A stretch of 64,000 bases of DNA from assembly GCF_022807975.1 (NCBI RefSeq), contig NZ_CP094358.1:2976001-3040000 (forward strand). The letters run 5' to 3'. Position numbers and translations under genes: made by a program. The notes below the pieces were generated by a model. It was not told the DNA's origin, ran no database searches, and worked only from the letters and a program-made list of their open reading frames with translations. Source of the DNA: Abyssalbus ytuae. Its GTDB lineage: Bacteria > Bacteroidota > Bacteroidia > Flavobacteriales > Flavobacteriaceae. Shown here in pieces: positions 1-64,000 of this stretch (within the stretch, counting starts at the first letter, position 1; each line of letters starts with the position of its first letter).

Positions 1-1251
1 ACCAGCACCTCTAAAAATATCAGCTGTAAGTCTTTGGTTTTGTTCTATATTAAGTCCTAATCTTTGAGCCTCTTTTGATATTTCAGATAAAGCCTCTTTA
101 GTTGTTATCTCACCAGTTTTTATTCTTCTTAAAAGATTATCCGTAAAGGTTTTACCAAAGGCATTAAGCAATGCTTCTCTAGTTGCTTTGGTTTGTTCCC
201 TAAGAGATATGTCAAATTCCTTTATCGCATCAGGAAGTTTATCTGAGTAAATACCTAAGTCATAACCGGCATTAATAATATCCGAAAATTCGGATGCACT
301 AAACCCTGCCTGAGCAAAAAAAGTAGGATATTCACGCAAACCATCTAAATATTCTTGATTATTTTTTCCTCCTTTTATAAGACCATTACTTATAATTTGA
401 AATGCTTCATCATATGAAATACTAAATTGCCTTACCAGGTTTCTGGCTATTTCAAGATTTTCTTTAAAGTCGGTGCCAAATGTATCAGTAATAGCCTGAG
501 CTTGTATTCTAGCACTATCCGCTTGTTTTCCTTGAAGTCTTGTTATTTCTTCAGTGAGAAAAATAGATTCTCTTATTGACTCATTATATTTAAACCACTC
601 TCTAGCTACTGCTCCTATTCCAGCTAATACAGCTAAAACTATCCCTATAGGTGTTGCTATGAAAGCCAAAGCAGCTTTTCTTGCACCTTCAATACCATTT
701 TTAATGGTATTGAAACCGTTTGAAACCATTTCAAAATCACCTCTTTTTATACCTGAAAAAACCTGACCAAAACCCACAGCCAATTTTCCTATAGCTTTCA
801 ACTGGTCTTCCATACTTTCTTGAATTGGCTGCATTTCTTTACGAAGATTTGCCATGCGACCTTTAACCGATTGAAGCTCTTCATTATATTTCTTCCACTC
901 GTCAGTTTCAGGGTCTAAATTAGAAAGTATAGCATTTAGTTTTCTGGCTTCCTGGGCTAATTGCCTCATGGAAAGATTATTTATTCCTATCTCTTTGGAT
1001 AGGTCTGACATTCGCTCTTTATTCTTGTTGAGAGTTGTAGTGTTTTTTTCAATCTCTGAGCGTATTTTTTTATAAGCTTGGGATTCTGTTTGTTTTGCTG
1101 AGGCCAATTTCTTAGCCTGTTTTTCCAAATCTGCATTGGCTTCAATAAGTTTACGGTTAGCTTTTTCAAGATCGTTATACTCTTTTTTTCCTTGATTACC
1201 ATTAATCAGGATTTCAAACTTTAATGTTTCATCTACAATTTTTCGTCCCAT
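1..1251 (-). CDS. Phage tail tape measure protein, N-terminal part (runs off left edge)
   Basis: Reads leftward from ATG at 1251 and stays open to the window edge (417 codons). Residues about 20-150 are charged and coiled-coil-like. A hydrophobic segment rich in Ala, Ile and Gly follows at about 191-215, and then a helical region. This layout is typical of tape measure proteins, which set tail length and take part in DNA ejection. Its start overlaps the stop of the upstream gene by one base (TAATG), so the two are translationally coupled. Family assignment rests on architecture and position downstream of capsid, portal and connector genes. Confidence 0.8.
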   Translation of the reverse strand, partial: MGRKIVDETLKFEILINGNQGKKEYNDLEKANRKLIEANADLEKQAKKLASAKQTESQAYKKIRSEIEKNTTTLNKNKERMSDLSKEIGINNLSMRQLAQEARKLNAILSNLDPETDEWKKYNEELQSVKGRMANLRKEMQPIQESMEDQLKAIGKLAVGFGQVFSGIKRGDFEMVSNGFNTIKNGIEGARKAALAFIATPIGIVLAVLAGIGAVAREWFKYNESIRESIFLTEEITRLQGKQADSARIQAQAITDTFGTDFKENLEIARNLVRQFSISYDEAFQIISNGLIKGGKNNQEYLDGLREYPTFFAQAGFSASEFSDIINAGYDLGIYSDKLPDAIKEFDISLREQTKATREALLNAFGKTFTDNLLRRIKTGEITTKEALSEISKEAQRLGLNIEQNQRLTADIFRGAG

Positions 1252-1631
1252 TATAGTTGTATATTATATTCCTGACCTATAGTTTGTTTAATTTCTTCTG
1301 TCAACCCGTACGCGAGTTTATTAATAATGTTATTGAAATGACCATAAATAACTTTATTGTGTAACGGTATTGGTCGTTGGCGAACACCACTTGTTCTTCT
1401 CATGTCAATAAACCTCTCTCTTATTGGGTGTGTAGATTCTAATCGTGTGCCTACAACACGAAACTTTCTTTGAGTTATTTCTGGCACATACTTTTTTACA
1501 TTAAAACGGCTTATTAAACGTTCTTGGGCACGATTAATTTCGGTAGATTCATCCTTAAGTACACGCTCTATGTATTTTTGTTCTAATACTTTTAAATTAT
1601 TTCTGGACTTTAAGGTTTCTATTGCGCTCAT
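1251..1631 (-). CDS. Phage late protein of unknown function, upstream of tape measure
   Basis: A 126-residue basic protein without membrane segment or signal peptide. It is the first gene of a late transcription unit: a conserved late-promoter-like element ends only 4 nt before its ATG. It is coupled to the tape measure gene by a one-base overlap. By position it could be a tail assembly or tail-terminator component, but I do not recognise the family. Confidence 0.75.
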   Translation of the reverse strand: MSAIETLKSRNNLKVLEQKYIERVLKDESTEINRAQERLISRFNVKKYVPEITQRKFRVVGTRLESTHPIRERFIDMRRTSGVRQRPIPLHNKVIYGHFNNIINKLAYGLTEEIKQTIGQEYNIQL

Positions 1632-1635
1632 TCAA

Positions 1636-1673
1636 CAATTTTACAGCAATAAAATCTTAGTTAAAAGGACATG
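1636..1673 (-). promoter_or_regulatory. Late promoter-like element P1
   Basis: On the minus strand: CATGTCCTTTTAAC, then 16 nt, then TAAAATTG, then 4 nt, then the ATG at 1631. It is one of six copies in the prophage with the same spacing. TAnnATTG resembles the Bacteroidetes -7 box TAnnTTTG. The upstream block takes the place of the usual -33 element. Transcription would begin at or next to the start codon, so the mRNA may be leaderless. Confidence 0.7.
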
Positions 1674-1722
1674 AAAGTTAGTGTTTAGAAGTAAAAATTT
1701 TAACTTAATTGATAAATAAAAA

Positions 1723-1755
1723 ATACCCTTGCAAGGGAAATAATTGCAAGGGTAT
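1723..1755 (-). terminator. Hairpin terminator after small-gene cassette
   Basis: A perfect 12-bp stem, ATACCCTTGCAA (1723-1734) with its complement at 1744-1755, and a 9-nt loop. It sits just downstream of the 1782-2051 gene. On the minus strand it is followed by a T-rich stretch. It insulates the small genes from the tape measure unit. Confidence 0.75.
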
Positions 1756-1781
1756 CATGTCGAAATTTAAATAAAACAAAA

Positions 1782-2051
1782 TTAATTCTCAGGCTTGTGA
1801 ATACATTCAAAAGTTTTTCCTGAATCTGTCATTACATAAACTGTTTGGTCCTTGTATATTGGAATTGCATGAGAAGTAATAACATACTTTACCACATCTT
1901 TACAAATTTCAGGATCATGTTTTTTACCAAATACACTTTCAGAATAATGATCGAAGTTGTCTTTGTTAAATCTTCTATCAACAACTGAATACCCATCACC
2001 CAGTGATTCATTCATTACACATTGGTTTAAAATTTTTCTTAGTGTGTACAT
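1782..2051 (-). CDS. Small phage protein of unknown function
   Basis: An 89-residue soluble protein with no motif I recognise. Last gene of a three-gene cassette that has a terminator at each end (1723-1755 and 2898-2927). It therefore looks like moron cargo rather than a virion component. About 60 nt separate it from the next gene upstream. Confidence 0.6.
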   Translation of the reverse strand: MYTLRKILNQCVMNESLGDGYSVVDRRFNKDNFDHYSESVFGKKHDPEICKDVVKYVITSHAIPIYKDQTVYVMTDSGKTFECIHKPEN

Positions 2052-2109
2052 AACTGTATATATTTATATATTCTCCTACTCTGTACAGTTTTCGGATTCC
2101 CTGTTATTT

Positions 2110-2310
2110 TTATACGTTTAATGCATTCCACACAAATAATAAAAAACAAATTAATATACCTGAAGAAACTCCTAATGCTAGCCCGGTATAAAAGCCGTGT
2201 TTCTTACCTAATTTATAAAACTTTTCATTTTCATCTCTTACTATTTTAGCATAATTATATTTATTGCCTTTTATAGTTCTTTTTTTTGGAGGTGTTGGTA
2301 AATTTTTCAT
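2110..2310 (-). CDS. Small single-pass membrane protein
   Basis: 66 residues: a basic, Pro/Lys-rich N-terminus, then one membrane segment near the C-terminus (about residues 43-62, Gly-Leu-Ile-Phe rich). Lies in the terminator-bounded moron cassette. Possible roles such as superinfection exclusion are guesses; no family recognised. Confidence 0.6.
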   Translation of the reverse strand: MKNLPTPPKKRTIKGNKYNYAKIVRDENEKFYKLGKKHGFYTGLALGVSSGILICFLLFVWNALNV

Positions 2311-2463
2311 GATTTAAATGTTTTATTCAAAGATAATTATTGATTATCGTATTTCATTGCGGATTACCGTAACGCAACTATAAATAAGTGTAAGAAGTAA
2401 TGTCTAATATTTTTACCTTTTATTAATTATTTCATATAACAAAAAATTGAGTGTTGAATAATA

Positions 2464-2691
2464 TTATTCTATTTTAGTGATTTCATTATTTTCAATTTGT
2501 CCTTTAGCTTCTATAAAATCATTTCCCAAGTGATATTCACAATCGAATTCGTGACCGTCTTCATCTTGTCCAATAACAGTAGCAATCCACCCTCCATACA
2601 AATATCCAAAAGTTGGATAATAATAAACTACTTTAGCATTAAAGCCTTTTTCTTTTAACAGATCAAATAATATTTTTTCGTTTTTAGTCAT
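2464..2691 (-). CDS. Small phage protein of unknown function
   Basis: 75 residues if it starts at the ATG at 2691 (MTKNEK...). An upstream in-frame ATG at 2745 would add 18 residues that look less protein-like. Contains a Tyr/Gly-rich middle and an acidic C-terminus; no family recognised. First gene of the moron cassette. Confidence 0.55.
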   Translation of the reverse strand: MTKNEKILFDLLKEKGFNAKVVYYYPTFGYLYGGWIATVIGQDEDGHEFDCEYHLGNDFIEAKGQIENNEITKIE

Positions 2692-2825
2692 GTTAATTGA
2701 AATTAAATTCCTGGCCTTCAGAAAGTAGATAAAATATACATCCATAGATAAATTTCTATGGCAGACAAATCATGTTTCGTAGTTGATTTTTTCCGTTTAA
2801 TTGTAGAAACTTTTGATGTGTTTTC

Positions 2826-2884
2826 ATATATTTGAAGTGTTCATAATTCACTTCAAATATATAAAAAAATCTACAAAAGTAGAT
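2826..2884. promoter_or_regulatory. Two adjacent inverted repeats, possible operators
   Basis: A perfect 14-bp inverted repeat with a 9-nt loop (arms 2826-2839 and 2849-2862, core TTTGAAGTG) is followed by a small palindrome, TCTAC-aaaa-GTAGA, at 2870-2883. There is no T-run suited to a terminator in either direction. They lie upstream of the moron cassette, so regulator binding sites are plausible. Function is inferred from position only. Confidence 0.4.
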
Positions 2885-2897
2885 TATAGTCTATTAA

Positions 2898-2927
2898 AAA
2901 CCAGGCCTCATATAGCCTGGTTTTTTT
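2898..2927. terminator. Bidirectional terminator overlapping a stop codon
   Basis: AACCAGGC at 2899-2906 pairs with GCCTGGTT at 2915-2922, with A and T runs outside. The TGA stop of the gene at 2908-3387 lies in the loop, so the gene's last codons form one arm of the hairpin. It separates the portal/connector unit from the small-gene cassette. Confidence 0.75.
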
Positions 2928-3387
2928 GTAATATTGTGTAAACAGAAAATTCCAATGCAAACCCGTTAGCTCCTAAATAATCTTGTACCGGGTCTATACG
3001 TATTGAATTAAGGTCAATATCTCTGAATAGACAGTTTTGATTAAAATTATGGTGAAGATCAATTATTTTATTTGTCAATGCCAATATTTCTTCTTGGCAT
3101 AATTGAAAAACGTCAATACGATGATCTGATCCTGCTTTTGCATCCGTTTTTTTGATGATCATAAAAATAAGGTTATTCCTAAATCTTCGGTTATCCTCAT
3201 CTAATATATTTGCATCTGCTGTAGGTATAACCGTAACCAATGTACAATTATTGCCGTCATTGACAGTGTCTTTATATAATTTAGTGAGCTCATCATCACT
3301 GGCCACCATGAAGTTATTTTCAAGGTTTGTTCTTTCTGATACATGCAAATTTGCAAAAGACTGTAAATCTGTTTTAACTAGCAACAT
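2908..3387 (-). CDS. Phage structural or tail-completion protein candidate
   Basis: 159 residues, soluble, unknown family. It overlaps the upstream gene by 14 nt and is the last gene of the portal/connector unit. Position between the connector-like genes and the tape measure is where head-tail joining or tail-completion proteins usually lie. Product named from position only. Confidence 0.6.
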   Translation of the reverse strand: MLLVKTDLQSFANLHVSERTNLENNFMVASDDELTKLYKDTVNDGNNCTLVTVIPTADANILDEDNRRFRNNLIFMIIKKTDAKAGSDHRIDVFQLCQEEILALTNKIIDLHHNFNQNCLFRDIDLNSIRIDPVQDYLGANGFALEFSVYTILQKNQAI

Positions 3388-4285
3388 TTTTTTGATTCCT
3401 TTTAAGTTCGTTTATTTTCTCTATCTGGTTTACCAAAAAAGCCAATACATCATAAGTGTTTTGCTCTGATGTTTCTTTCACATTCCCAAAAACACGCGTT
3501 TCAGCAAGTGAATAAAGTGTACCAACTATACCAATACCTTTAGAGCTTTCTACTGTAGATTCCTGATTAAAAAGAAGGGTTAAATTAATAGTATTTCCAC
3601 CTCCAATATCTAAAGCTTCATTGGTAGCTATAAAATGCTGACAGGAGGCAAAAAAAAGATAAATAGCCCATTTTTCACTTAATGGTAGTTTTGCTATTTT
3701 TTTTGCATATAAAGGGGAAAGGCTCGGGTTAAATTTTCGGCGGGCATCAGATGAGTAATTACTTAAATATTTTCTTATTCTATTAAACCACTTTTTAGGC
3801 CGATATAATGTAGCTATGAGCGTATCTAAATAATGTTGTTCTCCTGTACGGCTATAATCATTAAAAGCAGTGAGTGCCTGTATATATTCTCCATAAACGG
3901 TATTGGTAAGTGCAGATGAGGGTCCGTAATATTTTTTAAATCCAATTTTTATAACCGGTAAAAGTTGGTTGAAAAATACCATGTCAACCTGCTTATGAAT
4001 TTTCCCTTTAATCCGGGTTTCGTTAAAGAATGATTCATTAAGTTCAGATATTCTCATTATATTTTCAACCACAGGTATGTTTTCATCTTTATCAGTATTT
4101 GCAGTGCGGGCCATATTAAGAAATGCATAGGTTAGTTTTACTTTTAACCTGGTAAAAGAAATAGTTCCTCCCATAAATTGAAAAACAAGTCCAGAGAATG
4201 CCAAAAATTGATTTTTGGTAAACTCATACCCGTTTTCCGGATAATATAAAGTTTGTTTTTTATCGGCTATTTCTATACTATGCAT
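3374..4285 (-). CDS. Conserved-type phage protein, unknown function
   Basis: 303 residues, mixed helical, with no signal peptide or clear membrane segment. It overlaps the neighbours on both sides by 8-14 nt, so it belongs to the portal-to-tail operon. Not recognised; a virion or assembly role is inferred from the operon. Confidence 0.65.
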   Translation of the reverse strand: MHSIEIADKKQTLYYPENGYEFTKNQFLAFSGLVFQFMGGTISFTRLKVKLTYAFLNMARTANTDKDENIPVVENIMRISELNESFFNETRIKGKIHKQVDMVFFNQLLPVIKIGFKKYYGPSSALTNTVYGEYIQALTAFNDYSRTGEQHYLDTLIATLYRPKKWFNRIRKYLSNYSSDARRKFNPSLSPLYAKKIAKLPLSEKWAIYLFFASCQHFIATNEALDIGGGNTINLTLLFNQESTVESSKGIGIVGTLYSLAETRVFGNVKETSEQNTYDVLAFLVNQIEKINELKRNQKNVAS

Positions 4286-4607
4286 TTTGAAATTTTCCTT
4301 TTTTTGTTAGTGTCAACCCTCTTTTTTTTAATTCCTCGCCGTGTTTGTTTTTAGCATTTTCAATAACCTGATGATTACTTTTTTTGCTTTTTGAAATAGA
4401 CATTCCAGAATTGAATGCTAATATTTTTTTTTGTTTCAAAAATTTATTAGATGAACTTATTATGTTCATTTTAGTGGCTATTTTTTCAAGCTTTCTTTCA
4501 TTAAGTCTTTTAAACCCTTCCCTAAGTATATATTCCTGACGTCCTTTTTTCGTTAGTTTATAAAAGAACCAAAAGATCGATGAAATAATTTTATTCATTT
4601 TTTTCAA
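4278..4607 (-). CDS. Small basic phage protein, unknown function
   Basis: 109 residues, strongly Lys-rich, with a short hydrophobic N-terminal stretch. Stop overlaps the next gene's start by 8 nt and the upstream gene ends 2 nt before it. The high charge suggests nucleic-acid contact, but no family is recognised. Confidence 0.6.
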   Translation of the reverse strand: MKKMNKIISSIFWFFYKLTKKGRQEYILREGFKRLNERKLEKIATKMNIISSSNKFLKQKKILAFNSGMSISKSKKSNHQVIENAKNKHGEELKKRGLTLTKKGKFQNA

Positions 4608-4609
4608 TA

Positions 4610-5551
4610 TTAAAGATTTACGTAAGGTTTTCCATCTTCTAAAGATGGTGTTGTATTGATAGTGTTGAAAGTTTGATTTTGTTTTTCAAATTCATACTCT
4701 AGCTTTTTAAGATAATTTTGCCCTTCAGTATTTAAAAATTGCATTACTTCTGCACGAGCTTCAGACCTCATTCTTGTGTTTTCATTATATATTAATCCCT
4801 CTGGAAACATCTCAACAGGGAAGGCTTTATAAGCTTTACCCAGGCTTAAATGTGCTATAACTTTATGACACAGATTGATTAAAATTTTTTGGTTTTTATC
4901 CGGAGAATCAATCTCTTTAAGTTCAGTTAGTTTTTCAGGTTTTAATATGGGTTGAATTTCATATTTTTCAATATCATCCATGAAAGGAACTAACCGGTAA
5001 AAAAGTTGTCCGGATTTATTAATCGGAAAAACAGCATCGAATTGATTGGTGTTTTTTATAACAAGTGCATTTGCTTTTTTGTATGCATCACTTCCGGTCC
5101 ATTCTGTCCATCCAGATTTATCTAACAAAATGAAAAGAAGATCCAATGCTTTATAAGCCCGTTTTTTTATAGCTGAATTATCAGCATTCACCTGCCAATC
5201 CCATGGTATCTTATCGTTTTCTTCACTTTTAAAAGTTCTGCCGGCATTTGTGTGTTGCAGGTCATTATTGGGAGCATAATCTATATAGGCCATAGAGGCT
5301 GTATAGATTTGCATATATTTCAAAGCATCTATATGATTTTGCTTATCCGTTACATCAATGATATTAGGCTCATTTTCATAATAATCCTGAATTTTTTCAT
5401 AAATGTCTTTTCCAATTAAATCAACTAAATATGGAGTGTTTATTTTTATATCAGGCTCAATATTTTGATAACTGAAATCACCATCCAAAAATCCTAATGT
5501 TGCTTTTAATTCGCTTTTACCTAATCCTGATTTATTAAAAATAAGTTTCAT
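4610..5551 (-). CDS. DUF6712-like phage protein, probable head-tail connector
   Basis: 313 residues, helical. The N-terminal part resembles DUF6712-type proteins of Bacteroidetes phages, usually found directly after the portal gene. It follows the portal by 13 nt. A connector or adaptor role is inferred from this order; the DUF assignment is from memory of the family. Confidence 0.6.
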   Translation of the reverse strand: MKLIFNKSGLGKSELKATLGFLDGDFSYQNIEPDIKINTPYLVDLIGKDIYEKIQDYYENEPNIIDVTDKQNHIDALKYMQIYTASMAYIDYAPNNDLQHTNAGRTFKSEENDKIPWDWQVNADNSAIKKRAYKALDLLFILLDKSGWTEWTGSDAYKKANALVIKNTNQFDAVFPINKSGQLFYRLVPFMDDIEKYEIQPILKPEKLTELKEIDSPDKNQKILINLCHKVIAHLSLGKAYKAFPVEMFPEGLIYNENTRMRSEARAEVMQFLNTEGQNYLKKLEYEFEKQNQTFNTINTTPSLEDGKPYVNL

Positions 5552-5564
5552 GATGTTGTTATAA

Positions 5565-6926
5565 TTAGTTAGTTGGAATTAGTCTTTGGCTGTTTGTAAT
5601 ATCCTGCTGTCTTTCTGGGGTAGTTCTGTAAAAACCTATTTTAATATTAGTTCCAAATTTGGTTTTAATGACATCATTCAATGCTTTACATACATAATAT
5701 TCCGGTAAGGGTGTTGCCGTTTTTTGATGAATGGCCCACGCATAATATTGTTCAGATCCTGAATCTGATTTTCCATCTGCACCTACATTTGCTAATGCTG
5801 CATGAAGTCCTAATCCTGCCTGAACTGCAAACGCTGCTGTTTCATAAATTTTTATTTGGCTTTCTACATACTCTTTTGTTTTTTGCTCAATAGGCGTTAT
5901 TTTCCATCCATGTTCCATTGCATTTGCTCCTATTAGCTCTACTACATATTCGTTATGCCAAAATTTTCCAACATTTTCTACACCTGATAATAATTGAGAT
6001 ATTTTATCCAAAATCTCTCCTTTTAATTCTTCAAGCATGCTTTCTTTATAATCAATTGGAGGTACAGCTGCCGCACAGTTTTGTTTTATAATGGCCCTTT
6101 TATCTTCCCAAAATTTGGCAGGTGATTGAATGTGCCATTTTATGTTTAGAGAATTTTTTGTGAAGGCACTAAATATTTTAGGAGTATTGGTAGAGTTTTT
6201 CATCCATTCAAGAGATCCGTAAATATCAGGTAGGGGATAGTTTTTAATTCCATAAGTACCAAACTTAGCATAATGAATGGATACCGGATATTTAGATGGG
6301 TTTGAAGAATCATAAATAGGGTATACTCTAAGTTCTTTTTTGTCTTGCTTCACCCAATCTCCCACAATAATATGTGTTGGTATTTTATTCTTATCTGTTT
6401 TTTTATAAGCTAATCTACAATCATATGAACTTATATGTTCAATATTAGCAGATTGAGAGTTATTAACTAATCTTCCGGCACGCTCCCTGAATATTTTAAC
6501 TGTTACTGAATTTTGGAAGTAATAATCTATTGCGTTATTTATAAGTATTTCTTCATAACCTATACTTTCCAACCAATCGATAATATTCTGATCATGAACA
6601 GGCCTCCTAAAGTATTGAGTTCCGTCTATTTCCTGTGTATATAAATAAGGGCCTTGTTCGATCAATAATTCAGCTTTTCTCTTTTGAAGTCTATGAGCCA
6701 ATGAATTTGGTAATACTGCCTCTTGTATTTGCTGAGGAATATCATTTGATTTACCAAAAGGTATTACTTTGAAATCTTCAATGTCCAATGCGTTTTCATG
6801 CCAATCTGAGAAGCTCTCTGTAGTACTTGTACCTCCTGAAGATTCCCGGCCTGTTATCTCAAAATAGTGTAGTGTATTGCCTGATAATGACAAATAATCG
6901 CGTCCGTTAAGTTTATATGTACTCAT
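5565..6926 (-). CDS. Phage portal protein
   Basis: 453 residues. The region around residues 140-300 (repeated strand-rich segments and a Pro/Tyr-rich part), a long central helix before residue 340, and a helical end fit the portal fold of Bacteroidetes phages. A portal forms the dodecameric DNA gate at the capsid vertex and docks terminase. It overlaps the upstream small gene by 4 nt and the DUF6712-like gene follows. Called from architecture and order. Confidence 0.7.
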   Translation of the reverse strand: MSTYKLNGRDYLSLSGNTLHYFEITGRESSGGTSTTESFSDWHENALDIEDFKVIPFGKSNDIPQQIQEAVLPNSLAHRLQKRKAELLIEQGPYLYTQEIDGTQYFRRPVHDQNIIDWLESIGYEEILINNAIDYYFQNSVTVKIFRERAGRLVNNSQSANIEHISSYDCRLAYKKTDKNKIPTHIIVGDWVKQDKKELRVYPIYDSSNPSKYPVSIHYAKFGTYGIKNYPLPDIYGSLEWMKNSTNTPKIFSAFTKNSLNIKWHIQSPAKFWEDKRAIIKQNCAAAVPPIDYKESMLEELKGEILDKISQLLSGVENVGKFWHNEYVVELIGANAMEHGWKITPIEQKTKEYVESQIKIYETAAFAVQAGLGLHAALANVGADGKSDSGSEQYYAWAIHQKTATPLPEYYVCKALNDVIKTKFGTNIKIGFYRTTPERQQDITNSQRLIPTN

Positions 6927-7192
6927 TGCAATACTATTTTAATTCCATTTAATGTTATAATTAGAGGGATGAAGCAACTTCCTAATGTATCATTGATAGT
7001 ATCAATATATTGAAGTTTATAAGCTGAGTTCTTGTCTCTTTCAGATAGTGACTGTCGACGAAGAAGGGCGCGTTCTATAATTTTTTTTGAGCCATTCCTT
7101 TTTATGAACTCTAGCTTGAACGGTATATTCTTAGATGTTAGCTTTCTCATCTCACTTATAGGTGCCTGGTAGTCTGTATATACATCACTCAT
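6923..7192 (-). CDS. Small phage late protein, first gene of portal unit
   Basis: 89 residues, soluble and basic; unknown family. Its ATG lies 4 nt after a late-promoter-like -7 box, so its mRNA may be almost leaderless. The stop overlaps the portal start (ATGA). Confidence 0.65.
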   Translation of the reverse strand: MSDVYTDYQAPISEMRKLTSKNIPFKLEFIKRNGSKKIIERALLRRQSLSERDKNSAYKLQYIDTINDTLGSCFIPLIITLNGIKIVLQ

Positions 7193-7196
7193 ATGG

Positions 7197-7234
7197 CAAT
7201 GTTATGCCTTTATATCATGGGTTAAAAGGACATG
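7197..7234 (-). promoter_or_regulatory. Late promoter-like element P2
   Basis: Minus strand: CATGTCCTTTTAAC, 16 nt, TAACATTG, 4 nt, ATG at 7192. Same geometry as P1 and P6. Confidence 0.7.
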
Positions 7235-7271
7235 CTAACCGTCATATTTCTAATATTTATATAAAAGTGTA

Positions 7272-7316
7272 ATAACATATATCCGACTGAGCGTGGCGAA
7301 ATCTCGAATATGTTAT
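7272..7316 (-). terminator. Inverted repeat downstream of terL, probable terminator or REP remnant
   Basis: ATAACATAT (7272-7280) pairs with ATATGTTAT (7308-7316) around a 27-nt GC-richer core. The core resembles REP-like intergenic repeats common in Flavobacteria (GACTGAGCG...GCGAAATCTCGA). It is the only structure between the terL stop and P2. Confidence 0.45.
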
Positions 7317-7426
7317 AATTTTTTGAATATCAAATAATTAGGGTTTATTCTTTGATTTTTAAATAAATAAATAAGTTGATTGTATGATTTCTATTAAAAA
7401 ATCACCTATGAAAGATTATAAAACGA

Positions 7427-9154
7427 CTAATGTAGTGATGGATTACTCGTCATAAGTATGCTGTGCCCTTTCAGCTTATTAAGGTACTCTGGTCGACATA
7501 GAAGGTATTTTCCTGCGTCACTCATGTTCGTTGATTTCATTGGTAGTTGATGAACCGGAAGCTTCTCGGATGATTTATCTTTATGGATTGTTTTTTTTCC
7601 TTCCCTGTCTACCCGGATAATCTTCATGGCCTGCTCCATAGAACTTTTCCAGCATTTACAGTTATGTTTATCGATAACGAGTATAGGAAGTCTATCATTT
7701 TTTCCTGACATCATTTCCAACATTAATTCATATTCTGTTTCCTGAAGTATATTTCCCTGGTTTTGGTTCATTAATATTACATTCCATCCTGTTCGGCGCC
7801 CATTCTCATCGTATTCTATTGCCTTTTTAATCTTACTTGCATGATCTTCGCCTACCTGCTTCCATTTATTTGCTGCCCTGTCATGGTATAACCTTAGTTC
7901 TTTTCTTTTATGGTATTTGAAATATTCTACAAAGTTCTTTCCTAGTTCCGGAAGGAAATCAGGAGGAAGGGTCCAAAATTCTTTTAAGCCTCGGTATTGT
8001 TTTCCATGTTCCTGACCAATAACCAGGCTGCACATATTTCCTGTGTCCAAACCTCCGTCTAAAGGCAAATCATGAAGGATATATTTAAGGTCAAGGCTAC
8101 TTTCTATATATTCATCGTTTATTTTGAAATTATCCCTTCGGTCATATATGTATCCGTCATTGAATACATTTTTATAAGAAAAGTTAGGGTAAAACATTAC
8201 TCCCTGGTCTAACTTTGGGGGTATGGAAAGTATAGATACCATGAATTCCCTGAAATCCATAGTTTCCAATAATTTTTTGAAATAGCCTTCTGTTAAAATA
8301 TCAGCATTAACAAATGAACTTACTATGTAAAAAAAGGTAGTGTCCTTACGAAATAATCGTAATCTTTCTTCCCATCGCTTCATGCTTTTTTCAGCATTTT
8401 TAAATTTCCTTTTAGCGGTGGTATCTGCCGGATTATCATTATATTTTTTTTGAGTGTTGATGTAACGGATCCTTTCTTTATTTACTTCTATGGCCAATTG
8501 AACAAGAGTGCGTATTTTTTCTTTATCCATATTATCAGCCATACGCATTATCCAGTCATGCTCTCCCTGATTAGGGTTTGGCATATCAGTAGTGAATGTA
8601 TCGCCGCCATAAAATGGGGATTTACCAAAACGTACATACTCACCACGCACTGCAGGTGTTACTTTATTTAATTTTTCTTCTTTTAAATATTTTGCTTCAT
8701 CTCCCATATGATGCTGGAATGAATCACCGGCACCAATAGAAGGCCTGTCTTGAGAGATTATTTTAAAATGGGTGCCTGTAAATGCGGTGACAGTGTGTTT
8801 CCAGTTAAGTACAGGTTTATATGGAAGTTTAAAATGTTTTGGCGGGCGGGCATCAACTACAAAATGAATGTCTTCAATCCATCCTTTTCGTTTCCATCCC
8901 TCAATAATACTTGGAACAATATTTTTAATGGCATTCATGTATGAATCAGAAGAAAAAGCCACAAATGCCCCAGGCATTTCGTAAGCTATATCCATGGACC
9001 TTTCAGCTAATATATCGGTTGACTTTGATGTTCCACGGCCACCAATAATATAGATGTTTGTAGGTTGTATAAGATTCACAAGCTGACTGAACCAATTACT
9101 ATACCTTAACTCAACAGATTCATTATCCTTATCAACTGTCTTTCTTCTGCTCAT
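7427..9154 (-). CDS. Phage terminase large subunit
   Basis: 575 residues from the ATG at 9154; a TTG 9 nt further upstream is also possible. Walker A is GGRGTSKS at residues 38-45, and a Walker-B-like GDEAK follows in the ATPase half. The C-terminal half carries acidic nuclease-type residues (LDTGN, YHDRA). It is the packaging motor that cuts and translocates concatemeric DNA into proheads. It overlaps the preceding gene by 23 nt. Confidence 0.9.
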   Translation of the reverse strand: MSRRKTVDKDNESVELRYSNWFSQLVNLIQPTNIYIIGGRGTSKSTDILAERSMDIAYEMPGAFVAFSSDSYMNAIKNIVPSIIEGWKRKGWIEDIHFVVDARPPKHFKLPYKPVLNWKHTVTAFTGTHFKIISQDRPSIGAGDSFQHHMGDEAKYLKEEKLNKVTPAVRGEYVRFGKSPFYGGDTFTTDMPNPNQGEHDWIMRMADNMDKEKIRTLVQLAIEVNKERIRYINTQKKYNDNPADTTAKRKFKNAEKSMKRWEERLRLFRKDTTFFYIVSSFVNADILTEGYFKKLLETMDFREFMVSILSIPPKLDQGVMFYPNFSYKNVFNDGYIYDRRDNFKINDEYIESSLDLKYILHDLPLDGGLDTGNMCSLVIGQEHGKQYRGLKEFWTLPPDFLPELGKNFVEYFKYHKRKELRLYHDRAANKWKQVGEDHASKIKKAIEYDENGRRTGWNVILMNQNQGNILQETEYELMLEMMSGKNDRLPILVIDKHNCKCWKSSMEQAMKIIRVDREGKKTIHKDKSSEKLPVHQLPMKSTNMSDAGKYLLCRPEYLNKLKGHSILMTSNPSLH

Positions 9155-9773
9155 AGCTGTCAAATAATTCTTTAGGCTCTAAACCGGCTTCTCTCTTTAT
9201 CCTTACCTTTTCAGACTCGAGTATGTTCATTTCATCTACATACTGTCCAAGAAGGTGCCTGTTTGTTTGCGGAAGGTCTTCAAAGTCTGAAGTATCAAGG
9301 CTATACACTTTTGTAGGTTTGTTAAAGGCTTCGTCTGGTATTCCGGGATCTTCATCTTTATCTAATCCTTTTACCCGGTAAGCTCGTTCTATAATAATAG
9401 AAGCCTTGTTATAATCGTCTACTGTTTTTGCGGAAAGTATAGCGGCATCTGCCAATTGCAGTAGTTTCTCAAACAGAGCGTTTCTCCATGAATCCTTCTT
9501 TACCTTGTCGTCAAGGTAAAACCATGTCATAGCATCTTCAAAACGTGATTTGGCAATGAGCTCATTAATATTGTATGTGAGGCTTAATTTTTTTATTATT
9601 TTTTGAGGACTATTGACAGAACGCCATAGGGCATTTATAAAATTTAACTGATCCAGGTATTCTACCATTTCATCAGGTAAAGTCTCTGTTTTTCCTTTGT
9701 CTACCCAATCCTCTAAAATAGAAAGGTGAATGCCTTCTAGTGCAGATTCTTTATTTGTTTTTTTTTTTGACAT
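9132..9773 (-). CDS. Terminase-unit protein of unknown function
   Basis: 213 residues, acidic and helical, no clear DNA-binding motif. Lies between the terS-like gene and terL, overlapping terL by 23 nt. It could be a packaging accessory factor or a second small-terminase domain. No family recognised. Confidence 0.65.
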   Translation of the reverse strand: MSKKKTNKESALEGIHLSILEDWVDKGKTETLPDEMVEYLDQLNFINALWRSVNSPQKIIKKLSLTYNINELIAKSRFEDAMTWFYLDDKVKKDSWRNALFEKLLQLADAAILSAKTVDDYNKASIIIERAYRVKGLDKDEDPGIPDEAFNKPTKVYSLDTSDFEDLPQTNRHLLGQYVDEMNILESEKVRIKREAGLEPKELFDSYEQKKDS

Positions 9774-9781
9774 AATTAATA

Positions 9782-10102
9782 CTATAATCCGAATATTGTT
9801 TGTTTTATGTCTTCAAACCTTCTTTCTTCTGATTTTTTATCATGCTGTTGAATTGCAGTTATACTCCCTTCTTCAATTTTTTCCAAAAGCTTTTCGGTTT
9901 TTTTTAGTTCAATGTCCAAACGTCCTTTTTCATAAAATTGTCTTATTTGGCTGTTTTGGTCCCTCCAAATATGCATGAAACTTTTTTTATCAAAACCAAG
10001 CGCCAAGGCTATATCACTTGGCGCATAATTTTGAGAAGCCATTGTTTCAATGGTTTCAAAGTCGGAAGGGGTTATATTTTCTGCTATTTTCTGTAAAGAC
10101 AT
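9782..10102 (-). CDS. Terminase small subunit-like protein
   Basis: 106 residues. Residues about 12-45 form a helix-turn-helix of the terminase small subunit style (alanine-rich first helix, recognition helix near residue 40), followed by a long charged helix for oligomerisation. It precedes terL by one gene, the expected place for the DNA-recognition subunit. Stop-start overlap of 1 nt with the upstream gene. Confidence 0.65.
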   Translation of the reverse strand: MSLQKIAENITPSDFETIETMASQNYAPSDIALALGFDKKSFMHIWRDQNSQIRQFYEKGRLDIELKKTEKLLEKIEEGSITAIQQHDKKSEERRFEDIKQTIFGL

Positions 10103-10998
10103 TATCTTTTACTCAAAACTTTTTTTGCGTGTTTTAACAAGTCTTCGTCCCTCTCTACCAATTCAGTATTTTCTTTTTTAGTATTACGGGAAATGTTTGC
10201 TTCCAATGCATTTATTTTTTTTGTAAGGTCTACCGTATTCATAAGGGTTATTTCTTCCTTTAAAGCAATCCTTTCAAAAACAGGATGTTTTCCTAACACA
10301 TCACCAGTGGTTTTATAATGTTCAAGCTCATCCCATGCTTGCTTATTTTTTATATAGTTTTGTAGTATTATATCGGCCAGTTGTTTAGATTTTACTGCTG
10401 ATAATGCCTCGTGTAATTTTGGCTGGTTTGTTTTGAAAATCTCATACGTAGTGATAAGATCATTTACAAGTATTTTTAAGGAATCAGGACATCCTGGTTC
10501 TCCAAGGAAAGGAAACTGTTCCCGTAGTTTTATAGATGCTTTCTGGTCATCAGGCAACTCTTTAAGCTGTTTTTCTATTTCAATTTTACGGGCAGATTCA
10601 AGTGTAGCAAAAATATCTATCTTTTTTCTTGACGGAGATTTTAACCCAAGTTCTTTAATCAAAACTTTTGCTTCGCTATAATCAGTTTCTGTACTGAATT
10701 TTAACAACTTATCTTGTGGGGTTAAAACTTCCTTTGTAATTATAACTTCGTTTACTGTTACTTGCGGTTTATGATCAACCTGTTTTTGAAGAAGTATATT
10801 AAGGTTTCTTTCCGGAATACCTACTAACTTTGCCATTTCATAACATAACCGGTGTATATTGGCTGGGGTATTTGTCATACGGGCAAAAGTTTGCTGTATT
10901 GCAAGGTTTTTACCTGGTAGTTTGTTATAAAGGTTCCGGCCACCTAACAAGGACCGATCTGTTTTTATGTAGTGCTCTACCTGTTTTTTAGCGTCCAT
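10102..10998 (-). CDS. Late phage protein of unknown function, first gene of terminase unit
   Basis: 298 residues, helical, Lys/Glu-rich. It starts about 25 nt after late promoter P3 and leads the terS-terL operon. No family recognised; a packaging-associated role is inferred from operon position. Confidence 0.65.
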   Translation of the reverse strand: MDAKKQVEHYIKTDRSLLGGRNLYNKLPGKNLAIQQTFARMTNTPANIHRLCYEMAKLVGIPERNLNILLQKQVDHKPQVTVNEVIITKEVLTPQDKLLKFSTETDYSEAKVLIKELGLKSPSRKKIDIFATLESARKIEIEKQLKELPDDQKASIKLREQFPFLGEPGCPDSLKILVNDLITTYEIFKTNQPKLHEALSAVKSKQLADIILQNYIKNKQAWDELEHYKTTGDVLGKHPVFERIALKEEITLMNTVDLTKKINALEANISRNTKKENTELVERDEDLLKHAKKVLSKR

Positions 10999-11023
10999 TT
11001 TAACTGTTTTTTTGTTATTAACG

Positions 11024-11061
11024 CTAATGTAAAAAGGTGTAACTACACTTGAAAGGACATG
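11024..11061 (-). promoter_or_regulatory. Late promoter-like element P3
   Basis: Minus strand: CATGTCCTTTCAAG, 16 nt, TACATTAG. One base of the block and two of the -7 box differ from the other copies. A 25-nt leader separates it from the ATG at 10998. Confidence 0.6.
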
Positions 11062-11113
11062 AAAGAGTGTTTAGAAGTAAAAATTTTAATTTGATTGATG
11101 GGGTAATTAAAAA

Positions 11114-11129
11114 CCCCGCCGGAGCGGGG
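11114..11129. terminator. Terminator after the 85-residue gene
   Basis: CCCCGC (11114-11119) pairs with GCGGGG (11124-11129) over a 4-nt loop, with an A-run on its left and T-rich sequence on its right. It closes the moron cassette that holds HicAB. Confidence 0.75.
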
Positions 11130-11137
11130 ATGTTTTA

Positions 11138-11395
11138 TTAGCTTAACAGTTGTACGGCCTCTATATCCTTTTCAAGGTACATTTCGGCCATCTGTAAGAA
11201 ATTAAATAAATTCATAAAAGAAAAGTATAAACTTTCCCTCTCTAATGGTTCATCCAGTTGTTCGTGTGGTACCGATAAACGATACATTTTACAAATATCT
11301 GTTTTGAGCATGCCTATATCGGCAGTTTCATGTAGTTCTTTTACAGCTTCAAAAATAAGCTTCTTTTTGTTGGACTTGTGTGATTCTTTTGTCAT
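11138..11395 (-). CDS. Small protein with a structured leader
   Basis: 85 residues, soluble, helical; no recognised family. Its 5' leader carries a compact GC-rich foldable element at 11417-11483 that is unusual for this AT-rich region. A terminator lies directly downstream, so it is expressed as a single unit or read through from upstream genes. It could be regulated by the leader. Confidence 0.6.
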   Translation of the reverse strand: MTKESHKSNKKKLIFEAVKELHETADIGMLKTDICKMYRLSVPHEQLDEPLERESLYFSFMNLFNFLQMAEMYLEKDIEAVQLLS

Positions 11396-11416
11396 TTGAA
11401 TAATTATTTAAATGTA

Positions 11417-11483
11417 GGGGTGCTGACCGGTAGAACCACACAAAGTAGAAAAACCGCCGGGCCTTACGGCTTACGGACACCCC
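11417..11483 (-). ncRNA. Candidate structured RNA leader (unassigned)
   Basis: Closing stem GGGGTG (11417-11422) with CACCCC (11478-11483). Inside is a GCC/GGC hairpin capped by a GUAA (GNRA-type) tetraloop on the minus strand (11461-11470), with CCG/CGG around it, and a CCGG/CCGG pairing possibility (11427-11430 with 11457-11460). The block is markedly GC-richer than its surroundings and ends about 20 nt before the start of the 85-residue gene. Could be a riboswitch, a protein-binding leader or a separate RNA. Family unknown. Confidence 0.45.
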
Positions 11484-11554
11484 CATATTAATAATAATTT
11501 TTGTTGTAAATAGCATGTATGGTTCTTTTTGTCAGCCACAAATGTAATGAAAAA

Positions 11555-12121
11555 CTACCATTCATTGTCCTTTTTTGATGATAAATAATAATATAACCTA
11601 TAGTTTAACGTATTGAATGTTTCTGTTATAAGAGGTAATCCTTGTTTATACATTGATCTCAATTTTCCTTTTTTATTATAATAAACAGAAAGATCGTTTA
11701 TTGAAATACCAACATCTCCTCCAGAAGAAAATTGACTTCCTTCTTGATAATATTTAGCCGATATAGGGTCAAATTTATATTTTCCATCCTTAAATGAAAT
11801 TTCAACAACATAAGTTCCATGGTGATTATAAATCATTCCAATAGAGTTTATGCTGAAGATGATTTCTTCATATCCTTCAATTCTTATTTTTTCATTTTCA
11901 AAAGTTGTTTTAATTACTTCATCTGGATTTTTATATGTTTCTTTAATCCAATTTATTGTTTTGATATATAACTCTGACTGAGATAAAGAATCTACTTCTA
12001 CTACAATATAATCTGTAAGAGAAGGGAGATCATATTTAATTTTAGGAAAAAATTCATAGTCCATTTGAGAGAAGATAAATGAATGAACTAAAAAAAATGA
12101 AATTGAAAGTATTTTTTTCAT
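11555..12121 (-). CDS. Secreted DUF4468-like protein
   Basis: 188 residues with a Sec signal peptide (MKKILSISFFLVHSFIFSQ). The central part (TINWIKETYKNPDEVI..., then beta-rich) matches the pattern of DUF4468 (TBP-like) proteins common in Bacteroidetes. It would act in the periplasm or outer membrane. It is cargo in the moron cassette, flanked by terminators, so it may alter the lysogen's surface. Function unknown. Confidence 0.65.
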   Translation of the reverse strand: MKKILSISFFLVHSFIFSQMDYEFFPKIKYDLPSLTDYIVVEVDSLSQSELYIKTINWIKETYKNPDEVIKTTFENEKIRIEGYEEIIFSINSIGMIYNHHGTYVVEISFKDGKYKFDPISAKYYQEGSQFSSGGDVGISINDLSVYYNKKGKLRSMYKQGLPLITETFNTLNYRLYYYLSSKKDNEW

Positions 12122-12170
12122 AATATGATTATTTATTTTGTAAGGTTATTTTATAAAGTTACAAAAAAAA

Positions 12171-12190
12171 TACCCCTCCGTTAAGGGGTA
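12171..12190. terminator. Bidirectional terminator between hicB and the DUF4468 gene
   Basis: TACCCCT (12171-12177) pairs with AGGGGTA (12184-12190), flanked by A and T runs on opposite sides. Second of two terminators in tandem after hicB. Confidence 0.75.
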
Positions 12191-12243
12191 TTTTTTCTAA
12201 CAAAAAACAGCTATTATATTTTGAATTATTGTTTAAATTAAAA

Positions 12244-12268
12244 AATCCCGGTATAACATACCGGGATT
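12244..12268. terminator. Terminator after hicB
   Basis: A perfect 10-bp stem, AATCCCGGTA (12244-12253) with TACCGGGATT (12259-12268), and a 5-nt loop. It lies 37 nt after the hicB stop. Confidence 0.75.
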
Positions 12269-12304
12269 AATTATCTGATTGAGTTCTTCGAATGATATTA
12301 ATCT

Positions 12305-12715
12305 TTAAACTGCAAGAGTAATATCGGTTATTTCATCGGCTAATTTATGTAAGCCTTGAGATATATCCAAAAGTTTTTTATCTGATAACGGAGCTAATCC
12401 TTTTGTGTACTGCCTGAAAAGGCTTTTGTTGATGTTTAAATAATCTTCAGCAAAAGCTGTTTTGTTAATTACTTTGAAATATTCAAAAAATTGTTGAATA
12501 TCTAATACATAGTTTATCTCATAATCAGTTATTTTTTTGTTCGTTTTGTTTATTTCATTTTGATATTCAATTTCATGATAAAGGGCTTCATTAAAATTGT
12601 TCTTAAGTTCCTGAATGCTGTCTCCAACAGCAATTAAACCATTCTCTTCTTTCGCGTAACAAGAAAAACCGGTATGTGTTTTTTCTATAATTACAGTTAA
12701 TAGATTTTTTTTCAT
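12305..12715 (-). CDS. hicB: HicB-type antitoxin with C-terminal HTH
   Basis: 136 residues. Residues about 1-60 form the partial RNase-H-like HicB domain (IIEKTHTGFSCYA...GDSIQEL). Residues about 90-130 look like a C-terminal helix-turn-helix used to bind the operator. It neutralises the adjacent HicA and probably represses its own operon through the two palindromes upstream of hicA. Transcribed after hicA with a 29-nt gap. Confidence 0.8.
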   Translation of the reverse strand: MKKNLLTVIIEKTHTGFSCYAKEENGLIAVGDSIQELKNNFNEALYHEIEYQNEINKTNKKITDYEINYVLDIQQFFEYFKVINKTAFAEDYLNINKSLFRQYTKGLAPLSDKKLLDISQGLHKLADEITDITLAV

Positions 12716-12744
12716 GTGTTTTTTGTATTTGGTAAAGGCAGGGG

Positions 12745-12933
12745 TTATTTTAACCCCGCCTTTTTTAAGATACTGTGATAAGTACCATTAGCCATTTCTT
12801 TACTCGAATGCCGAGGTATAGTTAGCTGGCCTTTTTTGGTTGGATGCCTGTACAGATCGTGGTTTGCTCCATTCCTGTGTAAATACCAACCATCTTTTAA
12901 TAGTAGCTTTAAAAGCTCATTAACTGTAGCCAT
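12745..12933 (-). CDS. hicA: HicA-type mRNA interferase toxin
   Basis: 62 residues, normal HicA length. The double-stranded-RNA-binding fold is shown by the DGWYLHR and NHDLYRHP motifs, with the putative catalytic His near residue 25, and the basic C-terminal end. It cleaves mRNA when HicB is lost. Order toxin then antitoxin, embedded in a prophage moron cassette, fits a role in prophage maintenance or phage exclusion. Confidence 0.85.
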   Translation of the reverse strand: MATVNELLKLLLKDGWYLHRNGANHDLYRHPTKKGQLTIPRHSSKEMANGTYHSILKKAGLK

Positions 12934-12997
12934 GATTACAGTGTTAAATGATTAATAAAATTTTCAAAGAACGTTATCAGATAATAACAGTACAAAT

Positions 12998-13047
12998 ATA
13001 ACATATTTGTTATATATAAAGCAACTTTTTTATAACATATTTGTTAT
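12998..13047 (-). promoter_or_regulatory. Twin hicAB operator palindromes
   Basis: Two identical 16-bp elements, ATAACATATTTGTTAT, at 12998-13013 and 13032-13047. Each has perfect ATAACA/TGTTAT arms. Their starts are 34 bp apart, about three helical turns, and they lie 65-115 nt upstream of hicA. Binding by HicB with looping or cooperative contact is inferred. Confidence 0.7.
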
Positions 13048-13054
13048 ATATAAA

Positions 13055-13082
13055 AAAGTCCCTGAATTACTCCAGGGACTTT
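13055..13082. terminator. Terminator after the tail tube gene
   Basis: A perfect 10-bp stem, AAAGTCCCTG (13055-13064) with CAGGGACTTT (13073-13082). It ends the protease-capsid-tail unit and isolates the hicAB cassette. Confidence 0.75.
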
Positions 13083-13117
13083 ACATCACTAACTAAATAA
13101 AATTAAATATGAAAAAA

Positions 13118-13936
13118 TTACGTTCTGCTTATTTCTACAAATACATGGTCTCCTCCGGCCACTTCAAAAGCTTTAACTGTTAACATAGCTCCTGAGAGTC
13201 CCTGCCAGTCTACAGCTCCTGCCATAAGGAAGTTTGTATTGCTTGCTTCTATAGTTGCAGGATTGCTACCACCACTACCTAACAAGGTATAAACACCATC
13301 TGTTTCAGCATTTGTAAGATCGGTAATTACGGTTGCCCCTGCATTATCCTGTAGCTGGTATTCTCCTGATCCGTTAGTAACATCTACAGTTGTGGCATCA
13401 ACCGGTACCGTTGTAGCTGTTGCAAAGGTGAAGGTTCCGGTGTATCTACCCGGCATAAGATCTGTTTTTGCAAACTGCTGGAATTTTACAAGGTTCATGG
13501 TGGCATCATTATTATTTTGACCTTCAAGCAAAATACTTAACGGGGCACACCTGGTTCCGTAAAGCCTGTAAAAAGGAGTTCCTCCACCGCATGCTCCTAC
13601 CTGAACCGCTACAACTATGCTTCTGTTGGTCCAGTTTTGAATAAATTCTTCAAAATCCTGTGTGCTACCAGGTACAGAAAACTCTGGTAATGCACTTATG
13701 GATACATTGTCTTCTTCGCCTTCGCTGGTAACCGGCAAACTTGTTTTACTGGAAGATACCTGCATTTTTGTTGCATATTTACCTGCTTTCATAACAAAAT
13801 TGCCAACCATAAGTATTCCGTTGTCATCCCTTGAAGGAAAAGAAGCTATATCGTTAAGGTCCATAAGTACTACCTCAAAACTTTTATTTTCGGCGGACCC
13901 TTTACCTTTTACGAGTATGTTTGGATTTGTGTACAT
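13118..13936 (-). CDS. Phage major tail (tube) protein with C-terminal shared module
   Basis: 272 residues. Residues about 1-170 are beta-rich, as in tail tube proteins. Residues about 180-272 are a module (DAT..., ITDL, NF-hydrophobic, then a FVE-type end) also found twice at the C-terminus of the adjacent capsid protein. This suggests a surface-displayed decoration domain. Located 54 nt after the capsid gene. Tail identity is inferred from order and composition. Confidence 0.6.
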   Translation of the reverse strand: MYTNPNILVKGKGSAENKSFEVVLMDLNDIASFPSRDDNGILMVGNFVMKAGKYATKMQVSSSKTSLPVTSEGEEDNVSISALPEFSVPGSTQDFEEFIQNWTNRSIVVAVQVGACGGGTPFYRLYGTRCAPLSILLEGQNNNDATMNLVKFQQFAKTDLMPGRYTGTFTFATATTVPVDATTVDVTNGSGEYQLQDNAGATVITDLTNAETDGVYTLLGSGGSNPATIEASNTNFLMAGAVDWQGLSGAMLTVKAFEVAGGDHVFVEISRT

Positions 13937-13963
13937 TTTTTTATGTATTAAAAATTAAACAAT

Positions 13964-13983
13964 ACCCCCAGGTTACCGGGGGT
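13964..13983 (-). terminator. Weak hairpin between capsid and tail genes
   Basis: ACCCCC (13964-13969) pairs with GGGGGT (13978-13983) over an 8-nt loop, in the gap between the capsid stop and the tail start. There is no strong T-run, so partial termination to lower tail versus capsid expression is a guess. Confidence 0.4.
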
Positions 13984-13990
13984 GTATATA

Positions 13991-16150
13991 TTATCCTCGT
14001 TCTACTTCTACAAACTTGGCGCCGTTATAAACTACTTTAAGATAAGTACCGTTTGAAGCAGTGAATGAACCTGTAAGTAAGAAGTTACCAGAGTTTGCAA
14101 CTGTAGTAGAGTTTGTATCGCTACCTCCCTCTATAGTGTAGGTTTCTCCTTCTATTGCATTTTCAATATTTGTTAATGCAGTAGCTCCTGAATTAGCCGA
14201 TGTTACAAAGTGTGTACCATCCTGAGCATCGGCCGTAGTGGCATCACCAGCTAAGGTTACTTTTTCTGTAGAAGAAGCCTCGGAAGCTATAGTTCTTGAA
14301 TACTCCAAAAACTTATCTCCGGCAACTGCTATAAGTACCAACACATTTCCTTTATTAAGCGGGAAGTTTCCTCCATCCAACAATAAATCTGAATTTGAAA
14401 CCACGGTAGATATATTGGTTTCAGCATCACCATATAGGTAAATATAATCTCCTACGGTAGCATCATCAATATCTGTGATGTTTGTAGGGGCAGTATTATT
14501 AGAACCAATTTTTAATGCTTTATGCTCTGTTACTGACGGAGTGGCATCATTAGCTGCTACCGGAACATATACATCGGTTAATAAATCTACCTTATTGGAG
14601 AAAAATATCTGATCTTCATAATCTATTTCTGCTGAAGGATCTACTTTTGCACCAAATGCTTTGAAGAATACACCTAACTTATAGTCTGCAAAGAAGTTGA
14701 TAATTCTTTTTGTATATTCAATAGTGATAATACCTTCTTCACCAGGACGATCAACCATAAGGCCTATATTGTCATCGGTAGTAATATACATAAACCCGGT
14801 ACCTTCTAACTGTGCATGTTTTACAAACTCAATATTAGGAAAATCCTCTACGTGGTTTGCAATACGCTCGTAATCCATATATACACCTTTAGATTTTTCA
14901 CGGCCATCAATGTACCACCGGTGAACATCGTTCCCTAATCCTAATTTTAACCCGGGCATGTTACGAACATCAATCGGAAGTTTATTCTCCACCCAATCCT
15001 GTATAACATCGTATGCGTTTACAGAATTAACTTTTGGAAGGTCATGAGACTTATAGTCAACATCCATATGCTTACTTATAAGTTTCAAGAACCCATCCAT
15101 TGAGTTTAAGAAACTACCGGCTTTATCAGGTTGTAAAGCAGGGTCTGAATAAACACCTTTGAAAACAGAAATTTTATCTTCCTTCCTGGCTTTTTTGAGT
15201 ATTTCACCTATTAAATATCTGGCAAAACTTTCTTTATATGGAGTAGAACCTTCATTAAAGAACATGTTTAACCATGATTTTTCAATAGACTTAAGTTCGC
15301 TGGCCTGCCACTCACCATCTATTTGTTTATCAAATATTTTATTGATAACAGGTACAAACCTTTGCTTGTTTTTTGGTAGCCATTCTTTTTTAAAAGCCTG
15401 GGTAATCTCTCCTGAAACAATAGATGTAAATACGTATTGATCCTGAACGTTACTTACCACCGGCCAGTGAGCAGGGATGTCGTATCCATCCATAAGAAGG
15501 CTCATTATTTCATTTGAGTTCCTTCTGTAATAGGCGCCAAGGTCTTCGTTAAGTTTATCAATATTTACTTTATCCCAAACCGTAGCTGCTGACGGTTCTA
15601 TTTTTCCGGAGGCTGCTCTCTTGTTCCATGGCCTTTCTAATGAATCCCATGAATTTCCGGAGGCAAAAAGGTGAGTTTTTGAATGTGTTACTGAGTTCAT
15701 TTTTTTATTTTCTTGAGTAATTAATGCCTCCGGAACATCATCTTCCGGCAACTTTTTTAATTTTTCGTTATCAGCTGCTAACTGAGCGTTGGTTTTTAAC
15801 AGGCCTTCTGCTTGTTTCACCATATCGCGTAATTTTGAAGCTAAGGTTTTTTCGTCTGCAGTTGGAACTTCTGAAGGTTCCGGATCTTCTTCCTGTTCTG
15901 ATGCTGGATTAACTCCTGACGCTTTCATTTTTTCCATGAATTCATCATAGTGCTTCTGAGCTTCCTCATTGGCTTTTAAGTATTCTTCGTTATAATACTT
16001 CATGAATTGTTCGGCAAATCCGTCTTTGCCGGTTTCAGCGTCGAGCTTCTTTTTTTCCTCTTCAGAAAAATCAAGCTTTTCTTTTGCCCCGGGTTCAAAG
16101 CCCATAAAGGCAGCTACCGTAGGCAAAAACTTTAAAAAAAGTTCTTTCAT
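13991..16150 (-). CDS. Scaffold-capsid fusion: phage major capsid protein
   Basis: 719 residues, long for a capsid protein. Residues 1-150 are charged and coiled-coil-like (Glu/Lys-rich) and look like a scaffolding domain removed by the upstream protease. A proline-rich linker follows, then the capsid core to about residue 530. The last ~185 residues hold two copies of a beta-rich module (about 535-620 and 636-719) shared with the neighbouring tail protein. It would form the head shell. Confidence 0.75.
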   Translation of the reverse strand: MKELFLKFLPTVAAFMGFEPGAKEKLDFSEEEKKKLDAETGKDGFAEQFMKYYNEEYLKANEEAQKHYDEFMEKMKASGVNPASEQEEDPEPSEVPTADEKTLASKLRDMVKQAEGLLKTNAQLAADNEKLKKLPEDDVPEALITQENKKMNSVTHSKTHLFASGNSWDSLERPWNKRAASGKIEPSAATVWDKVNIDKLNEDLGAYYRRNSNEIMSLLMDGYDIPAHWPVVSNVQDQYVFTSIVSGEITQAFKKEWLPKNKQRFVPVINKIFDKQIDGEWQASELKSIEKSWLNMFFNEGSTPYKESFARYLIGEILKKARKEDKISVFKGVYSDPALQPDKAGSFLNSMDGFLKLISKHMDVDYKSHDLPKVNSVNAYDVIQDWVENKLPIDVRNMPGLKLGLGNDVHRWYIDGREKSKGVYMDYERIANHVEDFPNIEFVKHAQLEGTGFMYITTDDNIGLMVDRPGEEGIITIEYTKRIINFFADYKLGVFFKAFGAKVDPSAEIDYEDQIFFSNKVDLLTDVYVPVAANDATPSVTEHKALKIGSNNTAPTNITDIDDATVGDYIYLYGDAETNISTVVSNSDLLLDGGNFPLNKGNVLVLIAVAGDKFLEYSRTIASEASSTEKVTLAGDATTADAQDGTHFVTSANSGATALTNIENAIEGETYTIEGGSDTNSTTVANSGNFLLTGSFTASNGTYLKVVYNGAKFVEVERG
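13994..14548 (-). repeat. Tandem protein module repeat at the capsid C-terminus (a third copy in the tail gene)
   Basis: Two about 85-residue copies (roughly 14291-14548 and 13994-14245) share the pattern DAT..., an NI/ITD-type turn, Y-I/T, a GN-F core and an F(V/L)E end. The tail gene's C-terminus (about 13121-13399) carries a third. They appear diverged at the DNA level, so they are domain duplications, not recent copies. Confidence 0.6.
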
Positions 16151-16174
16151 TTCTTTTTGTTTTAAGATTAATAA

Positions 16175-17047
16175 TTAACTAAATATTAAAGACCTGCCTG
16201 CGGCAAGGAGCTTTACTTTTTCAATAGCAGCATTTAGATTTCCAATGCCATCAATTAAACCGTTTTTTAATGCGTCATCCGCATAAAACATTCGACCATT
16301 TAAAATTCCATCTACATCAGTGTCCAGGTTTTTACGGTGCTGCTTTACAAATTTTTGAAACTGCTTTGCTAAAGGATTAAGCATTTCTTCCTTTATAGAA
16401 TCATATTCTCCATTTAAAGCTTTTTCAAATGGTAAGTTTTTATGTGTGGACTGATCTGCATATATGGTATGTATTTTTATACCTTCCTTTTCATAATATC
16501 CTTTTACGTCAGCGAATTCTATCATAACACCTATGCTTCCAAACATGGCAGATATGTTGTTTTCTGCCATAATATAATCTGTAGCGCTGGCTACATAATA
16601 ATTAGCCGAGGCACTTATATCTGCAATAGCTACTACGGGCTTTTTTCTTTTGCTTAAAAAATCTAAATAAGGTGATATTGAAGAGACAGAACCTCCTCCT
16701 GAATCCATTCTCCATATCTGGCCTATGATATTTTCATTTGCTTCAAAATCTTCGGCAAAACCTACTAGCTCATCAGCTCCCCAAGAGCAAAAGTCTCCAT
16801 ATTTGATCATCGGGCCCATTATAGATACAATACCTATACTTCCCTCCGGTATATCTTCTTCACTGGAAATTATTTTTCCTTCAGGAGTTCGTGCCTCACG
16901 GATCAATACGGCATCAGGACGCGGGTCAAAATCTGATTTTTTTTTAGAGGTTATTTTTAAGGCAACATCTAAATATTTTAAGGCTGTTTGGGGTTCAATG
17001 AACCATGAACCTCTAAGTATTTCTGAAGCAGTACGAGAAAAAATCAT
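16175..17047 (-). CDS. S49-family prohead protease (SppA/ClpP fold)
   Basis: 290 residues. Contains GGGSV after the first strand, an ISASANYY motif with candidate nucleophile Ser147, GSIGV, and a downstream Lys (about 203) that could serve as base, as in SppA. The role would be processing scaffold and capsid during head maturation. It precedes the capsid gene by 24 nt. Downstream of P4, with a leader of about 28 nt. Confidence 0.85.
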   Translation of the reverse strand: MIFSRTASEILRGSWFIEPQTALKYLDVALKITSKKKSDFDPRPDAVLIREARTPEGKIISSEEDIPEGSIGIVSIMGPMIKYGDFCSWGADELVGFAEDFEANENIIGQIWRMDSGGGSVSSISPYLDFLSKRKKPVVAIADISASANYYVASATDYIMAENNISAMFGSIGVMIEFADVKGYYEKEGIKIHTIYADQSTHKNLPFEKALNGEYDSIKEEMLNPLAKQFQKFVKQHRKNLDTDVDGILNGRMFYADDALKNGLIDGIGNLNAAIEKVKLLAAGRSLIFS

Positions 17048-17075
17048 TTTTTATTTTATAATGATTATTATATGA

Positions 17076-17113
17076 CAATGATAAAAAACTACAGGATGTG
17101 TTAAAAGGACATG
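17076..17113 (-). promoter_or_regulatory. Late promoter-like element P4
   Basis: Minus strand: CATGTCCTTTTAAC, 16 nt, TATCATTG. The -7 box is identical to that of P6. A 28-nt leader separates it from the protease ATG. Confidence 0.7.
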
Positions 17114-17173
17114 CTATTAACTGGTTGTTTTTTAATTATTTTTACCAGGTAATTGTATTGATGAAGATTGTTT

Positions 17174-17212
17174 TAATGACATAAACGAACGCCTGTTTTT
17201 AAAAGGACAATG
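17174..17212 (-). promoter_or_regulatory. Degenerate late promoter-like element P5
   Basis: Minus strand: CATTGTCCTTTTAAA, 16 nt, TGTCATTA. One base is inserted at the upstream end and two changes lie in the -7 box. It overlaps the stop codon of the gene at 17199-17771. Probably a weak upstream companion of P4. Confidence 0.45.
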
Positions 17213-17771
17213 TTTGGACATATTTTTCTAATAGCATACTATTCTTATTATTCGCGTTGTTTTTATGTCTTTGAAACATCTTGAAAAAATTCTCAAGACT
17301 CTTATTTCCTAAGTTGACGTTGTTTTTTTGTAAGAATGTCTGAATAGCTGCTTTGCGAATTCCTTTTCTTTTTTGGTTTTCCTCCCACCCGTTTTTTCTA
17401 TGTGCATATTCGGCACCGTCAACAAAATTTATAAGTGAGTAGTCAAAATGATGTTTTATCATTTCCATAATGTTGTTCATTTTGCTTTCTTCAATAAAAA
17501 GAAAATGGCGGTCGCCCCTTACAGATCCTGAATAGTTATTTCCTATAAAATTTGAAATTTTCAAATAATAATCATCGAGGTTGGTGTGTTTTATTTTTTT
17601 TGATTGCTTATCTATAGAGGTGATTATTATTTTACCTATATCTGAAGACCTGTTTATTTCAATAGTTTTAATCCCGTTGATTATTTGTATTTCTGATTTT
17701 ACAAGGGAAGAAAAATAGCTGACCAAATATTCCGGAGCCGGGAAATGTATTAATTGAAAGTTATCTGCCAT
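17199..17771 (-). CDS. Unknown soluble protein between lysis and protease units
   Basis: 190 residues, basic, Lys/Asn-rich C-terminus. No signal peptide or membrane segment and no recognised family. Its stop TAA is shared with the P5 element. Preceded by a 55-nt gap from the lysis cassette. Confidence 0.6.
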   Translation of the reverse strand: MADNFQLIHFPAPEYLVSYFSSLVKSEIQIINGIKTIEINRSSDIGKIIITSIDKQSKKIKHTNLDDYYLKISNFIGNNYSGSVRGDRHFLFIEESKMNNIMEMIKHHFDYSLINFVDGAEYAHRKNGWEENQKRKGIRKAAIQTFLQKNNVNLGNKSLENFFKMFQRHKNNANNKNSMLLEKYVQTLSF

Positions 17772-17826
17772 TAGTGAAAGGTTTCACTAATATAGAAAAT
17801 AATCTAAATATATAGAATATATACTA

Positions 17827-18444
17827 TTATTTTTTATTTATAATGTAGGTTTCTGTCTTACCGCAACTATTAAAAATTTTAACGGTAGCTTGTTTTTTTC
17901 CAAAAATTCTTGTTTTTATGCCAAGGAAATTCCATTGCCGGCGCTCCCAATAAGTAACGACTTCTGAAATATTTTTAAATTGCCTGTCGTTAATTTTTAA
18001 TTCAATTTCCTGGCCATCAAAAATAATGGATCCTTTTATAACCAGGCAATCATTTGAATCTATAACCGGTACCGACATAGGCTTATTTTCTTTTACAGCT
18101 AAAACTAATCCTTCTGCCTTAATAGTACTTACAGTAGTGTCTTTATAATTTAATTTTTGTGATATTACTTTTTCTATTCGGTTCAATTTAATGTTGGCAG
18201 CATTTAGTTTTTTTTCAAGGTCGTTGTTTTGATATTGAAAATATTCTGATAATTCACGTTGGCTTAATGTTTGCTCTGCGTAATTAAGACTGTCACTCCT
18301 TCTTAACGATTGTAGGTTTTGTTTCTCTCTTTTAAGCTCTTCAATTTTATGTTGGTAGTCTTTTATAAACCAAACTATGGCTATGGATAAAACAATCCAG
18401 AATGATAATTTAATGTTTTTAAATACAGCCGAAAGTGGTATCAT
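17827..18444 (-). CDS. Membrane-anchored coiled-coil protein of the lysis region
   Basis: 205 residues: one membrane segment (about 12-27), then coiled coil (about 30-95), then a C-terminal beta-rich domain. A similar design occurs in DUF6549-type Bacteroidetes phage proteins and in spanin-like proteins. Its start overlaps the stop of the small gene upstream (ATGA). Periplasm-facing structural or lysis role is inferred. Confidence 0.6.
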   Translation of the reverse strand: MIPLSAVFKNIKLSFWIVLSIAIVWFIKDYQHKIEELKREKQNLQSLRRSDSLNYAEQTLSQRELSEYFQYQNNDLEKKLNAANIKLNRIEKVISQKLNYKDTTVSTIKAEGLVLAVKENKPMSVPVIDSNDCLVIKGSIIFDGQEIELKINDRQFKNISEVVTYWERRQWNFLGIKTRIFGKKQATVKIFNSCGKTETYIINKK

Positions 18445-18620
18445 GCTACTAAATGATTTAAATTTTGTATCCGTGCTTCTACTACAGCAATCTTATCTTT
18501 ATTTCTTAACCGTTTTTTCATTTTTGTCAATACAGAAATATCCGTTTCAGATTTAATCTTTTCAATAAACTCATTTGGGAGTGATTCTATAATATCATGA
18601 AGTGACCTGTTATCTTTCAT
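18441..18620 (-). CDS. 59-residue small protein
   Basis: A short reading frame, MKDNRSLHDIIESLPNEF..., that ends with the TGA overlapping the ATG of the next gene (ATGA). Charged and helical, no signal. Tight packing on both sides (5 nt from the DUF5675 gene) supports it being real. Function unknown. Confidence 0.6.
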   Translation of the reverse strand: MKDNRSLHDIIESLPNEFIEKIKSETDISVLTKMKKRLRNKDKIAVVEARIQNLNHLVA

Positions 18621-18625
18621 TGTCT

Positions 18626-19066
18626 TTATCTATTTAATAAAACATCTATATTCAATACTATTAGTTTTGCCTGTTTATCTCCTGCCATAATATTGTGAAA
18701 TTCATCCATAGTTTTAATACTGTCTATAATATCAAGCTCACCGTCTCCGTTTATATCGGCTCTTGCTTTTCCTAATGCAATGCATCCGTTTAATTGAAAC
18801 CAATAATTAGCAGCATGGAATTTACATTCTCTCCTGTTTTTAACACCGTATATCTCCCATAATTCACGACCAAATTTAGGAGAATACTCAACTTTCAGAT
18901 CATAGTTTCCCGCAGGAATACAGCTGACCTTATTTTTATTATCCCGCCAACCTCTTTCAAGAGAATGGGAAACAAAAACCAATTTATTTTCTTCATCATA
19001 GATATGACATATCCCAAGTGAATGGGTGTTATTAATATCATCTCTTGCTATGACTACTGTTTTCAT
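18626..19066 (-). CDS. DUF5675-type protein, candidate endolysin
   Basis: 146 residues. PAGNYDL and the NGCIALG end of a His84...Cys95 pair (FHAAN...NGC) fit the DUF5675 pattern, which recalls L,D-transpeptidase-like peptidoglycan enzymes. Residues 104-115 form a perfect calcium loop, DINGDGELDIID, as in dockerins and EF-hands. It follows holin/spanin-like genes, so a lysis role is likely. Overlaps the upstream gene by 4 nt. Confidence 0.7.
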   Translation of the reverse strand: MKTVVIARDDINNTHSLGICHIYDEENKLVFVSHSLERGWRDNKNKVSCIPAGNYDLKVEYSPKFGRELWEIYGVKNRRECKFHAANYWFQLNGCIALGKARADINGDGELDIIDSIKTMDEFHNIMAGDKQAKLIVLNIDVLLNR

Positions 19067-19296
19067 TTAGCACCAGGTATTACATTCTCCAAGTATTCTT
19101 TATTTTTTTCAATTTCATCCTTAACTGAATCTATATTATTTCTTACAGATTTTATATTATTTAATTCTTCATTTATAATAATTAAATCTATTCGGGTTTT
19201 TTCATAAGATTTTTCAGTTATATTTTTTTCATTTAATTCTGAAATTCCTATAGCAGCTACTGCAAAAGCACATATGATGATCACTAAACTTTTCAT
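19063..19296 (-). CDS. Small membrane-anchored coiled-coil protein, spanin-like
   Basis: 77 residues: an N-terminal hydrophobic stretch (2-20), then a helical coiled coil. No proper lipobox, so it is not a standard o-spanin lipoprotein. Overlaps both neighbours by 4 nt, tightly coupled within the lysis cassette. Confidence 0.6.
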   Translation of the reverse strand: MKSLVIIICAFAVAAIGISELNEKNITEKSYEKTRIDLIIINEELNNIKSVRNNIDSVKDEIEKNKEYLENVIPGAK

Positions 19297-19637
19297 TGTG
19301 GCCTGTTTAATGTTAAACTATACAATTCGTCATATTTTTTACGTAAGTCCATATAGCTTTTAAGATTTTCCAAATTCTCTTTGGCACAGTTTTCAATTTC
19401 TTCCTGAATCCTGGAATTATTATTATTGACCATATCAATAAATCTAATATTATCGCTATCACGTAAGGCTTGAAGTTCATCTATTTTTTTATTCTTTTTG
19501 TCAATACTTTCATATAACCTGTACTTGTCGGATATATGATACCAATTCGTTACAATAAGAACTGTTAAAAGGAGAAATACCAATTTGTTATTAGCATCTG
19601 TTTTAAAAAAAAACTTTATGATCTCAGTCCAGTTCAT
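19293..19637 (-). CDS. Inner-membrane coiled-coil protein, i-spanin-like
   Basis: 114 residues: one membrane segment (about 18-33), then a long coiled coil with Asn/Glu/Lys. Matches an i-spanin outline, the inner-membrane half of the envelope-fusion step in lysis. Overlaps neighbours by 4-14 nt. Confidence 0.6.
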   Translation of the reverse strand: MNWTEIIKFFFKTDANNKLVFLLLTVLIVTNWYHISDKYRLYESIDKKNKKIDELQALRDSDNIRFIDMVNNNNSRIQEEIENCAKENLENLKSYMDLRKKYDELYSLTLNRPQ

Positions 19638-19941
19638 CGGCTAAATTCCCCAACTTTATCAATGATGCAACGATAACACATGCTATTATGATTACTTCGT
19701 ACCAATAACTATAATTGGTATTGGTAAAATGACATATCAAGCCCAGTATGTTCATTCCCAATAATGCAATTAAACAAGCTTTTTGATAAAAGTTGTAATA
19801 GTCTATTGATAGCATAGCTATGCATGTAAGAATTGAATACCCGGATACATTACCAATAAAATGATAATGGTAATCTATAAAGTTGGCAGAAAAGGATACT
19901 GTCAACATTAATGTGGGTATTATTCTTAAAATTTTATACAT
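19624..19941 (-). CDS. Small multi-pass membrane protein, holin candidate
   Basis: Best start is the ATG at 19941 (105 residues: MYKILRI...); an ATG at 19986 in the same frame is less likely because it adds a charged non-membrane stretch. Three or four hydrophobic segments. With the gene upstream it may form a holin/antiholin pair. Unknown family. Confidence 0.55.
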   Translation of the reverse strand: MYKILRIIPTLMLTVSFSANFIDYHYHFIGNVSGYSILTCIAMLSIDYYNFYQKACLIALLGMNILGLICHFTNTNYSYWYEVIIIACVIVASLIKLGNLADELD

Positions 19942-20221
19942 CCCTTTTTTCTTTGTTTTCAGATTTAACACCTCCACCAGGTACATGTGCTAATTCTTCT
20001 TTTTTTGCATAAACTTCTCCGTTGGCTATCAGTATTTCAACCATTTCTAATGAAAATACTATCCATCCTATTATTAAATCCTGTATGCCATCATCTAATC
20101 CAAATTTGGTAAATGTGTCTTTTAATAATGCTCCAGCTAATAAAAGATATATTACCTTTTTAGCTTTCCTAAACCATTTAGGGGCCGGTCTATTAATATT
20201 TTCTTTAACTTTTGAAATCAT
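19934..20221 (-). CDS. Holin-like membrane protein
   Basis: 95 residues: two membrane segments (about 22-38 and 45-66) with basic ends and a charged C-terminal tail. First of the lysis-type cassette, directly after the tail fibre gene (3-nt gap). Holin identity inferred from size, topology and position. Confidence 0.6.
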   Translation of the reverse strand: MISKVKENINRPAPKWFRKAKKVIYLLLAGALLKDTFTKFGLDDGIQDLIIGWIVFSLEMVEILIANGEVYAKKEELAHVPGGGVKSENKEKRDV

Positions 20222-20224
20222 GTT

Positions 20225-21967
20225 TTATTCGTTTGTTATATAAGTTGTTGTTATCGTAGTCGTTCCTGACGAAGCTACTTCAAAGGCTGGCATAACAGGA
20301 CTACCTAAAACATTATTAAATGCGTTTTTATAATAAAATATTATATTATCAGAAGATATTTGAGCAGATACAACATAAAAATCTGGTGCATTAGCACCTA
20401 AAGCAAAAGTACTAACATAAGCAGAACTAGTTGATGCAGCTGAATATGGTAAATTAATTAATCTAAGTTGACCAGATGGAGTACCAGAACTAGTTACACC
20501 TGATATTCTTATATTTATAGTAACTTGATTACCTATTCTACTATATGTACAATCACAAGTAGAACTATATGTTACTCCACCTCCTGAATCTGCAAAATTA
20601 CCACTAAATGTACCTGTTTCATATAAAAGTGTTGAATTATCTATTTCATTTTGTACCCATTCATTGGTAGTCAAAGATTTTGGATCTAAGTCAATCTCAG
20701 ATATGTCTAATTCAGGAGCTAATACTCTACCATCATGAAATACACTTAAACCATCTTTTCTTTCTACTGGAACGCCATCAAACAAACCAATACCGACATT
20801 AAATACCCTATTAGCATCTTCATGTGTTGTTTGAGAACCTAAAGAACTTGTTGTACTATAGTAACCTACTAAAGTTTCAGACAAATTAAAAGTAGTATTT
20901 CCTCTACCGCCTAGTATAACGGATAAATTACTATTAGCATTATTATCTAAACCTGAATATACTCCAGATTGGTTACCTGATGCTGAATTTGTGTTTCCTC
21001 CAATAACAATAGCATCAGCTCCTGAAGATGCATTGTTATTTCCAGAATAAACACCGCTTTCTACTCCTGATGCTGTATTTGTCTGCCCACCAACAGCTAC
21101 AGATCTAGCAGCTAAAGCAATAAGTGTACTTCCAGCGAAAGTACCTGACCTATCAGCTAATGCTCTACCACCAGCTCCACCTACAGAAGCTGAATTCATA
21201 CCAGATGCTTCATTATTCCAACTAGTTGCAAAAGATCTTAGTCCAGTTGCACCTAAAACAGAACTAGTCACAGTTGAAGTAGATAAATCAATAGCATCTA
21301 AACCTATGTTACCATAGTTGTTTGCATCTCTATTTATTAATCTCCATCCATATCCATTTCCTTCATCTATAGCTTCTAAACCTGAAGAAGAAATTATTGG
21401 TTTAAAATCAGCAACACCATTAGTAGCATCTGTAAGAGTTAATACATAATCATCTTGTGCTATAGTATTTATTACATCAGGTGTATTTAATCTAAAAGAA
21501 GTAGGAGCATTTATGATGAAATCATTATTTCCTAGTAAAGTCGTAGATATACCTTGAATAGTAGTAGGGCCAGAAGTTGCATTTAAATTAATATTACTTG
21601 TTGTTGCTGAAAAACTTCCTGGGCTAAAAATATAATTCGATTCACCGGTTAAAACAAAACTTGAGTTATTAGACACGTTAAATACTACGTCAGAACTTAT
21701 ATCTCCACCTAAATCATATTTATTTGTATTGAAAGTTGTACCATTTCCATCTATAAATTCTATCCCTTCCAAACCTATCCATTCTGTACCCGTCCATTGG
21801 TAGTATTTTAAATCTTCACAGTCATAATATACCTGGCTAACTCTTGGTGAGGATGGTGGATCTGATTTACAAATAGTGAAATAACCATCAATAAGTGGTG
21901 ATGGTTGAACTTGTGAATAAGTAATTATAGAGATCAATAAAAACAGTATGTATATATTTTTTTTCAT
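20225..21967 (-). CDS. Large secreted tail fibre-like protein
   Basis: 580 residues, starting with a clear Sec signal peptide (MKKNIYILFLLISIITYSQ). The middle (about 240-370) is low-complexity Ser/Gly/Asn repeats of the type SGVYSG...NN...GG, similar to trimeric beta-roll heads of YadA or to fibre shafts. The end is beta-rich with two Cys (CDC). Third-position A/T is high. A fibre with a signal peptide is unusual for a virion protein made in the cytoplasm. Confidence 0.65.
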   Translation of the reverse strand: MKKNIYILFLLISIITYSQVQPSPLIDGYFTICKSDPPSSPRVSQVYYDCEDLKYYQWTGTEWIGLEGIEFIDGNGTTFNTNKYDLGGDISSDVVFNVSNNSSFVLTGESNYIFSPGSFSATTSNINLNATSGPTTIQGISTTLLGNNDFIINAPTSFRLNTPDVINTIAQDDYVLTLTDATNGVADFKPIISSSGLEAIDEGNGYGWRLINRDANNYGNIGLDAIDLSTSTVTSSVLGATGLRSFATSWNNEASGMNSASVGGAGGRALADRSGTFAGSTLIALAARSVAVGGQTNTASGVESGVYSGNNNASSGADAIVIGGNTNSASGNQSGVYSGLDNNANSNLSVILGGRGNTTFNLSETLVGYYSTTSSLGSQTTHEDANRVFNVGIGLFDGVPVERKDGLSVFHDGRVLAPELDISEIDLDPKSLTTNEWVQNEIDNSTLLYETGTFSGNFADSGGGVTYSSTCDCTYSRIGNQVTINIRISGVTSSGTPSGQLRLINLPYSAASTSSAYVSTFALGANAPDFYVVSAQISSDNIIFYYKNAFNNVLGSPVMPAFEVASSGTTTITTTYITNE

Positions 21968-21969
21968 AA

Positions 21970-22656
21970 TTAGAATATTGTTATAAATATTTCGGTTCCT
22001 GTGAATATCAATGATGATGCATTGTTAATAGTTAATTCATCTGATGAAAAACTATATTGAGAAGGCCTTAGTGCTATATTACCTATTACGACTATCAAAG
22101 AATTAGCCGGTTTTGATAGCGTGAAAACTGATTGCCCGTCTGATGATGCTATTAGCGTCTGTTGTATTATTTGTGGCTGACTTGTCGGAGGTGATTTTCT
22201 TCCTGATTGTTTATATATACCTTCGTCCCAATACCATATATTGCCTGCATCTAAACTTATGTATAACTTTCCTGGTTGCCCGGTAGTCGGTAAGGATGGA
22301 TCATTGGCAACAAATATTATATTTTCCTGATAACCTGATATTTCCCATAACATGCTAGATGAATTATATGTGGCTACCTGTGGATTAGATATTCCATCAT
22401 CTATAATTGCATAATCATTTGAATTTTCAGGGCCATCAGGATAAGAGTTTTGAAGTACTGTAAGCGAAATGAACGAGCCTATATTTGTTCGGTTTGACCC
22501 TATATTAAGAATATCCAATATTTGATCTACCTGGTCTGCAGCAGCATTAAATTTATTTTTTATTTCGTTCGCTTCTGTTGCAAAAAATTTTTTTATAGAA
22601 TCCGGGTCTGTCTGAACATTTGTTTTATCCGGATATGTGATTTTTTCTATTGCCAT
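21970..22656 (-). CDS. Tail fibre or baseplate protein
   Basis: 228 residues: a short helical N-terminus, then glycine- and serine-rich beta segments. Overlaps the upstream structural gene by 1 nt and precedes the fibre gene by 2 nt. Likely adaptor between baseplate and fibre; family not recognised. Confidence 0.6.
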   Translation of the reverse strand: MAIEKITYPDKTNVQTDPDSIKKFFATEANEIKNKFNAAADQVDQILDILNIGSNRTNIGSFISLTVLQNSYPDGPENSNDYAIIDDGISNPQVATYNSSSMLWEISGYQENIIFVANDPSLPTTGQPGKLYISLDAGNIWYWDEGIYKQSGRKSPPTSQPQIIQQTLIASSDGQSVFTLSKPANSLIVVIGNIALRPSQYSFSSDELTINNASSLIFTGTEIFITIF

Positions 22657-23117
22657 TATGCTACTTTAAAATCAAAAGTATAATCGAACTGATCTAAAAT
22701 AATTCCATCATTTTCTGATTGATTATTAATAAATACCGGTATTACCGGTGAACTATTAGTAAAATTTAATTGATGACCTGAATCTTTGTCATAGCTGGTG
22801 TTTAATTCCATGGGAAACTCTAAAGGGGATATCATATAAACATCTCCGTTATCAAGTTTTATAAATACATTATAAACACCCCTGGATAGTTGATTAAATT
22901 GTGAAAAATCAGAAGTTGAAAGTCCGGGATATGATATAGTCAATGTTTGCCGGTTAAGGTTCCCTGAGTCATTATGTGAATATGATATATTATGCCTTAT
23001 TTTGCTTGGAGTATGATAAATACTTGTTAAAGATGATAGGTCTACAGTATCATCAACAGAACGTATTTGTACTAAACAAATGTTCTGAAAAAGGGAAGTA
23101 TTTTTTCCAAGTTCCAT
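22656..23117 (-). CDS. Phage structural protein, first gene of fibre unit
   Basis: 153 residues, beta-rich; no recognised family. Its ATG follows late element P6 by 4 nt, so its mRNA may be leaderless. It leads the fibre-lysis unit. Confidence 0.6.
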   Translation of the reverse strand: MELGKNTSLFQNICLVQIRSVDDTVDLSSLTSIYHTPSKIRHNISYSHNDSGNLNRQTLTISYPGLSTSDFSQFNQLSRGVYNVFIKLDNGDVYMISPLEFPMELNTSYDKDSGHQLNFTNSSPVIPVFINNQSENDGIILDQFDYTFDFKVA

Positions 23118-23121
23118 GTAA

Positions 23122-23159
23122 CAATGATAGCTACATATTGTTTGCGTTAAAAGGACATT
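23122..23159 (-). promoter_or_regulatory. Late promoter-like element P6
   Basis: Minus strand: AATGTCCTTTTAAC, 16 nt, TATCATTG, 4 nt, ATG at 23117. Geometry identical to P1 and P2. Confidence 0.7.
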
Positions 23160-23166
23160 AAATATA

Positions 23167-23190
23167 AAAAGGGCTTATTACAGCCCTTTT
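23167..23190. terminator. Terminator between the barrel gene and late unit P6
   Basis: AAAAGGGCT (23167-23175) pairs with AGCCCTTTT (23182-23190) over a 6-nt loop, with A/T runs on both sides. It separates the 23235-23738 gene from the fibre unit. Confidence 0.7.
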
Positions 23191-23234
23191 AATTTGTGCT
23201 TTTTTAATTTTCAATTCTTCCATTGTATTAAATT

Positions 23235-23738
23235 TTAATTATAAAGATTAATTACTATTTCAATTCCTAAAGAGTAAATATTTGTTTTGTCTCCTTCTAA
23301 AGTTTTTAAACCAGGTATAAACTCACCGTAAAGACCTATTGCATGCCTTTCATCCAGGTTGAAAAGAATATCACCTGTAATTATCCCTGTAACAGCATTA
23401 TTTTTTATAGCTGGTTGATCGGAAAAATCACCATTTTTCAAATGTGCTATTCCGGCACTTAATAAAAAATCAAAGTCCGTTCTATCTTCAAATTTCCATA
23501 CGAATTGTACAGCAGTTTTAAAATAAGTCAAGTCCTCAGTCATTGACTGTGAAAAATTAACCTGCAGGCCATAGTTGTAATTAAACATGCGTCTAATAGT
23601 GAAATTTAGTTCCGTAAACTCAAAACTGTTGTTAACAGTAGAAGTATTGACCCCCGCACGAAAATGCGGGTGCCAACTACTTTGGGAATGGGAATATATC
23701 GTAAGGGCAAATGTTAATAGTGTGATTAGTTTTTTCAT
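23235..23738 (-). CDS. Outer-membrane beta-barrel-like protein with signal peptide
   Basis: 167 residues: a signal peptide (MKKLITLLTFALTIYSHSQ), then alternating aromatic/hydrophobic strands, with the polypeptide ending near a final strand (IVINLYN). Resembles small Bacteroidetes outer-membrane barrels. Flanked by terminator 23167-23190 and sitting between early and late regions, it looks like a moron that could alter the lysogen's outer membrane. Exact family unknown. Confidence 0.65.
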   Translation of the reverse strand: MKKLITLLTFALTIYSHSQSSWHPHFRAGVNTSTVNNSFEFTELNFTIRRMFNYNYGLQVNFSQSMTEDLTYFKTAVQFVWKFEDRTDFDFLLSAGIAHLKNGDFSDQPAIKNNAVTGIITGDILFNLDERHAIGLYGEFIPGLKTLEGDKTNIYSLGIEIVINLYN

Positions 23739-23750
23739 GAGTTGTGTTTT

Positions 23751-24365
23751 TTAATCTTCAGGATCTATTTCCCCTCTTCGGACAAGTTCTTCATATTCAG
23801 CTTTCATTACCGGTGATAATTCTCTCCAACAATTAGGACAAAACCAATTGCTATCAGCATCCATTTCCATTTTTTGTATATCACATTCATCTCCACAGCT
23901 TTCGCATGGTTGAGAGTCTATTCCATCGGTTTGTGGTTCTATTGTATTGAATTGCTTATAAAGATCTTCGCCTGATGTTATAATGCCATCGTAAATTTTA
24001 TACATTAATTCAGGTTCTTGTTTTAGAGGTTGGAAAATGAATACTTTTTTACCAGCTCCTTTCATCCATCCGGCTTCTGTATTGGCTGACCTTCCACAAG
24101 GCAAAACCATAAGGCAGCAATCAGCCCATTTCATAGCGTCAAAATCTGATTTAAAGCCTTTTTCTGCTATTGGATGGTTTAATGCTTCACGATATTCATC
24201 GCTTGTCCAATCTTTCCAATTAGGGTCTATTTCACTCCATGAAAAGCCTTTATTATCTTCACTTGGATTTCTAAAGTCATAAACTTTATGACCTAAACTT
24301 CTTAATAATACTACTACTAGAGGTTGATATTCATTTCTCCAGCTGCTTGCTACGTAAATTTTCAT
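23751..24365 (-). CDS. Deoxyribosyltransferase-like protein with C-terminal zinc ribbon
   Basis: 204 residues. Residues 1-110 follow the nucleoside 2-deoxyribosyltransferase-like fold (MKIYVASSWRNEYQPLV..., a D-A-W acidic loop, and LPCGRSANTEAGW). The C-terminal part has CESCGDEC and CPNC, a zinc ribbon. Phage proteins of this type are often linked to nucleotide metabolism or modified DNA. It lies after the methyltransferase/PP-loop genes in the early operon. Confidence 0.6.
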   Translation of the reverse strand: MKIYVASSWRNEYQPLVVVLLRSLGHKVYDFRNPSEDNKGFSWSEIDPNWKDWTSDEYREALNHPIAEKGFKSDFDAMKWADCCLMVLPCGRSANTEAGWMKGAGKKVFIFQPLKQEPELMYKIYDGIITSGEDLYKQFNTIEPQTDGIDSQPCESCGDECDIQKMEMDADSNWFCPNCWRELSPVMKAEYEELVRRGEIDPED

Positions 24366-24464
24366 ATCTTATTTGTTTTTAAAATTCTTATGTAAACTTT
24401 TTTATAATCCATTCCGGCGCTTCTAATTAATTTTATTTGTTGCCAAAATGCATAATGATTATAT

Positions 24465-25661
24465 TCAATAAAACAATCTTTTCATTATACTTCCATCGCT
24501 ATAAAATTTATCTAATGGCTCACTTGCTAATGGTTCAGAACCATCCCATCCATTAGGAAAAATGTTATTATTAATAAGTTCTTCTATTCGGTTTATTTCA
24601 TCCTTATTAATTAAATCTATTAAAGGTCTGTTATGATGAACTGCTAACTCATTTATTTCAGATTGAATTTTTAAAATTTCATCAAGAAAGTGTTTTCGGG
24701 ATTTAATAGTTAAAGGACCCATACGCTGTTGATTTTTTGCCAAACTACCATCCTTTCTTTTTTGACCTCCTTGTTTTCTTAATCTATATTGAGGCTTTTT
24801 CATTTCCCTATAAATTGGTTTTAATTTTTTTAATGGATATAAATAGGACCATTCAGGTATTTTTATTATAGAATCTAACGCTTTATCTTTTGATGCTAAC
24901 GGGCATCCTATACACCCGGTTCTTGCATTTATTTCTTCAGCTTCATCACCACCATAAGCATCTGCAAGAATAGATGTATTCCATTCTCCATATTTTGACA
25001 TTGGAGCGAATATTTTCAACCAATCCCAAACATTACAAACACGCCAATGAAGTATAGGTGCTAGAGTAGCACATAAATCATTTTGAAGTCCTGATTGATA
25101 CCAACCTTGCCCACATTCAGAACCATCTTTAGAACAACTAACATTTATTCTTTGATCTCTTATTGAACTTTCACCAAGTCTTACGCCTGTTAACATTAAA
25201 ACCTTTTCTTTTTTTTCCTTTATAAATTCTCGAAGAGCATTCTCCATAGGTTTTACTTTAATTTGACCTGTACACCATCTGAAAGTATTTGAAGGAGGAG
25301 GAACACCACGTCCTAAAATATAAACTAAGAATCTATCATCTATAGGAGCTGTTACAATTTTTACTTTTATACCTCTTTCCTGAAGTTGTTTTGTTAATAT
25401 TTGAGATGACACCCATAATGGAGGTAATTCCATTCTCGTATCTGCAGCAAATATTGTAAAGGTTTTAGGAATAGGAATTTGACCTGTATTTATAAGTTGA
25501 GTAATTAGAGTTACAACTGTCGTACTATCTTTTCCCCAGCTCCAAGCAGCCGCCCAATGTTTATGCCTAGAACCATATTCATTCAGGCTTTTAATAGTCA
25601 AATCAATAGATTCTGTAACCGTTATTTTCTCAGTTCCAAATATATTTAGTTGATTTTTCAT
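24465..25661 (-). CDS. PAPS-reductase/DndC-like PP-loop protein
   Basis: 398 residues. PP-loop SWGKDST at residues 41-47 (N-type ATP pyrophosphatase). Cys130 in a RWCT motif, Cys176/183/197/209, and CIGC at 250-253 suggest a metal or Fe-S site, as in DndC-like enzymes. It could take part in sulfur or base modification of DNA or in nucleotide chemistry. Starts one base from the end of the helicase-methyltransferase gene. Confidence 0.7.
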   Translation of the reverse strand: MKNQLNIFGTEKITVTESIDLTIKSLNEYGSRHKHWAAAWSWGKDSTTVVTLITQLINTGQIPIPKTFTIFAADTRMELPPLWVSSQILTKQLQERGIKVKIVTAPIDDRFLVYILGRGVPPPSNTFRWCTGQIKVKPMENALREFIKEKKEKVLMLTGVRLGESSIRDQRINVSCSKDGSECGQGWYQSGLQNDLCATLAPILHWRVCNVWDWLKIFAPMSKYGEWNTSILADAYGGDEAEEINARTGCIGCPLASKDKALDSIIKIPEWSYLYPLKKLKPIYREMKKPQYRLRKQGGQKRKDGSLAKNQQRMGPLTIKSRKHFLDEILKIQSEINELAVHHNRPLIDLINKDEINRIEELINNNIFPNGWDGSEPLASEPLDKFYSDGSIMKRLFY

Positions 25662-25662
25662 A

Positions 25663-28221
25663 TCAATTTTTTTTATTTAATTCTAACACATCAAATAATG
25701 TTGGCATTTTTAATTTTTGTTCTGCTGCTTTACAATATGAAGCTCCATCTAAAAAATACGAGTGACTCAGTTCTATTCCGTAACCTATCCTGTTTTTTAA
25801 AACAGCTCTGTACGGAACTGTTCCTATTCCTGAGAAATAATCCAACACAACATCTCCCTCATTACTCATTTGTTCTATAACCCTGTCTGCTATATCAAAC
25901 TGCATAGGGCATAAATGCATTTCTTTTCCTTTGCTCCACTGACTTCCGTTTAGCGTGAGCATTCGTGTGATATCTGACCACACTTCATCGGACCAGCTTT
26001 GAGGTTGAAGTAACATAAATGAGGTTGGAAGCTTTCCTTTAATGTCTAGTGTTTCTCCTATTTTAACATGATGTTCAAAGTCATAGATACTATTCAATGA
26101 AAATCTTTTAAACTCTTTAAATATAACATCGTGTTCTAATTTGGATAGTTCTTCCGGTTTTAAACATCTGTTTCCTGAAGATCTTGTAAAGCCATGAGCG
26201 TCTACCTGCCATCTGGATCTCGAATATTTTTCTTTGTCCTTCAATACCGGTATATCTGCATAGCTGTTTGAGTTTTCAGAAGGTGGTTTTCTAAACAATA
26301 ATAAATATTCCGGCATACCTACACCCATTTTGGTACCATCTTTACATTGTTCTGTCCATCCGAGACGATACGTCTGATTATTCTCCCTGACTACATCCGT
26401 TATAATAGTTTTCATTCCTATATATGCGAAACCATGTTTTGTAAAGTGTTGAATTGTTTCTAAATGAAAAGGATAAACCGTCTGAAAACCTAGTCCGTTA
26501 AGTCCTCCGGGTATAATTCTATCCTTCACATGAATAGCTGCTATTCTTCCAGGCATAAGAGCTCTTAAAACTTCAGGTGTGGAATAATCCATTTGTCTGA
26601 AGAATTCTTCATTATTTTCAGAGTGACCGTAATCTGCATAGTTTGGAGAATATTCGTATTGATTTACGAATGGAATAGATGTGAGTACTAGCCCTACCGA
26701 ATTACTTTCTATTCTTGGTAATTCTTTCACATTGTCGTTATTCACCAATGTATATCTATCTCCTTTAATTTCAATACGATCAACACCTATTTTACGGGAT
26801 AATTTTTTTGACATCTCCTGATGAGACAACCCATACTTTTTTATGATTTCAGTCATTTTTTCAACCATTTTATTGTGATTATTCCATTTTCTTTCAAGTT
26901 GTTTTCTGATGATCCTTTCTGCTTCGGTATAAATAAGATCTATTCGTACGGTATGTTTTTGAAGAAACCTTTGAATTCTATGAACCGATTGTATAAAATC
27001 ATTGAATTTGAAACCTATTCCAAGATAAATAGCCCAATGGCAATGTCTTTGAAAATTACATCCAGAACCTGCTATTACAGGTTTAGCAGCTAATTCTTTT
27101 ATTTTACCGTTTGAAAAATCTATAATAGCCTGTTCCCGTAAATTATATTGTTGTTTCCCATAAATACTAACTACACTATTAATCGATTTTTCTATAGCAA
27201 TTCTTTCACTCTCAAGATCATGCCATATAATCCTATGTGCTTCTATATCTTCTTTCCTTAAATTAAGCATCTTGTTAATCCTAAGATGTAGACTGTCTCT
27301 TTTTTCCCTAGCAGAATCCTGTATTCCTATAGCCGCGTCTTTAAACATTCGTACCTGTCCTTTTTCGTCGGTACCCGCCTTTGAATGATCTGTTTCTATC
27401 TCATGCCAATTTATTTGTATCTCAGGAAGAATATATCCTTTATCATCTGCAATATTTCCTGTAATATCTGATGGTTTGCTAACAAACAATGCCCATGAAG
27501 CTACCCATAACCAGAATTCTTCTTCTTTATGTTTATGAAGGGTAAGTTTATCCGCTTTTGTAGAATCTCTTTTGAAAAACCTTGTTTTTGCCTGAGAAAC
27601 ATCCATTTCTCCTAAGAAATCAGCATATGCCAACAACTCAATATAATCGTTTGGTGAAGGAGTGGCCGTTGCCACGAAACGATAATGAATTGTATCAGAA
27701 TTTCTTCTGTTACCGTTTGGACCTTCATCTCCAGTAAACAACCTCATGAATTCACGAAATGTTTTTGAGCCGCCTAAACCTCTCAAAACAGAAGCTTCAT
27801 CCAGACTTGATACATTAAATTCTCTAGGATCCAGTTTACCATCTCTTACACTTTCATAATTAGTGAGATAAATTCCATCCTCTTTAGCCTGATTATTTTG
27901 TCGGATAAATACCGGTTCTTTTTTCCACTTTAGAATTTCTAAAGCATCACGTTTAAACTCTTGTTGTACACTCAACGGTATAATGATGAGGCCTTTTCCT
28001 CCGGTCCTTTCCAATACCAATCTAATAACCTCCAGCTGAGTAACTGTTTTATGTAACCCAAATGAAGCAAAGCATGCACGTTTACCGCCTTCAACCATCC
28101 ATTTAACCATGAGTTTATTATGAGGTTTCAATTGATCAGAAACCTCAGATATATCAATATTAAACCCGCTTGGTTTTGATATTTTTATTTTATTCTTTAA
28201 AAATGTATCGTATGGCTGCAT
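25663..28221 (-). CDS. SF2 helicase-DNA methyltransferase fusion
   Basis: 852 residues. Helicase half: degenerate Walker A GLHKT (55-59), DEAS (141-144), TATPSPND (185-192), HRIQR (414-418). Methyltransferase half: motif IV-like SIPF (515-518) before motif I-like DYFSGIGT (794-801), i.e. beta-class order, for N4/N6 amino methylation. The canonical (D/N/S)PP(Y/F) is replaced by SIPF. It probably modifies phage DNA and remodels it during replication; recognition site unknown. Stop-to-start distance 1-2 nt from the PP-loop gene. Confidence 0.75.
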   Translation of the reverse strand: MQPYDTFLKNKIKISKPSGFNIDISEVSDQLKPHNKLMVKWMVEGGKRACFASFGLHKTVTQLEVIRLVLERTGGKGLIIIPLSVQQEFKRDALEILKWKKEPVFIRQNNQAKEDGIYLTNYESVRDGKLDPREFNVSSLDEASVLRGLGGSKTFREFMRLFTGDEGPNGNRRNSDTIHYRFVATATPSPNDYIELLAYADFLGEMDVSQAKTRFFKRDSTKADKLTLHKHKEEEFWLWVASWALFVSKPSDITGNIADDKGYILPEIQINWHEIETDHSKAGTDEKGQVRMFKDAAIGIQDSAREKRDSLHLRINKMLNLRKEDIEAHRIIWHDLESERIAIEKSINSVVSIYGKQQYNLREQAIIDFSNGKIKELAAKPVIAGSGCNFQRHCHWAIYLGIGFKFNDFIQSVHRIQRFLQKHTVRIDLIYTEAERIIRKQLERKWNNHNKMVEKMTEIIKKYGLSHQEMSKKLSRKIGVDRIEIKGDRYTLVNNDNVKELPRIESNSVGLVLTSIPFVNQYEYSPNYADYGHSENNEEFFRQMDYSTPEVLRALMPGRIAAIHVKDRIIPGGLNGLGFQTVYPFHLETIQHFTKHGFAYIGMKTIITDVVRENNQTYRLGWTEQCKDGTKMGVGMPEYLLLFRKPPSENSNSYADIPVLKDKEKYSRSRWQVDAHGFTRSSGNRCLKPEELSKLEHDVIFKEFKRFSLNSIYDFEHHVKIGETLDIKGKLPTSFMLLQPQSWSDEVWSDITRMLTLNGSQWSKGKEMHLCPMQFDIADRVIEQMSNEGDVVLDYFSGIGTVPYRAVLKNRIGYGIELSHSYFLDGASYCKAAEQKLKMPTLFDVLELNKKN

Positions 28222-28451
28222 TAGTTATATAATTTTTTAAGTATTAATTCAAATAAACTACTGTAGGATGTATATAAAACATTATCCTTCATTTTTAAAG
28301 GATGCTTTATACTTCCTTGTTTTTTTCCTGATTTATAAATGCTTTTATTTTCATCAATAACATTTATTAAAAAGTACCTGGCATCCAACTCTACTACTTC
28401 TAAATGAAAACCCATATCAGAACAATATTCTATTAATTTGTTAAGACTCAT
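28221..28451 (-). CDS. Small early phage protein
   Basis: 76 residues, mixed charge, no motif recognised. Stop overlaps the helicase-methyltransferase start by 1 nt. It is the first gene downstream of the iteron-like field. Confidence 0.55.
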   Translation of the reverse strand: MSLNKLIEYCSDMGFHLEVVELDARYFLINVIDENKSIYKSGKKQGSIKHPLKMKDNVLYTSYSSLFELILKKLYN

Positions 28452-28496
28452 TTGATATTAAAAAAATTTATCTCGTGCGCGCGTATAAGTGAAACC

Positions 28497-28694
28497 AATC
28501 CTGCACATCCTGCACATCCTGCACATCCTGATAATCAATAAGTTAAGTGTTTTATGTGATGCTAAATGTAGCAGGATGTGGCAGGATTGAAAAATGTTTC
28601 CTGACACATCCTGACACATCCTGCTACATATCCTGCATATTAAGTTGTTGTAAATCAATACTTTATATATGTGCAGGATGTGCAGGATTGAAAA
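28497..28694. repeat. Iteron-like repeat field, candidate phage replication origin
   Basis: Three exact tandem copies of CCTGCACAT (28500-28526) plus CCTG; two CCTGACACAT copies (28600-28619) followed by related CCTGCTACATA and CCTGCATAT. The opposite strand appears as GCAGGATGTGGCAGGATTG (28571-28589) and GTGCAGGATGTGCAGGATTG (28671-28690). All lie in the non-coding gap between the primase gene and the next early gene. Not a CRISPR (unit 9-10 bp, no spacers). An origin role is inferred from position next to the primase-helicase. Confidence 0.6.
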
Positions 28695-28725
28695 CATGGT
28701 GTCTGAAAATTTTTTGACATTTTTT

Positions 28726-31700
28726 TTAAAAAGGAAGCTCTGGTTCTCCATTTTCATCAGTTTTTTCGTTATTATTTTGATTTTCTGGGGTAACAGGGGA
28801 ATTAGGATTATTAAAAGTTGTGCCTTCATCCAATTGAAAATTAACAGCATCAGTAATTTCTTCGAGTAAATCACGACCTAAACGTTCCATATCTATCACA
28901 TATGCACTTGTCCTTTTTGATGATCTTCCGGAGTCCATCCTGGTGTAATTTTCATATCTAATAAATGAATCTTCTTTTCTTAATTGGTCCATCATAATAC
29001 TTTTACCTGGAGCATTCTCCCGGTATTGTACGTACCATTGCCTTTGTATTTTTAAATATGAATTAGTGAAATTGAAAAAAAGAATAGTTCCTTCTACTTT
29101 AAGGTCATGGCCAACGCGAAGCCTATCGTCTTTATGACCTCTTAGTGACGCCAGAAAGCAATCCCACCACTTACTTACAGTACTGGCCGTGGCAAGTTTT
29201 CTCTCCAAGGCTTCAATACGTGATTTGAAATGCTCTAACATTTCAGTTTTTGAAAATGGGAAGGATACCTTCTCTTCAAAAATCTGGTAAGTGGCGAAAA
29301 GAACAGAATAATTTCCTATTATCCTACTCTTTGTTTCGGGTAGCAGGGAACTTAACATATCTTTTGCTCCCCTGTATTTTCTCTTAAATTGTTTTTCGAA
29401 ATCTTCCCTAGCATGTATAAGGTCATCTATAAAACCAGAAACAACTTCTTTATTCATATCTTCAAGTTTTTCATATTCCTTAATACTTTCATCCGAGAAA
29501 TTCTGTAATACCATTTCTTCCCATATCACCCTTGTAAGTAGGGCGTCATTATCCGGAAAATCATTGGATGTTATAATTACAGATGAAAGGATTGGAATAC
29601 TTTCATTACCTACATGGCTATTCAGGTTTCCTCTTTTATATCCACGCCTGTCCCAAAGGTCTTTTAACATTTCATCCAAATGAGTATCACCTCTTTTATA
29701 TTCTGATAACTGTGCAATTATATTGCTGAATTGGGCAAATTCCCTGACTTTTGCTTTTGCAGTACTTATTCCTGAAGCTAATCCGATTCCAGTTTGCGGA
29801 ATCCCGAAAAATCCCTGACAGCATGCAGCTAACTGGTCTTTTCCTGTAGAAGGAGGGCCACTTAAAAAAAGTAAAGGGAAATTTTTAATTGCGCTTACCA
29901 CTAAATCCTGAAATGGTGTCGCCAGGGAAAATAATATAGAAGTGATAGCATGGTCCCTGTGTACTTTTTTTAGTTGAAGCATGTAACTGGTAAGGTTGAA
30001 AGAAGGAGTGTTGCATAGCATCTTCTTCTGACCTTCATACATGAATGGATTGTTTGCATATATTTTATTTGCACTTGGTACATAATAGCTAACACCTTCA
30101 AATTTAAAAACCCCGTTCTCATCAATATCAATTGAAGTTTTACCAGGGACGGTTATTTTATTGTTCCATGACCAAAAACCTTCAGGTTGCCATCCCAATA
30201 CATCAATTTTTCTTCCATTTCCCATTCGGTCAAAAAGAAAGGCCCTAAGTTTTTGAAACTCATTTCTACCACCGGTATATAGAAAATTACCATGGGCAGT
30301 AACCGAATTATCAAATTGCATAGGGGTATTCATGCTTTCACTTGGGACATCGAATATTTTTTCAAGGCCATGTACATTTTTTATCCGGACAAGTTTCATA
30401 GGGAATTTTTCATCCTGCATGTGCTGTATGATCTCTATTGAAAAGTTGCTTATACTTCTGAAAGCATATGGCGGATTATCGCCAACCATGATATAAATCT
30501 GATCTTTTGCCTGAAATATCTGGTATTTTTTAACGGTGGATATTAACGCCTCTGTAGGTTCAATTCCTTTTGGGAATTGGTATTCTGAGTTAAATTCAGC
30601 TATTTTCCTTAATGACTCGGCTTCGGCTGATAACGTGAATTTCTTCACCCAATCTTCAACTACTTTTTTAGTTAGCCCGCTGTCCTTTTGCAACCATTTA
30701 ATGTAGATCATTCTATGCCCGTCATCAGATACTTTTGAAATGATCTCACATAATTGTTTTGCTATATCCGTTTTTTCTATTTCATCTTTCCCGGAAAGCT
30801 GTTTTAACAATGTTTTAAATCCATCTTCCTGTGTGGAGTTTTTTTGAAGCGTTTGTTCTAAACCTTTTTTATCAATTTCTTCTTTATATGTTCTTGAAAA
30901 ATCATCAGGGTCGCAGGGAAGTTTAACGACAGATGTCCTGAATCCACTTTCTAAAAATAATGGGATATTTCTTAAAACAGACTTTTCTCCACTACTATCA
31001 GGATCCATACAAAATACGACTGTGTCAGCATATTTTTTAAGGAGTTTTATTTGGCCATATGTTATACTTGTTCCGCAAGGGGCCACGGTATTTTCAATAT
31101 CATTCGTTTGCCAGGCAATGACATCATTATACCCTTCTACCACATAGGCTCTTGATGTTTGTAAAATTTTTTCTTTTGCTAAGTGTAAGCCATACCAAAC
31201 TTTACTTTTATCATATAAAACACTTTCTTTTGAGTTGAGCCATTTTATTTTAGGTTTATTATCACCTGACAAGTCACGACCTGCCATACCTACAGGATTA
31301 CCATTATTATCAAAAATGGTATAAGTAACCCGGTGGTTGAAAAAGTCATGTTTATCAGAAACGATACCTATTTGTTTGCCATCATTAAATAAGCCTTGTT
31401 CTTTAAGAATGTTATAAATAAAATTACTCCCCGGAGCATACCCTATTTGATAGGTGTCAACTATATCCTGGTTGTATTTTCTTTTTCCGTAAACTTCCTC
31501 TTTTGCAGGGTGATTTTCAGGTAATTCTGTAAACTTATTTAAATATTGGTTAATAGTTGCCTTTAAGATAGGCCGAAGATCGTTTTGTTTTGTTATTTTT
31601 TCCTGATATGCCTTTGATTCTTTAGTGTCCTCATATTCAATTTCCTTTCCATATTTACCGGCAATATATTCTATAGCTTCAACAAATGTTTTCCCTTTTT

Positions 31701-31926
31701 CCATAAGGAATGAAATAGCATTATTACCTCCTTTACTAGTGGAAAAATCTTTCCATATTTGTTTTGACTCAGATACCATGAAACTGGGAGTTTGTTCTTT
31801 TGTAAAGGGTGAAAGTCCCTGCCAGTTTGTACCGGATTTTTTAAGATCAACAAAATCTTTGATTATATCTAAAATATTAGATTCATCAAGTAATTTGTCA
31901 ATAAAATATTTTGAGATAAAAGGCAT
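28726..31926 (-). CDS. Toprim primase-helicase with zinc-less N-terminal domain
   Basis: 1066 residues. Residues 38-75 resemble the DnaG zinc-binding domain, but the CPFH site is SPFT and the second Cys pair is DFSTSK, so zinc ligands are missing. Toprim signatures EGYNDV (264-269) and DPDSSG (308-313) follow. An ATPase domain has Walker A GPPSTGKD (690-697). It would prime and unwind DNA at the phage origin. The end of the gene adjoins the iteron field. Confidence 0.85.
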   Translation of the reverse strand: MPFISKYFIDKLLDESNILDIIKDFVDLKKSGTNWQGLSPFTKEQTPSFMVSESKQIWKDFSTSKGGNNAISFLMEKGKTFVEAIEYIAGKYGKEIEYEDTKESKAYQEKITKQNDLRPILKATINQYLNKFTELPENHPAKEEVYGKRKYNQDIVDTYQIGYAPGSNFIYNILKEQGLFNDGKQIGIVSDKHDFFNHRVTYTIFDNNGNPVGMAGRDLSGDNKPKIKWLNSKESVLYDKSKVWYGLHLAKEKILQTSRAYVVEGYNDVIAWQTNDIENTVAPCGTSITYGQIKLLKKYADTVVFCMDPDSSGEKSVLRNIPLFLESGFRTSVVKLPCDPDDFSRTYKEEIDKKGLEQTLQKNSTQEDGFKTLLKQLSGKDEIEKTDIAKQLCEIISKVSDDGHRMIYIKWLQKDSGLTKKVVEDWVKKFTLSAEAESLRKIAEFNSEYQFPKGIEPTEALISTVKKYQIFQAKDQIYIMVGDNPPYAFRSISNFSIEIIQHMQDEKFPMKLVRIKNVHGLEKIFDVPSESMNTPMQFDNSVTAHGNFLYTGGRNEFQKLRAFLFDRMGNGRKIDVLGWQPEGFWSWNNKITVPGKTSIDIDENGVFKFEGVSYYVPSANKIYANNPFMYEGQKKMLCNTPSFNLTSYMLQLKKVHRDHAITSILFSLATPFQDLVVSAIKNFPLLFLSGPPSTGKDQLAACCQGFFGIPQTGIGLASGISTAKAKVREFAQFSNIIAQLSEYKRGDTHLDEMLKDLWDRRGYKRGNLNSHVGNESIPILSSVIITSNDFPDNDALLTRVIWEEMVLQNFSDESIKEYEKLEDMNKEVVSGFIDDLIHAREDFEKQFKRKYRGAKDMLSSLLPETKSRIIGNYSVLFATYQIFEEKVSFPFSKTEMLEHFKSRIEALERKLATASTVSKWWDCFLASLRGHKDDRLRVGHDLKVEGTILFFNFTNSYLKIQRQWYVQYRENAPGKSIMMDQLRKEDSFIRYENYTRMDSGRSSKRTSAYVIDMERLGRDLLEEITDAVNFQLDEGTTFNNPNSPVTPENQNNNEKTDENGEPELPF

Positions 31927-31930
31927 ATTA

Positions 31931-32125
31931 TTAATTTTCTTCTAATTGTATATACATATCAAACAATAGATAAAATCCTATGGCCATAACTATTATTAAT
32001 AATATTCCAAGTGATTTTATAAGGGTTGGGTTTACTGTTTTTTTATAGTTATAATGGTTCATTACAGACAATACCAATACAGATATTATCAATATTGACA
32101 TATGGAAAATTTCTATTGTTATCAT
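31931..32125 (-). CDS. Two-helix small membrane protein
   Basis: 64 residues, two hydrophobic helices; ATG at 32125 or a second ATG 24 nt later. Overlaps the upstream gene by 4 nt. Unknown function. Confidence 0.5.
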   Translation of the reverse strand: MITIEIFHMSILIISVLVLSVMNHYNYKKTVNPTLIKSLGILLIIVMAIGFYLLFDMYIQLEEN

Positions 32126-32367
32126 CGGATTTGTTTTAATGGTTGTTTTTTTCTGTTCTTTATCTTAAGCAACACAAAAACAAAGTATATCCAGCTCAAA
32201 AGACTTCTAATAAAAATACCTGCGAATACTTTTGGGGGCCATCCGGAAAAGTCATATAAAGGTTCATTAAAAACTTTGCACTTTATTGACTGTACATACC
32301 ATACAGCTAACAAATAAGAGCAAAAAATACCTGTAGCATATGCTATTATTAAGTTTATTATGTTCAT
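32122..32367 (-). CDS. Small membrane protein
   Basis: 81 residues, two membrane helices and a basic tail. Overlaps the next gene by 4 nt. Unknown family. Confidence 0.55.
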   Translation of the reverse strand: MNIINLIIAYATGIFCSYLLAVWYVQSIKCKVFNEPLYDFSGWPPKVFAGIFIRSLLSWIYFVFVLLKIKNRKKQPLKQIR

Positions 32368-32371
32368 TTTT

Positions 32372-32734
32372 TTATGTTTTTTTTGAAATAAATAATGTGT
32401 GACAACCCAGTGTAATGACAGGTGATAAAGAAGATCGTGCCCAACTCATCGAATCTTTTTTATAAAGCAACCATGTCATTACTACCTGGTCATCTGTTAA
32501 TCTGCTATTTATCAACTTTATATCTTTAAGGCCTATGTTTGCTTTTTCAGTGTAGTCATTTAAAAATCGTTGTGACCTTAATGCTATTTCCAATGCAGGA
32601 AATTTTGTTAATGGAAGAGTTTTATTTTTTTTAAATGCCTCATAATATTCACTTACCAGGTAAGCAGTATCAAGCATTAAATTATCATGATTTGTTTTTA
32701 CTAATAAATTGGGTAACCGTGATATCTTTTTCAT
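32372..32734 (-). CDS. Early phage protein, unknown
   Basis: 120 residues, helical, Leu-rich, no motif recognised. Four nt from the membrane gene downstream. Part of the early operon between the primase and the LuxR-type regulator. Confidence 0.55.
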   Translation of the reverse strand: MKKISRLPNLLVKTNHDNLMLDTAYLVSEYYEAFKKNKTLPLTKFPALEIALRSQRFLNDYTEKANIGLKDIKLINSRLTDDQVVMTWLLYKKDSMSWARSSLSPVITLGCHTLFISKKT

Positions 32735-32787
32735 AATAAAACTCTTTTAGTTTCGCATATAGAGATATTATAAGCTTCCAATAATCA

Positions 32788-33027
32788 TTAATGATCATTT
32801 GTTTTCTTATCTCCGAACTGTTTTTCGGATCCGTCAGGTAACACAACCGTTGCGTTATGCACTTGCGTGTGCAATTTTTTTTCATTAAGCAACCTATTGA
32901 GTTGCAGTTGGAATCCTTCTGCAGTTTCATCCTTTTCTTTTTGTGTCAACTTATCATTATCCCACGTTGCTGCAATTTGATTTTGAGCACGTTCTATATC
33001 CTCGTTTATTTTATTTAAATCCCTCAT
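32788..33027 (-). CDS. Early phage protein with coiled coil
   Basis: 79 residues: a charged helix with Glu/Asn/Gln, then a His/Asp-rich tail. Stop-start overlap (ATGA) with the LuxR-type gene. Function unknown. Confidence 0.6.
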   Translation of the reverse strand: MRDLNKINEDIERAQNQIAATWDNDKLTQKEKDETAEGFQLQLNRLLNEKKLHTQVHNATVVLPDGSEKQFGDKKTNDH

Positions 33028-33620
33028 TGTAGTATGTTTTTTTTTATCGCTTTCGAAATAAGTTCCCTGCTGCTTTTAACTTTGAAGTAATCAAAAAGCT
33101 CTTTCTTATGGGTATTAAGAGTACTCTCGGATATATGAAACTTTTCAGCTATTTCCTTGTCGGTAAGTCCTGTCGATATAGCGTCAAGTATGTTTATTTT
33201 ATGACGTGTAAGATGTTTATTGTTTATCAATACCTTTTTTGTTTTCCATCGTAAACATTTACAGTTGTCCCCACATCTGAAATTCTCAGACCCTTTAAGA
33301 TCTCCTGAATCTGTGAAATCTGCATCTGAATCTGCAGTTCCATAAAGACAAAAAGCATACTCTTCAAGCATCTTTTCAGTGGTTAGGTCTTTCAAGTCCC
33401 TCAATGCTACATTATCACTTAATAACTGTTCTATTAACTGGTCCATTAATTCCTTTGGTAATTTTGACAAAGGCTTAATTTCTCCGTTTTGAGAAAAATA
33501 TACTTTACGTGTTTCACGTATTCCGAACATCTCTATCTTATGGTCACCTGGAAGTATGCCAGCCTGTAGTCTGTGAAAAACCTGAGTAGGAGTGAATTGA
33601 TGATTAATTTTCGTGTTCAT
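33024..33620 (-). CDS. LuxR-type HTH regulator in the early region
   Basis: 198 residues. The C-terminal ~60 residues form a LuxR-like helix-turn-helix (LTDKEIAEKFHISESTLNTH). The centre has a CGDNCKC cysteine cluster. There is no receiver domain. It may control phage genes, and the late element TCCTTTTAAC is a candidate target; this is inference. Confidence 0.7.
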   Translation of the reverse strand: MNTKINHQFTPTQVFHRLQAGILPGDHKIEMFGIRETRKVYFSQNGEIKPLSKLPKELMDQLIEQLLSDNVALRDLKDLTTEKMLEEYAFCLYGTADSDADFTDSGDLKGSENFRCGDNCKCLRWKTKKVLINNKHLTRHKINILDAISTGLTDKEIAEKFHISESTLNTHKKELFDYFKVKSSRELISKAIKKNILQ

Positions 33621-33629
33621 ATTTTTATT

Positions 33630-33776
33630 TTAATGGTTAAACCAGTTCATGACATTATACATGCCTGTGATTATAAGTCCGGAGATATAAACCAGCACTA
33701 AAAATTTCACTAGATTTATACATACTTTCTTTATTATTGATAAGGGCAACTTAGATTGTTTTGTAAATGTTTTCAT
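33630..33776 (-). CDS. 48-residue membrane peptide
   Basis: Short frame MKTFTKQSKLPLSIIKK... with one membrane helix (about 18-42). It lies between the regulator and the first early gene, with no overlap. Small phage membrane proteins are common here; support is composition and open frame only. Confidence 0.5.
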   Translation of the reverse strand: MKTFTKQSKLPLSIIKKVCINLVKFLVLVYISGLIITGMYNVMNWFNH

Positions 33777-33859
33777 GACACTGTTATTTTTTATATTAAT
33801 AGTTGTTTTCCCACTTTCCCTCCCTTCCCGTACCGTGACAGGTTTAACTCTCTTATTTT

Positions 33860-33873
33860 ACAGCTATTGCTGT
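33860..33873. terminator. Small hairpin at an early gene end
   Basis: ACAGC (33860-33864) pairs with GCTGT (33869-33873), directly 3' of the stop codon at 33874-33876. Short and without a long T-run, so only a weak terminator or pause site. Confidence 0.3.
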
Positions 33874-34134
33874 TTATGATTGTAGCAAATGTTTTCTTCT
33901 TTGTTTTTCAGTCTCGTTAAGTGTTTTGTAATATGAGTAGCAATCAAAAATTACAGCTTCAAGTTTTTCATTATCATATCTCCTTTTTGTAAGGATAGCT
34001 CTTACCATTTTATCTGAATACGGAGTACCATCTTCTTTAAGAATATTATTGTTTAGAAAATATTCTAAAATTTTATTGGCGTAGTTTTTACCTATTTCTT
34101 TTTTTATTTTTTTTTGATCGCTTATAGAAATCAT
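33874..34134 (-). CDS. First gene of the leftward early operon
   Basis: 86 residues, basic, likely a small regulator or early protein (a helix pair around residues 20-60). It is divergent from the repressor gene across a 161-bp gap, as a Cro-like or early gene would be. Family not recognised. Confidence 0.6.
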   Translation of the reverse strand: MISISDQKKIKKEIGKNYANKILEYFLNNNILKEDGTPYSDKMVRAILTKRRYDNEKLEAVIFDCYSYYKTLNETEKQRRKHLLQS

Positions 34135-34186
34135 AGATAAATGCTATTTTTTATAGACTATTTATTATTAAATTTGTATCGTTTTA

Positions 34187-34276
34187 TTATCAATACATTA
34201 TCAAAATGTTATCACGAAGATATAGAGAATTGTTTATATATCCAAATAATTTTCTCTAAACATAGATAATTATCTA
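34187..34276. promoter_or_regulatory. Switch region with three 11-bp-spaced TTATCA repeats and a palindrome
   Basis: TTATCA begins at 34187, 34198 and 34209, exactly 11 bp apart, so the sites fall on one face of the helix. A perfect 14-bp palindrome, TAGATAATTATCTA, lies at 34263-34276, just before the repressor start. Likely operators of the divergent early/repressor promoters. Binding protein is inferred. Confidence 0.55.
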
Positions 34277-34295
34277 ATATGAAAAAATTAAAACG

Positions 34296-34709
34296 TTGAA
34301 AATGAGTATATTGGAAAGAATACTTCACATACGAAAACATAGTGGTTTAAGTACCAGGCAATTCGAGTTTAAAATAGGGAAATCAAACGGATATATTAAT
34401 CAATTGAAAAAAAGGGGTAGTTCTCCTGCAGCTGATGTAATCTCTAAAATAATCGAAAGTTACCCTGAATATAATCTACAGTGGTTAATGACCGGAGAAG
34501 GAGATATGTATAGTAAAAATGTGGATTTAAGTTCTGAACCTGCAGCAAAATATCAAGATAAAAAATCCATAGATCAAATTGTTGATGAGCGTATTGATAT
34601 TAGGATAAAATCAGAGTTGGAAAATTATAAGTCAACATTAATACAGTTAATAATTGATGAGCTTGATAAAGAAATTATAGCGTCGAATAAAAAACTTAAA
34701 AAACCTTAA
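34296..34709 (+). CDS. Phage repressor, XRE-type HTH
   Basis: 137 residues: an N-terminal helix-turn-helix (LSTRQFEFKIGKSNGYINQL) and a long C-terminal coiled segment for dimerisation. No Ser-Lys LexA-type cleavage domain, so it would not be self-cleaved. The only plus-strand gene of the phage here, divergent from the early operon: the CI-type position. Start chosen at the ATG at 34302 or the slightly earlier ATG at 34296. Confidence 0.75.
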   Translation: MKMSILERILHIRKHSGLSTRQFEFKIGKSNGYINQLKKRGSSPAADVISKIIESYPEYNLQWLMTGEGDMYSKNVDLSSEPAAKYQDKKSIDQIVDERIDIRIKSELENYKSTLIQLIIDELDKEIIASNKKLKKP

Positions 34710-34903
34710 TTGTTTATTGATTTAATTAGGGATTCCAATTGTGACATTTCATTTTTTTCAATTGTTGGATTTTCTAAATGGGATTCAAGTTCAATTTTTA
34801 TAAGTACGATTTCTTTTAAATATTGTTCTGTAGGAATATTTTCTTTATTCTTTTTAAGTTCTTTGAATTTTCTGAACAGGTTATTTATTTTCTGTGCACT
34901 CAT
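34706..34903 (-). CDS. Small charged protein convergent with the repressor
   Basis: 65 residues, Lys/Glu-rich and helical, as a regulator or assembly helper might be. Its end overlaps the repressor end by 4 nt on the opposite strand. I chose it over a hydrophobic frame on the plus strand because of its composition. Confidence 0.5.
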   Translation of the reverse strand: MSAQKINNLFRKFKELKKNKENIPTEQYLKEIVLIKIELESHLENPTIEKNEMSQLESLIKSINN

Positions 34904-34904
34904 A

Positions 34905-35435
34905 TTAGTTTTTTATCATTTGAGATAGTTCTTTTTCTATTTCATCTTTTAAATCAAGGGCAGTAGTATATTTTGATATTTTTCCTGAAACAATAATTAT
35001 TGATGCTACAATAGGAATTACAACGGGTAAAGAATACCAAAAATCATATTCATCAATATATTGTATCTTATAGTTAAGAACTCCGGTCAGTTGAAAAAGG
35101 AACATAGTAATAGGAACTAATATGGCATATTTCCACCAACTTTGACAAGTGAAGAACCATACAGTAGTTATTGTGCATAAGATTAATTTTGTGAAGAGAG
35201 CGTGAAGGAAAAACTGTACATTGGCAAAACCACCACTTTTAATAATTAAAAAACCGAGTTGCCATTCTTTACTGTCAGATGGTGCAACCCGGTATAAATA
35301 GAATAAAAACGGTGAGGTTATGAGAAAAAATGAGATAACGTACCCAATAAAAGCTTTTTTTCTCCTATCCGTTAGGCGGCGGCATATATTCGTCCTTCTC
35401 TGTTTCATATAAATCTTCAATTTGTTTTGAATCAT
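34905..35435 (-). CDS. Multi-pass membrane protein, unknown
   Basis: 176 residues, four hydrophobic segments and a charged C-terminus. The best-looking start is a Met at 35408 (MKQRRTN...), but even this overlaps the lipoprotein gene upstream by about 44 nt. Possibly a lysogeny-expressed membrane gene. No family recognised. Confidence 0.55.
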   Translation of the reverse strand: MIQNKLKIYMKQRRTNICRRLTDRRKKAFIGYVISFFLITSPFLFYLYRVAPSDSKEWQLGFLIIKSGGFANVQFFLHALFTKLILCTITTVWFFTCQSWWKYAILVPITMFLFQLTGVLNYKIQYIDEYDFWYSLPVVIPIVASIIIVSGKISKYTTALDLKDEIEKELSQMIKN

Positions 35436-35508
35436 CAGTACAAGAAACCACTAAGGATGTTGAAAATGAAATAACTACGAATGCGAAAATTAATTTTGCT
35501 TTTTTCAT
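35365..35508 (-). CDS. 47-residue lipoprotein
   Basis: MKKAKLIFAFVVISFSTSL... with lipobox VVSC near residue 22 and a Pro-rich end (MPPPNG). It overlaps the membrane protein gene's N-terminus in another frame. Likely a lysogen-exported lipoprotein. Coding supported by signal and lipobox only. Confidence 0.5.
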   Translation of the reverse strand: MKKAKLIFAFVVISFSTSLVVSCTDDSKQIEDLYETEKDEYMPPPNG

Positions 35509-35591
35509 AAAAAGATGTTTAAGATTAATAATATCTGAAATACTAATCTAAACAACCTTTTACATATAGTAGTTATATCTTTCTACAAACA

Positions 35592-35760
35592 TTAAGTTTT
35601 GTGGTTTTAACTTAAATTTTGTAGGGTTTAGGGATTGAAATATACGTAAATTTTCAGACAAAAAAACATTAAAATATTTTTTGAGGTTAACCCGTAATTT
35701 TTTTGTGGAACCTTAAAAAAAGGATGAAATTTAGAATAAGTTTTACCAAAATTTTACCAA
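35592..35760. repeat. Direct repeats next to the candidate attachment core
   Basis: TTTTACCAA occurs at 35741-35749 and 35752-35760 (11-bp period). A related pair, TTAAGTTTTGTGG / TTAAATTTTGTAG, is at 35592-35604 and 35612-35624 (20-bp period). They lie 40-210 bp left of the 35803 core and resemble integrase or excisionase arm sites. Function inferred from position. Confidence 0.4.
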
Positions 35761-35802
35761 TAATTTAATATTTAATTGATTATTAAATCATTACATAATA
35801 AA

Positions 35803-35823
35803 AATAATCCTGCCGAGGTCACT
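35803..35823 (+). other. Candidate attachment-site core, copy A (tRNA 3'-end-like)
   Basis: Contains AATCCTGCCGAGGTCACT, which fits the end of a T-arm, a 7-nt acceptor strand (CGAGGTC), and discriminator A, probably tRNA-Arg. No tRNA body precedes it. A 21-bp identical copy is at 57836-57856, and both are followed by a similar hairpin terminator. Interpreted as attR of the prophage. Confidence 0.6.
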
Positions 35824-35846
35824 GGGAGGAAACTCCAAACAAATAA

Positions 35847-35880
35847 GAAACCTTGCAAAATATTTGATTTGCAAGGTTTC
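35847..35880. terminator. Terminator following attachment copy A
   Basis: A perfect 13-bp stem, GAAACCTTGCAAA (35847-35859) with its complement (35868-35880), then TCTTTTTT. Similar to the hairpin after copy B at 57881-57910; probably the duplicated tRNA terminator. Confidence 0.75.
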
Positions 35881-36210
35881 GTCTTTTTTGAACTATCATT
35901 TAATTTGAATTGATTTGGTTTCAAACGTCAACAAATCGGTCAACAACTGTTGGCGATTAGTCCAAAATGCCATCAAAAATATCTATATGTTGGTTATGCT
36001 ATCTTCGATAATGCTATAAGTTTAATTAATGTTTTTTTGAATAATGTTAAACAGAGACATTACTATCTTTAAAAAATTATAAAATAAATTGACAATATTT
36101 GACCTTGCTGATTTTGTATTAAGAAAATTTAGTTTGATATTTATATTTTAAATGTATTTAACACATTTATTAATTGTATTTAATTGAATTTCAGCAATTT
36201 GTATATTTAC
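35881..36210. other. Intergenic region before PUL 1
   Basis: AT-rich gap without a gene. It shares a short patch (TTTGAATTGATTT) with the region after copy B. A near-palindrome of the form ATCGnnCAACA...TGTTGnCGAT lies at 35935-35957, next to two GTCAACAA direct copies (35927, 35939). No clear promoter box was found upstream of the 36211 gene. Confidence 0.4.
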
Positions 36211-37464
36211 ATGAAAAAAGCATTGATTTTACTATTTATTATTTTCCATTGGAATAATTCAATTGTGCAACACGAACGTATTGAGAGTGAAAGAGAATAT
36301 TTCGTTAGTATGTTGACTAAAATTATTGATCCTGTTTTAAAAAATTTGAGTAAAGATCAATTAAAAAAGAACATGCCGGTAGAGAAAGCCTCGAACCCTT
36401 ATGGTGATAGGGAAAAAGTAACACATCTGGAAGCATTTGGACGAACTCTTGCAGGAATTGCTCCGTGGCTTGAATTAGGCCCTGATAATACTCCCGAAGG
36501 AAAATTAAGGGAGAAATACATTCAACTTACATTAAAAAGTATAAAAAACGCAACAAATCCCCACGCGAAAGACTACATGAATTTTGCTAATGGCGGACAA
36601 CCTTTGGTAGATGCGGCATTTTTTGCTGAGGCTTTAATTCGGGCACCTCACCAATTGTGGGAAAGATTAGATGAAACCACAAAAAAGAATGTGCTTACCG
36701 AACTAAAAAAAACCAGGAGTATTTCTCCTCCATATATGAATTGGTTATTATTTAGTGCAATTGTCGAAGCCGCTTTATTGAAGTTTGAAGGCGAAGCAGA
36801 TATGATGCGAATTGAATATGCTCTTTTTAAACATGATGAATGGTACTTGGGTGACGGCATGTATGGTGATGGTCCGGATTTTCATTGGGATTATTACAAC
36901 AGCTATGTTATTCAACCAATGATTTTGGATATTCTTTTTGTGTTGAAGGAAAAGCAAGAACAATTAAAGTACTGGCGGTATAAGGAGAAATTTATTACCA
37001 ATTCCGAAGTTTTTTTAGAGAGAGCTCAGCGGTATTCGGAGATACAGGAAAGATTAATTGGTCCCGAAGGAACTTTCCCCCCCATTGGTCGTTCTTTAAC
37101 ATATAGATGCGGTGCCTTTCAATTATTATCACAAATCGCTTTGATTGAAAAGTTGCCCAAAACTATTAGGCCATCTCAAGTAAGATCTGCATTACAGGCA
37201 CTTATAAAAAAACAAATGGAAGTTCCCGGAACTTTTGATGAAAATGGGTGGTTAACCCTTGGTTTTTATGGCCGGCAAAAGGAAATGGCTGAGCCTTATA
37301 TTTCTACAGGGAGTCTATATTTGTGTACAACAGCCTTTTTGGTGTTGGGATTACCTGAGGATAATTCTTTTTGGGTAGATATTGCTGAAGAGTGGACACA
37401 AAAGAAAATTTGGAATGGAAACTCTATACCTAAAGACCATGCTTATTATCATCATAAAAAATAA
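36211..37464 (+). CDS. DUF2264 secreted enzyme (GH154-type), PUL 1
   Basis: 417 residues from the ATG at 36211; the frame extends to a TTG at 36184 but the ATG begins the signal peptide (MKKALILLFIIFHWNNSIV). The body is the (alpha/alpha)-barrel-like DUF2264 type, with GDGPDFHWDYYNSYVIQPM and GRSLTYRCGA. Some members of this group are beta-glucuronidases (GH154 as I recall). First gene of a + operon of degradative enzymes. Confidence 0.75.
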   Translation: MKKALILLFIIFHWNNSIVQHERIESEREYFVSMLTKIIDPVLKNLSKDQLKKNMPVEKASNPYGDREKVTHLEAFGRTLAGIAPWLELGPDNTPEGKLREKYIQLTLKSIKNATNPHAKDYMNFANGGQPLVDAAFFAEALIRAPHQLWERLDETTKKNVLTELKKTRSISPPYMNWLLFSAIVEAALLKFEGEADMMRIEYALFKHDEWYLGDGMYGDGPDFHWDYYNSYVIQPMILDILFVLKEKQEQLKYWRYKEKFITNSEVFLERAQRYSEIQERLIGPEGTFPPIGRSLTYRCGAFQLLSQIALIEKLPKTIRPSQVRSALQALIKKQMEVPGTFDENGWLTLGFYGRQKEMAEPYISTGSLYLCTTAFLVLGLPEDNSFWVDIAEEWTQKKIWNGNSIPKDHAYYHHKK

Positions 37465-37505
37465 TATAATTTTTAATTATAAAATACTTTAGACCAAGGA
37501 ATAGA

Positions 37506-38831
37506 ATGAAATATTATTTTAAGCTTATTAGCTCATTTTTATTTAAGATTATTCATTTATTTATATTCTTTAGCTTACTAGCATTCATTGGTTGTTCCTC
37601 ACTTAAAGTAGCTGAATCTGAAATAGGATTAGGATGGAGTAACAATTCGGTGAATACTGTTATTTTCAGGAATAGTGCTGTTGATACATACAATAACTAT
37701 CAATTTACGGCATATTATGATGAAGAAGGACGTATGATATTAGCAAAACGAAAATTAACCGAAAATAAATGGGATGTTAAAATTACGCCATATAAAGGTA
37801 ATGTAAAAGATGCTCACAATTCGATAAGCCTTATCATTGATGTTAACGGGTATGTTCATATAAGCTGGGACCAACATAACACCCGATTACGTTACGTAAA
37901 GAGTATTTCTCCTTTGAGTTTGGAATTAAGCGATGAATTATCCATGACCGGTCTGCAAGAAGAAAAAGTTACTTACCCGGAATTCCATAAGTTGAAAAAC
38001 GGTAAATTACTATTTTGTTATCGTTCAGGAGAATCGGGAAGGGGAAATATGGTAATCAACCAATACGATCCTGACACAAATCAGTGGTCTCAATTACAGG
38101 ATAATTTGTTAGATGGAGAAGAATTAAGAAGTGCATATTGGCAAATAGCTGTTGATGGTAGGGGAAGTGTTCACCTTTCGTGGGTATGGCGAGAAACATG
38201 GGATGTTTCTACAAATCATGACCTTTGCTATGCGGTTTCTCATGACGGAGGTAAATCCTGGGAAAAATCAACAGGAGAAAAATATGGTATACCTATAAGA
38301 TCTGTAACAGCAGAGATTGCTTGGAAAGTTCCCGAGAATAGTAATTTGATTAATCAAACTTCTATGGCGGTTGATGATAACAACAATCCATACATAGCAA
38401 CTTATTGGGATGCGGATGGAATTACTCAATATAAAATCATTTACTTACAGGAAAAGAAATGGCAAATAATAGATTCTGATTTTCAAAAAAAAGCTTTCCA
38501 ATTGGGAGGAGGCGGTACCAAGAGCATACCAATTTCCCGGCCTCAAATTTTAATAGGAAATAATATAATTTATCTCCTGTTTAGATCTGCAGAAAGAGAG
38601 AACAGAATATCACTTGCATATAAGAAAAAAGGCAAAGGGAAGTGGAACCTTGTGAATGTATCTGAAGATTATGTAGGGCAATGGGAGCCCAATTTTGATA
38701 AATCTCTTTGGAAAGAGAAAAAACAATTACATATTTTCTCTCAAAATGTTACGCAATCTGATGGTGAAGGATTAGCAGATATGCCTGCACAAAAAGTGAA
38801 ATTACTTGAAATCAATAATATACCAAAATAA
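37506..38831 (+). CDS. BNR-4 beta-propeller lipoprotein, probable uronate lyase or rhamnosidase
   Basis: 441 residues. Lipobox FIGC (Cys30). Repeated blades with the BNR-4 style: KDAHNSIS with His104, WDQHN with His124, and YRSGESGRGN with Tyr172/Arg173. These resemble the His/Tyr/Arg sites of PL24/PL25 ulvan lyases and of the related GH145 rhamnosidases. Surface-bound. Substrate not proven; uronic-acid polysaccharide likely. Confidence 0.7.
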   Translation: MKYYFKLISSFLFKIIHLFIFFSLLAFIGCSSLKVAESEIGLGWSNNSVNTVIFRNSAVDTYNNYQFTAYYDEEGRMILAKRKLTENKWDVKITPYKGNVKDAHNSISLIIDVNGYVHISWDQHNTRLRYVKSISPLSLELSDELSMTGLQEEKVTYPEFHKLKNGKLLFCYRSGESGRGNMVINQYDPDTNQWSQLQDNLLDGEELRSAYWQIAVDGRGSVHLSWVWRETWDVSTNHDLCYAVSHDGGKSWEKSTGEKYGIPIRSVTAEIAWKVPENSNLINQTSMAVDDNNNPYIATYWDADGITQYKIIYLQEKKWQIIDSDFQKKAFQLGGGGTKSIPISRPQILIGNNIIYLLFRSAERENRISLAYKKKGKGKWNLVNVSEDYVGQWEPNFDKSLWKEKKQLHIFSQNVTQSDGEGLADMPAQKVKLLEINNIPK

Positions 38832-38848
38832 TAAAAAATTAAATAAGG

Positions 38849-40081
38849 ATGATAAATAAGGTTGTTTCATTATTGTTAATTTCAATTATACTCTGTGGGT
38901 GTAATGAGATGCCAGGAAAGAAAGACATAAAAAAAGAAAATGAAGACCAATTATTGCCAGTAATAGATAGCACACTTAAAAGGGCGGTAAAGCAATATAC
39001 TTATTTAAGTGAGATTACAGAAAAAGGCAGGTATCCTAAAACATATATAGAAAAAGAAAAAAAAATTGAAACCAGTGATTCAGGTTGGTGGTGTAGTGGT
39101 TTTTTTCCAGGTTCATTATTGTATCTGGATGATATAGTTGGAGCACCGGAATTGAAGATGAAGACTGATGAGGTACTGGAAGACCTGAAAAAAGAACAAT
39201 TTAATACTACTACTCATGATTTGGGCTTTATGATGTTTTGCAGTTTTGGTAATGCTGAAAGATTGAACAGTAATCCTTCTTATCAAGAAATTCTAATGAA
39301 TAGTGCCCGGTCTTTAAGTACAAGATATAACGATACGGTAAAAGCAATTAGATCCTGGGACAGTGCTCCCTGGAACAAAGCTGGTAAAGATGATCTGGTA
39401 GTGATTATTGATAATATGATGAATCTTGAATTACTTTTTTGGGCAACAAAGCATAGTAACGATAGTACCTTTTATAAGATTGCTGTTAATCATGCCAATA
39501 CTACAATGCAGAATCATTTTAGAGAAGATCACAGCTCATTTCACGAATTGATTTATGATGGAAACACAGGAGAAGTTAAAGCAAAAATAACCAATCAGGG
39601 AGCATCAGACAGTTCCTCTTGGGCGCGTGGTCAGGCATGGGGCTTGTACGGCTTTGTAGTTATGTTTCGCGAAACCAAAGACATCAAATATCTTACTCAC
39701 GCAAAGAACATTGCAGACTATCTCTTAAGCCATCCTAATTTACCTGAAGATAAGATACCGTATTGGGATTTCAATGCTCCCGGAATTCCTAATGCTTTAA
39801 GAGATTCTTCGGCTGGGGCAATTATTGCTTCTGCATTATTGGAATTGAGTAGATATTCGACCGGTGATGATAAATTGAGGTATTTAAATAATTCAAAAAA
39901 GATTTTAGAGACTTTATTAACGAAAGATTATATAATATCGGAGGTAGGGGAGAATGGAGGTTTTTTGCTTAAGCATGGAGTTGGTAATATGCCCAACGGA
40001 ACTGAAATTGATACCCCTTTGTCTTACGGGGATTATTATTTAATAGAAGCAATGATTCGCTATTTACATTCGAAGCAATAA
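38849..40081 (+). CDS. GH88 unsaturated glucuronyl hydrolase
   Basis: 410 residues. Lipobox LCGC (Cys18). Family motifs: THDLGFMMF with Asp124, IIDNMMNLELLFWA with Asp188, and SSWARGQAWGLYG. It removes the 4,5-unsaturated uronic acid left by a lyase, so a lyase such as the adjacent BNR-4 protein is expected. Its end faces the HTCS gene (4-nt gap). Confidence 0.9.
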   Translation: MINKVVSLLLISIILCGCNEMPGKKDIKKENEDQLLPVIDSTLKRAVKQYTYLSEITEKGRYPKTYIEKEKKIETSDSGWWCSGFFPGSLLYLDDIVGAPELKMKTDEVLEDLKKEQFNTTTHDLGFMMFCSFGNAERLNSNPSYQEILMNSARSLSTRYNDTVKAIRSWDSAPWNKAGKDDLVVIIDNMMNLELLFWATKHSNDSTFYKIAVNHANTTMQNHFREDHSSFHELIYDGNTGEVKAKITNQGASDSSSWARGQAWGLYGFVVMFRETKDIKYLTHAKNIADYLLSHPNLPEDKIPYWDFNAPGIPNALRDSSAGAIIASALLELSRYSTGDDKLRYLNNSKKILETLLTKDYIISEVGENGGFLLKHGVGNMPNGTEIDTPLSYGDYYLIEAMIRYLHSKQ

Positions 40082-40085
40082 AACT

Positions 40086-43000
40086 TTAGCCGGAAGTTCT
40101 TTTATTTTTAAGATAATCAGTTGGGGTACAACCAAATTCTTCTTTAAAACATTTTCTGAAATATACTTGACTATTAATGCCTATTTTAAATGCTATTTCC
40201 GAAAGAGTGTATTTTCTCTCCAATAATAGCCTTTCAGATTCTTTTATTTTTATTTTGCGGATGAATTCAGTCGTTGAAAGATTTGTAATAGCTTTTATTT
40301 TTCTATACAAAGTAGAGGAGCTCATAAACATATTTTCGGATAAATATTGAACATCGACAATCCCATTGGATAAATTTTCAATTATTAAGTTTTTAGCTTT
40401 TTCAAGGAATTCTTCGTCAAGACCTGTTAAACTCCTAATAGTAAGCTGGCTTTCATTATCTGTTGTTTCGGTACTGTGGGTAGATAAACTGGTTTTCGAT
40501 ATAGAATATTTATTGGCAAGTATATCTCTTTGTTGCAACAAATTTTTTATACGGGTCTTCAGGAGGCTCGAACTAAAAGGTTTTGTGAGGTAGGAATCAG
40601 CTCCGGATTCATATCCTTCTTCTTTGCTTAATGAAGAGTCTTTTGCGGTTAATAATACGATTGGTATATGGCATGTTCTCATATCTTCTTTTAGCTTTTT
40701 GCATAGTTCAAATCCGTCCATTACAGGCATCATAATATCGCTTATTATAATATCTGGTATTGTTTCTAAAGCTAAATCAAGTCCTTGTTTTCCATCATAC
40801 GCAATTTGAACTTCATAAGATGATTCCAATTCATCTTTAAGGTATTCACAAATATCTCTGTTGTCTTCAATTATTAAAACAACTGTATGATCAATTTTTA
40901 TGTCCTCTTCAAAATTATCTACCCCCTCTTCGCCTATCATATCTTGTGTTTCTTCTTCATCCACTCTTGAAGCATGAGGATAAATGTTATTTTCTTTTAG
41001 TAAAATAGATATAGAAGTACCAACACCAATAGCACCTTCAACTCTTATTATTCCTTCGTGGAGTGTCGTTAAGTTTTTAACCAAAGCCAGGCCTATTCCT
41101 GTACCCGAATAATGTTGTTTTCCGCCTTTTTGATAATATCTGTCAAAAATTTTCGGTAAGTCTTCCTCGCTAATTCCCTGGCCTGTATCCTTAATGTTAA
41201 GCTCAACAAAAGGTTCACCATTTTCAGTTGTTTTTGAAACACTAATGGTGATACTTCCTTTACTGGTATACTTAATAGCGTTGGAAATTAAATTATCGAG
41301 AATCATTATTATTGCCTCTTTATCAATTGTCAATGGTATATTATTCTGACTTGAATTAATCAAAATCTTAACATTAGGATTTTGATTTAATTGCTTAAAC
41401 CTCATACCTATTTCAGTGACAACAGAAACTATATTATATTTACCGACAACTAGCTGTTTGTTGGAGGTTTCTGTTTTTCTAAAGTCCAGTAATCTATTAA
41501 CCAGATTTCTTAATCTTACAGTATTATTATGGATAAGTAAAAGTCTATTCCTATCCTTTGTGTTTAAATAGGGGCTTTTTAAAATATCTTCAATAGGTCC
41601 GAGAATAAGAGTTAAAGGAGTCCTTAATTCATGAGTAATGTTAGTGTAAAATCTTAGTCTTTCGTCATTTAACTCTTGGTCATGTTGATGTTTTTGTTTT
41701 TCGGACTGATAAAGGTATTCAATTCTTATTTTGCGTTCACGATAATACATGAAGCCTAAAGCAACCAGAATACCTACCAAAAAATAGAATAGTTTTGCCC
41801 ACCATGTAAGCCAGAATGGGGGAGTAAGAACAATATCCAATGTTGCATATTCATCAGACCAATCTTGATTTCTAATTCGATTTCGCAGAAGTAGGTTATA
41901 GTTGCCAGGTGATAGGTTACGGAATGTGATTTCATTAGCACCAAGAACTGGAAACCAAGATTCGGATTGGCCTTTTAACATATATGAATATTCAATTTGA
42001 TTTGTTAGAGAATAATCTTTTACTGCAAAAGAGACTTTAAAATTATTTTGAGTATAGTCAAGTTCAAGTTTTGACTCTACTGGAATGAAACTTTGTTTTT
42101 CATCAATAAATTGCCCTTTAATTGGCTCATAAACATTTAATAATGAAAAGAATGGTTTTGGTGTTTTTCTGCTTTTGAGCACATTTGATGGGTTAAAAAA
42201 GCTGATCCCGTGCAAAGAACCAAAGTACAACTGGTTGTTATGGGCTTTTAAAACTGAGGCCGAAGAATAACTGCTTGTTGAAATATTATCTTTATAACCA
42301 TATTCTAATATATTAGATGTGCTCATTTCCATACAATTCAAACCTTTGTTTGTACTGTACCATATATTACCATGGGTATCTTCTACTAGGGCTCTTACAT
42401 TAATATTAGACTCACCATAAGCTTGAAACTCTCCTTTGTAGCCATTTTTTAATTGAATTAAACCATTTCCCGTTGCTACCCATATTTTTCCTTCTCTGTC
42501 TTTATAAATATGGTTGATTGTGTTTGAAATAAAACCTGTTTGCATGTGGTAGGTATGCAATAACTTTAGGTTCTTGGAATAAATTTTCATGCCTACGCCA
42601 TAAGTTCCAATAAGTATATTGCCAATATCATCTATAATAATAGATCTAATTAGTGCTTCTTCTATATCTAATTTACCAAGAAAACGGTAGGTGTTAATAT
42701 CAAATATGAAGATTCCGTTATCGTTGGTACCAACTAAAATTTTACCATCATTTGTTTCACAAATGGCTGTAACATCACTTTGGCTCATTAGGTCAGGAAA
42801 AGCCTGGTTGAATTTATTTGTAGTTTTATCATAAACTAAAACCCCTCCGGACATCACTCCAAACCATAAATTGTCATTTCTATCACAATGAATGGCCTGT
42901 ATTGTATTTGCACTGAAATCTAAGTTTTTTTCATAAAAATGCTCAACAACTTCATTATTCCTAATTTTAAATATGCCAGCTCCATAGGTTCCTGCCCATA

Positions 43001-44153
43001 TATTTTGTTCATGATCCTGTGAAATCGATAAAATTGAGTTAGCTACTGAGCTTTCTTGATAATTATTATCAAGTAACCTTATTGTATTGAATGTGGTTGT
43101 CGTGTTTTTTAAAAAATTAACACCTCCTCCCCATGTTCCTATCCATATATTACCAAACTCATCCTGATACAAACAACGTGTATTTAATGAAGATAAGTCT
43201 GGGGTGATATTACCTTTTCCTACTTGTTTAATTTTGAGTTCAGAAAAATCAGAAAAAAATCTTTGTGAAAGATCTATCATTATGATGCCGTCAAATCTGG
43301 TGCTAACCCATAGACTATTATCAGAAAAATGTGAAATGTCGGTTACCCATCTTGATAAAGGCCCATCATTGTTTCCAAAATTTGTAAAACTACTGTCAGA
43401 AGGGTTAAACAAAGCAAGCCCGTTATTCGTGCCAACCCATATCCCGCCAGATTTGTCCATGTATACACATCTAACATCGTTTCCGGGTATAGAGCTTTCG
43501 TCATTAGGAATATTTTGATAGTTCGTTGCTTCCTTAGTATTAATATTAATAACTGAAAGGCCCGCATCTTTATGTCCCACATATAATTTGCCATTACCAT
43601 CATCTACAACTGCCCAAGAGTAATTACTCACAAGATTTTTTACGGTTTTTGAATTGTAATGGGTAAAATTATTAGTTGATTTATCAAAATGATCGACTCC
43701 ATGATTATAAGTGGCAATCCACAAGTTACCATCCTGTGAAATTTCTAAATCCGTTATACCCAGTGAGGATATTGAGTTTTCACCTTCTCTGGGTTGATAT
43801 GTGGTGAATGAATTAGTTGTATAGTTGTATGCAGATAATCCCTCTCTTTTAGTAGCAACCCACATTATTTTTTCTGTGGGGTCATCAAGAATTTTATTTA
43901 ATTCATTGCCATTTAAAACAGTATTGGCATTTATATTAGATTTATAAAAAGATACCACGGTATTGCCATCATACCTGTTTAAACCTTCTTCAGTGGCAAA
44001 CCAAACATAACCATCCTTATCACCCTCAATGTCTACAATATAATCATTGGATAATCCATCTTTCATATTGAGATATTCAATAGAATAAGATTGTGAAATA
44101 CATGATGTAATAGATAGCAAGAATATAATAAGTGTAAAAAAAATGATTCTCAT
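40086..44153 (-). CDS. Hybrid two-component system (HTCS) sensor-regulator
   Basis: 1355 residues. Signal peptide; two-component regulator propeller repeats (about 30-700); a Y_Y_Y domain; membrane helix (about 780-800); HisKA with THELRTP (about 842); ATPase domain; receiver with phospho-Asp in ISDIMMP (about 1139); AraC HTH at the C-terminus (about 1265-1350). It senses periplasmic oligosaccharide and activates the PUL. Divergent from susC; a 22-bp direct repeat lies in the gap. Confidence 0.95.
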   Translation of the reverse strand: MRIIFFTLIIFLLSITSCISQSYSIEYLNMKDGLSNDYIVDIEGDKDGYVWFATEEGLNRYDGNTVVSFYKSNINANTVLNGNELNKILDDPTEKIMWVATKREGLSAYNYTTNSFTTYQPREGENSISSLGITDLEISQDGNLWIATYNHGVDHFDKSTNNFTHYNSKTVKNLVSNYSWAVVDDGNGKLYVGHKDAGLSVININTKEATNYQNIPNDESSIPGNDVRCVYMDKSGGIWVGTNNGLALFNPSDSSFTNFGNNDGPLSRWVTDISHFSDNSLWVSTRFDGIIMIDLSQRFFSDFSELKIKQVGKGNITPDLSSLNTRCLYQDEFGNIWIGTWGGGVNFLKNTTTTFNTIRLLDNNYQESSVANSILSISQDHEQNIWAGTYGAGIFKIRNNEVVEHFYEKNLDFSANTIQAIHCDRNDNLWFGVMSGGVLVYDKTTNKFNQAFPDLMSQSDVTAICETNDGKILVGTNDNGIFIFDINTYRFLGKLDIEEALIRSIIIDDIGNILIGTYGVGMKIYSKNLKLLHTYHMQTGFISNTINHIYKDREGKIWVATGNGLIQLKNGYKGEFQAYGESNINVRALVEDTHGNIWYSTNKGLNCMEMSTSNILEYGYKDNISTSSYSSASVLKAHNNQLYFGSLHGISFFNPSNVLKSRKTPKPFFSLLNVYEPIKGQFIDEKQSFIPVESKLELDYTQNNFKVSFAVKDYSLTNQIEYSYMLKGQSESWFPVLGANEITFRNLSPGNYNLLLRNRIRNQDWSDEYATLDIVLTPPFWLTWWAKLFYFLVGILVALGFMYYRERKIRIEYLYQSEKQKHQHDQELNDERLRFYTNITHELRTPLTLILGPIEDILKSPYLNTKDRNRLLLIHNNTVRLRNLVNRLLDFRKTETSNKQLVVGKYNIVSVVTEIGMRFKQLNQNPNVKILINSSQNNIPLTIDKEAIIMILDNLISNAIKYTSKGSITISVSKTTENGEPFVELNIKDTGQGISEEDLPKIFDRYYQKGGKQHYSGTGIGLALVKNLTTLHEGIIRVEGAIGVGTSISILLKENNIYPHASRVDEEETQDMIGEEGVDNFEEDIKIDHTVVLIIEDNRDICEYLKDELESSYEVQIAYDGKQGLDLALETIPDIIISDIMMPVMDGFELCKKLKEDMRTCHIPIVLLTAKDSSLSKEEGYESGADSYLTKPFSSSLLKTRIKNLLQQRDILANKYSISKTSLSTHSTETTDNESQLTIRSLTGLDEEFLEKAKNLIIENLSNGIVDVQYLSENMFMSSSTLYRKIKAITNLSTTEFIRKIKIKESERLLLERKYTLSEIAFKIGINSQVYFRKCFKEEFGCTPTDYLKNKRTSG

Positions 44154-44203
44154 ATTTCGAAATATATAAAAAAACCCATGATAAATTATGAATATGATAG
44201 GTA

Positions 44204-44240
44204 TTTGAATGATTTGTACATCACGTTTGAATTATTTGTA
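44204..44240. promoter_or_regulatory. 22-bp-period direct repeat, candidate HTCS binding site
   Basis: TTTGAATGATTTGTA (44204-44218) and TTTGAATTATTTGTA (44226-44240) differ at one of 15 positions and repeat with a 22-bp period, two helical turns. The site is in the divergent gap between the HTCS and susC. AraC-type regulators usually bind such tandem sites. Inferred. Confidence 0.6.
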
Positions 44241-44382
44241 TACGGTTTAATCATGAATTTAACAATAATTTTAGAAAAGTTTTTTTGTGTTTTTCACTAT
44301 TACTTTTTTAGGGATTTATTTATCTCAAAAATTTTGTGCTCAACGACAGAAATCAATAAATAAACCAAAAAACAAATTATTC

Positions 44383-47300
44383 ATGTTAGAATTAATTAAA
44401 CTTAAATGGAAGATTTTGCTATTATTGGTGCTTCTTCCAATGTGCATGATTGCACAATCCAGAATTTCTATATCAGGTACAGTTGTATCTGCCCCTGATA
44501 ATCAGCCATTGCCTGGAGCTGCGATAGTGGTGAAGGGAACTTCAATTGGGACTAGTTCCGATTTTGACGGTAATTATAATCTGGACAATGTTCCAATAGA
44601 TGCCACCTTGATTTTTTCTTACCTCGGAATGGTTACTCAAGAAATTGATGTGTCCGGGAAGTCAATTATTGATGTAGCATTAGAATATGACCATGTCAGC
44701 CTTGATGAGGTCGTGATTGTTGGATATGGTTCTTTGCAAAAAAAGGACTTAACAGGTTCAGTTGGTCAGGTCAAGCCAGATGACTTAGCAAACCAAAACC
44801 CACAAACTGTTCAGGACGTTTTAAGAGGAGTACCAGGTCTCAAAGTAGGGTATTCTCCTGAAGCAAAAGGAGGAGGGTCATTATTAATTCGTGGACGTAA
44901 TACTCTTTATGATCCCGATGATAATGGGGTTCATACCTCGCCTCTTATTATTTTGGATGGGATGCAATTTTATGGAGAGCTATCTGAAATTAGTCCGGAT
45001 GATATAGCTCAAATAGATATTTTAAAAGATGCTTCGTCAGCTGCAGTTTATGGTTCGAGAGCAGCTTCGGGGGTTATTATAATCACTACAAAAAAGGGTA
45101 AAATAGGTAAACCCATCATTAATGTAAATTCAAATATTACTCTCAATACCAGAAGCGCATACCGTGGTTTATATGGTCCGGAAGGTTATATAAAGTATCG
45201 TGAAGACTGGGAAACAGCCAAAACTTATGGATATAATAGTGCCACTGGTCAGTATGAGGCTTATGTTTCAGACCACGTAGGCCAGGTAGGATATTTTTCA
45301 AACCCTTTTGACCTTGGCCAATACGGTATTTCTCAAGAAGATTGGTTGTCATATCAACCTGCCTCTGAAACTGAAGGAAGAACTCTAAGAGAAGTTTGGG
45401 GACGACGATTAGGATTAGAGGGGGTTATTTTAGATAATTTCATTGCAGGTAAATCCCACGATTGGTATGACAGCACATTTAGAACAGGATATAATTATGA
45501 TGCTAACGTAAGTATTTCAGGAGCAAGTGACAAAGTTAATTATTATATGTCCATGGGTTATTTGAGTGCTGAAGGTGTTGTGAAAGGAAATGATTACTCT
45601 GCAACCAGGGCAAATTTGAAAGTAAATGGACAAATTACCGATTGGCTTGATGTTGGAGCCAATGTTAATTTTCAGGACCGTACTGATGGAGATATACGTG
45701 TTGGTACGGGTACCAACTATTGGGATGCAAATATGTTAAGAAACAGTCCGTTTGCTAATTTTAAAGACGAAAACGGAGACTACGAAAGACAACCCATGGG
45801 GCCTGATATTGGAGGTTATAACTATTATTATGATCGTCAATTTCAGGATTTAGAGAGAGGATATACCGTGTTAAATACAATTTTTAATGCAAAAGTAACC
45901 TTGCCGTTGGGCTTTACCTACTCCTTTAACGTTTCTCCCCGTTATGAATATTATTATAACCGATATTTCCAATCTGCGGACCATGAAGGATGGAATGGAG
46001 CAGAAGTAGGTGTGGATAGAGACCATGCTAAACGTTTTGATTGGAACTTAAATAATACCTTGACATGGGATCATACGTTTAACGATAAACATCACATAAT
46101 CGCAACTTTGGTTCAGGAAGCAGAAGAGCGGCGTTATTGGTCTGATAATATCGATGCAAGGAATATTCTTCCAACTGATGCATTAGGGTTTCATAATACT
46201 TCTAATGCCACACTTGACAATAGTGAGTTTTCTACAACAGATACTCATCAGACTGCTACCGGATTAATGGCGAGACTTTTCTATTCTTATGATGACCGTT
46301 ATTTGATCACCGGTACCATTCGTCGTGATGGCTATTCGGCATTTGGTGCATCAAATCCCTATGCAACCTTTCCATCGGTTGGATTTGGATGGAACTTTGC
46401 GAATGAAAACTGGTTAAACTGGGAAGCCATGAATACAGGTAAATTACGTATTTCATGGGGTAGAAATGGAAACCGTTCACTTGCAGACCCGTATGTGTCA
46501 TTAGCTAACCTTGGTTCCGGGACAGGGGCAACAATGGGGTACATTGATTCTTCCGGAGATATTGTAGATGTTAAGTATCTGGCGATAGATCGTTTAGCAA
46601 ACCCAAACTTAAAATGGGAAAAAACAACATCCTTAAACATTGCGCTTGATTACGGCTTCTTAAATAATCGTATAAATGGTTCTATTGATCTATACAAGTC
46701 GGTTACAAACGATATGATAATGATCCAGAGATTACCAGGTTTCTCAGGGTTCTCATCTATTACAACAAATCTTGGTGAAGTTGAAAATAGAGGAGTTGAA
46801 ATAAATATTAACTCAATAAATATCCAACAACCAAATTTTGAATGGCGCACCAGCTTTGTTTTTTCTTATAATAAGAACAAAATCAATTCTTTATATGGCA
46901 ATTTGGAACATATACTTGATGATGATGGAAATGTTATTGGGCAAAAAGAAGCTGATGACATAAGTAATGGATGGTTTATAGGACAACCAATCTCTGCAAT
47001 TTGGGACTATGAAGTGATAGGAATTTGGCAAAAAGACGAATGGGAAGAAGCAGCAAGATATGGACAACGTCCGGGTGATCCCAAAGTAGCCAACCATTAT
47101 ACTGCAGATGATGCTGCTGACGGAACTCCTGTGTACAATGATAATGATAAAGTATTTTTGGGGCAAACAGACCCCCCAATAAACTGGTCACTTCGAAACG
47201 ATTTTAAAATATTTAAGAATTGGGAAGTTTCTATGAATATGTATTCATATATGGGGCACAAATCACTTAACGGAAACTATCTAAATAATTTTAATGCGGG

Positions 47301-47634
47301 AAGTTTATATACGTATAACTACAATCCCTTTACTAATCCATATTGGACCATTGATAATCCAACCAATGATTGGGCACGTCTTGATGCTATTACACCGGCT
47401 GGGGCTGGGGCGTCGAAATTATACAATCGAAATTTTATTCGATTGGATGTCATATCATTAGCATATACACTTCCTGAAGATCTTACAGAACGATTAAACA
47501 TGAAAAAAGTGAAATTTTCAGCTTCAGTCCGAAATGTCGCAACATGGGCTGCAGATTGGAAATATTTTGGAGATCCTGAAACCGGGGGGCTGGCAACTCG
47601 CAGCTTTAATATTGGCTTTAATTTAACTCTTTAA
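44383..47634 (+). CDS. susC: SusC-family TonB-dependent receptor, PUL 1
   Basis: 1083 residues from the ATG at 44383 (signal peptide MLELIKLKWKILLLLVLLPM); a start 96 nt upstream is less likely. A CarboxypepD_reg-like domain (ISGTVVSAPDNQPLPGA), a plug domain (DVLRGVPGLKV, SSAAVYGSRA) and a barrel follow. It imports oligosaccharides with SusD. 10 nt from susD. Confidence 0.95.
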   Translation: MLELIKLKWKILLLLVLLPMCMIAQSRISISGTVVSAPDNQPLPGAAIVVKGTSIGTSSDFDGNYNLDNVPIDATLIFSYLGMVTQEIDVSGKSIIDVALEYDHVSLDEVVIVGYGSLQKKDLTGSVGQVKPDDLANQNPQTVQDVLRGVPGLKVGYSPEAKGGGSLLIRGRNTLYDPDDNGVHTSPLIILDGMQFYGELSEISPDDIAQIDILKDASSAAVYGSRAASGVIIITTKKGKIGKPIINVNSNITLNTRSAYRGLYGPEGYIKYREDWETAKTYGYNSATGQYEAYVSDHVGQVGYFSNPFDLGQYGISQEDWLSYQPASETEGRTLREVWGRRLGLEGVILDNFIAGKSHDWYDSTFRTGYNYDANVSISGASDKVNYYMSMGYLSAEGVVKGNDYSATRANLKVNGQITDWLDVGANVNFQDRTDGDIRVGTGTNYWDANMLRNSPFANFKDENGDYERQPMGPDIGGYNYYYDRQFQDLERGYTVLNTIFNAKVTLPLGFTYSFNVSPRYEYYYNRYFQSADHEGWNGAEVGVDRDHAKRFDWNLNNTLTWDHTFNDKHHIIATLVQEAEERRYWSDNIDARNILPTDALGFHNTSNATLDNSEFSTTDTHQTATGLMARLFYSYDDRYLITGTIRRDGYSAFGASNPYATFPSVGFGWNFANENWLNWEAMNTGKLRISWGRNGNRSLADPYVSLANLGSGTGATMGYIDSSGDIVDVKYLAIDRLANPNLKWEKTTSLNIALDYGFLNNRINGSIDLYKSVTNDMIMIQRLPGFSGFSSITTNLGEVENRGVEININSINIQQPNFEWRTSFVFSYNKNKINSLYGNLEHILDDDGNVIGQKEADDISNGWFIGQPISAIWDYEVIGIWQKDEWEEAARYGQRPGDPKVANHYTADDAADGTPVYNDNDKVFLGQTDPPINWSLRNDFKIFKNWEVSMNMYSYMGHKSLNGNYLNNFNAGSLYTYNYNPFTNPYWTIDNPTNDWARLDAITPAGAGASKLYNRNFIRLDVISLAYTLPEDLTERLNMKKVKFSASVRNVATWAADWKYFGDPETGGLATRSFNIGFNLTL

Positions 47635-47644
47635 AAAAATAATG

Positions 47645-49627
47645 ATGAAAAAGTATATAAAAAATAATCTTTTGAAATTTACATCAATGGTGACAGGCAT
47701 TTTGATGTTTGTTTCTTGTTCTGAAGACTTTCTTGAACCAGATGCACTATCTTTTTTCGAACCGGAAACTACGTTTACTACGGAATCAGGTTTGCAGGCA
47801 ACCCTTGCAATCGCTGATAGATCATTGCGGGGTTTCTGGATTCATTATAATGGGGCATACAATAGTGTTCCTATTGGAACTGAATATGTTTTTTCTGATA
47901 TGGCAAAATATGGAAAAACTGATGCTAGCAATACTGTGGCCGATTATGCAAACACGATTATTCCTACCGGAACTTTTTCAGTAGGAATAAATGATGGTAT
48001 TTACCTTGGTTATTATTGGGAAGAAGGGTATAATGGTATTAAATATGCCAATACCATATTAACTTATATTGATAATGTTGAAGGATTAGATGAAGAGATT
48101 AAGAATCAATATAAAGGTCAGGCCTTTTTTCACAGAGCTTATAGATATCTTAACTTGGTATATCAATTTGGAGATATCCCGTTGATAACCAAGATTTTAG
48201 AAGTACCCAAACAAAATTATTATTCTACCAAAAAAGAGGAAATTATAAAAATGATTACGGCTGATATGGAAAAAGCAGTAGAATGGGTGCCAGAACAAGC
48301 AGCTTTAAGTTATTCGGGTTTAGTTAATAAAGCGGCATGTCGTCATTTATTGATAAAATGTTATTTGGCTTCCGGCCGATTTGCAGAAGCTGAGGAACAG
48401 GCAAATATTTTGATTGAAGGATCTGGTTATTCTTTAATGCAAAGCCCGTTTGGTACTTTTGATGAGGGAGGAAATCCTGATACATGGGAAATCACAAGGA
48501 ATGTTATTTGGGATTTACATAGACCTGAAAATAAGATAAATTCTGAATCTATAATGATTTTACCTAATGGGGGAGCACAGTCTTTTTTATATTTTATGTC
48601 TATGCGTATTTTTGGCCCTTTCTGGAATTCAGGTAATATTATAACCCCCACTGATGGAAAAAGGGGAGCAAACCGTTATGGTTTAAATCACGCAGACTAC
48701 GACCCTAATTATGATTATACACGGGCATTAGGCCGAGGTATTGCTACAATCAGTGCCTCATACTATTCCCAGGAACCTATGTGGATAGTGAATGGAGTAG
48801 AAGATAATCAAGATCTTAGACACAACAGTGAGGTTGGTAACTGGGTAAATATGGAAGATTTTAAATATAGTGACCCAACTTCTGTAGATTATGATACGAA
48901 CTTTAGAATGTTTGATGATGGTGGAACACTTATAGCAAAGGATACAATCCGAGATTGGTTTGATTTTCCGCTCTATAAAATTTACCTGCATGATGTAGAA
49001 AATGAAAACAATCCAAGTTCTAGCGATTTTAGGGGGGCAACTACCGGAAGTACTGCACATTGGTATCTTTATCGTTTAGCTGAAACTTATTTATTACGTG
49101 CAGAAGCTCGTTTTTATCAAGGAAATGTTGCTGGTGCTACTTCCGATGTTAATACGATTAGGCAGAGAGCACAAGCTTCTCAAATGTATAGTACGGTTAC
49201 AATTGGTGATATATGTGCAGAAAGAGGAAGAGAACTTTACCTTGAAGAATGGAGAAATGTAGAACTAACCCGAATTTCTCATTGTTTGGCAATGAGTGGA
49301 ATGCCAGATGAATGGGGGAATACATATGACATCAATACATGGGACAAACAATCCGGAACTGATGAAGCCGGAGGTAGCTATTGGTATCAACGTATTGCGC
49401 ATTATACTCTTTATAATAAAAACCCCGGAGGAATTGTAATTCCTAACGGTACCAAATACTATACAATGGATAAGCGTAACGTATACTGGCCTGTGCCCAA
49501 TAGTGCTATTACAGCTAATAGTGAAGGGCAGTTAAGTCAAAATTTCGGTTATGATGGTTATGATCCAAGTATTAAAGTATGGGACAATTGGGTAGATGCT
49601 GTAGCAGATGAAGATAATATAGAATAA
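47645..49627 (+). CDS. susD: SusD/RagB-family nutrient-binding lipoprotein, PUL 1
   Basis: 660 residues; start chosen at the second ATG (47645). Lipobox FVSC. TPR-like SusD helices with a FHRAYRYLNLVYQFGDIPL motif typical of the family. Closes over the SusC barrel as the lid for glycan capture. Confidence 0.95.
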   Translation: MKKYIKNNLLKFTSMVTGILMFVSCSEDFLEPDALSFFEPETTFTTESGLQATLAIADRSLRGFWIHYNGAYNSVPIGTEYVFSDMAKYGKTDASNTVADYANTIIPTGTFSVGINDGIYLGYYWEEGYNGIKYANTILTYIDNVEGLDEEIKNQYKGQAFFHRAYRYLNLVYQFGDIPLITKILEVPKQNYYSTKKEEIIKMITADMEKAVEWVPEQAALSYSGLVNKAACRHLLIKCYLASGRFAEAEEQANILIEGSGYSLMQSPFGTFDEGGNPDTWEITRNVIWDLHRPENKINSESIMILPNGGAQSFLYFMSMRIFGPFWNSGNIITPTDGKRGANRYGLNHADYDPNYDYTRALGRGIATISASYYSQEPMWIVNGVEDNQDLRHNSEVGNWVNMEDFKYSDPTSVDYDTNFRMFDDGGTLIAKDTIRDWFDFPLYKIYLHDVENENNPSSSDFRGATTGSTAHWYLYRLAETYLLRAEARFYQGNVAGATSDVNTIRQRAQASQMYSTVTIGDICAERGRELYLEEWRNVELTRISHCLAMSGMPDEWGNTYDINTWDKQSGTDEAGGSYWYQRIAHYTLYNKNPGGIVIPNGTKYYTMDKRNVYWPVPNSAITANSEGQLSQNFGYDGYDPSIKVWDNWVDAVADEDNIE

Positions 49628-49666
49628 TAATTTATTATTTGAATTAGATTATAATTTAGTGAATGA

Positions 49667-49700
49667 AAAGTAGGTGTAAAGTTAGCTTTATGCCTGCTTT
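49667..49700 (+). other. Hairpin between susD and the enzyme genes
   Basis: Bulged stem of AAAG, AGG and AAAG (49667-49680) with CTTT, CCT and CTTT (49685-49700). There is no T-run after it, so it is more likely a stability or attenuation element that keeps susCD mRNA more abundant than the downstream genes. Confidence 0.45.
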
Positions 49701-49787
49701 CTTACTAAGAATTGAGATAAAAAAAGGAAACACTTAAACAACAATAGTTGCTTTATATAAATTGTATTGATAATTCTGATAGGATTA

Positions 49788-50903
49788 ATGAAAAAGATAT
49801 TTTTTAAGTTTATAGTTTTAACATTATTTGCCTGCAAATCTAATTTTAAAGTAATTCCAGACCAGGAAACTTTAGATTTAATTAAAAAAGTAAATAATCA
49901 TTGGATTAATTCAAATCCCAAACATGGTAACTCTTTTTGGAATCGTGCAGTATATCACACAGGTAATATAGAAGCATACAAGGTTACTAACAACCCTGAA
50001 TTTTTAGAATATTCCTTAACCTGGGCTAATCAGAATGAATGGAAAGGAGCTAAATCAATCAATAAAGAAGATTGGAAATATAGCTATGGAGAATCAGAAG
50101 ATTATGTACTCTTTGGAGATTATCAAGTATGCTTCCAGGTATATGCAGATTTATACGAATTAAAACCAGACCCTATAAAGATTGCCAGGGCAATCGAAGT
50201 AATGGAATACCAAATGAGTACCCCAAACAATAACTATTGGTGGTGGGCAGATGGTCTTTATATGGTTATGCCGGTAATGACACGCCTGTATAAAATTACT
50301 GGTAATGATTTATACCTTAATAAATTATACGAATATTGGTCGTATGCTAACAGTATTATGTGGGATGAAGATGCGGGGTTGTATTATCGGGATGGTAAAT
50401 ATGTTTACCCAAACCATACATCTGTCAATGGAAAAAAAGATTTTTGGGCACGAGGCGATGGCTGGGTGTTTGCCGCTTTTAGTCGTGTCTTACAAGATCT
50501 TCCAAAGGATAATAAGTACAGAGACGAATACATTGAGCATTATAAAAAAATGGCAGAGGCTCTAAAAAATTGCCAACAGGAAGAAGGGTACTGGACACGG
50601 AGCATGCTTGACCCGGAACATGCGCCGGGAAGAGAAACCAGTGGTACGGCTTTTTTTGCTTTTGGATATATGTGGGGTATTAATAATGGCATTTTAAGTA
50701 AAGATGTATACGGAGATGTAGTAGAAAAGGCCTGGTATTATTTAGCCAATATTGCAGTACAGGAAGATGGTAGCGTAGGTTATGTACAACCTATTGGCGA
50801 GCGTGCTATACCCGGACAAGTGGTAGATGTTAAATCTACTTCCGATTTTGGAGTAGGTGCCTTTTTGCTAGCTGCTTCAGAACGTGTAAGGTATGTACGC
50901 TAA
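49788..50903 (+). CDS. GH105 unsaturated rhamnogalacturonyl/glucuronyl hydrolase
   Basis: 371 residues from the ATG at 49788 (lipobox LFAC, Cys16). Motifs: WWWADGLYM with Asp155, FWARGDGWV, SGTAFFAFGYMWG. It removes unsaturated uronic acids from lyase products, complementing GH88. Confidence 0.9.
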   Translation: MKKIFFKFIVLTLFACKSNFKVIPDQETLDLIKKVNNHWINSNPKHGNSFWNRAVYHTGNIEAYKVTNNPEFLEYSLTWANQNEWKGAKSINKEDWKYSYGESEDYVLFGDYQVCFQVYADLYELKPDPIKIARAIEVMEYQMSTPNNNYWWWADGLYMVMPVMTRLYKITGNDLYLNKLYEYWSYANSIMWDEDAGLYYRDGKYVYPNHTSVNGKKDFWARGDGWVFAAFSRVLQDLPKDNKYRDEYIEHYKKMAEALKNCQQEEGYWTRSMLDPEHAPGRETSGTAFFAFGYMWGINNGILSKDVYGDVVEKAWYYLANIAVQEDGSVGYVQPIGERAIPGQVVDVKSTSDFGVGAFLLAASERVRYVR

Positions 50904-50992
50904 TTCTATGTTTACGAAAATTGAAATTTAGTGCTATATAATCCATAAATAATGTCAAAATATATTATTATCAGTTTACAAAATCACTTGAT

Positions 50993-51271
50993 TTGGAAAA
51001 ATTTGAAATTGTTGATGATGAAATTTCAATGAATTTTCATCCAAGACACGGAACAGTTATTAGAATTACTAATGATGAAAAACAAAGACTTTTAAATAAA
51101 TGGGGAACGGTAGATGAGTCATCTTTAATAGGATTTAAATCGCCTAATATTAAAGAAAATAATGTTATTAAAAATGACGAAAAAAGTAAAATTAACATCC
51201 CGTTTATTGCCAATACGGATTTGGCATGTTTTAATCCTGAAAACAACCTAATACCGGAATTCACCCTTTAA
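50993..51271 (+). CDS. Short frame with unclear start, possible gene remnant
   Basis: 92 residues if the TTG at 50993 is used; an ATG at 51029 would give 80. The open frame runs back to a stop near 50939 with no good start. Hydrophilic, with no recognised family. May be a decayed or truncated gene in the PUL. Confidence 0.3.
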   Translation: MEKFEIVDDEISMNFHPRHGTVIRITNDEKQRLLNKWGTVDESSLIGFKSPNIKENNVIKNDEKSKINIPFIANTDLACFNPENNLIPEFTL

Positions 51272-51282
51272 AATAATAAATT

Positions 51283-52149
51283 ATGTTGCTTAAAAGTATC
51301 TTATTAATTGTTTGTGGCTTACTACTACAGTCTTGTGGAAGTTACCATTACCAATCCGGTATCCCGAAAAAAGTTAAGGGCTATCAACTTGTTTGGAATG
51401 ATGAATTTAATATTGACGGAAAGCCTGATCCAGAAAATTGGACATATGAATCAGGTTTTGTAAGAAACAATGAATTGCAATGGTACCAAACAGATAATGC
51501 GGTCTGTAAAGATGGGCATTTGGTTATTTCAGCCAATAAAGTACACCGAGCTAACCCAAATTATATAGAAGGAAGTGATTCTTGGAAAACTAATAGGGCT
51601 TTTGTAGAGTACACTTCTTCCTGCATTATTACCAGAGGATTACAGGAGTGGGAAAATGAAGGATATTATGAAATTAAGGCCAAGGTAGATACCAGTAGTG
51701 GTTCGTGGCCAGCTATTTGGTTATTGGGCACTTATGGAGGATGGCCAGATAACGGGGAAATTGATATTATGGAGTTTTACAGAATTGATGAAAAACCACA
51801 TATTTTGGCAAATGCTGCATGGGGAACTGATAAAAAATGGGTGGCAGCTTGGGACAGTGCTAAAATTCCCTTAGCACATTTTACACAAAAAGACCCGAAA
51901 TGGACTGAAAAGTTCCATATATGGGCAATGGAATGGAATTCTACAGAAATCAAAATTTACCTCGACGATGAGTTGTTAAACGAAATTGATTTAACCGAAA
52001 CAGTAAATACTGACGGTAGAAATCCATTTGTCAATAAACAAAAGTTTTACCTGCTTCTTAATTTGGCAATAGGAGCCCTGGGAGGAGAACCTGATGTTGA
52101 CAGTTTTCCATTAAAATATGAGGTTGATTACGTAAGGGTTTATAAATAG
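51283..52149 (+). CDS. GH16 lipoprotein (laminarinase/galactanase-like)
   Basis: 288 residues. Lipobox LQSC (Cys18). Catalytic signature E159-I-D161-I-M-E164 (ExDxxE), with WPAIWLL before it. Cleaves internal beta-1,3- or -1,4-bonds of a beta-glucan or galactan. The exact subfamily cannot be told from sequence alone. Confidence 0.85.
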   Translation: MLLKSILLIVCGLLLQSCGSYHYQSGIPKKVKGYQLVWNDEFNIDGKPDPENWTYESGFVRNNELQWYQTDNAVCKDGHLVISANKVHRANPNYIEGSDSWKTNRAFVEYTSSCIITRGLQEWENEGYYEIKAKVDTSSGSWPAIWLLGTYGGWPDNGEIDIMEFYRIDEKPHILANAAWGTDKKWVAAWDSAKIPLAHFTQKDPKWTEKFHIWAMEWNSTEIKIYLDDELLNEIDLTETVNTDGRNPFVNKQKFYLLLNLAIGALGGEPDVDSFPLKYEVDYVRVYK

Positions 52150-52168
52150 AAAATTGAATCTATATAAA

Positions 52169-54196
52169 ATGAAAAACTTAAAAAACATATTATTTCTAAC
52201 GGTTTTATATTCTGTGTCACTATTTTCCCAACCAGCGGAAACAAATAATAAGGTATTTAAAATTGAAACCCCAAATTATGAATTAAGCCCGTATACAGGC
52301 ATGACCAAGCAGCACTGGAAAGATGCGGCCATGTATTTACTTGAAGGAGCGTTTAGTTATATTCATACCCTGGACGACCCGATGAAGTTCCCGAAGCAAC
52401 CAGGTAAAAGTTATCCGCACGACGAACGTCGTGTACCTACCGAAAAACTTGAAGGTCTGTGTCGTACCTTGTTTGTGGCAGCGCCTTTGCTGAAAGAAAA
52501 CCCCGGTTTGATTATTAACAACATTGAAGTAGCTGATTATTACCGTTACCAAATGGGGAAACTGGTGGATTCCAAAAGTAAGGCCTTTATTATTCCCCGA
52601 TCTGAAAATGGGGGTCCAAGCCAAAATTTAGTAGAATTCGGCGCTTTGGCGGTATCCATGCTTATAGCTCCGGAAGTATTGTGGGAACCTTTACCGCAAA
52701 ACCAAAAAGATGCTTTGGCACGTACCATGTTGAGTTACGGCGATGGCCCTACAGTAGATTCTAATTGGAAATTCTTCAACATATTTATATTGAGTTTCTT
52801 TAAGGAACATGGGTATAAAGTAAATGAAAAGTTGTTAGTGGAATATCTCGAAAGATCATTAACCCATTACCGGGGACAAGGGTGGTATAATGATAGTCCG
52901 GCTTATGATTATTACAGCATGTGGGCATTTCAAATGTATGGGATGGTATGGTCTGAATATTTTGGCAAGAAACACTATCCTGGCATTGCAGCCAAATTCA
53001 TTACCAATTTTAAAGATTTAAAAGATAACTATCCTTATCTGTTTAGTAAAGATGGAAAAATGATTATGTACGGTCGAAGTATTAGTTACCGTATTGGATC
53101 TATTATTCCATTTCCATTAATGGGTTTTGAAAACAGTACAAGCACTATTAATTATGGTTGGATGCGTCGTATTTCTTCAGGGGTAATCAAGCAATTTTTT
53201 ACACACCCGGATTTCATCAGGGATAATGTTCCAACGTTAGGTTTTTACGGAGCGTTTGAGCCCGCGGTACAAGTGTATAGTTGTCGTGGGAGTGTGTATT
53301 GGATGGGTAAGGCCTTTTTAGGATTGTTAGTACCCGATGACAACCCTTTTTGGACGGCTACTGAAAATAATGGTGCCTGGGAGAACGAATTTAAACCCGA
53401 TGAGGTTTACAACAAATATCAGGAAGCTTCAGAAATATTGATAACAGATTATCCTAATATCGGAGCGTCGGAAATACGTGCCTGGTGTCATGAAAGGGTG
53501 AAGGATGACTGGCAAAAATTCCGTTCTACAGAAAATTATAACCGATTGGCTTATAACAGTGAATTTCCCTGGCAGGCAGATGGAATACATGGTGAAGTAG
53601 CCATGAATTATGTAATAAAAAACAAAAATAATCAATGGGAGGCATTTAGATTATATGATTTTAAGGCATTTGAGGACGGAATCTATTATCGGGATGTGAT
53701 TTTGGAAACAGATGAAACCATCCGGTTCAGTTTAGCTGATATTCCATTAGCCAACGGAATTTTGCGGGTAGATAAAAACAGAAGTGAAAAAAATGTCACT
53801 ATGCGGTTAGGACATTATGCATTGCCTGAATTGAAAGAAGGAATAATTACTAAAAAGAAAAAGATTAAAGGTTATGAGGCAACCATAATTGATAACGGGA
53901 GGCACCAACTGGCAATGATTCCGCTAATGGGGTGGGATACTACTGAAGTTGTCTCTACCCAAAATTTACATCCGGAAAGTGTCAATAGTAAAGTAATTAA
54001 CACAGTAAAAAATGAAGATTTGAATGGCGGCAAAACTAAAATATATGCCACTTTGATGCTATGGAAACCATCGGGAGAAAAGTGGTCGAAAGCAGAGCTG
54101 TTGCCTGTTAAGGATATTCAATATTCAAATACTGATGATACCGTGCATATTCAATTTGGAAAGGGTACAGAAAAGCAGGTTCGATTTAACAGGTAA
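52169..54196 (+). CDS. DUF2264 secreted enzyme, long form, PUL 1
   Basis: 675 residues from the ATG at 52169 (signal MKNLKNILFLTVLYSVSLFS). DUF2264-type helical domain, then a C-terminal beta-rich domain (about 450-675). Motifs: RVPTEKLEG, YNDSPAYDYYSMW, YGRSISYRIG. Second member of the family here, so it probably acts on another uronic linkage than the 36211 gene. Last gene of the degradative operon. Confidence 0.75.
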   Translation: MKNLKNILFLTVLYSVSLFSQPAETNNKVFKIETPNYELSPYTGMTKQHWKDAAMYLLEGAFSYIHTLDDPMKFPKQPGKSYPHDERRVPTEKLEGLCRTLFVAAPLLKENPGLIINNIEVADYYRYQMGKLVDSKSKAFIIPRSENGGPSQNLVEFGALAVSMLIAPEVLWEPLPQNQKDALARTMLSYGDGPTVDSNWKFFNIFILSFFKEHGYKVNEKLLVEYLERSLTHYRGQGWYNDSPAYDYYSMWAFQMYGMVWSEYFGKKHYPGIAAKFITNFKDLKDNYPYLFSKDGKMIMYGRSISYRIGSIIPFPLMGFENSTSTINYGWMRRISSGVIKQFFTHPDFIRDNVPTLGFYGAFEPAVQVYSCRGSVYWMGKAFLGLLVPDDNPFWTATENNGAWENEFKPDEVYNKYQEASEILITDYPNIGASEIRAWCHERVKDDWQKFRSTENYNRLAYNSEFPWQADGIHGEVAMNYVIKNKNNQWEAFRLYDFKAFEDGIYYRDVILETDETIRFSLADIPLANGILRVDKNRSEKNVTMRLGHYALPELKEGIITKKKKIKGYEATIIDNGRHQLAMIPLMGWDTTEVVSTQNLHPESVNSKVINTVKNEDLNGGKTKIYATLMLWKPSGEKWSKAELLPVKDIQYSNTDDTVHIQFGKGTEKQVRFNR

Positions 54197-54227
54197 GATA
54201 AAATATATAAACGATTTTTTAAGAAAA

Positions 54228-54274
54228 CATTTCAGGTTGTAGCCTCCGAATTTGTATTTTTCGGCTTGTAATGT
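54228..54274. terminator. Imperfect hairpin between convergent genes
   Basis: Outer arms ACATT (54228) and AATGT (54270), inner stem CCGAA (54246-54250) with TTCGG (54260-54264). Closes the PUL operon against the YcxB-like gene. Confidence 0.35.
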
Positions 54275-54315
54275 CATGTGTCTCTTGAACTAATGAGTTT
54301 GTCATTTTTAAGTAA

Positions 54316-54855
54316 TCACCATTTCCATTCTAGCCTTTTTACATATGGAAAATTGTAACGTTCCGATAAGATTTTTAGCTTGTTTTCTAATGTGTTTTTT
54401 TCTTCCACACGCTTGGGTATAATAAGCGTTCCTCTGGTAGCTATTTTTAAAAAATAATGGGCTGTTGTTTCAGTAATGCTTTCCAGGGCATTATAAGTGA
54501 ATTGAGATTCACCCGTTGCATCTATGGTTTTTAAATGGTCCTCATTAAATACAAGTGTAGCTTCTTTATCAAAGCGGTCAGTGTAATTTTTAATGATGAA
54601 TTCTCTCACATTTTTCTTGTTACGCTTTTTAAACATCAACGGGAAAAAAGGTAGTACGACAACAGCTGATATTGCATAAAAAGTAGTAATAAAGGTATTG
54701 CCTGTGAGATACAGTATGATGCCAAATACGATAAACGTAATCACTAAGAAAATAAAGCCCTTATTTCGTTTGCGTTTGTAATCTGAAGAGGTTGAAATTT
54801 GGTACAGTTGATGTTGTAAATAGTCGTTGTATGTGAGTCTATAAGTAAATGTCAT
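54316..54855 (-). CDS. YcxB-like membrane protein
   Basis: 179 residues: two membrane helices (about 34-72) and a C-terminal beta-rich domain with a KI-TRGTLIIPKRV motif typical of YcxB-like proteins. Not linked to the PUL. A 249-bp gap to the next gene has no recognised feature. Confidence 0.75.
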   Translation of the reverse strand: MTFTYRLTYNDYLQHQLYQISTSSDYKRKRNKGFIFLVITFIVFGIILYLTGNTFITTFYAISAVVVLPFFPLMFKKRNKKNVREFIIKNYTDRFDKEATLVFNEDHLKTIDATGESQFTYNALESITETTAHYFLKIATRGTLIIPKRVEEKNTLENKLKILSERYNFPYVKRLEWKW

Positions 54856-55104
54856 AGTATTATTTAATTATTTGGTTTCATATTATTAAAAAAGTTTGTC
54901 AATTCTATCATCATATTTATATTTCAAAGGCCTTCTGTGTAGGTGTAATAATCTATATCTTCAACTGTATATAACGATCAGGATGATTCAAATTTAAATT
55001 CATTATTTAAAAATAAGCCCCAAATTATAATTTGGAACCATTTTTTTTAAACGATATGTTAGCTTTGGCCATCACTAAAAAAGTTTAACAAACGCAAGGG
55101 TACT

Positions 55105-55743
55105 ATGTTTATAACAGTTAGAGAATATATCGTTGAAGAACGCAGGTTCGAATTAAAAACGGGCAAATGCGCATCGGGTGAAGTACAGTTGCAGTTAATG
55201 CGCCGGGATCTGCGGGTTGCCTTTTTTCCGTTTCCTAAAAAAGTTGCACAACTTATTTGTCTGGATACTGGTAAAAAAATCAAAAAATCACAATGGAGCC
55301 CGGAAATTAAAGCTGCTGCATTGGGGATGAAAAGTAACCATAGCGTTCCTATGTGGGGATACTACACTTTTACAGTACTTGCTTTAGCCGTTTTTATAGG
55401 GGTTCCCGTAGGGTTTATGAATGAGTTAAAAAATACAAAACAATACCGGCAATCGTTTGTGGGGCAAAGTATAGAACAAAAAAAGCTGCTCCTTCAAAAC
55501 TTAAATACGGGTGATTTGGTAGCTACTACAAATAACGTTTATAGGATAAAAAATGTGAATGCAAAAAACGTTATTTTGCAAACAAGTAAAAATCCAGCCG
55601 AAGAAGATATTTTTAAGAAATTGACAAATGAAACCTATCCTGAAACTTCTTTTACCGGGAAGGAATTAAGCATTCCTGTTTCAAAATTTGTCAACGGCAT
55701 GATATCGAATACCGAAATGATTATTAATATATTGAATAACTAA
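55105..55743 (+). CDS. Single-pass membrane protein, unknown
   Basis: 212 residues: a basic N-terminal domain (about 1-75), one membrane helix (about 88-108), and a C-terminal extracytoplasmic or cytosolic domain. No family recognised. Divergent from the YcxB-like gene. Confidence 0.6.
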   Translation: MFITVREYIVEERRFELKTGKCASGEVQLQLMRRDLRVAFFPFPKKVAQLICLDTGKKIKKSQWSPEIKAAALGMKSNHSVPMWGYYTFTVLALAVFIGVPVGFMNELKNTKQYRQSFVGQSIEQKKLLLQNLNTGDLVATTNNVYRIKNVNAKNVILQTSKNPAEEDIFKKLTNETYPETSFTGKELSIPVSKFVNGMISNTEMIINILNN

Positions 55744-55837
55744 TATGGTGATAAAAACGCTAAGGCTATTTGAGGTTTTTCAATCCTATTCGGAATATGT
55801 AAACTGCTTATTTTTAATTAATTGAGAATCTGTAATT

Positions 55838-57451
55838 CTATGCGTTGCCTTTTATTAATTGTTGTTGACGGTATTCCGAAGGCGTTTGCCCTACCAATTG
55901 TTTAAACACTCGGTTAAATGAAGTTTTACTGGGAAAACCTGCTTCGTAGCCAATTGCTAATATTTTGTGATTTGAATATGCCGGATCTTTAATAAGTTGT
56001 TTGGCTTTGTCTACCCGATACAAATTCATAAAATTATTGAAGTTTTTTTCAAAACAAACATTCAGCACTTCAGAAAAAAGGTGCACACTCATATCAAGGC
56101 TTTCTGCAAGAGCAGATTGTTTCATTTCATGATCAAGATAGGGTTGTTCTTTTTCCATGTAGTCCACTATTTGACGTACATACTTCTCCTGTTCCTCCTT
56201 CGATAAGGAAGACTTTTTAGGTCTGTTACCATTCCTTTCAGTTAGTGAATTGGTAGATTTTTCGTGCACCAATTTCAGTATTTTTGCTTTAAGCACATCA
56301 TTTTCATCCTGTAACAAAACCCGATCCTCTTTTAATTGATGTGCTTCAAATTCTGCTTGCTTTTTCTTTTTTCTGTAAACAAATAAAATTCCCAATAAAG
56401 TAAAAGTTATAGCAATCCCTATTAAAATTGATGACCACTTGAAAGTATATTGTCTTTCAAGGATTTTTTCAGTCTTAGCCAGCTCTTGCTCTACCTCTAA
56501 ACGTTTTGCTTTAGAAAGTGTTTGCAAGTACTTTTCCTTGGCATTTATATAACCTTTCTGTTCTGCGTTTGCCTTTTCCAAATTTTCCAGTTTTTCAAAT
56601 ACTTGAGCCAGTTGCTTATGCGTATCCATTTGAATTTTTAAAAACTGGTTGGAAATTGCTGTTCCCTGGGCCTTTTGCAGGGGTAAAACAGCCTCATTGT
56701 ATCTTTTAAGTTCCACCAATGAAGCCCCAATAAGATAGTGGCTTAATGCCCTGCGCTCAATAGATTGCCCGTTGGTATATAAAGCTTCGGCTTTTTTGCT
56801 ATGGGTTAACGCTTGCTCATATTGTTGTAATTGAAGATAGTTCTCGGCCATTCCATTTAAGGCATTGATAATAATATCATCACGCTTAAGTTTTTCTCCT
56901 ATCCCTTTAGCTTTTTCCAGGTACTCCAGGGAGACAGTAAAATTTTTATTTCCCGAAGCAGCGTCTGACAATCCTGTATAAACAGCCATTCTATACACAT
57001 CTGGCCCTCCAAAATCTTCAATATAGTTAAAAGCTTCTTCAAAGGATTTTTTTGCCTTATCGTGATATCCGATTTGGTTATACACATTCCCTAGATTAAT
57101 TAAAATAACGGTTTGTTTTTTGTAACTATTGGGAATATCCCTGGAAATTTCCAAAGCTTCTGAATAATACGTCATAGCTTGATCATAAGCATCAATTTTT
57201 TTGTAATAAACACCTAATCTTATTATTGCATCAATTTCATATTCTTTTAGTTGATTGGCTTTTGCTATGGTTAAAATAGAATCGGTATATAATTTGAAGT
57301 TTTTATAATCTCCTAAATCGTAGGAAGTACTCTGAAGTTTGGTTAAACGCTCAATATTTTCTTTGAGAGGAACATTATTTTCTCTTTTTTGAGAAAATAC
57401 TGAGGTGAAAAGAAAAAAGATAAGATATAGACTGGTGGCTAATTTTGACAT
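55838..57451 (-). CDS. TPR-containing AraC-type regulator
   Basis: 537 residues from the ATG at 57451 (MSKLATSLYLIFFLFTS...). Signal peptide, TPR array, one membrane helix (around 350-370), coiled coil, then a C-terminal AraC HTH with IGYEAGFPSKTSFNRVF. A membrane-spanning one-component regulator. Target unknown. Confidence 0.8.
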   Translation of the reverse strand: MSKLATSLYLIFFLFTSVFSQKRENNVPLKENIERLTKLQSTSYDLGDYKNFKLYTDSILTIAKANQLKEYEIDAIIRLGVYYKKIDAYDQAMTYYSEALEISRDIPNSYKKQTVILINLGNVYNQIGYHDKAKKSFEEAFNYIEDFGGPDVYRMAVYTGLSDAASGNKNFTVSLEYLEKAKGIGEKLKRDDIIINALNGMAENYLQLQQYEQALTHSKKAEALYTNGQSIERRALSHYLIGASLVELKRYNEAVLPLQKAQGTAISNQFLKIQMDTHKQLAQVFEKLENLEKANAEQKGYINAKEKYLQTLSKAKRLEVEQELAKTEKILERQYTFKWSSILIGIAITFTLLGILFVYRKKKKQAEFEAHQLKEDRVLLQDENDVLKAKILKLVHEKSTNSLTERNGNRPKKSSLSKEEQEKYVRQIVDYMEKEQPYLDHEMKQSALAESLDMSVHLFSEVLNVCFEKNFNNFMNLYRVDKAKQLIKDPAYSNHKILAIGYEAGFPSKTSFNRVFKQLVGQTPSEYRQQQLIKGNA

Positions 57452-57535
57452 TAAAAATGTGTTTAAAAAAATGCAAATTAGTGATTTATTTTTTTCTCTA
57501 AATTTATAAAAGCGATCAATTTTTAATGTCACATT

Positions 57536-57815
57536 TTATTTTGATGAACGAAAAAACATATCATTTACCGTGAAATGAAAAACTAATTCTTCTGGACTTC
57601 CCATTCCACAATATGTCCTTTTTTCAATCAGTTTCCGGGCTTGTTTTTTTTGATTAATTCTTAAATCTGTGAGGTTATAAAATCCATCTATTTGGATTCT
57701 ATAATTTTCTTTAATCCATATGCTTATTCCAATTTTGTGGTATTATTTTATCTTTTTTATCAATTTTGAGTAGATTGGTGGAACGGGATAGTGTCAAATG
57801 AGCACTGCATCTAAA
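57536..57815 (-). pseudogene. Frameshifted gene remnant near attachment copy B
   Basis: On the minus strand, a 68-codon open stretch ending at 57536 (...RINQKKQARKLIEKRTYCG...) has a stop upstream and no start near its beginning. Another frame upstream (57711-57815) continues a compatible-looking protein. The overlap suggests a frameshift near 57711-57742. Family not recognised. Confidence 0.35.
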
Positions 57816-57835
57816 ATTTATAGCGATATGAGTAT

Positions 57836-57856
57836 AATAATCCTGCCGAGGTCACT
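57836..57856 (+). other. Candidate attachment-site core, copy B (tRNA 3'-end-like)
   Basis: 21 bases identical to 35803-35823, including AATCCTGCCGAGGTCACT. No tRNA body precedes it. A terminator-like hairpin follows, as at copy A. Confidence 0.6.
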
Positions 57857-57880
57857 AGAAACAATTCAAAAGAGTATAAA

Positions 57881-57910
57881 AATCTTGTAAATCAATGATT
57901 TTACAAGGTT
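57881..57910. terminator. Terminator-like hairpin after copy B
   Basis: AATCTTGTAAA (57881-57891) pairs with TTTACAAGGTT (57900-57910) with one G-T wobble, then a T-rich end. Parallel to the hairpin at 35847-35880. Confidence 0.6.
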
Positions 57911-58033
57911 TTGTTGTTTTAGGCCATATTTGAATTGATTTAAGGTAAATTTCTTCATGATATGTATTTGGGTGTCATTTTTTTTTGATTGTATACTACT
58001 TAAATTTATATTTAAAACCAGTAAAAAAGTCTT

Positions 58034-59704
58034 ATGCTTAATAATTTAATTTATTCTATTAGTAAAAAGTATATAGTAGTTGTTTTTCTTATAATATTCG
58101 GTTTTTTTGCCCCAACATCGTCTGCCCAAAATCTGGATTCTTTATTGGTTGAGCTAGAAAGTGTTATGTCAAAGCGTAGCGTTTATGATAATGAAAAAGA
58201 AACACGTATTAATAACCTTAAAGAATTGTTAGCAGATAAAAACAATACAAATAAGAATAATTATTACCTGATCAATAAAATTATTGATGAATATGCTTAT
58301 TACAGCTTTGATTCAACTTTATGCTATATTAACAAGAACTTAAAAATAGGTCAAGAGTTAAAAAATGACCATTTTATTAATGAAACAAGATTAAAGTTAT
58401 CCAGCCTTTTAATTTCTACAGGGAGGTATAAAGAAGCAGTCGATTTGATTGGCAGTATCAAAAAAGAAAATTTATCGGATGAACTGATAAACAACTTTTA
58501 TGAAAATAATATGGAGGTTTACTCCAGATTAAGTTTCTACACCCCTATTTCTGAGAATAAAAAAGCATATCAGGAATTATATGAAATTTATAAGGACTCA
58601 TTGCTCTCCAGGATTGATAAAGATTCAGAATCTTACCTTGCAATTATAGAAAAAGAATTAAGGGACGAAAGGAGGCTTGGGGAAGCCTTGGTTATAAATT
58701 CTAAACGTGCAGAAATGGTGCCTAATGATTCTAGGGCATATGCCATTATAGCTTTTGAGCGTGCACTGTTGTATTTAATTAAAGGTGATGTTGAAAATGA
58801 AAAAATGAATTTGATAAAATCTGCGATGGCAGATATTCATGAATCTATAAAAGACAATGCCTCTTTGACTCTGCTTTCAACTATTTTATTCAAGGAAAAT
58901 GATATTGAAAGGGCTCATAAATACATTAACTTTTCATTTGAAGATGCGGAGTTTTATAATTCTCAATTCCGTTTTGTCAATATATCAAATATTTTACCGG
59001 TAATTTCTAAGGCTTATGAAAAAAACAGTATGGAACAAAAGTCAAAATTAAAAACCATGCTGATCTTTATAAGTTTACTGGCTATTATTCTGTTAGCATC
59101 TTTATTTTACATCTATAGTCAAGTAAAAAAACTTGCATATGCACGAAATAAACTTAAGATTGTGAATAAAGATCTTAAGAAATTGAATGCAAAATTGAGT
59201 GTCTCTAATAATGATCTCAACCGTCTTTATAACGAACTTTCTGAAGCAAACAGGATTAAGGAGCATTATATTGGAAGTTTTTTAAACCTGTATTCTGATT
59301 ATATTGACAAACTGGATATATATAGAAAAATGGTGAGAAAATATATTTCGACAAATAAATTTAGTACGTTATTAGATCTCACCAAATCCAAACAAGTTAT
59401 AGATACTGAGATGGAGGTATTTTTTAAAAATTTTGATGAGTCATTTCTTCACATATACCCCACCTTTATTGACCAAGTGAATAATTTAATGCAAGATGAG
59501 TATCTTTTTGGAGTAAAAAATGAAGACAGATTAAACACCGAATTAAGAATATTAGCATTAATACGATTGGGAATATCAAGTAGCTCGCAAATCGCAAAAA
59601 TATTAAGATATTCTGTCAATACCATTTATAATTATAGGGTTAAAATTAGAAATTGTGCTACCAACAGGGAATTGTTTGAGGATATGATTAAAAAAATACA
59701 ATAA
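58034..59704 (+). CDS. DUF6377-type PUL regulator
   Basis: 556 residues: signal peptide (MLNNLIYSISKKYIVVV...), TPR region, one membrane helix (about 340-360), coiled coil, and a C-terminal helix-turn-helix (SSSQIAKILRYSVNTIYNYR). This matches DUF6377 proteins that accompany SusC genes. It likely controls the downstream susCD pair. 305-bp gap to susC. Confidence 0.8.
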   Translation: MLNNLIYSISKKYIVVVFLIIFGFFAPTSSAQNLDSLLVELESVMSKRSVYDNEKETRINNLKELLADKNNTNKNNYYLINKIIDEYAYYSFDSTLCYINKNLKIGQELKNDHFINETRLKLSSLLISTGRYKEAVDLIGSIKKENLSDELINNFYENNMEVYSRLSFYTPISENKKAYQELYEIYKDSLLSRIDKDSESYLAIIEKELRDERRLGEALVINSKRAEMVPNDSRAYAIIAFERALLYLIKGDVENEKMNLIKSAMADIHESIKDNASLTLLSTILFKENDIERAHKYINFSFEDAEFYNSQFRFVNISNILPVISKAYEKNSMEQKSKLKTMLIFISLLAIILLASLFYIYSQVKKLAYARNKLKIVNKDLKKLNAKLSVSNNDLNRLYNELSEANRIKEHYIGSFLNLYSDYIDKLDIYRKMVRKYISTNKFSTLLDLTKSKQVIDTEMEVFFKNFDESFLHIYPTFIDQVNNLMQDEYLFGVKNEDRLNTELRILALIRLGISSSSQIAKILRYSVNTIYNYRVKIRNCATNRELFEDMIKKIQ

Positions 59705-60009
59705 AATAATATATTTCAAAAAATCATTAGTTTTTTTGATAAATCACTAATAATATAGACTAATTCCTATTCTGATTTTTTAATATCTATCTACTTTTTT
59801 ATTTGACAATTATTTATTTAAAATACTGTTTATCAATATTTTAATATTTATTTCCTTTAAATATATTCTACTTTTTAAACACTTAGCCTTGAAATAAGTC
59901 TTAGTTATCATGTTATTTGTTAAGGTTTGTTAATTTTTTGTAAACAAATATTTATGTTTTGATAAAATTTATGACCACCAAAAAACTTTTTTAACTAATT
60001 CTTATTAAA
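59705..60009 (+). other. Intergenic region before the second susC
   Basis: AT-rich gap. TATGTTTTG at 59953-59961 is close to a -7 box but the spacing to nearby TTTG elements (59926, 59937) is not ideal, so the promoter is not firmly placed. No RNA or repeat seen. Confidence 0.3.
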
Positions 60010-63000
60010 ATGAAAATTAAGCATGTAAATCCCAAGCTCATAACCAGTTGGATTTTTTTCTTTTCCGTGGTTATTGCTTTTGCGCAAAGCAAGACTATTA
60101 CCGGAAGGGTCATTGACGATTCCGGAGTGCTCTTGCCAAGTGTGTCAATATTATTAAAAGGTACTAATATTGGAACAACAACAGATTTTGATGGTAACTA
60201 TTCGATTGAAGCACCTAATGATGGTGTTTTGGTAATAAGTTATATAGGTTTTAAGACTATAGAAGAACCCATCAGCGATCGGCAAGTAATTAATTTTACA
60301 TTGCAAACTGATATTGCTTCACTCGATGAAGTAATCGTGATTGGCTATGGTACACAAAAGAAAAGTGAAGTGACTGGGGCAATTTCTGGTGTAAAGGCTT
60401 CAGAATTAAAAGATATGCCTTTAACAAGAATTGAACAATCTTTACAGGGGAGAACTTCAGGAATAACCATAGCTGCCAACTCTGGCCAACCCGGATCATC
60501 ATCTACTATTAGGATTAGAGGTATTACAACTTTAAATAATAATGAGCCTCTTTGGGTTATTGATGGAGTTATTGTAGATGCAGGCGGGATAGGTTATTTA
60601 AATCAATCAGATATAGAATCCATAGAGGTGCTTAAAGATGCTGCCGCTGCCTCAATTTATGGATCAAGGGCAGCAGCCGGGGTAATTCTTGTAACAACCA
60701 AAAAAGGAAAAGCTGGAAAACTCGCCGTAAACTATTCAGGATATACAGGTATTTCAGGACCAGCACGAAAGTTGGATTTACTTAATGCAACTGAATATGC
60801 TACACTAATGAATGAAAGGTATGCCAACGGTTACATACCTGGAAGCGAAAATTACCAATTGCCTTTTTCCAATCCTGAATCTTATGGAAAAGGTACCGAT
60901 TGGCAAGATTTAATTTTTGATAACAGTGCCTTTCGTCAAAATCATGAATTAAGTATTAGTGGTGGCAATACTAACTCAACATTTTATTCTTCATTTGGAT
61001 ATTTAGACCAAGAAGGGTTGGTAGCCTCAGATATTTCACATTATACCAGGAAGACTTTTAGGCTTAATTCAGATCATAAAATTAATAATTATATAAAAGT
61101 TGGTCAAACCCTTAGTTACACCAATGAAAAAAATAGAGGTATCGATACCAACAATTACTATGGAGGTCCACTGGCTTCAGCTATTAACCTGGATCCGATA
61201 ACTCCTGCTATAGAAACTGATGCCGTTACATTAAGTAGTGTTCCATATATTGATGATGAAGGGAACTTGAGGCCTGATTTGGTATTAGCCCCAAATGGAT
61301 ACCCGTATGGTATTTCGGGTTATGTTGGACAGGAAATGACAAATCCGTTGGCTTTTATTGAAACTAAGAGAGGTAATCACAGCTGGGCAGACAACTTTGT
61401 TGGAAATGTGTATTTGGAAATAGAGCCAATTAAAAATCTCAAATTGAAAAGTTCTTTTGGAGGAAAAATGGCTTATTGGGGAGGGCAATCCTTTAACCCA
61501 GTCGTATTTTTAAATACATCTTTTTTAGTTTCTCAAAATAGTTTAAGTAAAAATACCAACAAAGGTTTTGGGTGGAACATAGAAAACACTATTTCCTATA
61601 GCCAAAGTATAAATGATCATAACTTTACTGTATTACTAGGCCAAGGAGTATATGTTGATAACATTACTCAGGGAGAATCGGTAACCTACAACGATCTGCC
61701 TGTCAATACATACCAGGAAGCGAGTTTTAATTTTGATCTTCCGGCTGATCAAATTATAGCAGAAGCTTATGAAGGAACAATTCATAAAGTTACTTCTTTA
61801 TTTGGGAGATTGACGTATTCTTATAAAGAAAAGTATTTGGTTACTGGTATTGTACGTAGAGATGGGTCAAGTAGATTCGGTTCTAATAACAAATATGGTG
61901 TTTTTCCTTCTTTTTCTTTGGGATGGGTTCCAAGTAATGAAACCTTTTGGCCGGAAAACGATATAATCAATCAATTAAAAATCAGGGGAAGCTATGGTGT
62001 GACAGGGAGTGATCAAATAGGAGATTTTCAGTATTTATCAACTATTGGAGATGGGAGAAACTATTCTTTTGGTAATCAGGGTTCTATTGTCATAGGAAAC
62101 AGTCCCAATGCCCCTGCAAACCCTGATTTAAAATGGGAGGAAACCAGTCAGACCAATATAGGTTGTGACCTCAGGTTATTGGAAGGAGTGACTATTGGAT
62201 TTGATTGGTACTTAAAGAAAACTACAGGAATTTTACAAGGAGTACCTATTCCAGGATATGTGGGAGCTACCGGCCAGCCTACAGGGAATGTAGCTGATAT
62301 GGAAAATAGAGGAATTGACTTAGAATTGGGCTATGCTAAGTCTTACGAGGACTTTGGGTTTTCTATTAACGGAAACATTTCAACGGTAGAAAACGAGGTT
62401 ACAAATTTAGGAACGGATATTGAGTACTTAAACGGTGGTGAAACAATACAGGCAAGTACTTTCCCTATAACCAGAACCCAGGTTGGGCAACCTGTAAACT
62501 CTTTCTTTGGGTTTGTTACAGACGGGATATTTCAAAATCAGGCCGAAGTAGAAGCTTATACTAATTCTAATGGAGAAATGATTCAGCCTAATGCAAAACC
62601 AGGTGATTTTAGATGGAAAGATGTAGATAAAGATGGGTCCATAACTGATCAAGACAGGGATTTCTTAGGAAGTTCCATACCAAAAATTAATTATGGTTTC
62701 ACATTAAATCTTAATTATAAAAATTTTGATTTATTGGTATTTGCTCAAGGTGCTAGTGGCAACAAAATCTTTCAGGCCATTAGACGTTTGGATATTGGAA
62801 CTGCCAATTTTCAAACCTCGGCTTTAGGAAGGTGGACAGGAGGAGGTTCTACAAATTCTTTTCCAAGGCTTACTACTAATGATACCAATAAAAACTTTAC
62901 CAATCCTTCAGATTTTTATCTGGAAGACGGAGATTACTTCAGGTTTAAAATCATACAATTAGGATATTCTTTTCCAAGTGATTTGCTAAACAAGTTTGGA

Positions 63001-63159
63001 GTAAGCAATCTCAGACTTTATGTTACAGGAGAAAACCTGTTTACATTTACTAAATATAGTGGATATGACCCTGAAATTGGCGGTGGGGTGTTTGGTATAG
63101 ATAAAGGGTATTATCCACAAGCAAAATCGGGAATGCTCGGTATTAATTTACAATTTTAA
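60010..63159 (+). CDS. susC: SusC-family TonB-dependent receptor, PUL 2
   Basis: 1049 residues. Signal peptide, CarboxypepD_reg-like domain (ITGRVIDDSGVLLPSV), plug domain (RIEQSLQGRTSGI, AAAASIYGSRAAAGV) and barrel. Partner of the susD gene that follows 11 nt later. Confidence 0.95.
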   Translation: MKIKHVNPKLITSWIFFFSVVIAFAQSKTITGRVIDDSGVLLPSVSILLKGTNIGTTTDFDGNYSIEAPNDGVLVISYIGFKTIEEPISDRQVINFTLQTDIASLDEVIVIGYGTQKKSEVTGAISGVKASELKDMPLTRIEQSLQGRTSGITIAANSGQPGSSSTIRIRGITTLNNNEPLWVIDGVIVDAGGIGYLNQSDIESIEVLKDAAAASIYGSRAAAGVILVTTKKGKAGKLAVNYSGYTGISGPARKLDLLNATEYATLMNERYANGYIPGSENYQLPFSNPESYGKGTDWQDLIFDNSAFRQNHELSISGGNTNSTFYSSFGYLDQEGLVASDISHYTRKTFRLNSDHKINNYIKVGQTLSYTNEKNRGIDTNNYYGGPLASAINLDPITPAIETDAVTLSSVPYIDDEGNLRPDLVLAPNGYPYGISGYVGQEMTNPLAFIETKRGNHSWADNFVGNVYLEIEPIKNLKLKSSFGGKMAYWGGQSFNPVVFLNTSFLVSQNSLSKNTNKGFGWNIENTISYSQSINDHNFTVLLGQGVYVDNITQGESVTYNDLPVNTYQEASFNFDLPADQIIAEAYEGTIHKVTSLFGRLTYSYKEKYLVTGIVRRDGSSRFGSNNKYGVFPSFSLGWVPSNETFWPENDIINQLKIRGSYGVTGSDQIGDFQYLSTIGDGRNYSFGNQGSIVIGNSPNAPANPDLKWEETSQTNIGCDLRLLEGVTIGFDWYLKKTTGILQGVPIPGYVGATGQPTGNVADMENRGIDLELGYAKSYEDFGFSINGNISTVENEVTNLGTDIEYLNGGETIQASTFPITRTQVGQPVNSFFGFVTDGIFQNQAEVEAYTNSNGEMIQPNAKPGDFRWKDVDKDGSITDQDRDFLGSSIPKINYGFTLNLNYKNFDLLVFAQGASGNKIFQAIRRLDIGTANFQTSALGRWTGGGSTNSFPRLTTNDTNKNFTNPSDFYLEDGDYFRFKIIQLGYSFPSDLLNKFGVSNLRLYVTGENLFTFTKYSGYDPEIGGGVFGIDKGYYPQAKSGMLGINLQF

Positions 63160-63170
63160 AAAGATCAATA

Positions 63171-64000
63171 ATGAAACTGAATAAATTAAATTATTTGTTG
63201 TTTACCTTCTTATTGGTAATGACAGCTACATCATGTAGTAAAGACTATTTGGAAGTAGACCCTAAAGGGACTTATCTTGAAAGCAATTACTATCAAAATC
63301 AAGAACAGGCATTTTCTGGTGTAGTAGCAGTATATGACATTCTGGGAAAAGAATCAAGAGGCTTTGAGAATATGGTGACGATGATGAATGCAGGTTCTGA
63401 TGATCATTATGCAGGAGGAGGTGGTCCTGATGATGGGGCTGGTATACATGCCTTTTCACATTACACTATTAGTGCTTCTACAATCCCCACAAGTTATTGG
63501 GACGATTACTATCAAGGCATTTTTAGGGCTAATATATTGCTCTCTAAATTACCTGAAGCCCCCATTGACGAAGCAGTCAAAAGAAGATTTATAGCTGAAA
63601 CCAAAGCTTTAAGAGCCTATTTCTATTTTCAATTGGTGAGAATGTTTGGAAACATTCCTCTTATTACCAGTCCTTTACCTACAGAAGAAATTTATAATGT
63701 AAGCCAGGCAACTAAAGAGAATGTATATATCCAAATTGAAACTGATTTAGAAGAAGCTAAAAATGATTTACCTAATACTGTAGATTTAGCCGTAGAAGGA
63801 GGGCGTTTTACAAAAGGTGCAGCACAAGCCCTTTTAGGTAAAGTATATTTATATAATGGAAAAAAGGCAGAAGCTGCAGCAGAATTAGAAGTAGTAAATG
63901 GAATACCGGGGAGTACCAGTATTTATGGATACCGTTTATTAGACAACTTTGATGACTTGTGGGATTTTGATAACATTTTTAATTCAGAGTCTATTTTAGA
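63171..64000 (+). CDS. susD: SusD/RagB-family lipoprotein, PUL 2 (cut by window end)
   Basis: Open from ATG 63171 to the edge (276 codons). Lipobox ATSC. AETKALRAYFYFQLVRMFG is the SusD family motif. The rest of the gene lies beyond the window. Confidence 0.9.
   Translation, partial: MKLNKLNYLLFTFLLVMTATSCSKDYLEVDPKGTYLESNYYQNQEQAFSGVVAVYDILGKESRGFENMVTMMNAGSDDHYAGGGGPDDGAGIHAFSHYTISASTIPTSYWDDYYQGIFRANILLSKLPEAPIDEAVKRRFIAETKALRAYFYFQLVRMFGNIPLITSPLPTEEIYNVSQATKENVYIQIETDLEEAKNDLPNTVDLAVEGGRFTKGAAQALLGKVYLYNGKKAEAAAELEVVNGIPGSTSIYGYRLLDNFDDLWDFDNIFNSESIL

Follow-up and report, generated by a model that had tools for sequence, protein, structure and literature searches.

We found that the minus strand of the window (the whole 64,000-nucleotide stretch of Abyssalbus ytuae DNA analysed here) holds the late units of a prophage, which probably derives from a temperate phage related to Duneviridae. 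The protease/capsid, portal (5565-6926) and tape-measure units were identified by homology to annotated Ingeline genes, and the protease itself (16175-17047) by phrog_53; it is followed by the presumed capsid gene (13991-16150). The names terminase (7427-9163, without a Pfam match) and fibre-lysis are presumed from gene order or weak matches. Among the early genes lies a GerE/LuxR-type gene (33024-33620, minus strand), separated from a CI-like repressor gene (34296-34709, plus strand; phrog_147, phrog_8 and phrog_4) by a small gene in the Cro position (33874-34134, minus strand), for which Pfam and PHROG searches gave no family match. At 35806-35823 lies a candidate attR, an 18-bp direct repeat whose other copy adjoins the integrase beyond the left end of the window, at a distance of 42.5 kb.

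The late units are preceded by a repeated arrangement on the minus strand, the pattern TGTCCTTTTAAC-N16-TAnnATTG, for which the initial annotation had listed six copies, all supposed to lie upstream of late units. All six sites are present at their coordinates, and four of them are perfect. Site P1 (1636-1671, box TAAAATTG) precedes 1251-1631 and the tape-measure gene, P2 (7197-7232, box TAACATTG) precedes 6923-7192 and the portal gene, P4 (17076-17111, box TATCATTG) precedes the protease and presumed capsid genes, and P5 (23122-23157, also with box TATCATTG) precedes 22656-23117 and later ORFs. An intrinsic-terminator-like hairpin with a T run (23160-23190, minus strand) ends 2 nt before the P5 element. 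Scored on the 19 consensus letters, these four sites reach 19/19, and the sites at 11024 and 17174 reach 15/19. A Markov-model control of 100 windows, read on both strands, gave 91 sites at 15, 9 at 16, 1 at 17 and none above; the four perfect sites are thus far beyond chance, and neither of the other two is significant on its own score. In the 4.37-Mb genome the exact pattern has 4 matches, all in the prophage (reversed control, 0), and the looser TGTCCTTTT-N19-TAnnnTTG returns the identical 4, so that no scatter outside late gene starts was found. A host regulon was ruled out by this genome-wide confinement to the prophage.

The two weaker sites turned out to be of different kinds. At 11024-11059 (P3; element TGTCCTTTCAAG, box TACATTAG), upstream of 10102-10998 and later ORFs including the presumed terminase, the element recurs at the homologous gene in Ingeline, G001, G003 and G004, with boxes that are all imperfect (TATATTCG, TACATTCG, TACTTTCG and TACATTAG), and because of this recurrence in four relatives we keep P3 as a weaker putative promoter despite its score. 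The site at 17174-17209 was rejected, since its TTG-TCC-TTT-TAA (Leu-Ser-Phe-stop) is formed by the final codons of ORF 17199-17771 and no -7 box follows; homologues of this ORF end in LSF or LSL in Ingeline and G001, and in VSL in G003. The protease gene is preceded by two elements 96–98 nt apart in the window, in Ingeline and in G001, G002 and G003. The upstream copy was likewise dismissed as a second promoter, as in four of the five it forms the end of the gene before it and has no -7 box; in G002 it falls just past that gene and again has no box, and G004 has no upstream copy before the protease. Five of the six sites listed initially are therefore retained. Their placement before late units is secured by homology for protease/capsid, portal and tape measure, and the terminase and fibre-lysis units keep their presumptive names.

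A search in relatives, as proposed initially, recovered the same late units and the same register, with lineage-specific words. In an unbiased scan of 31 phage records (256 words at 49 distances; G020 was left out, its LuxR-type protein being identical to that of 6H) the top register was TGTC(CTT), with GTCC at distance 27 (46 against 3.7) and TGTC at distance 28 (48 against 6.3), followed in the same register by TCCT, CCTT and CTTT. Some records, G025 and G026 among them, are closely related to each other, so that the counts reported here are not independent. All five late units of the window carry the element in Ingeline, G001 and G003, and four of the five do in G004; homologous sites correspond to P1 and P2 in all four of these relatives, to P5 in the first three, and to P4 as well. 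With other words, laban and G033 have the element at four matching late units each, 6H at three, and G018 and G022 at two each; for laban, 6H and G018 these include the P2 position. The late-promoter word is specific to each lineage (TGTCCTTTTAA, TGTCCTATT, TGTCACA or TGTCTTAA), and in G011 it is TGTTACA. A separate scan for words preceding -7 boxes missed those used by laban, 6H and Leef, which were found by eye in the upstream regions; in Leef 2 of 6 elements reach the box threshold.

The element starts with TG, and TGTC is its best conserved part. The box TAnn(T/A)TTG, exact in P1, P2, P4 and P5 and imperfect in P3, is like the TAnnTTTG box of Bacteroidota sigma-A promoters in sequence, as the initial annotation had recognised. 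Such promoters also have a -33 TTG box. Here, in contrast, that box is absent, and CCTTTTAAC fills its position in P1, P2, P4 and P5 (judged by eye), in line with the replacement suggested earlier; the TGTC-led 12-bp element, the strict 16-nt spacing and the restriction to the prophage within the host genome likewise set these promoters apart. At 1636, 7197 and 23122 an ATG stands exactly 4 nt past the box, a feature that, like the initial TG of the element, had been overlooked. Transcription would thus start at the A of this ATG and yield leaderless mRNAs, which would put the box at -12 to -5 and the 12-bp element TGTCCTTTTAAC at -40 to -29. The same -12 to -5 register is given for sigma-A boxes in a portion of PMC9723704.

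To extend this to the relatives, we assembled 119 sites by three criteria: word class, a box that scores 6 or more at a distance of 27 or 28 nt, and an ATG within 130 nt that is followed by 50 open codons. G020 and G011 (for its deviating word) were left out. In this set, in which some sites are likely false (e.g., G003 6973, 17725 and 25515, G004 20126 and G022 1321), the ATG lies exactly 4 nt past the box at 30 of 119 sites as opposed to 9 of 788 control boxes, and a terminator-like hairpin precedes 34 of 119 as opposed to 4 of 105. Short repeats dispersed across a phage genome can serve packaging, replication or recombination, and on such general grounds the repeats could be sites of that sort. 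This is the least probable of the readings that we considered, as the repeats keep a fixed distance to a sigma-A box and a fixed ATG register, lie on the single strand that matches gene direction, stand before gene units and have terminators upstream. The view that these sequences represent a phage-specific class of late promoters, as first proposed, is strongly supported: they lie at late units, keep a fixed spacing, are missing elsewhere in the genome and are conserved in relatives.

In design, these putative promoters are comparable to the activator-dependent late or middle promoters of phages Mu (Mor/C), P2 (Ogr) and T4 (MotA), in which a phage-specific box likewise stands upstream of the host -10/-7 box at several operons, the MotA boxes of T4 being located in the place of the -35 box. 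Here too, searches of the genome and of the relatives show a box shared by several late operons and absent from the rest of the host genome. They differ in the protein family probably involved, in the composite of TGTC and a lineage-specific part, and in the often leaderless starts; no Mu Mor/C or T4 MotA family appeared among the Pfam and PHROG matches. In the open-licence literature we found neither late promoters nor a late activator described for these phages.

The initial annotation had pointed to a phage-encoded activator or sigma-like factor, perhaps the LuxR-type protein of 33024-33620 (model pLDDT 92.9), of which the Ingeline and Leef proteins are homologues. Its C-terminal residues, about 130–198, form a GerE helix-turn-helix (HTH; PF00196, E 5.1e-11, above cut-off; structure match with Z 12.6 over 64 residues), and residues 134–197 also match phrog_3282, a PHROG named sigma factor (E 4.6e-8); GerE HTH and sigma region 4 have similar folds. 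Both points favour a sigma-like protein of the phage that reads the entire promoter with no activator, but this reading is highly improbable: the match is limited to the HTH, and neither Pfam nor model-based structure searches detected a region 2 in the protein. Moreover, the -7 box is an ordinary host sigma-A box, so that no new sigma factor would be needed, and of the two options the activator is the one that we retain.

The protein shares its C-terminal HTH with LuxR/NarL-type regulators (GerE, VraR, NarL, RhlR, TraR), but Pfam and structure searches detected neither a receiver nor an autoinducer-binding domain in its N-terminal part, where the lack of a match is not proof of absence. Modelled alone, this part (pLDDT 90.8) had no credible match in the PDB (best Foldseek E 1.1; no VIA match with Z of at least 2), which does not prove a new fold, and the alignments of the whole-protein model with quorum-sensing receptors are almost confined to the HTH. 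Excerpts of PMC8776804 present the same genes of Duneviridae and Helgolandviridae as quorum-sensing LuxR genes, whereas we read them as probable late activators. That the protein ties induction to host density, with the promoters read by it only in the presence of a signal or by something else, agrees with this published view and with the LuxR-type HTH. Given that the N-terminal domain matches no solved structure, the published label is unproven, and we regard this reading as very unlikely, although the protein may still respond to a ligand.

As to which protein reads the element, motif distance tracks HTH distance (r 0.36–0.44, p 0.0005–0.0015), and the correlation survives when the distance in protease, capsid, portal or terminase, or in the protein's own N-terminal part, is removed. 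With helix types assigned by eye, B-type helices accompany non-CCT words in 9 of 9 cases and A-type helices accompany CCT in 11 of 12. This co-variation makes the LuxR-type protein the likely best candidate. GerE-type proteins usually bind paired half-sites as dimers, whereas one asymmetric element is seen per promoter, which counts against it. The protein occurs in 26 of 28 records, a figure that is mostly an effect of record selection; among records found by the protease it was detected in 12 of 24, and in 8 of the 12 that are at least 40 kb long. Several phages with promoters lack a detected full-length homologue, namely BT-TP2, a Porphyromonas phage, G006, G012 and G005 (N-terminal part only), as well as F7, G019, G021 and G023 of the 6H kind. 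Upstream of the protease, BT-TP2 encodes a small protein, gp8, to which the Porphyromonas phage has a similar counterpart; neither has a PHROG match, and we regard the two as a lead.

These absences would also suit another phage protein as the reader of genuine, phage-specific promoters, with the LuxR-type protein merely linked, as would G017, the LuxR-type protein of which is A-type and the word of which follows its B-like late module. A few other families co-vary with the motif equally well or better: 22656-23117 (0.53), the Cro-position gene (0.51), the repressor (0.44) and 10102-10998 (0.58 on 16 records, which drops to 0.25 on 22). The partial HTH correlation loses significance beside the Cro-position gene (p 0.095) or the repressor (p 0.16), but holds (p <0.05) beside the remaining families tested. 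By BLAST, however, 10 of 28 records contain the Cro-position family and 11 of 28 the repressor, and both 22656-23117 and 10102-10998 are located behind late promoters themselves, an awkward spot for a first activator. We therefore consider it unlikely that one of these proteins, or an unrecognised one, is the reader.

In our view, the sites are probably activator-dependent sigma-A late promoters read by the GerE/LuxR-type protein, with a word that changes along with the activator in each lineage. Each would combine an ordinary -7 box with the phage-specific element in the -33 place, and the early-encoded protein would bind the element and recruit host RNA polymerase by contacting sigma-A where region 4 would otherwise sit. 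We propose that this contact is the cause of the rigid spacing, and that each lineage altered the element across its late promoters together with the activator, which would therefore leave one word per phage. If so, genes now labelled quorum-sensing LuxR may be late regulators, with exact start sites predicted. The pairs with TGTCCTTTTAA, TGTCCTATT, TGTCACA, TGTTACA and TGTCTTAA could provide a natural series in which to follow joint changes of specificity in a regulator and its whole regulon, and possibly orthogonal expression tools for Bacteroidota.

More tentatively, and with slightly less than even confidence, we suggest that a wide group of temperate Bacteroidota phages shares this late machine: a GerE-type protein with an unmatched N-terminal fold, acting on a single TGTC-led site that replaces the -33 box and handing over to sigma-A, with a private word in every lineage, a quarter of the promoters leaderless by fixed design, and the supposed quorum-sensing LuxR genes serving as late activators. 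A scan of the genome collection gave only 2 loci. Among the newly found prophages, counted without L244 (protein and site equal to those of G003) and with G143 known from its match locus only, G328 and L243 had no site in the 20 kb examined, G152 had one, G223 had two CGTCACA sites, and 3 of 7 carry 4–6 TGTCCT sites.

We found that the putative late promoter element of the prophage, (A)TGTCCTTTTAAC followed after exactly 16 nt by a TAnnATTG box, as read directly at six sites, has four perfect copies in the window, at 1636, 7197, 17076 and 23122, all on the minus strand. The initial annotation had listed six copies of invariant geometry; besides these four it included 11024 and 17174, which score 15/19 consensus letters each. 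Other evidence is needed for both, since this score is common in Markov-model windows (100 of them gave 91 sites at 15/19, nine at 16 and one at 17). Position 17174 is ruled out as a promoter, as it lies in coding sequence and possesses no box. In turn, 11024 is, judged by its conservation, a real though weak promoter site, because the five promoter-bearing units keep their promoters in relatives; none of the five phages has a perfect box there (TACATTAG, TATATTCG, TACATTCG, TACTTTCG and again TACATTAG). Within the genome, the motif is confined to this prophage: the exact pattern occurs four times in the 4,365,036-base host genome, always inside the window, and a looser genome-wide pattern recovers the same four sites.

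By its presumed capsid protein, the prophage is closest among named phages to Cellulophaga phage Ingeline (67% identity), followed by Flavobacterium phages laban and 6H, all three Duneviridae; the LuxR-type protein (33024-33620, minus strand) adds Polaribacter phage Leef (Helgolandviridae). Further relatives were obtained from IMG/VR (17 loci through the LuxR-type protein and 30 through the protease) and then fetched as records. As annotated, the sites lie upstream of gene units: all five promoters recur at the matching units (1251-1631/tape measure, 6923-7192/portal, 10102-10998, protease/capsid and 22656-23117) in Ingeline and in records G001 and G003, and four of the five in G004. The relatives retain TGTC, with the box at a distance of 28 nt (in 6H and G036 mostly 27), each with its own word: TGTCCTTTTAA in the window, Ingeline, G001 and, with variation, G004; TGTCCTCTTAA in G003; TGTCCTTTTTT in Leef, G010, G030 and others; TGTCCTATT in G025, G026 and G028; TGTCACA in laban, G009, G017, G022 and G033; and TGTCTTAA in 6H, G018 and G036. 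G011 uses TGTTAC, with a box at 28 in 4 of its 21 occurrences. Counting sites with a good box, laban and G033 carry their own word at four of the units known from the window, 6H at three, and G018 and G022 at two. The same change of word at all these places within one phage calls, on this sequence comparison, for a trans-acting reader. Upstream of 2515 and 10572 in the Leef locus (L008), the in-register box is CATCTTGC, nearer to the F. psychrophilum SM5 box TAnnTTGY than to the sigma-A box (PMC9723704).

An unbiased scan, which counted every one of the 256 tetramers at each of 49 spacings upstream of strict TAnn(A/T)TTG boxes (31 records, 1,232,204 bases), ranked first GTCC 27 nt before the box (46 against an other-distance mean of 3.7) and second TGTC at 28 nt (48 against 6.3), followed by TCCT at 26, CCTT at 25 and CTTT at 24; the counts are non-independent events, as the records are related. 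These five share one register and range from 21.8 to 7.6 standard units, the sixth, GAAG at 17, reaching 5.6. Among 119 candidate promoter sites drawn from 30 records, an ATG stands exactly 4 nt past the box in 30 (18 records), compared with 9 of 788 other boxes. For F. psychrophilum, PMC9723704 places the sigma-A box at -12 to -5 and gives the share of leaderless mRNAs as 5.5%. From that box position and the 4-nt register, mRNAs of such sites should begin on the A of the ATG, and the element should occupy -40 to -29. Terminator-like hairpins lie within 60 nt upstream of 34/119 sites, often touching the element, against 4/105 control positions, so that the late units look like terminator-promoter cassettes; one example is found at 23160-23190.

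As for the reader, the LuxR-type protein had been proposed. It is present in 26 of 28 records (missing from G002, an 18-kb fragment, and G012), a figure that mostly reflects selection, as nine records were found through this protein, 12 were fetched on an existing match, and its presence in the window and in four named phages was known beforehand. Every other early regulator is less common in these 28 records, a biased set: BLAST finds the repressor in 11, the Cro-position gene in 10, primase in 16 and integrase in 23. The fairer count, from protease-found records, is 12/24 (E <= 0.01), or 8/12 of those of at least 40 kb. Among capsid-bearing Flavobacterium/Cellulophaga records, many near-identical, tblastn detected it in 20/23; an HMM recovered it in phage 2A and not in F7.

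Motif distance tracks that of the HTH, the DNA-binding domain of the protein (r 0.36-0.44, Mantel p 0.0005-0.0015; five sets of 16-23 records), and the correlation holds with protease, capsid, terminase or portal distance removed (partial r 0.37-0.43) or with the LuxR-type N-terminal distance removed (0.27-0.35). Protease, capsid, terminase and portal themselves give -0.02 to 0.12. The 10102-10998 gene gives 0.58 on 16 records and 0.25 on 22; given this gene, the HTH retains 0.22 (p 0.02, 16 records). Among 21 families, each compared on its own set, two tail genes equal the HTH and three exceed it: 22656-23117 (0.53 vs 0.37), the Cro-position gene (0.51 vs 0.32) and the repressor (0.44 vs 0.24). 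The HTH keeps p <0.05 beside every family except the last two, both its neighbours, so the co-variation implicates the early regulatory region as a whole and singles out no one gene with confidence. The proposal thus stands in part: the HTH tracks the motif, but so do its neighbours, and the promoters also occur where the protein was not detected.

Helix types, assigned by eye from the protein comparison, sort with the words. All nine B-type proteins (laban, G009, G011, G018, G020, G022, G033, G036, 6H) go with non-CCT words, while CCT accompanies 11 A-type proteins (window, Ingeline, G001, G003, G004, G025, G026, G028, G029, G030, Leef) and five of a third type (G008, G010, weakly G015, G034, G035); His171 occurs in 10/11, 0/9 and 1/5 of A-, B- and third-type proteins, respectively. 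The exception is G017, with an A-type protein (nearest those of the window, Ingeline and G003), Tyr at position 171 and TGTCACA promoters; its capsid and protease genes are nearest B-type phages, which fits a reader adapted to imported promoters and also a different reader.

TGTCCT promoters with no LuxR-type protein detected were found in Bacteroides phage BT-TP2, a Porphyromonas phage, G006 and G012, and with its N-terminal part only in G005, where a 134-aa protein at 30425 matches the N-terminal and Cys-rich part of the family (E 3e-7) and ends before the HTH. Either remote homologues exist in such phages or another reader serves them. By eye, BT-TP2 (L197:5501-5989) and the Porphyromonas phage (L198:10115-10585) encode a similar small protein immediately upstream of the protease, with no PHROG match, a possible regulator where the LuxR-type protein was not found. 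F7, G019, G021 and G023 keep 6H-type promoters without the protein; they may be defective or incomplete, since LuxR-type, CI and primase genes are all absent from the F7 annotation.

A search detected the LuxR-type protein in 8 of 395 same-order genomes, including the window's own. Six of the seven other prophages and two named loci were examined, n=7 with L244 left out as a repeat of G003. Three of the seven carry in-register TGTCCT sites (G164 five, G378 six, G362 four) and G152 carries one; two CGTCACA sites in B-type G223 emerged only from a scan for the words of that prophage itself, and none appeared in the 20 kb examined of G328 and of L243. With all eight pooled, GTCC at 27 (11 vs 1.4) and TGTC at 28 (11 vs 2.1) again take the top two places among all words.

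The AlphaFold2 model of the protein (25 homologues, pLDDT 92.9) matches PDB entries essentially at residues 130-198, the HTH domains of GerE, VraR, NarL, RhlR and TraR; with its first 131 residues alone (pLDDT 90.8), no Foldseek hit scored better than E 1.1 and VIA found nothing at Z >=2. PMC8776804 describes these genes as quorum-sensing regulators, an assignment that may therefore derive solely from the HTH, though a signal-binding domain may have been missed. In the open-licence literature we found no description of late promoters or a late activator for these phages; in term searches, 'promoter' is absent from the main text of PMC8776804 and PMC7077304, and that of PMC9723704 holds no word beginning 'phage'.

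Two 18-bp direct repeats, candidate attachment sites at window -6730, adjoining the integrase, and 35806-35823, bound the prophage, which is about 42.5 kb long; no tRNA was found in the window. From right to left, the genes are a CI-like repressor (34296-34709, plus strand), the small Cro-position gene, the LuxR-type gene, primase, helicase-methyltransferase and the late genes. Nucleoside deoxyribosyltransferase-like, PAPS-reductase-like and helicase-methyltransferase proteins cluster at 23751-28221 and might serve phage nucleotide or DNA modification. Elsewhere in the same genome (L214, 3300722-3300961), a 105-aa homologue of the LuxR-type N-terminal part only is neighbored by an 88-aa ORF resembling the Cro-position gene and by a repressor-like ORF, both likenesses being judged by eye; this locus appears to be a degenerate early region from another prophage related to this one.
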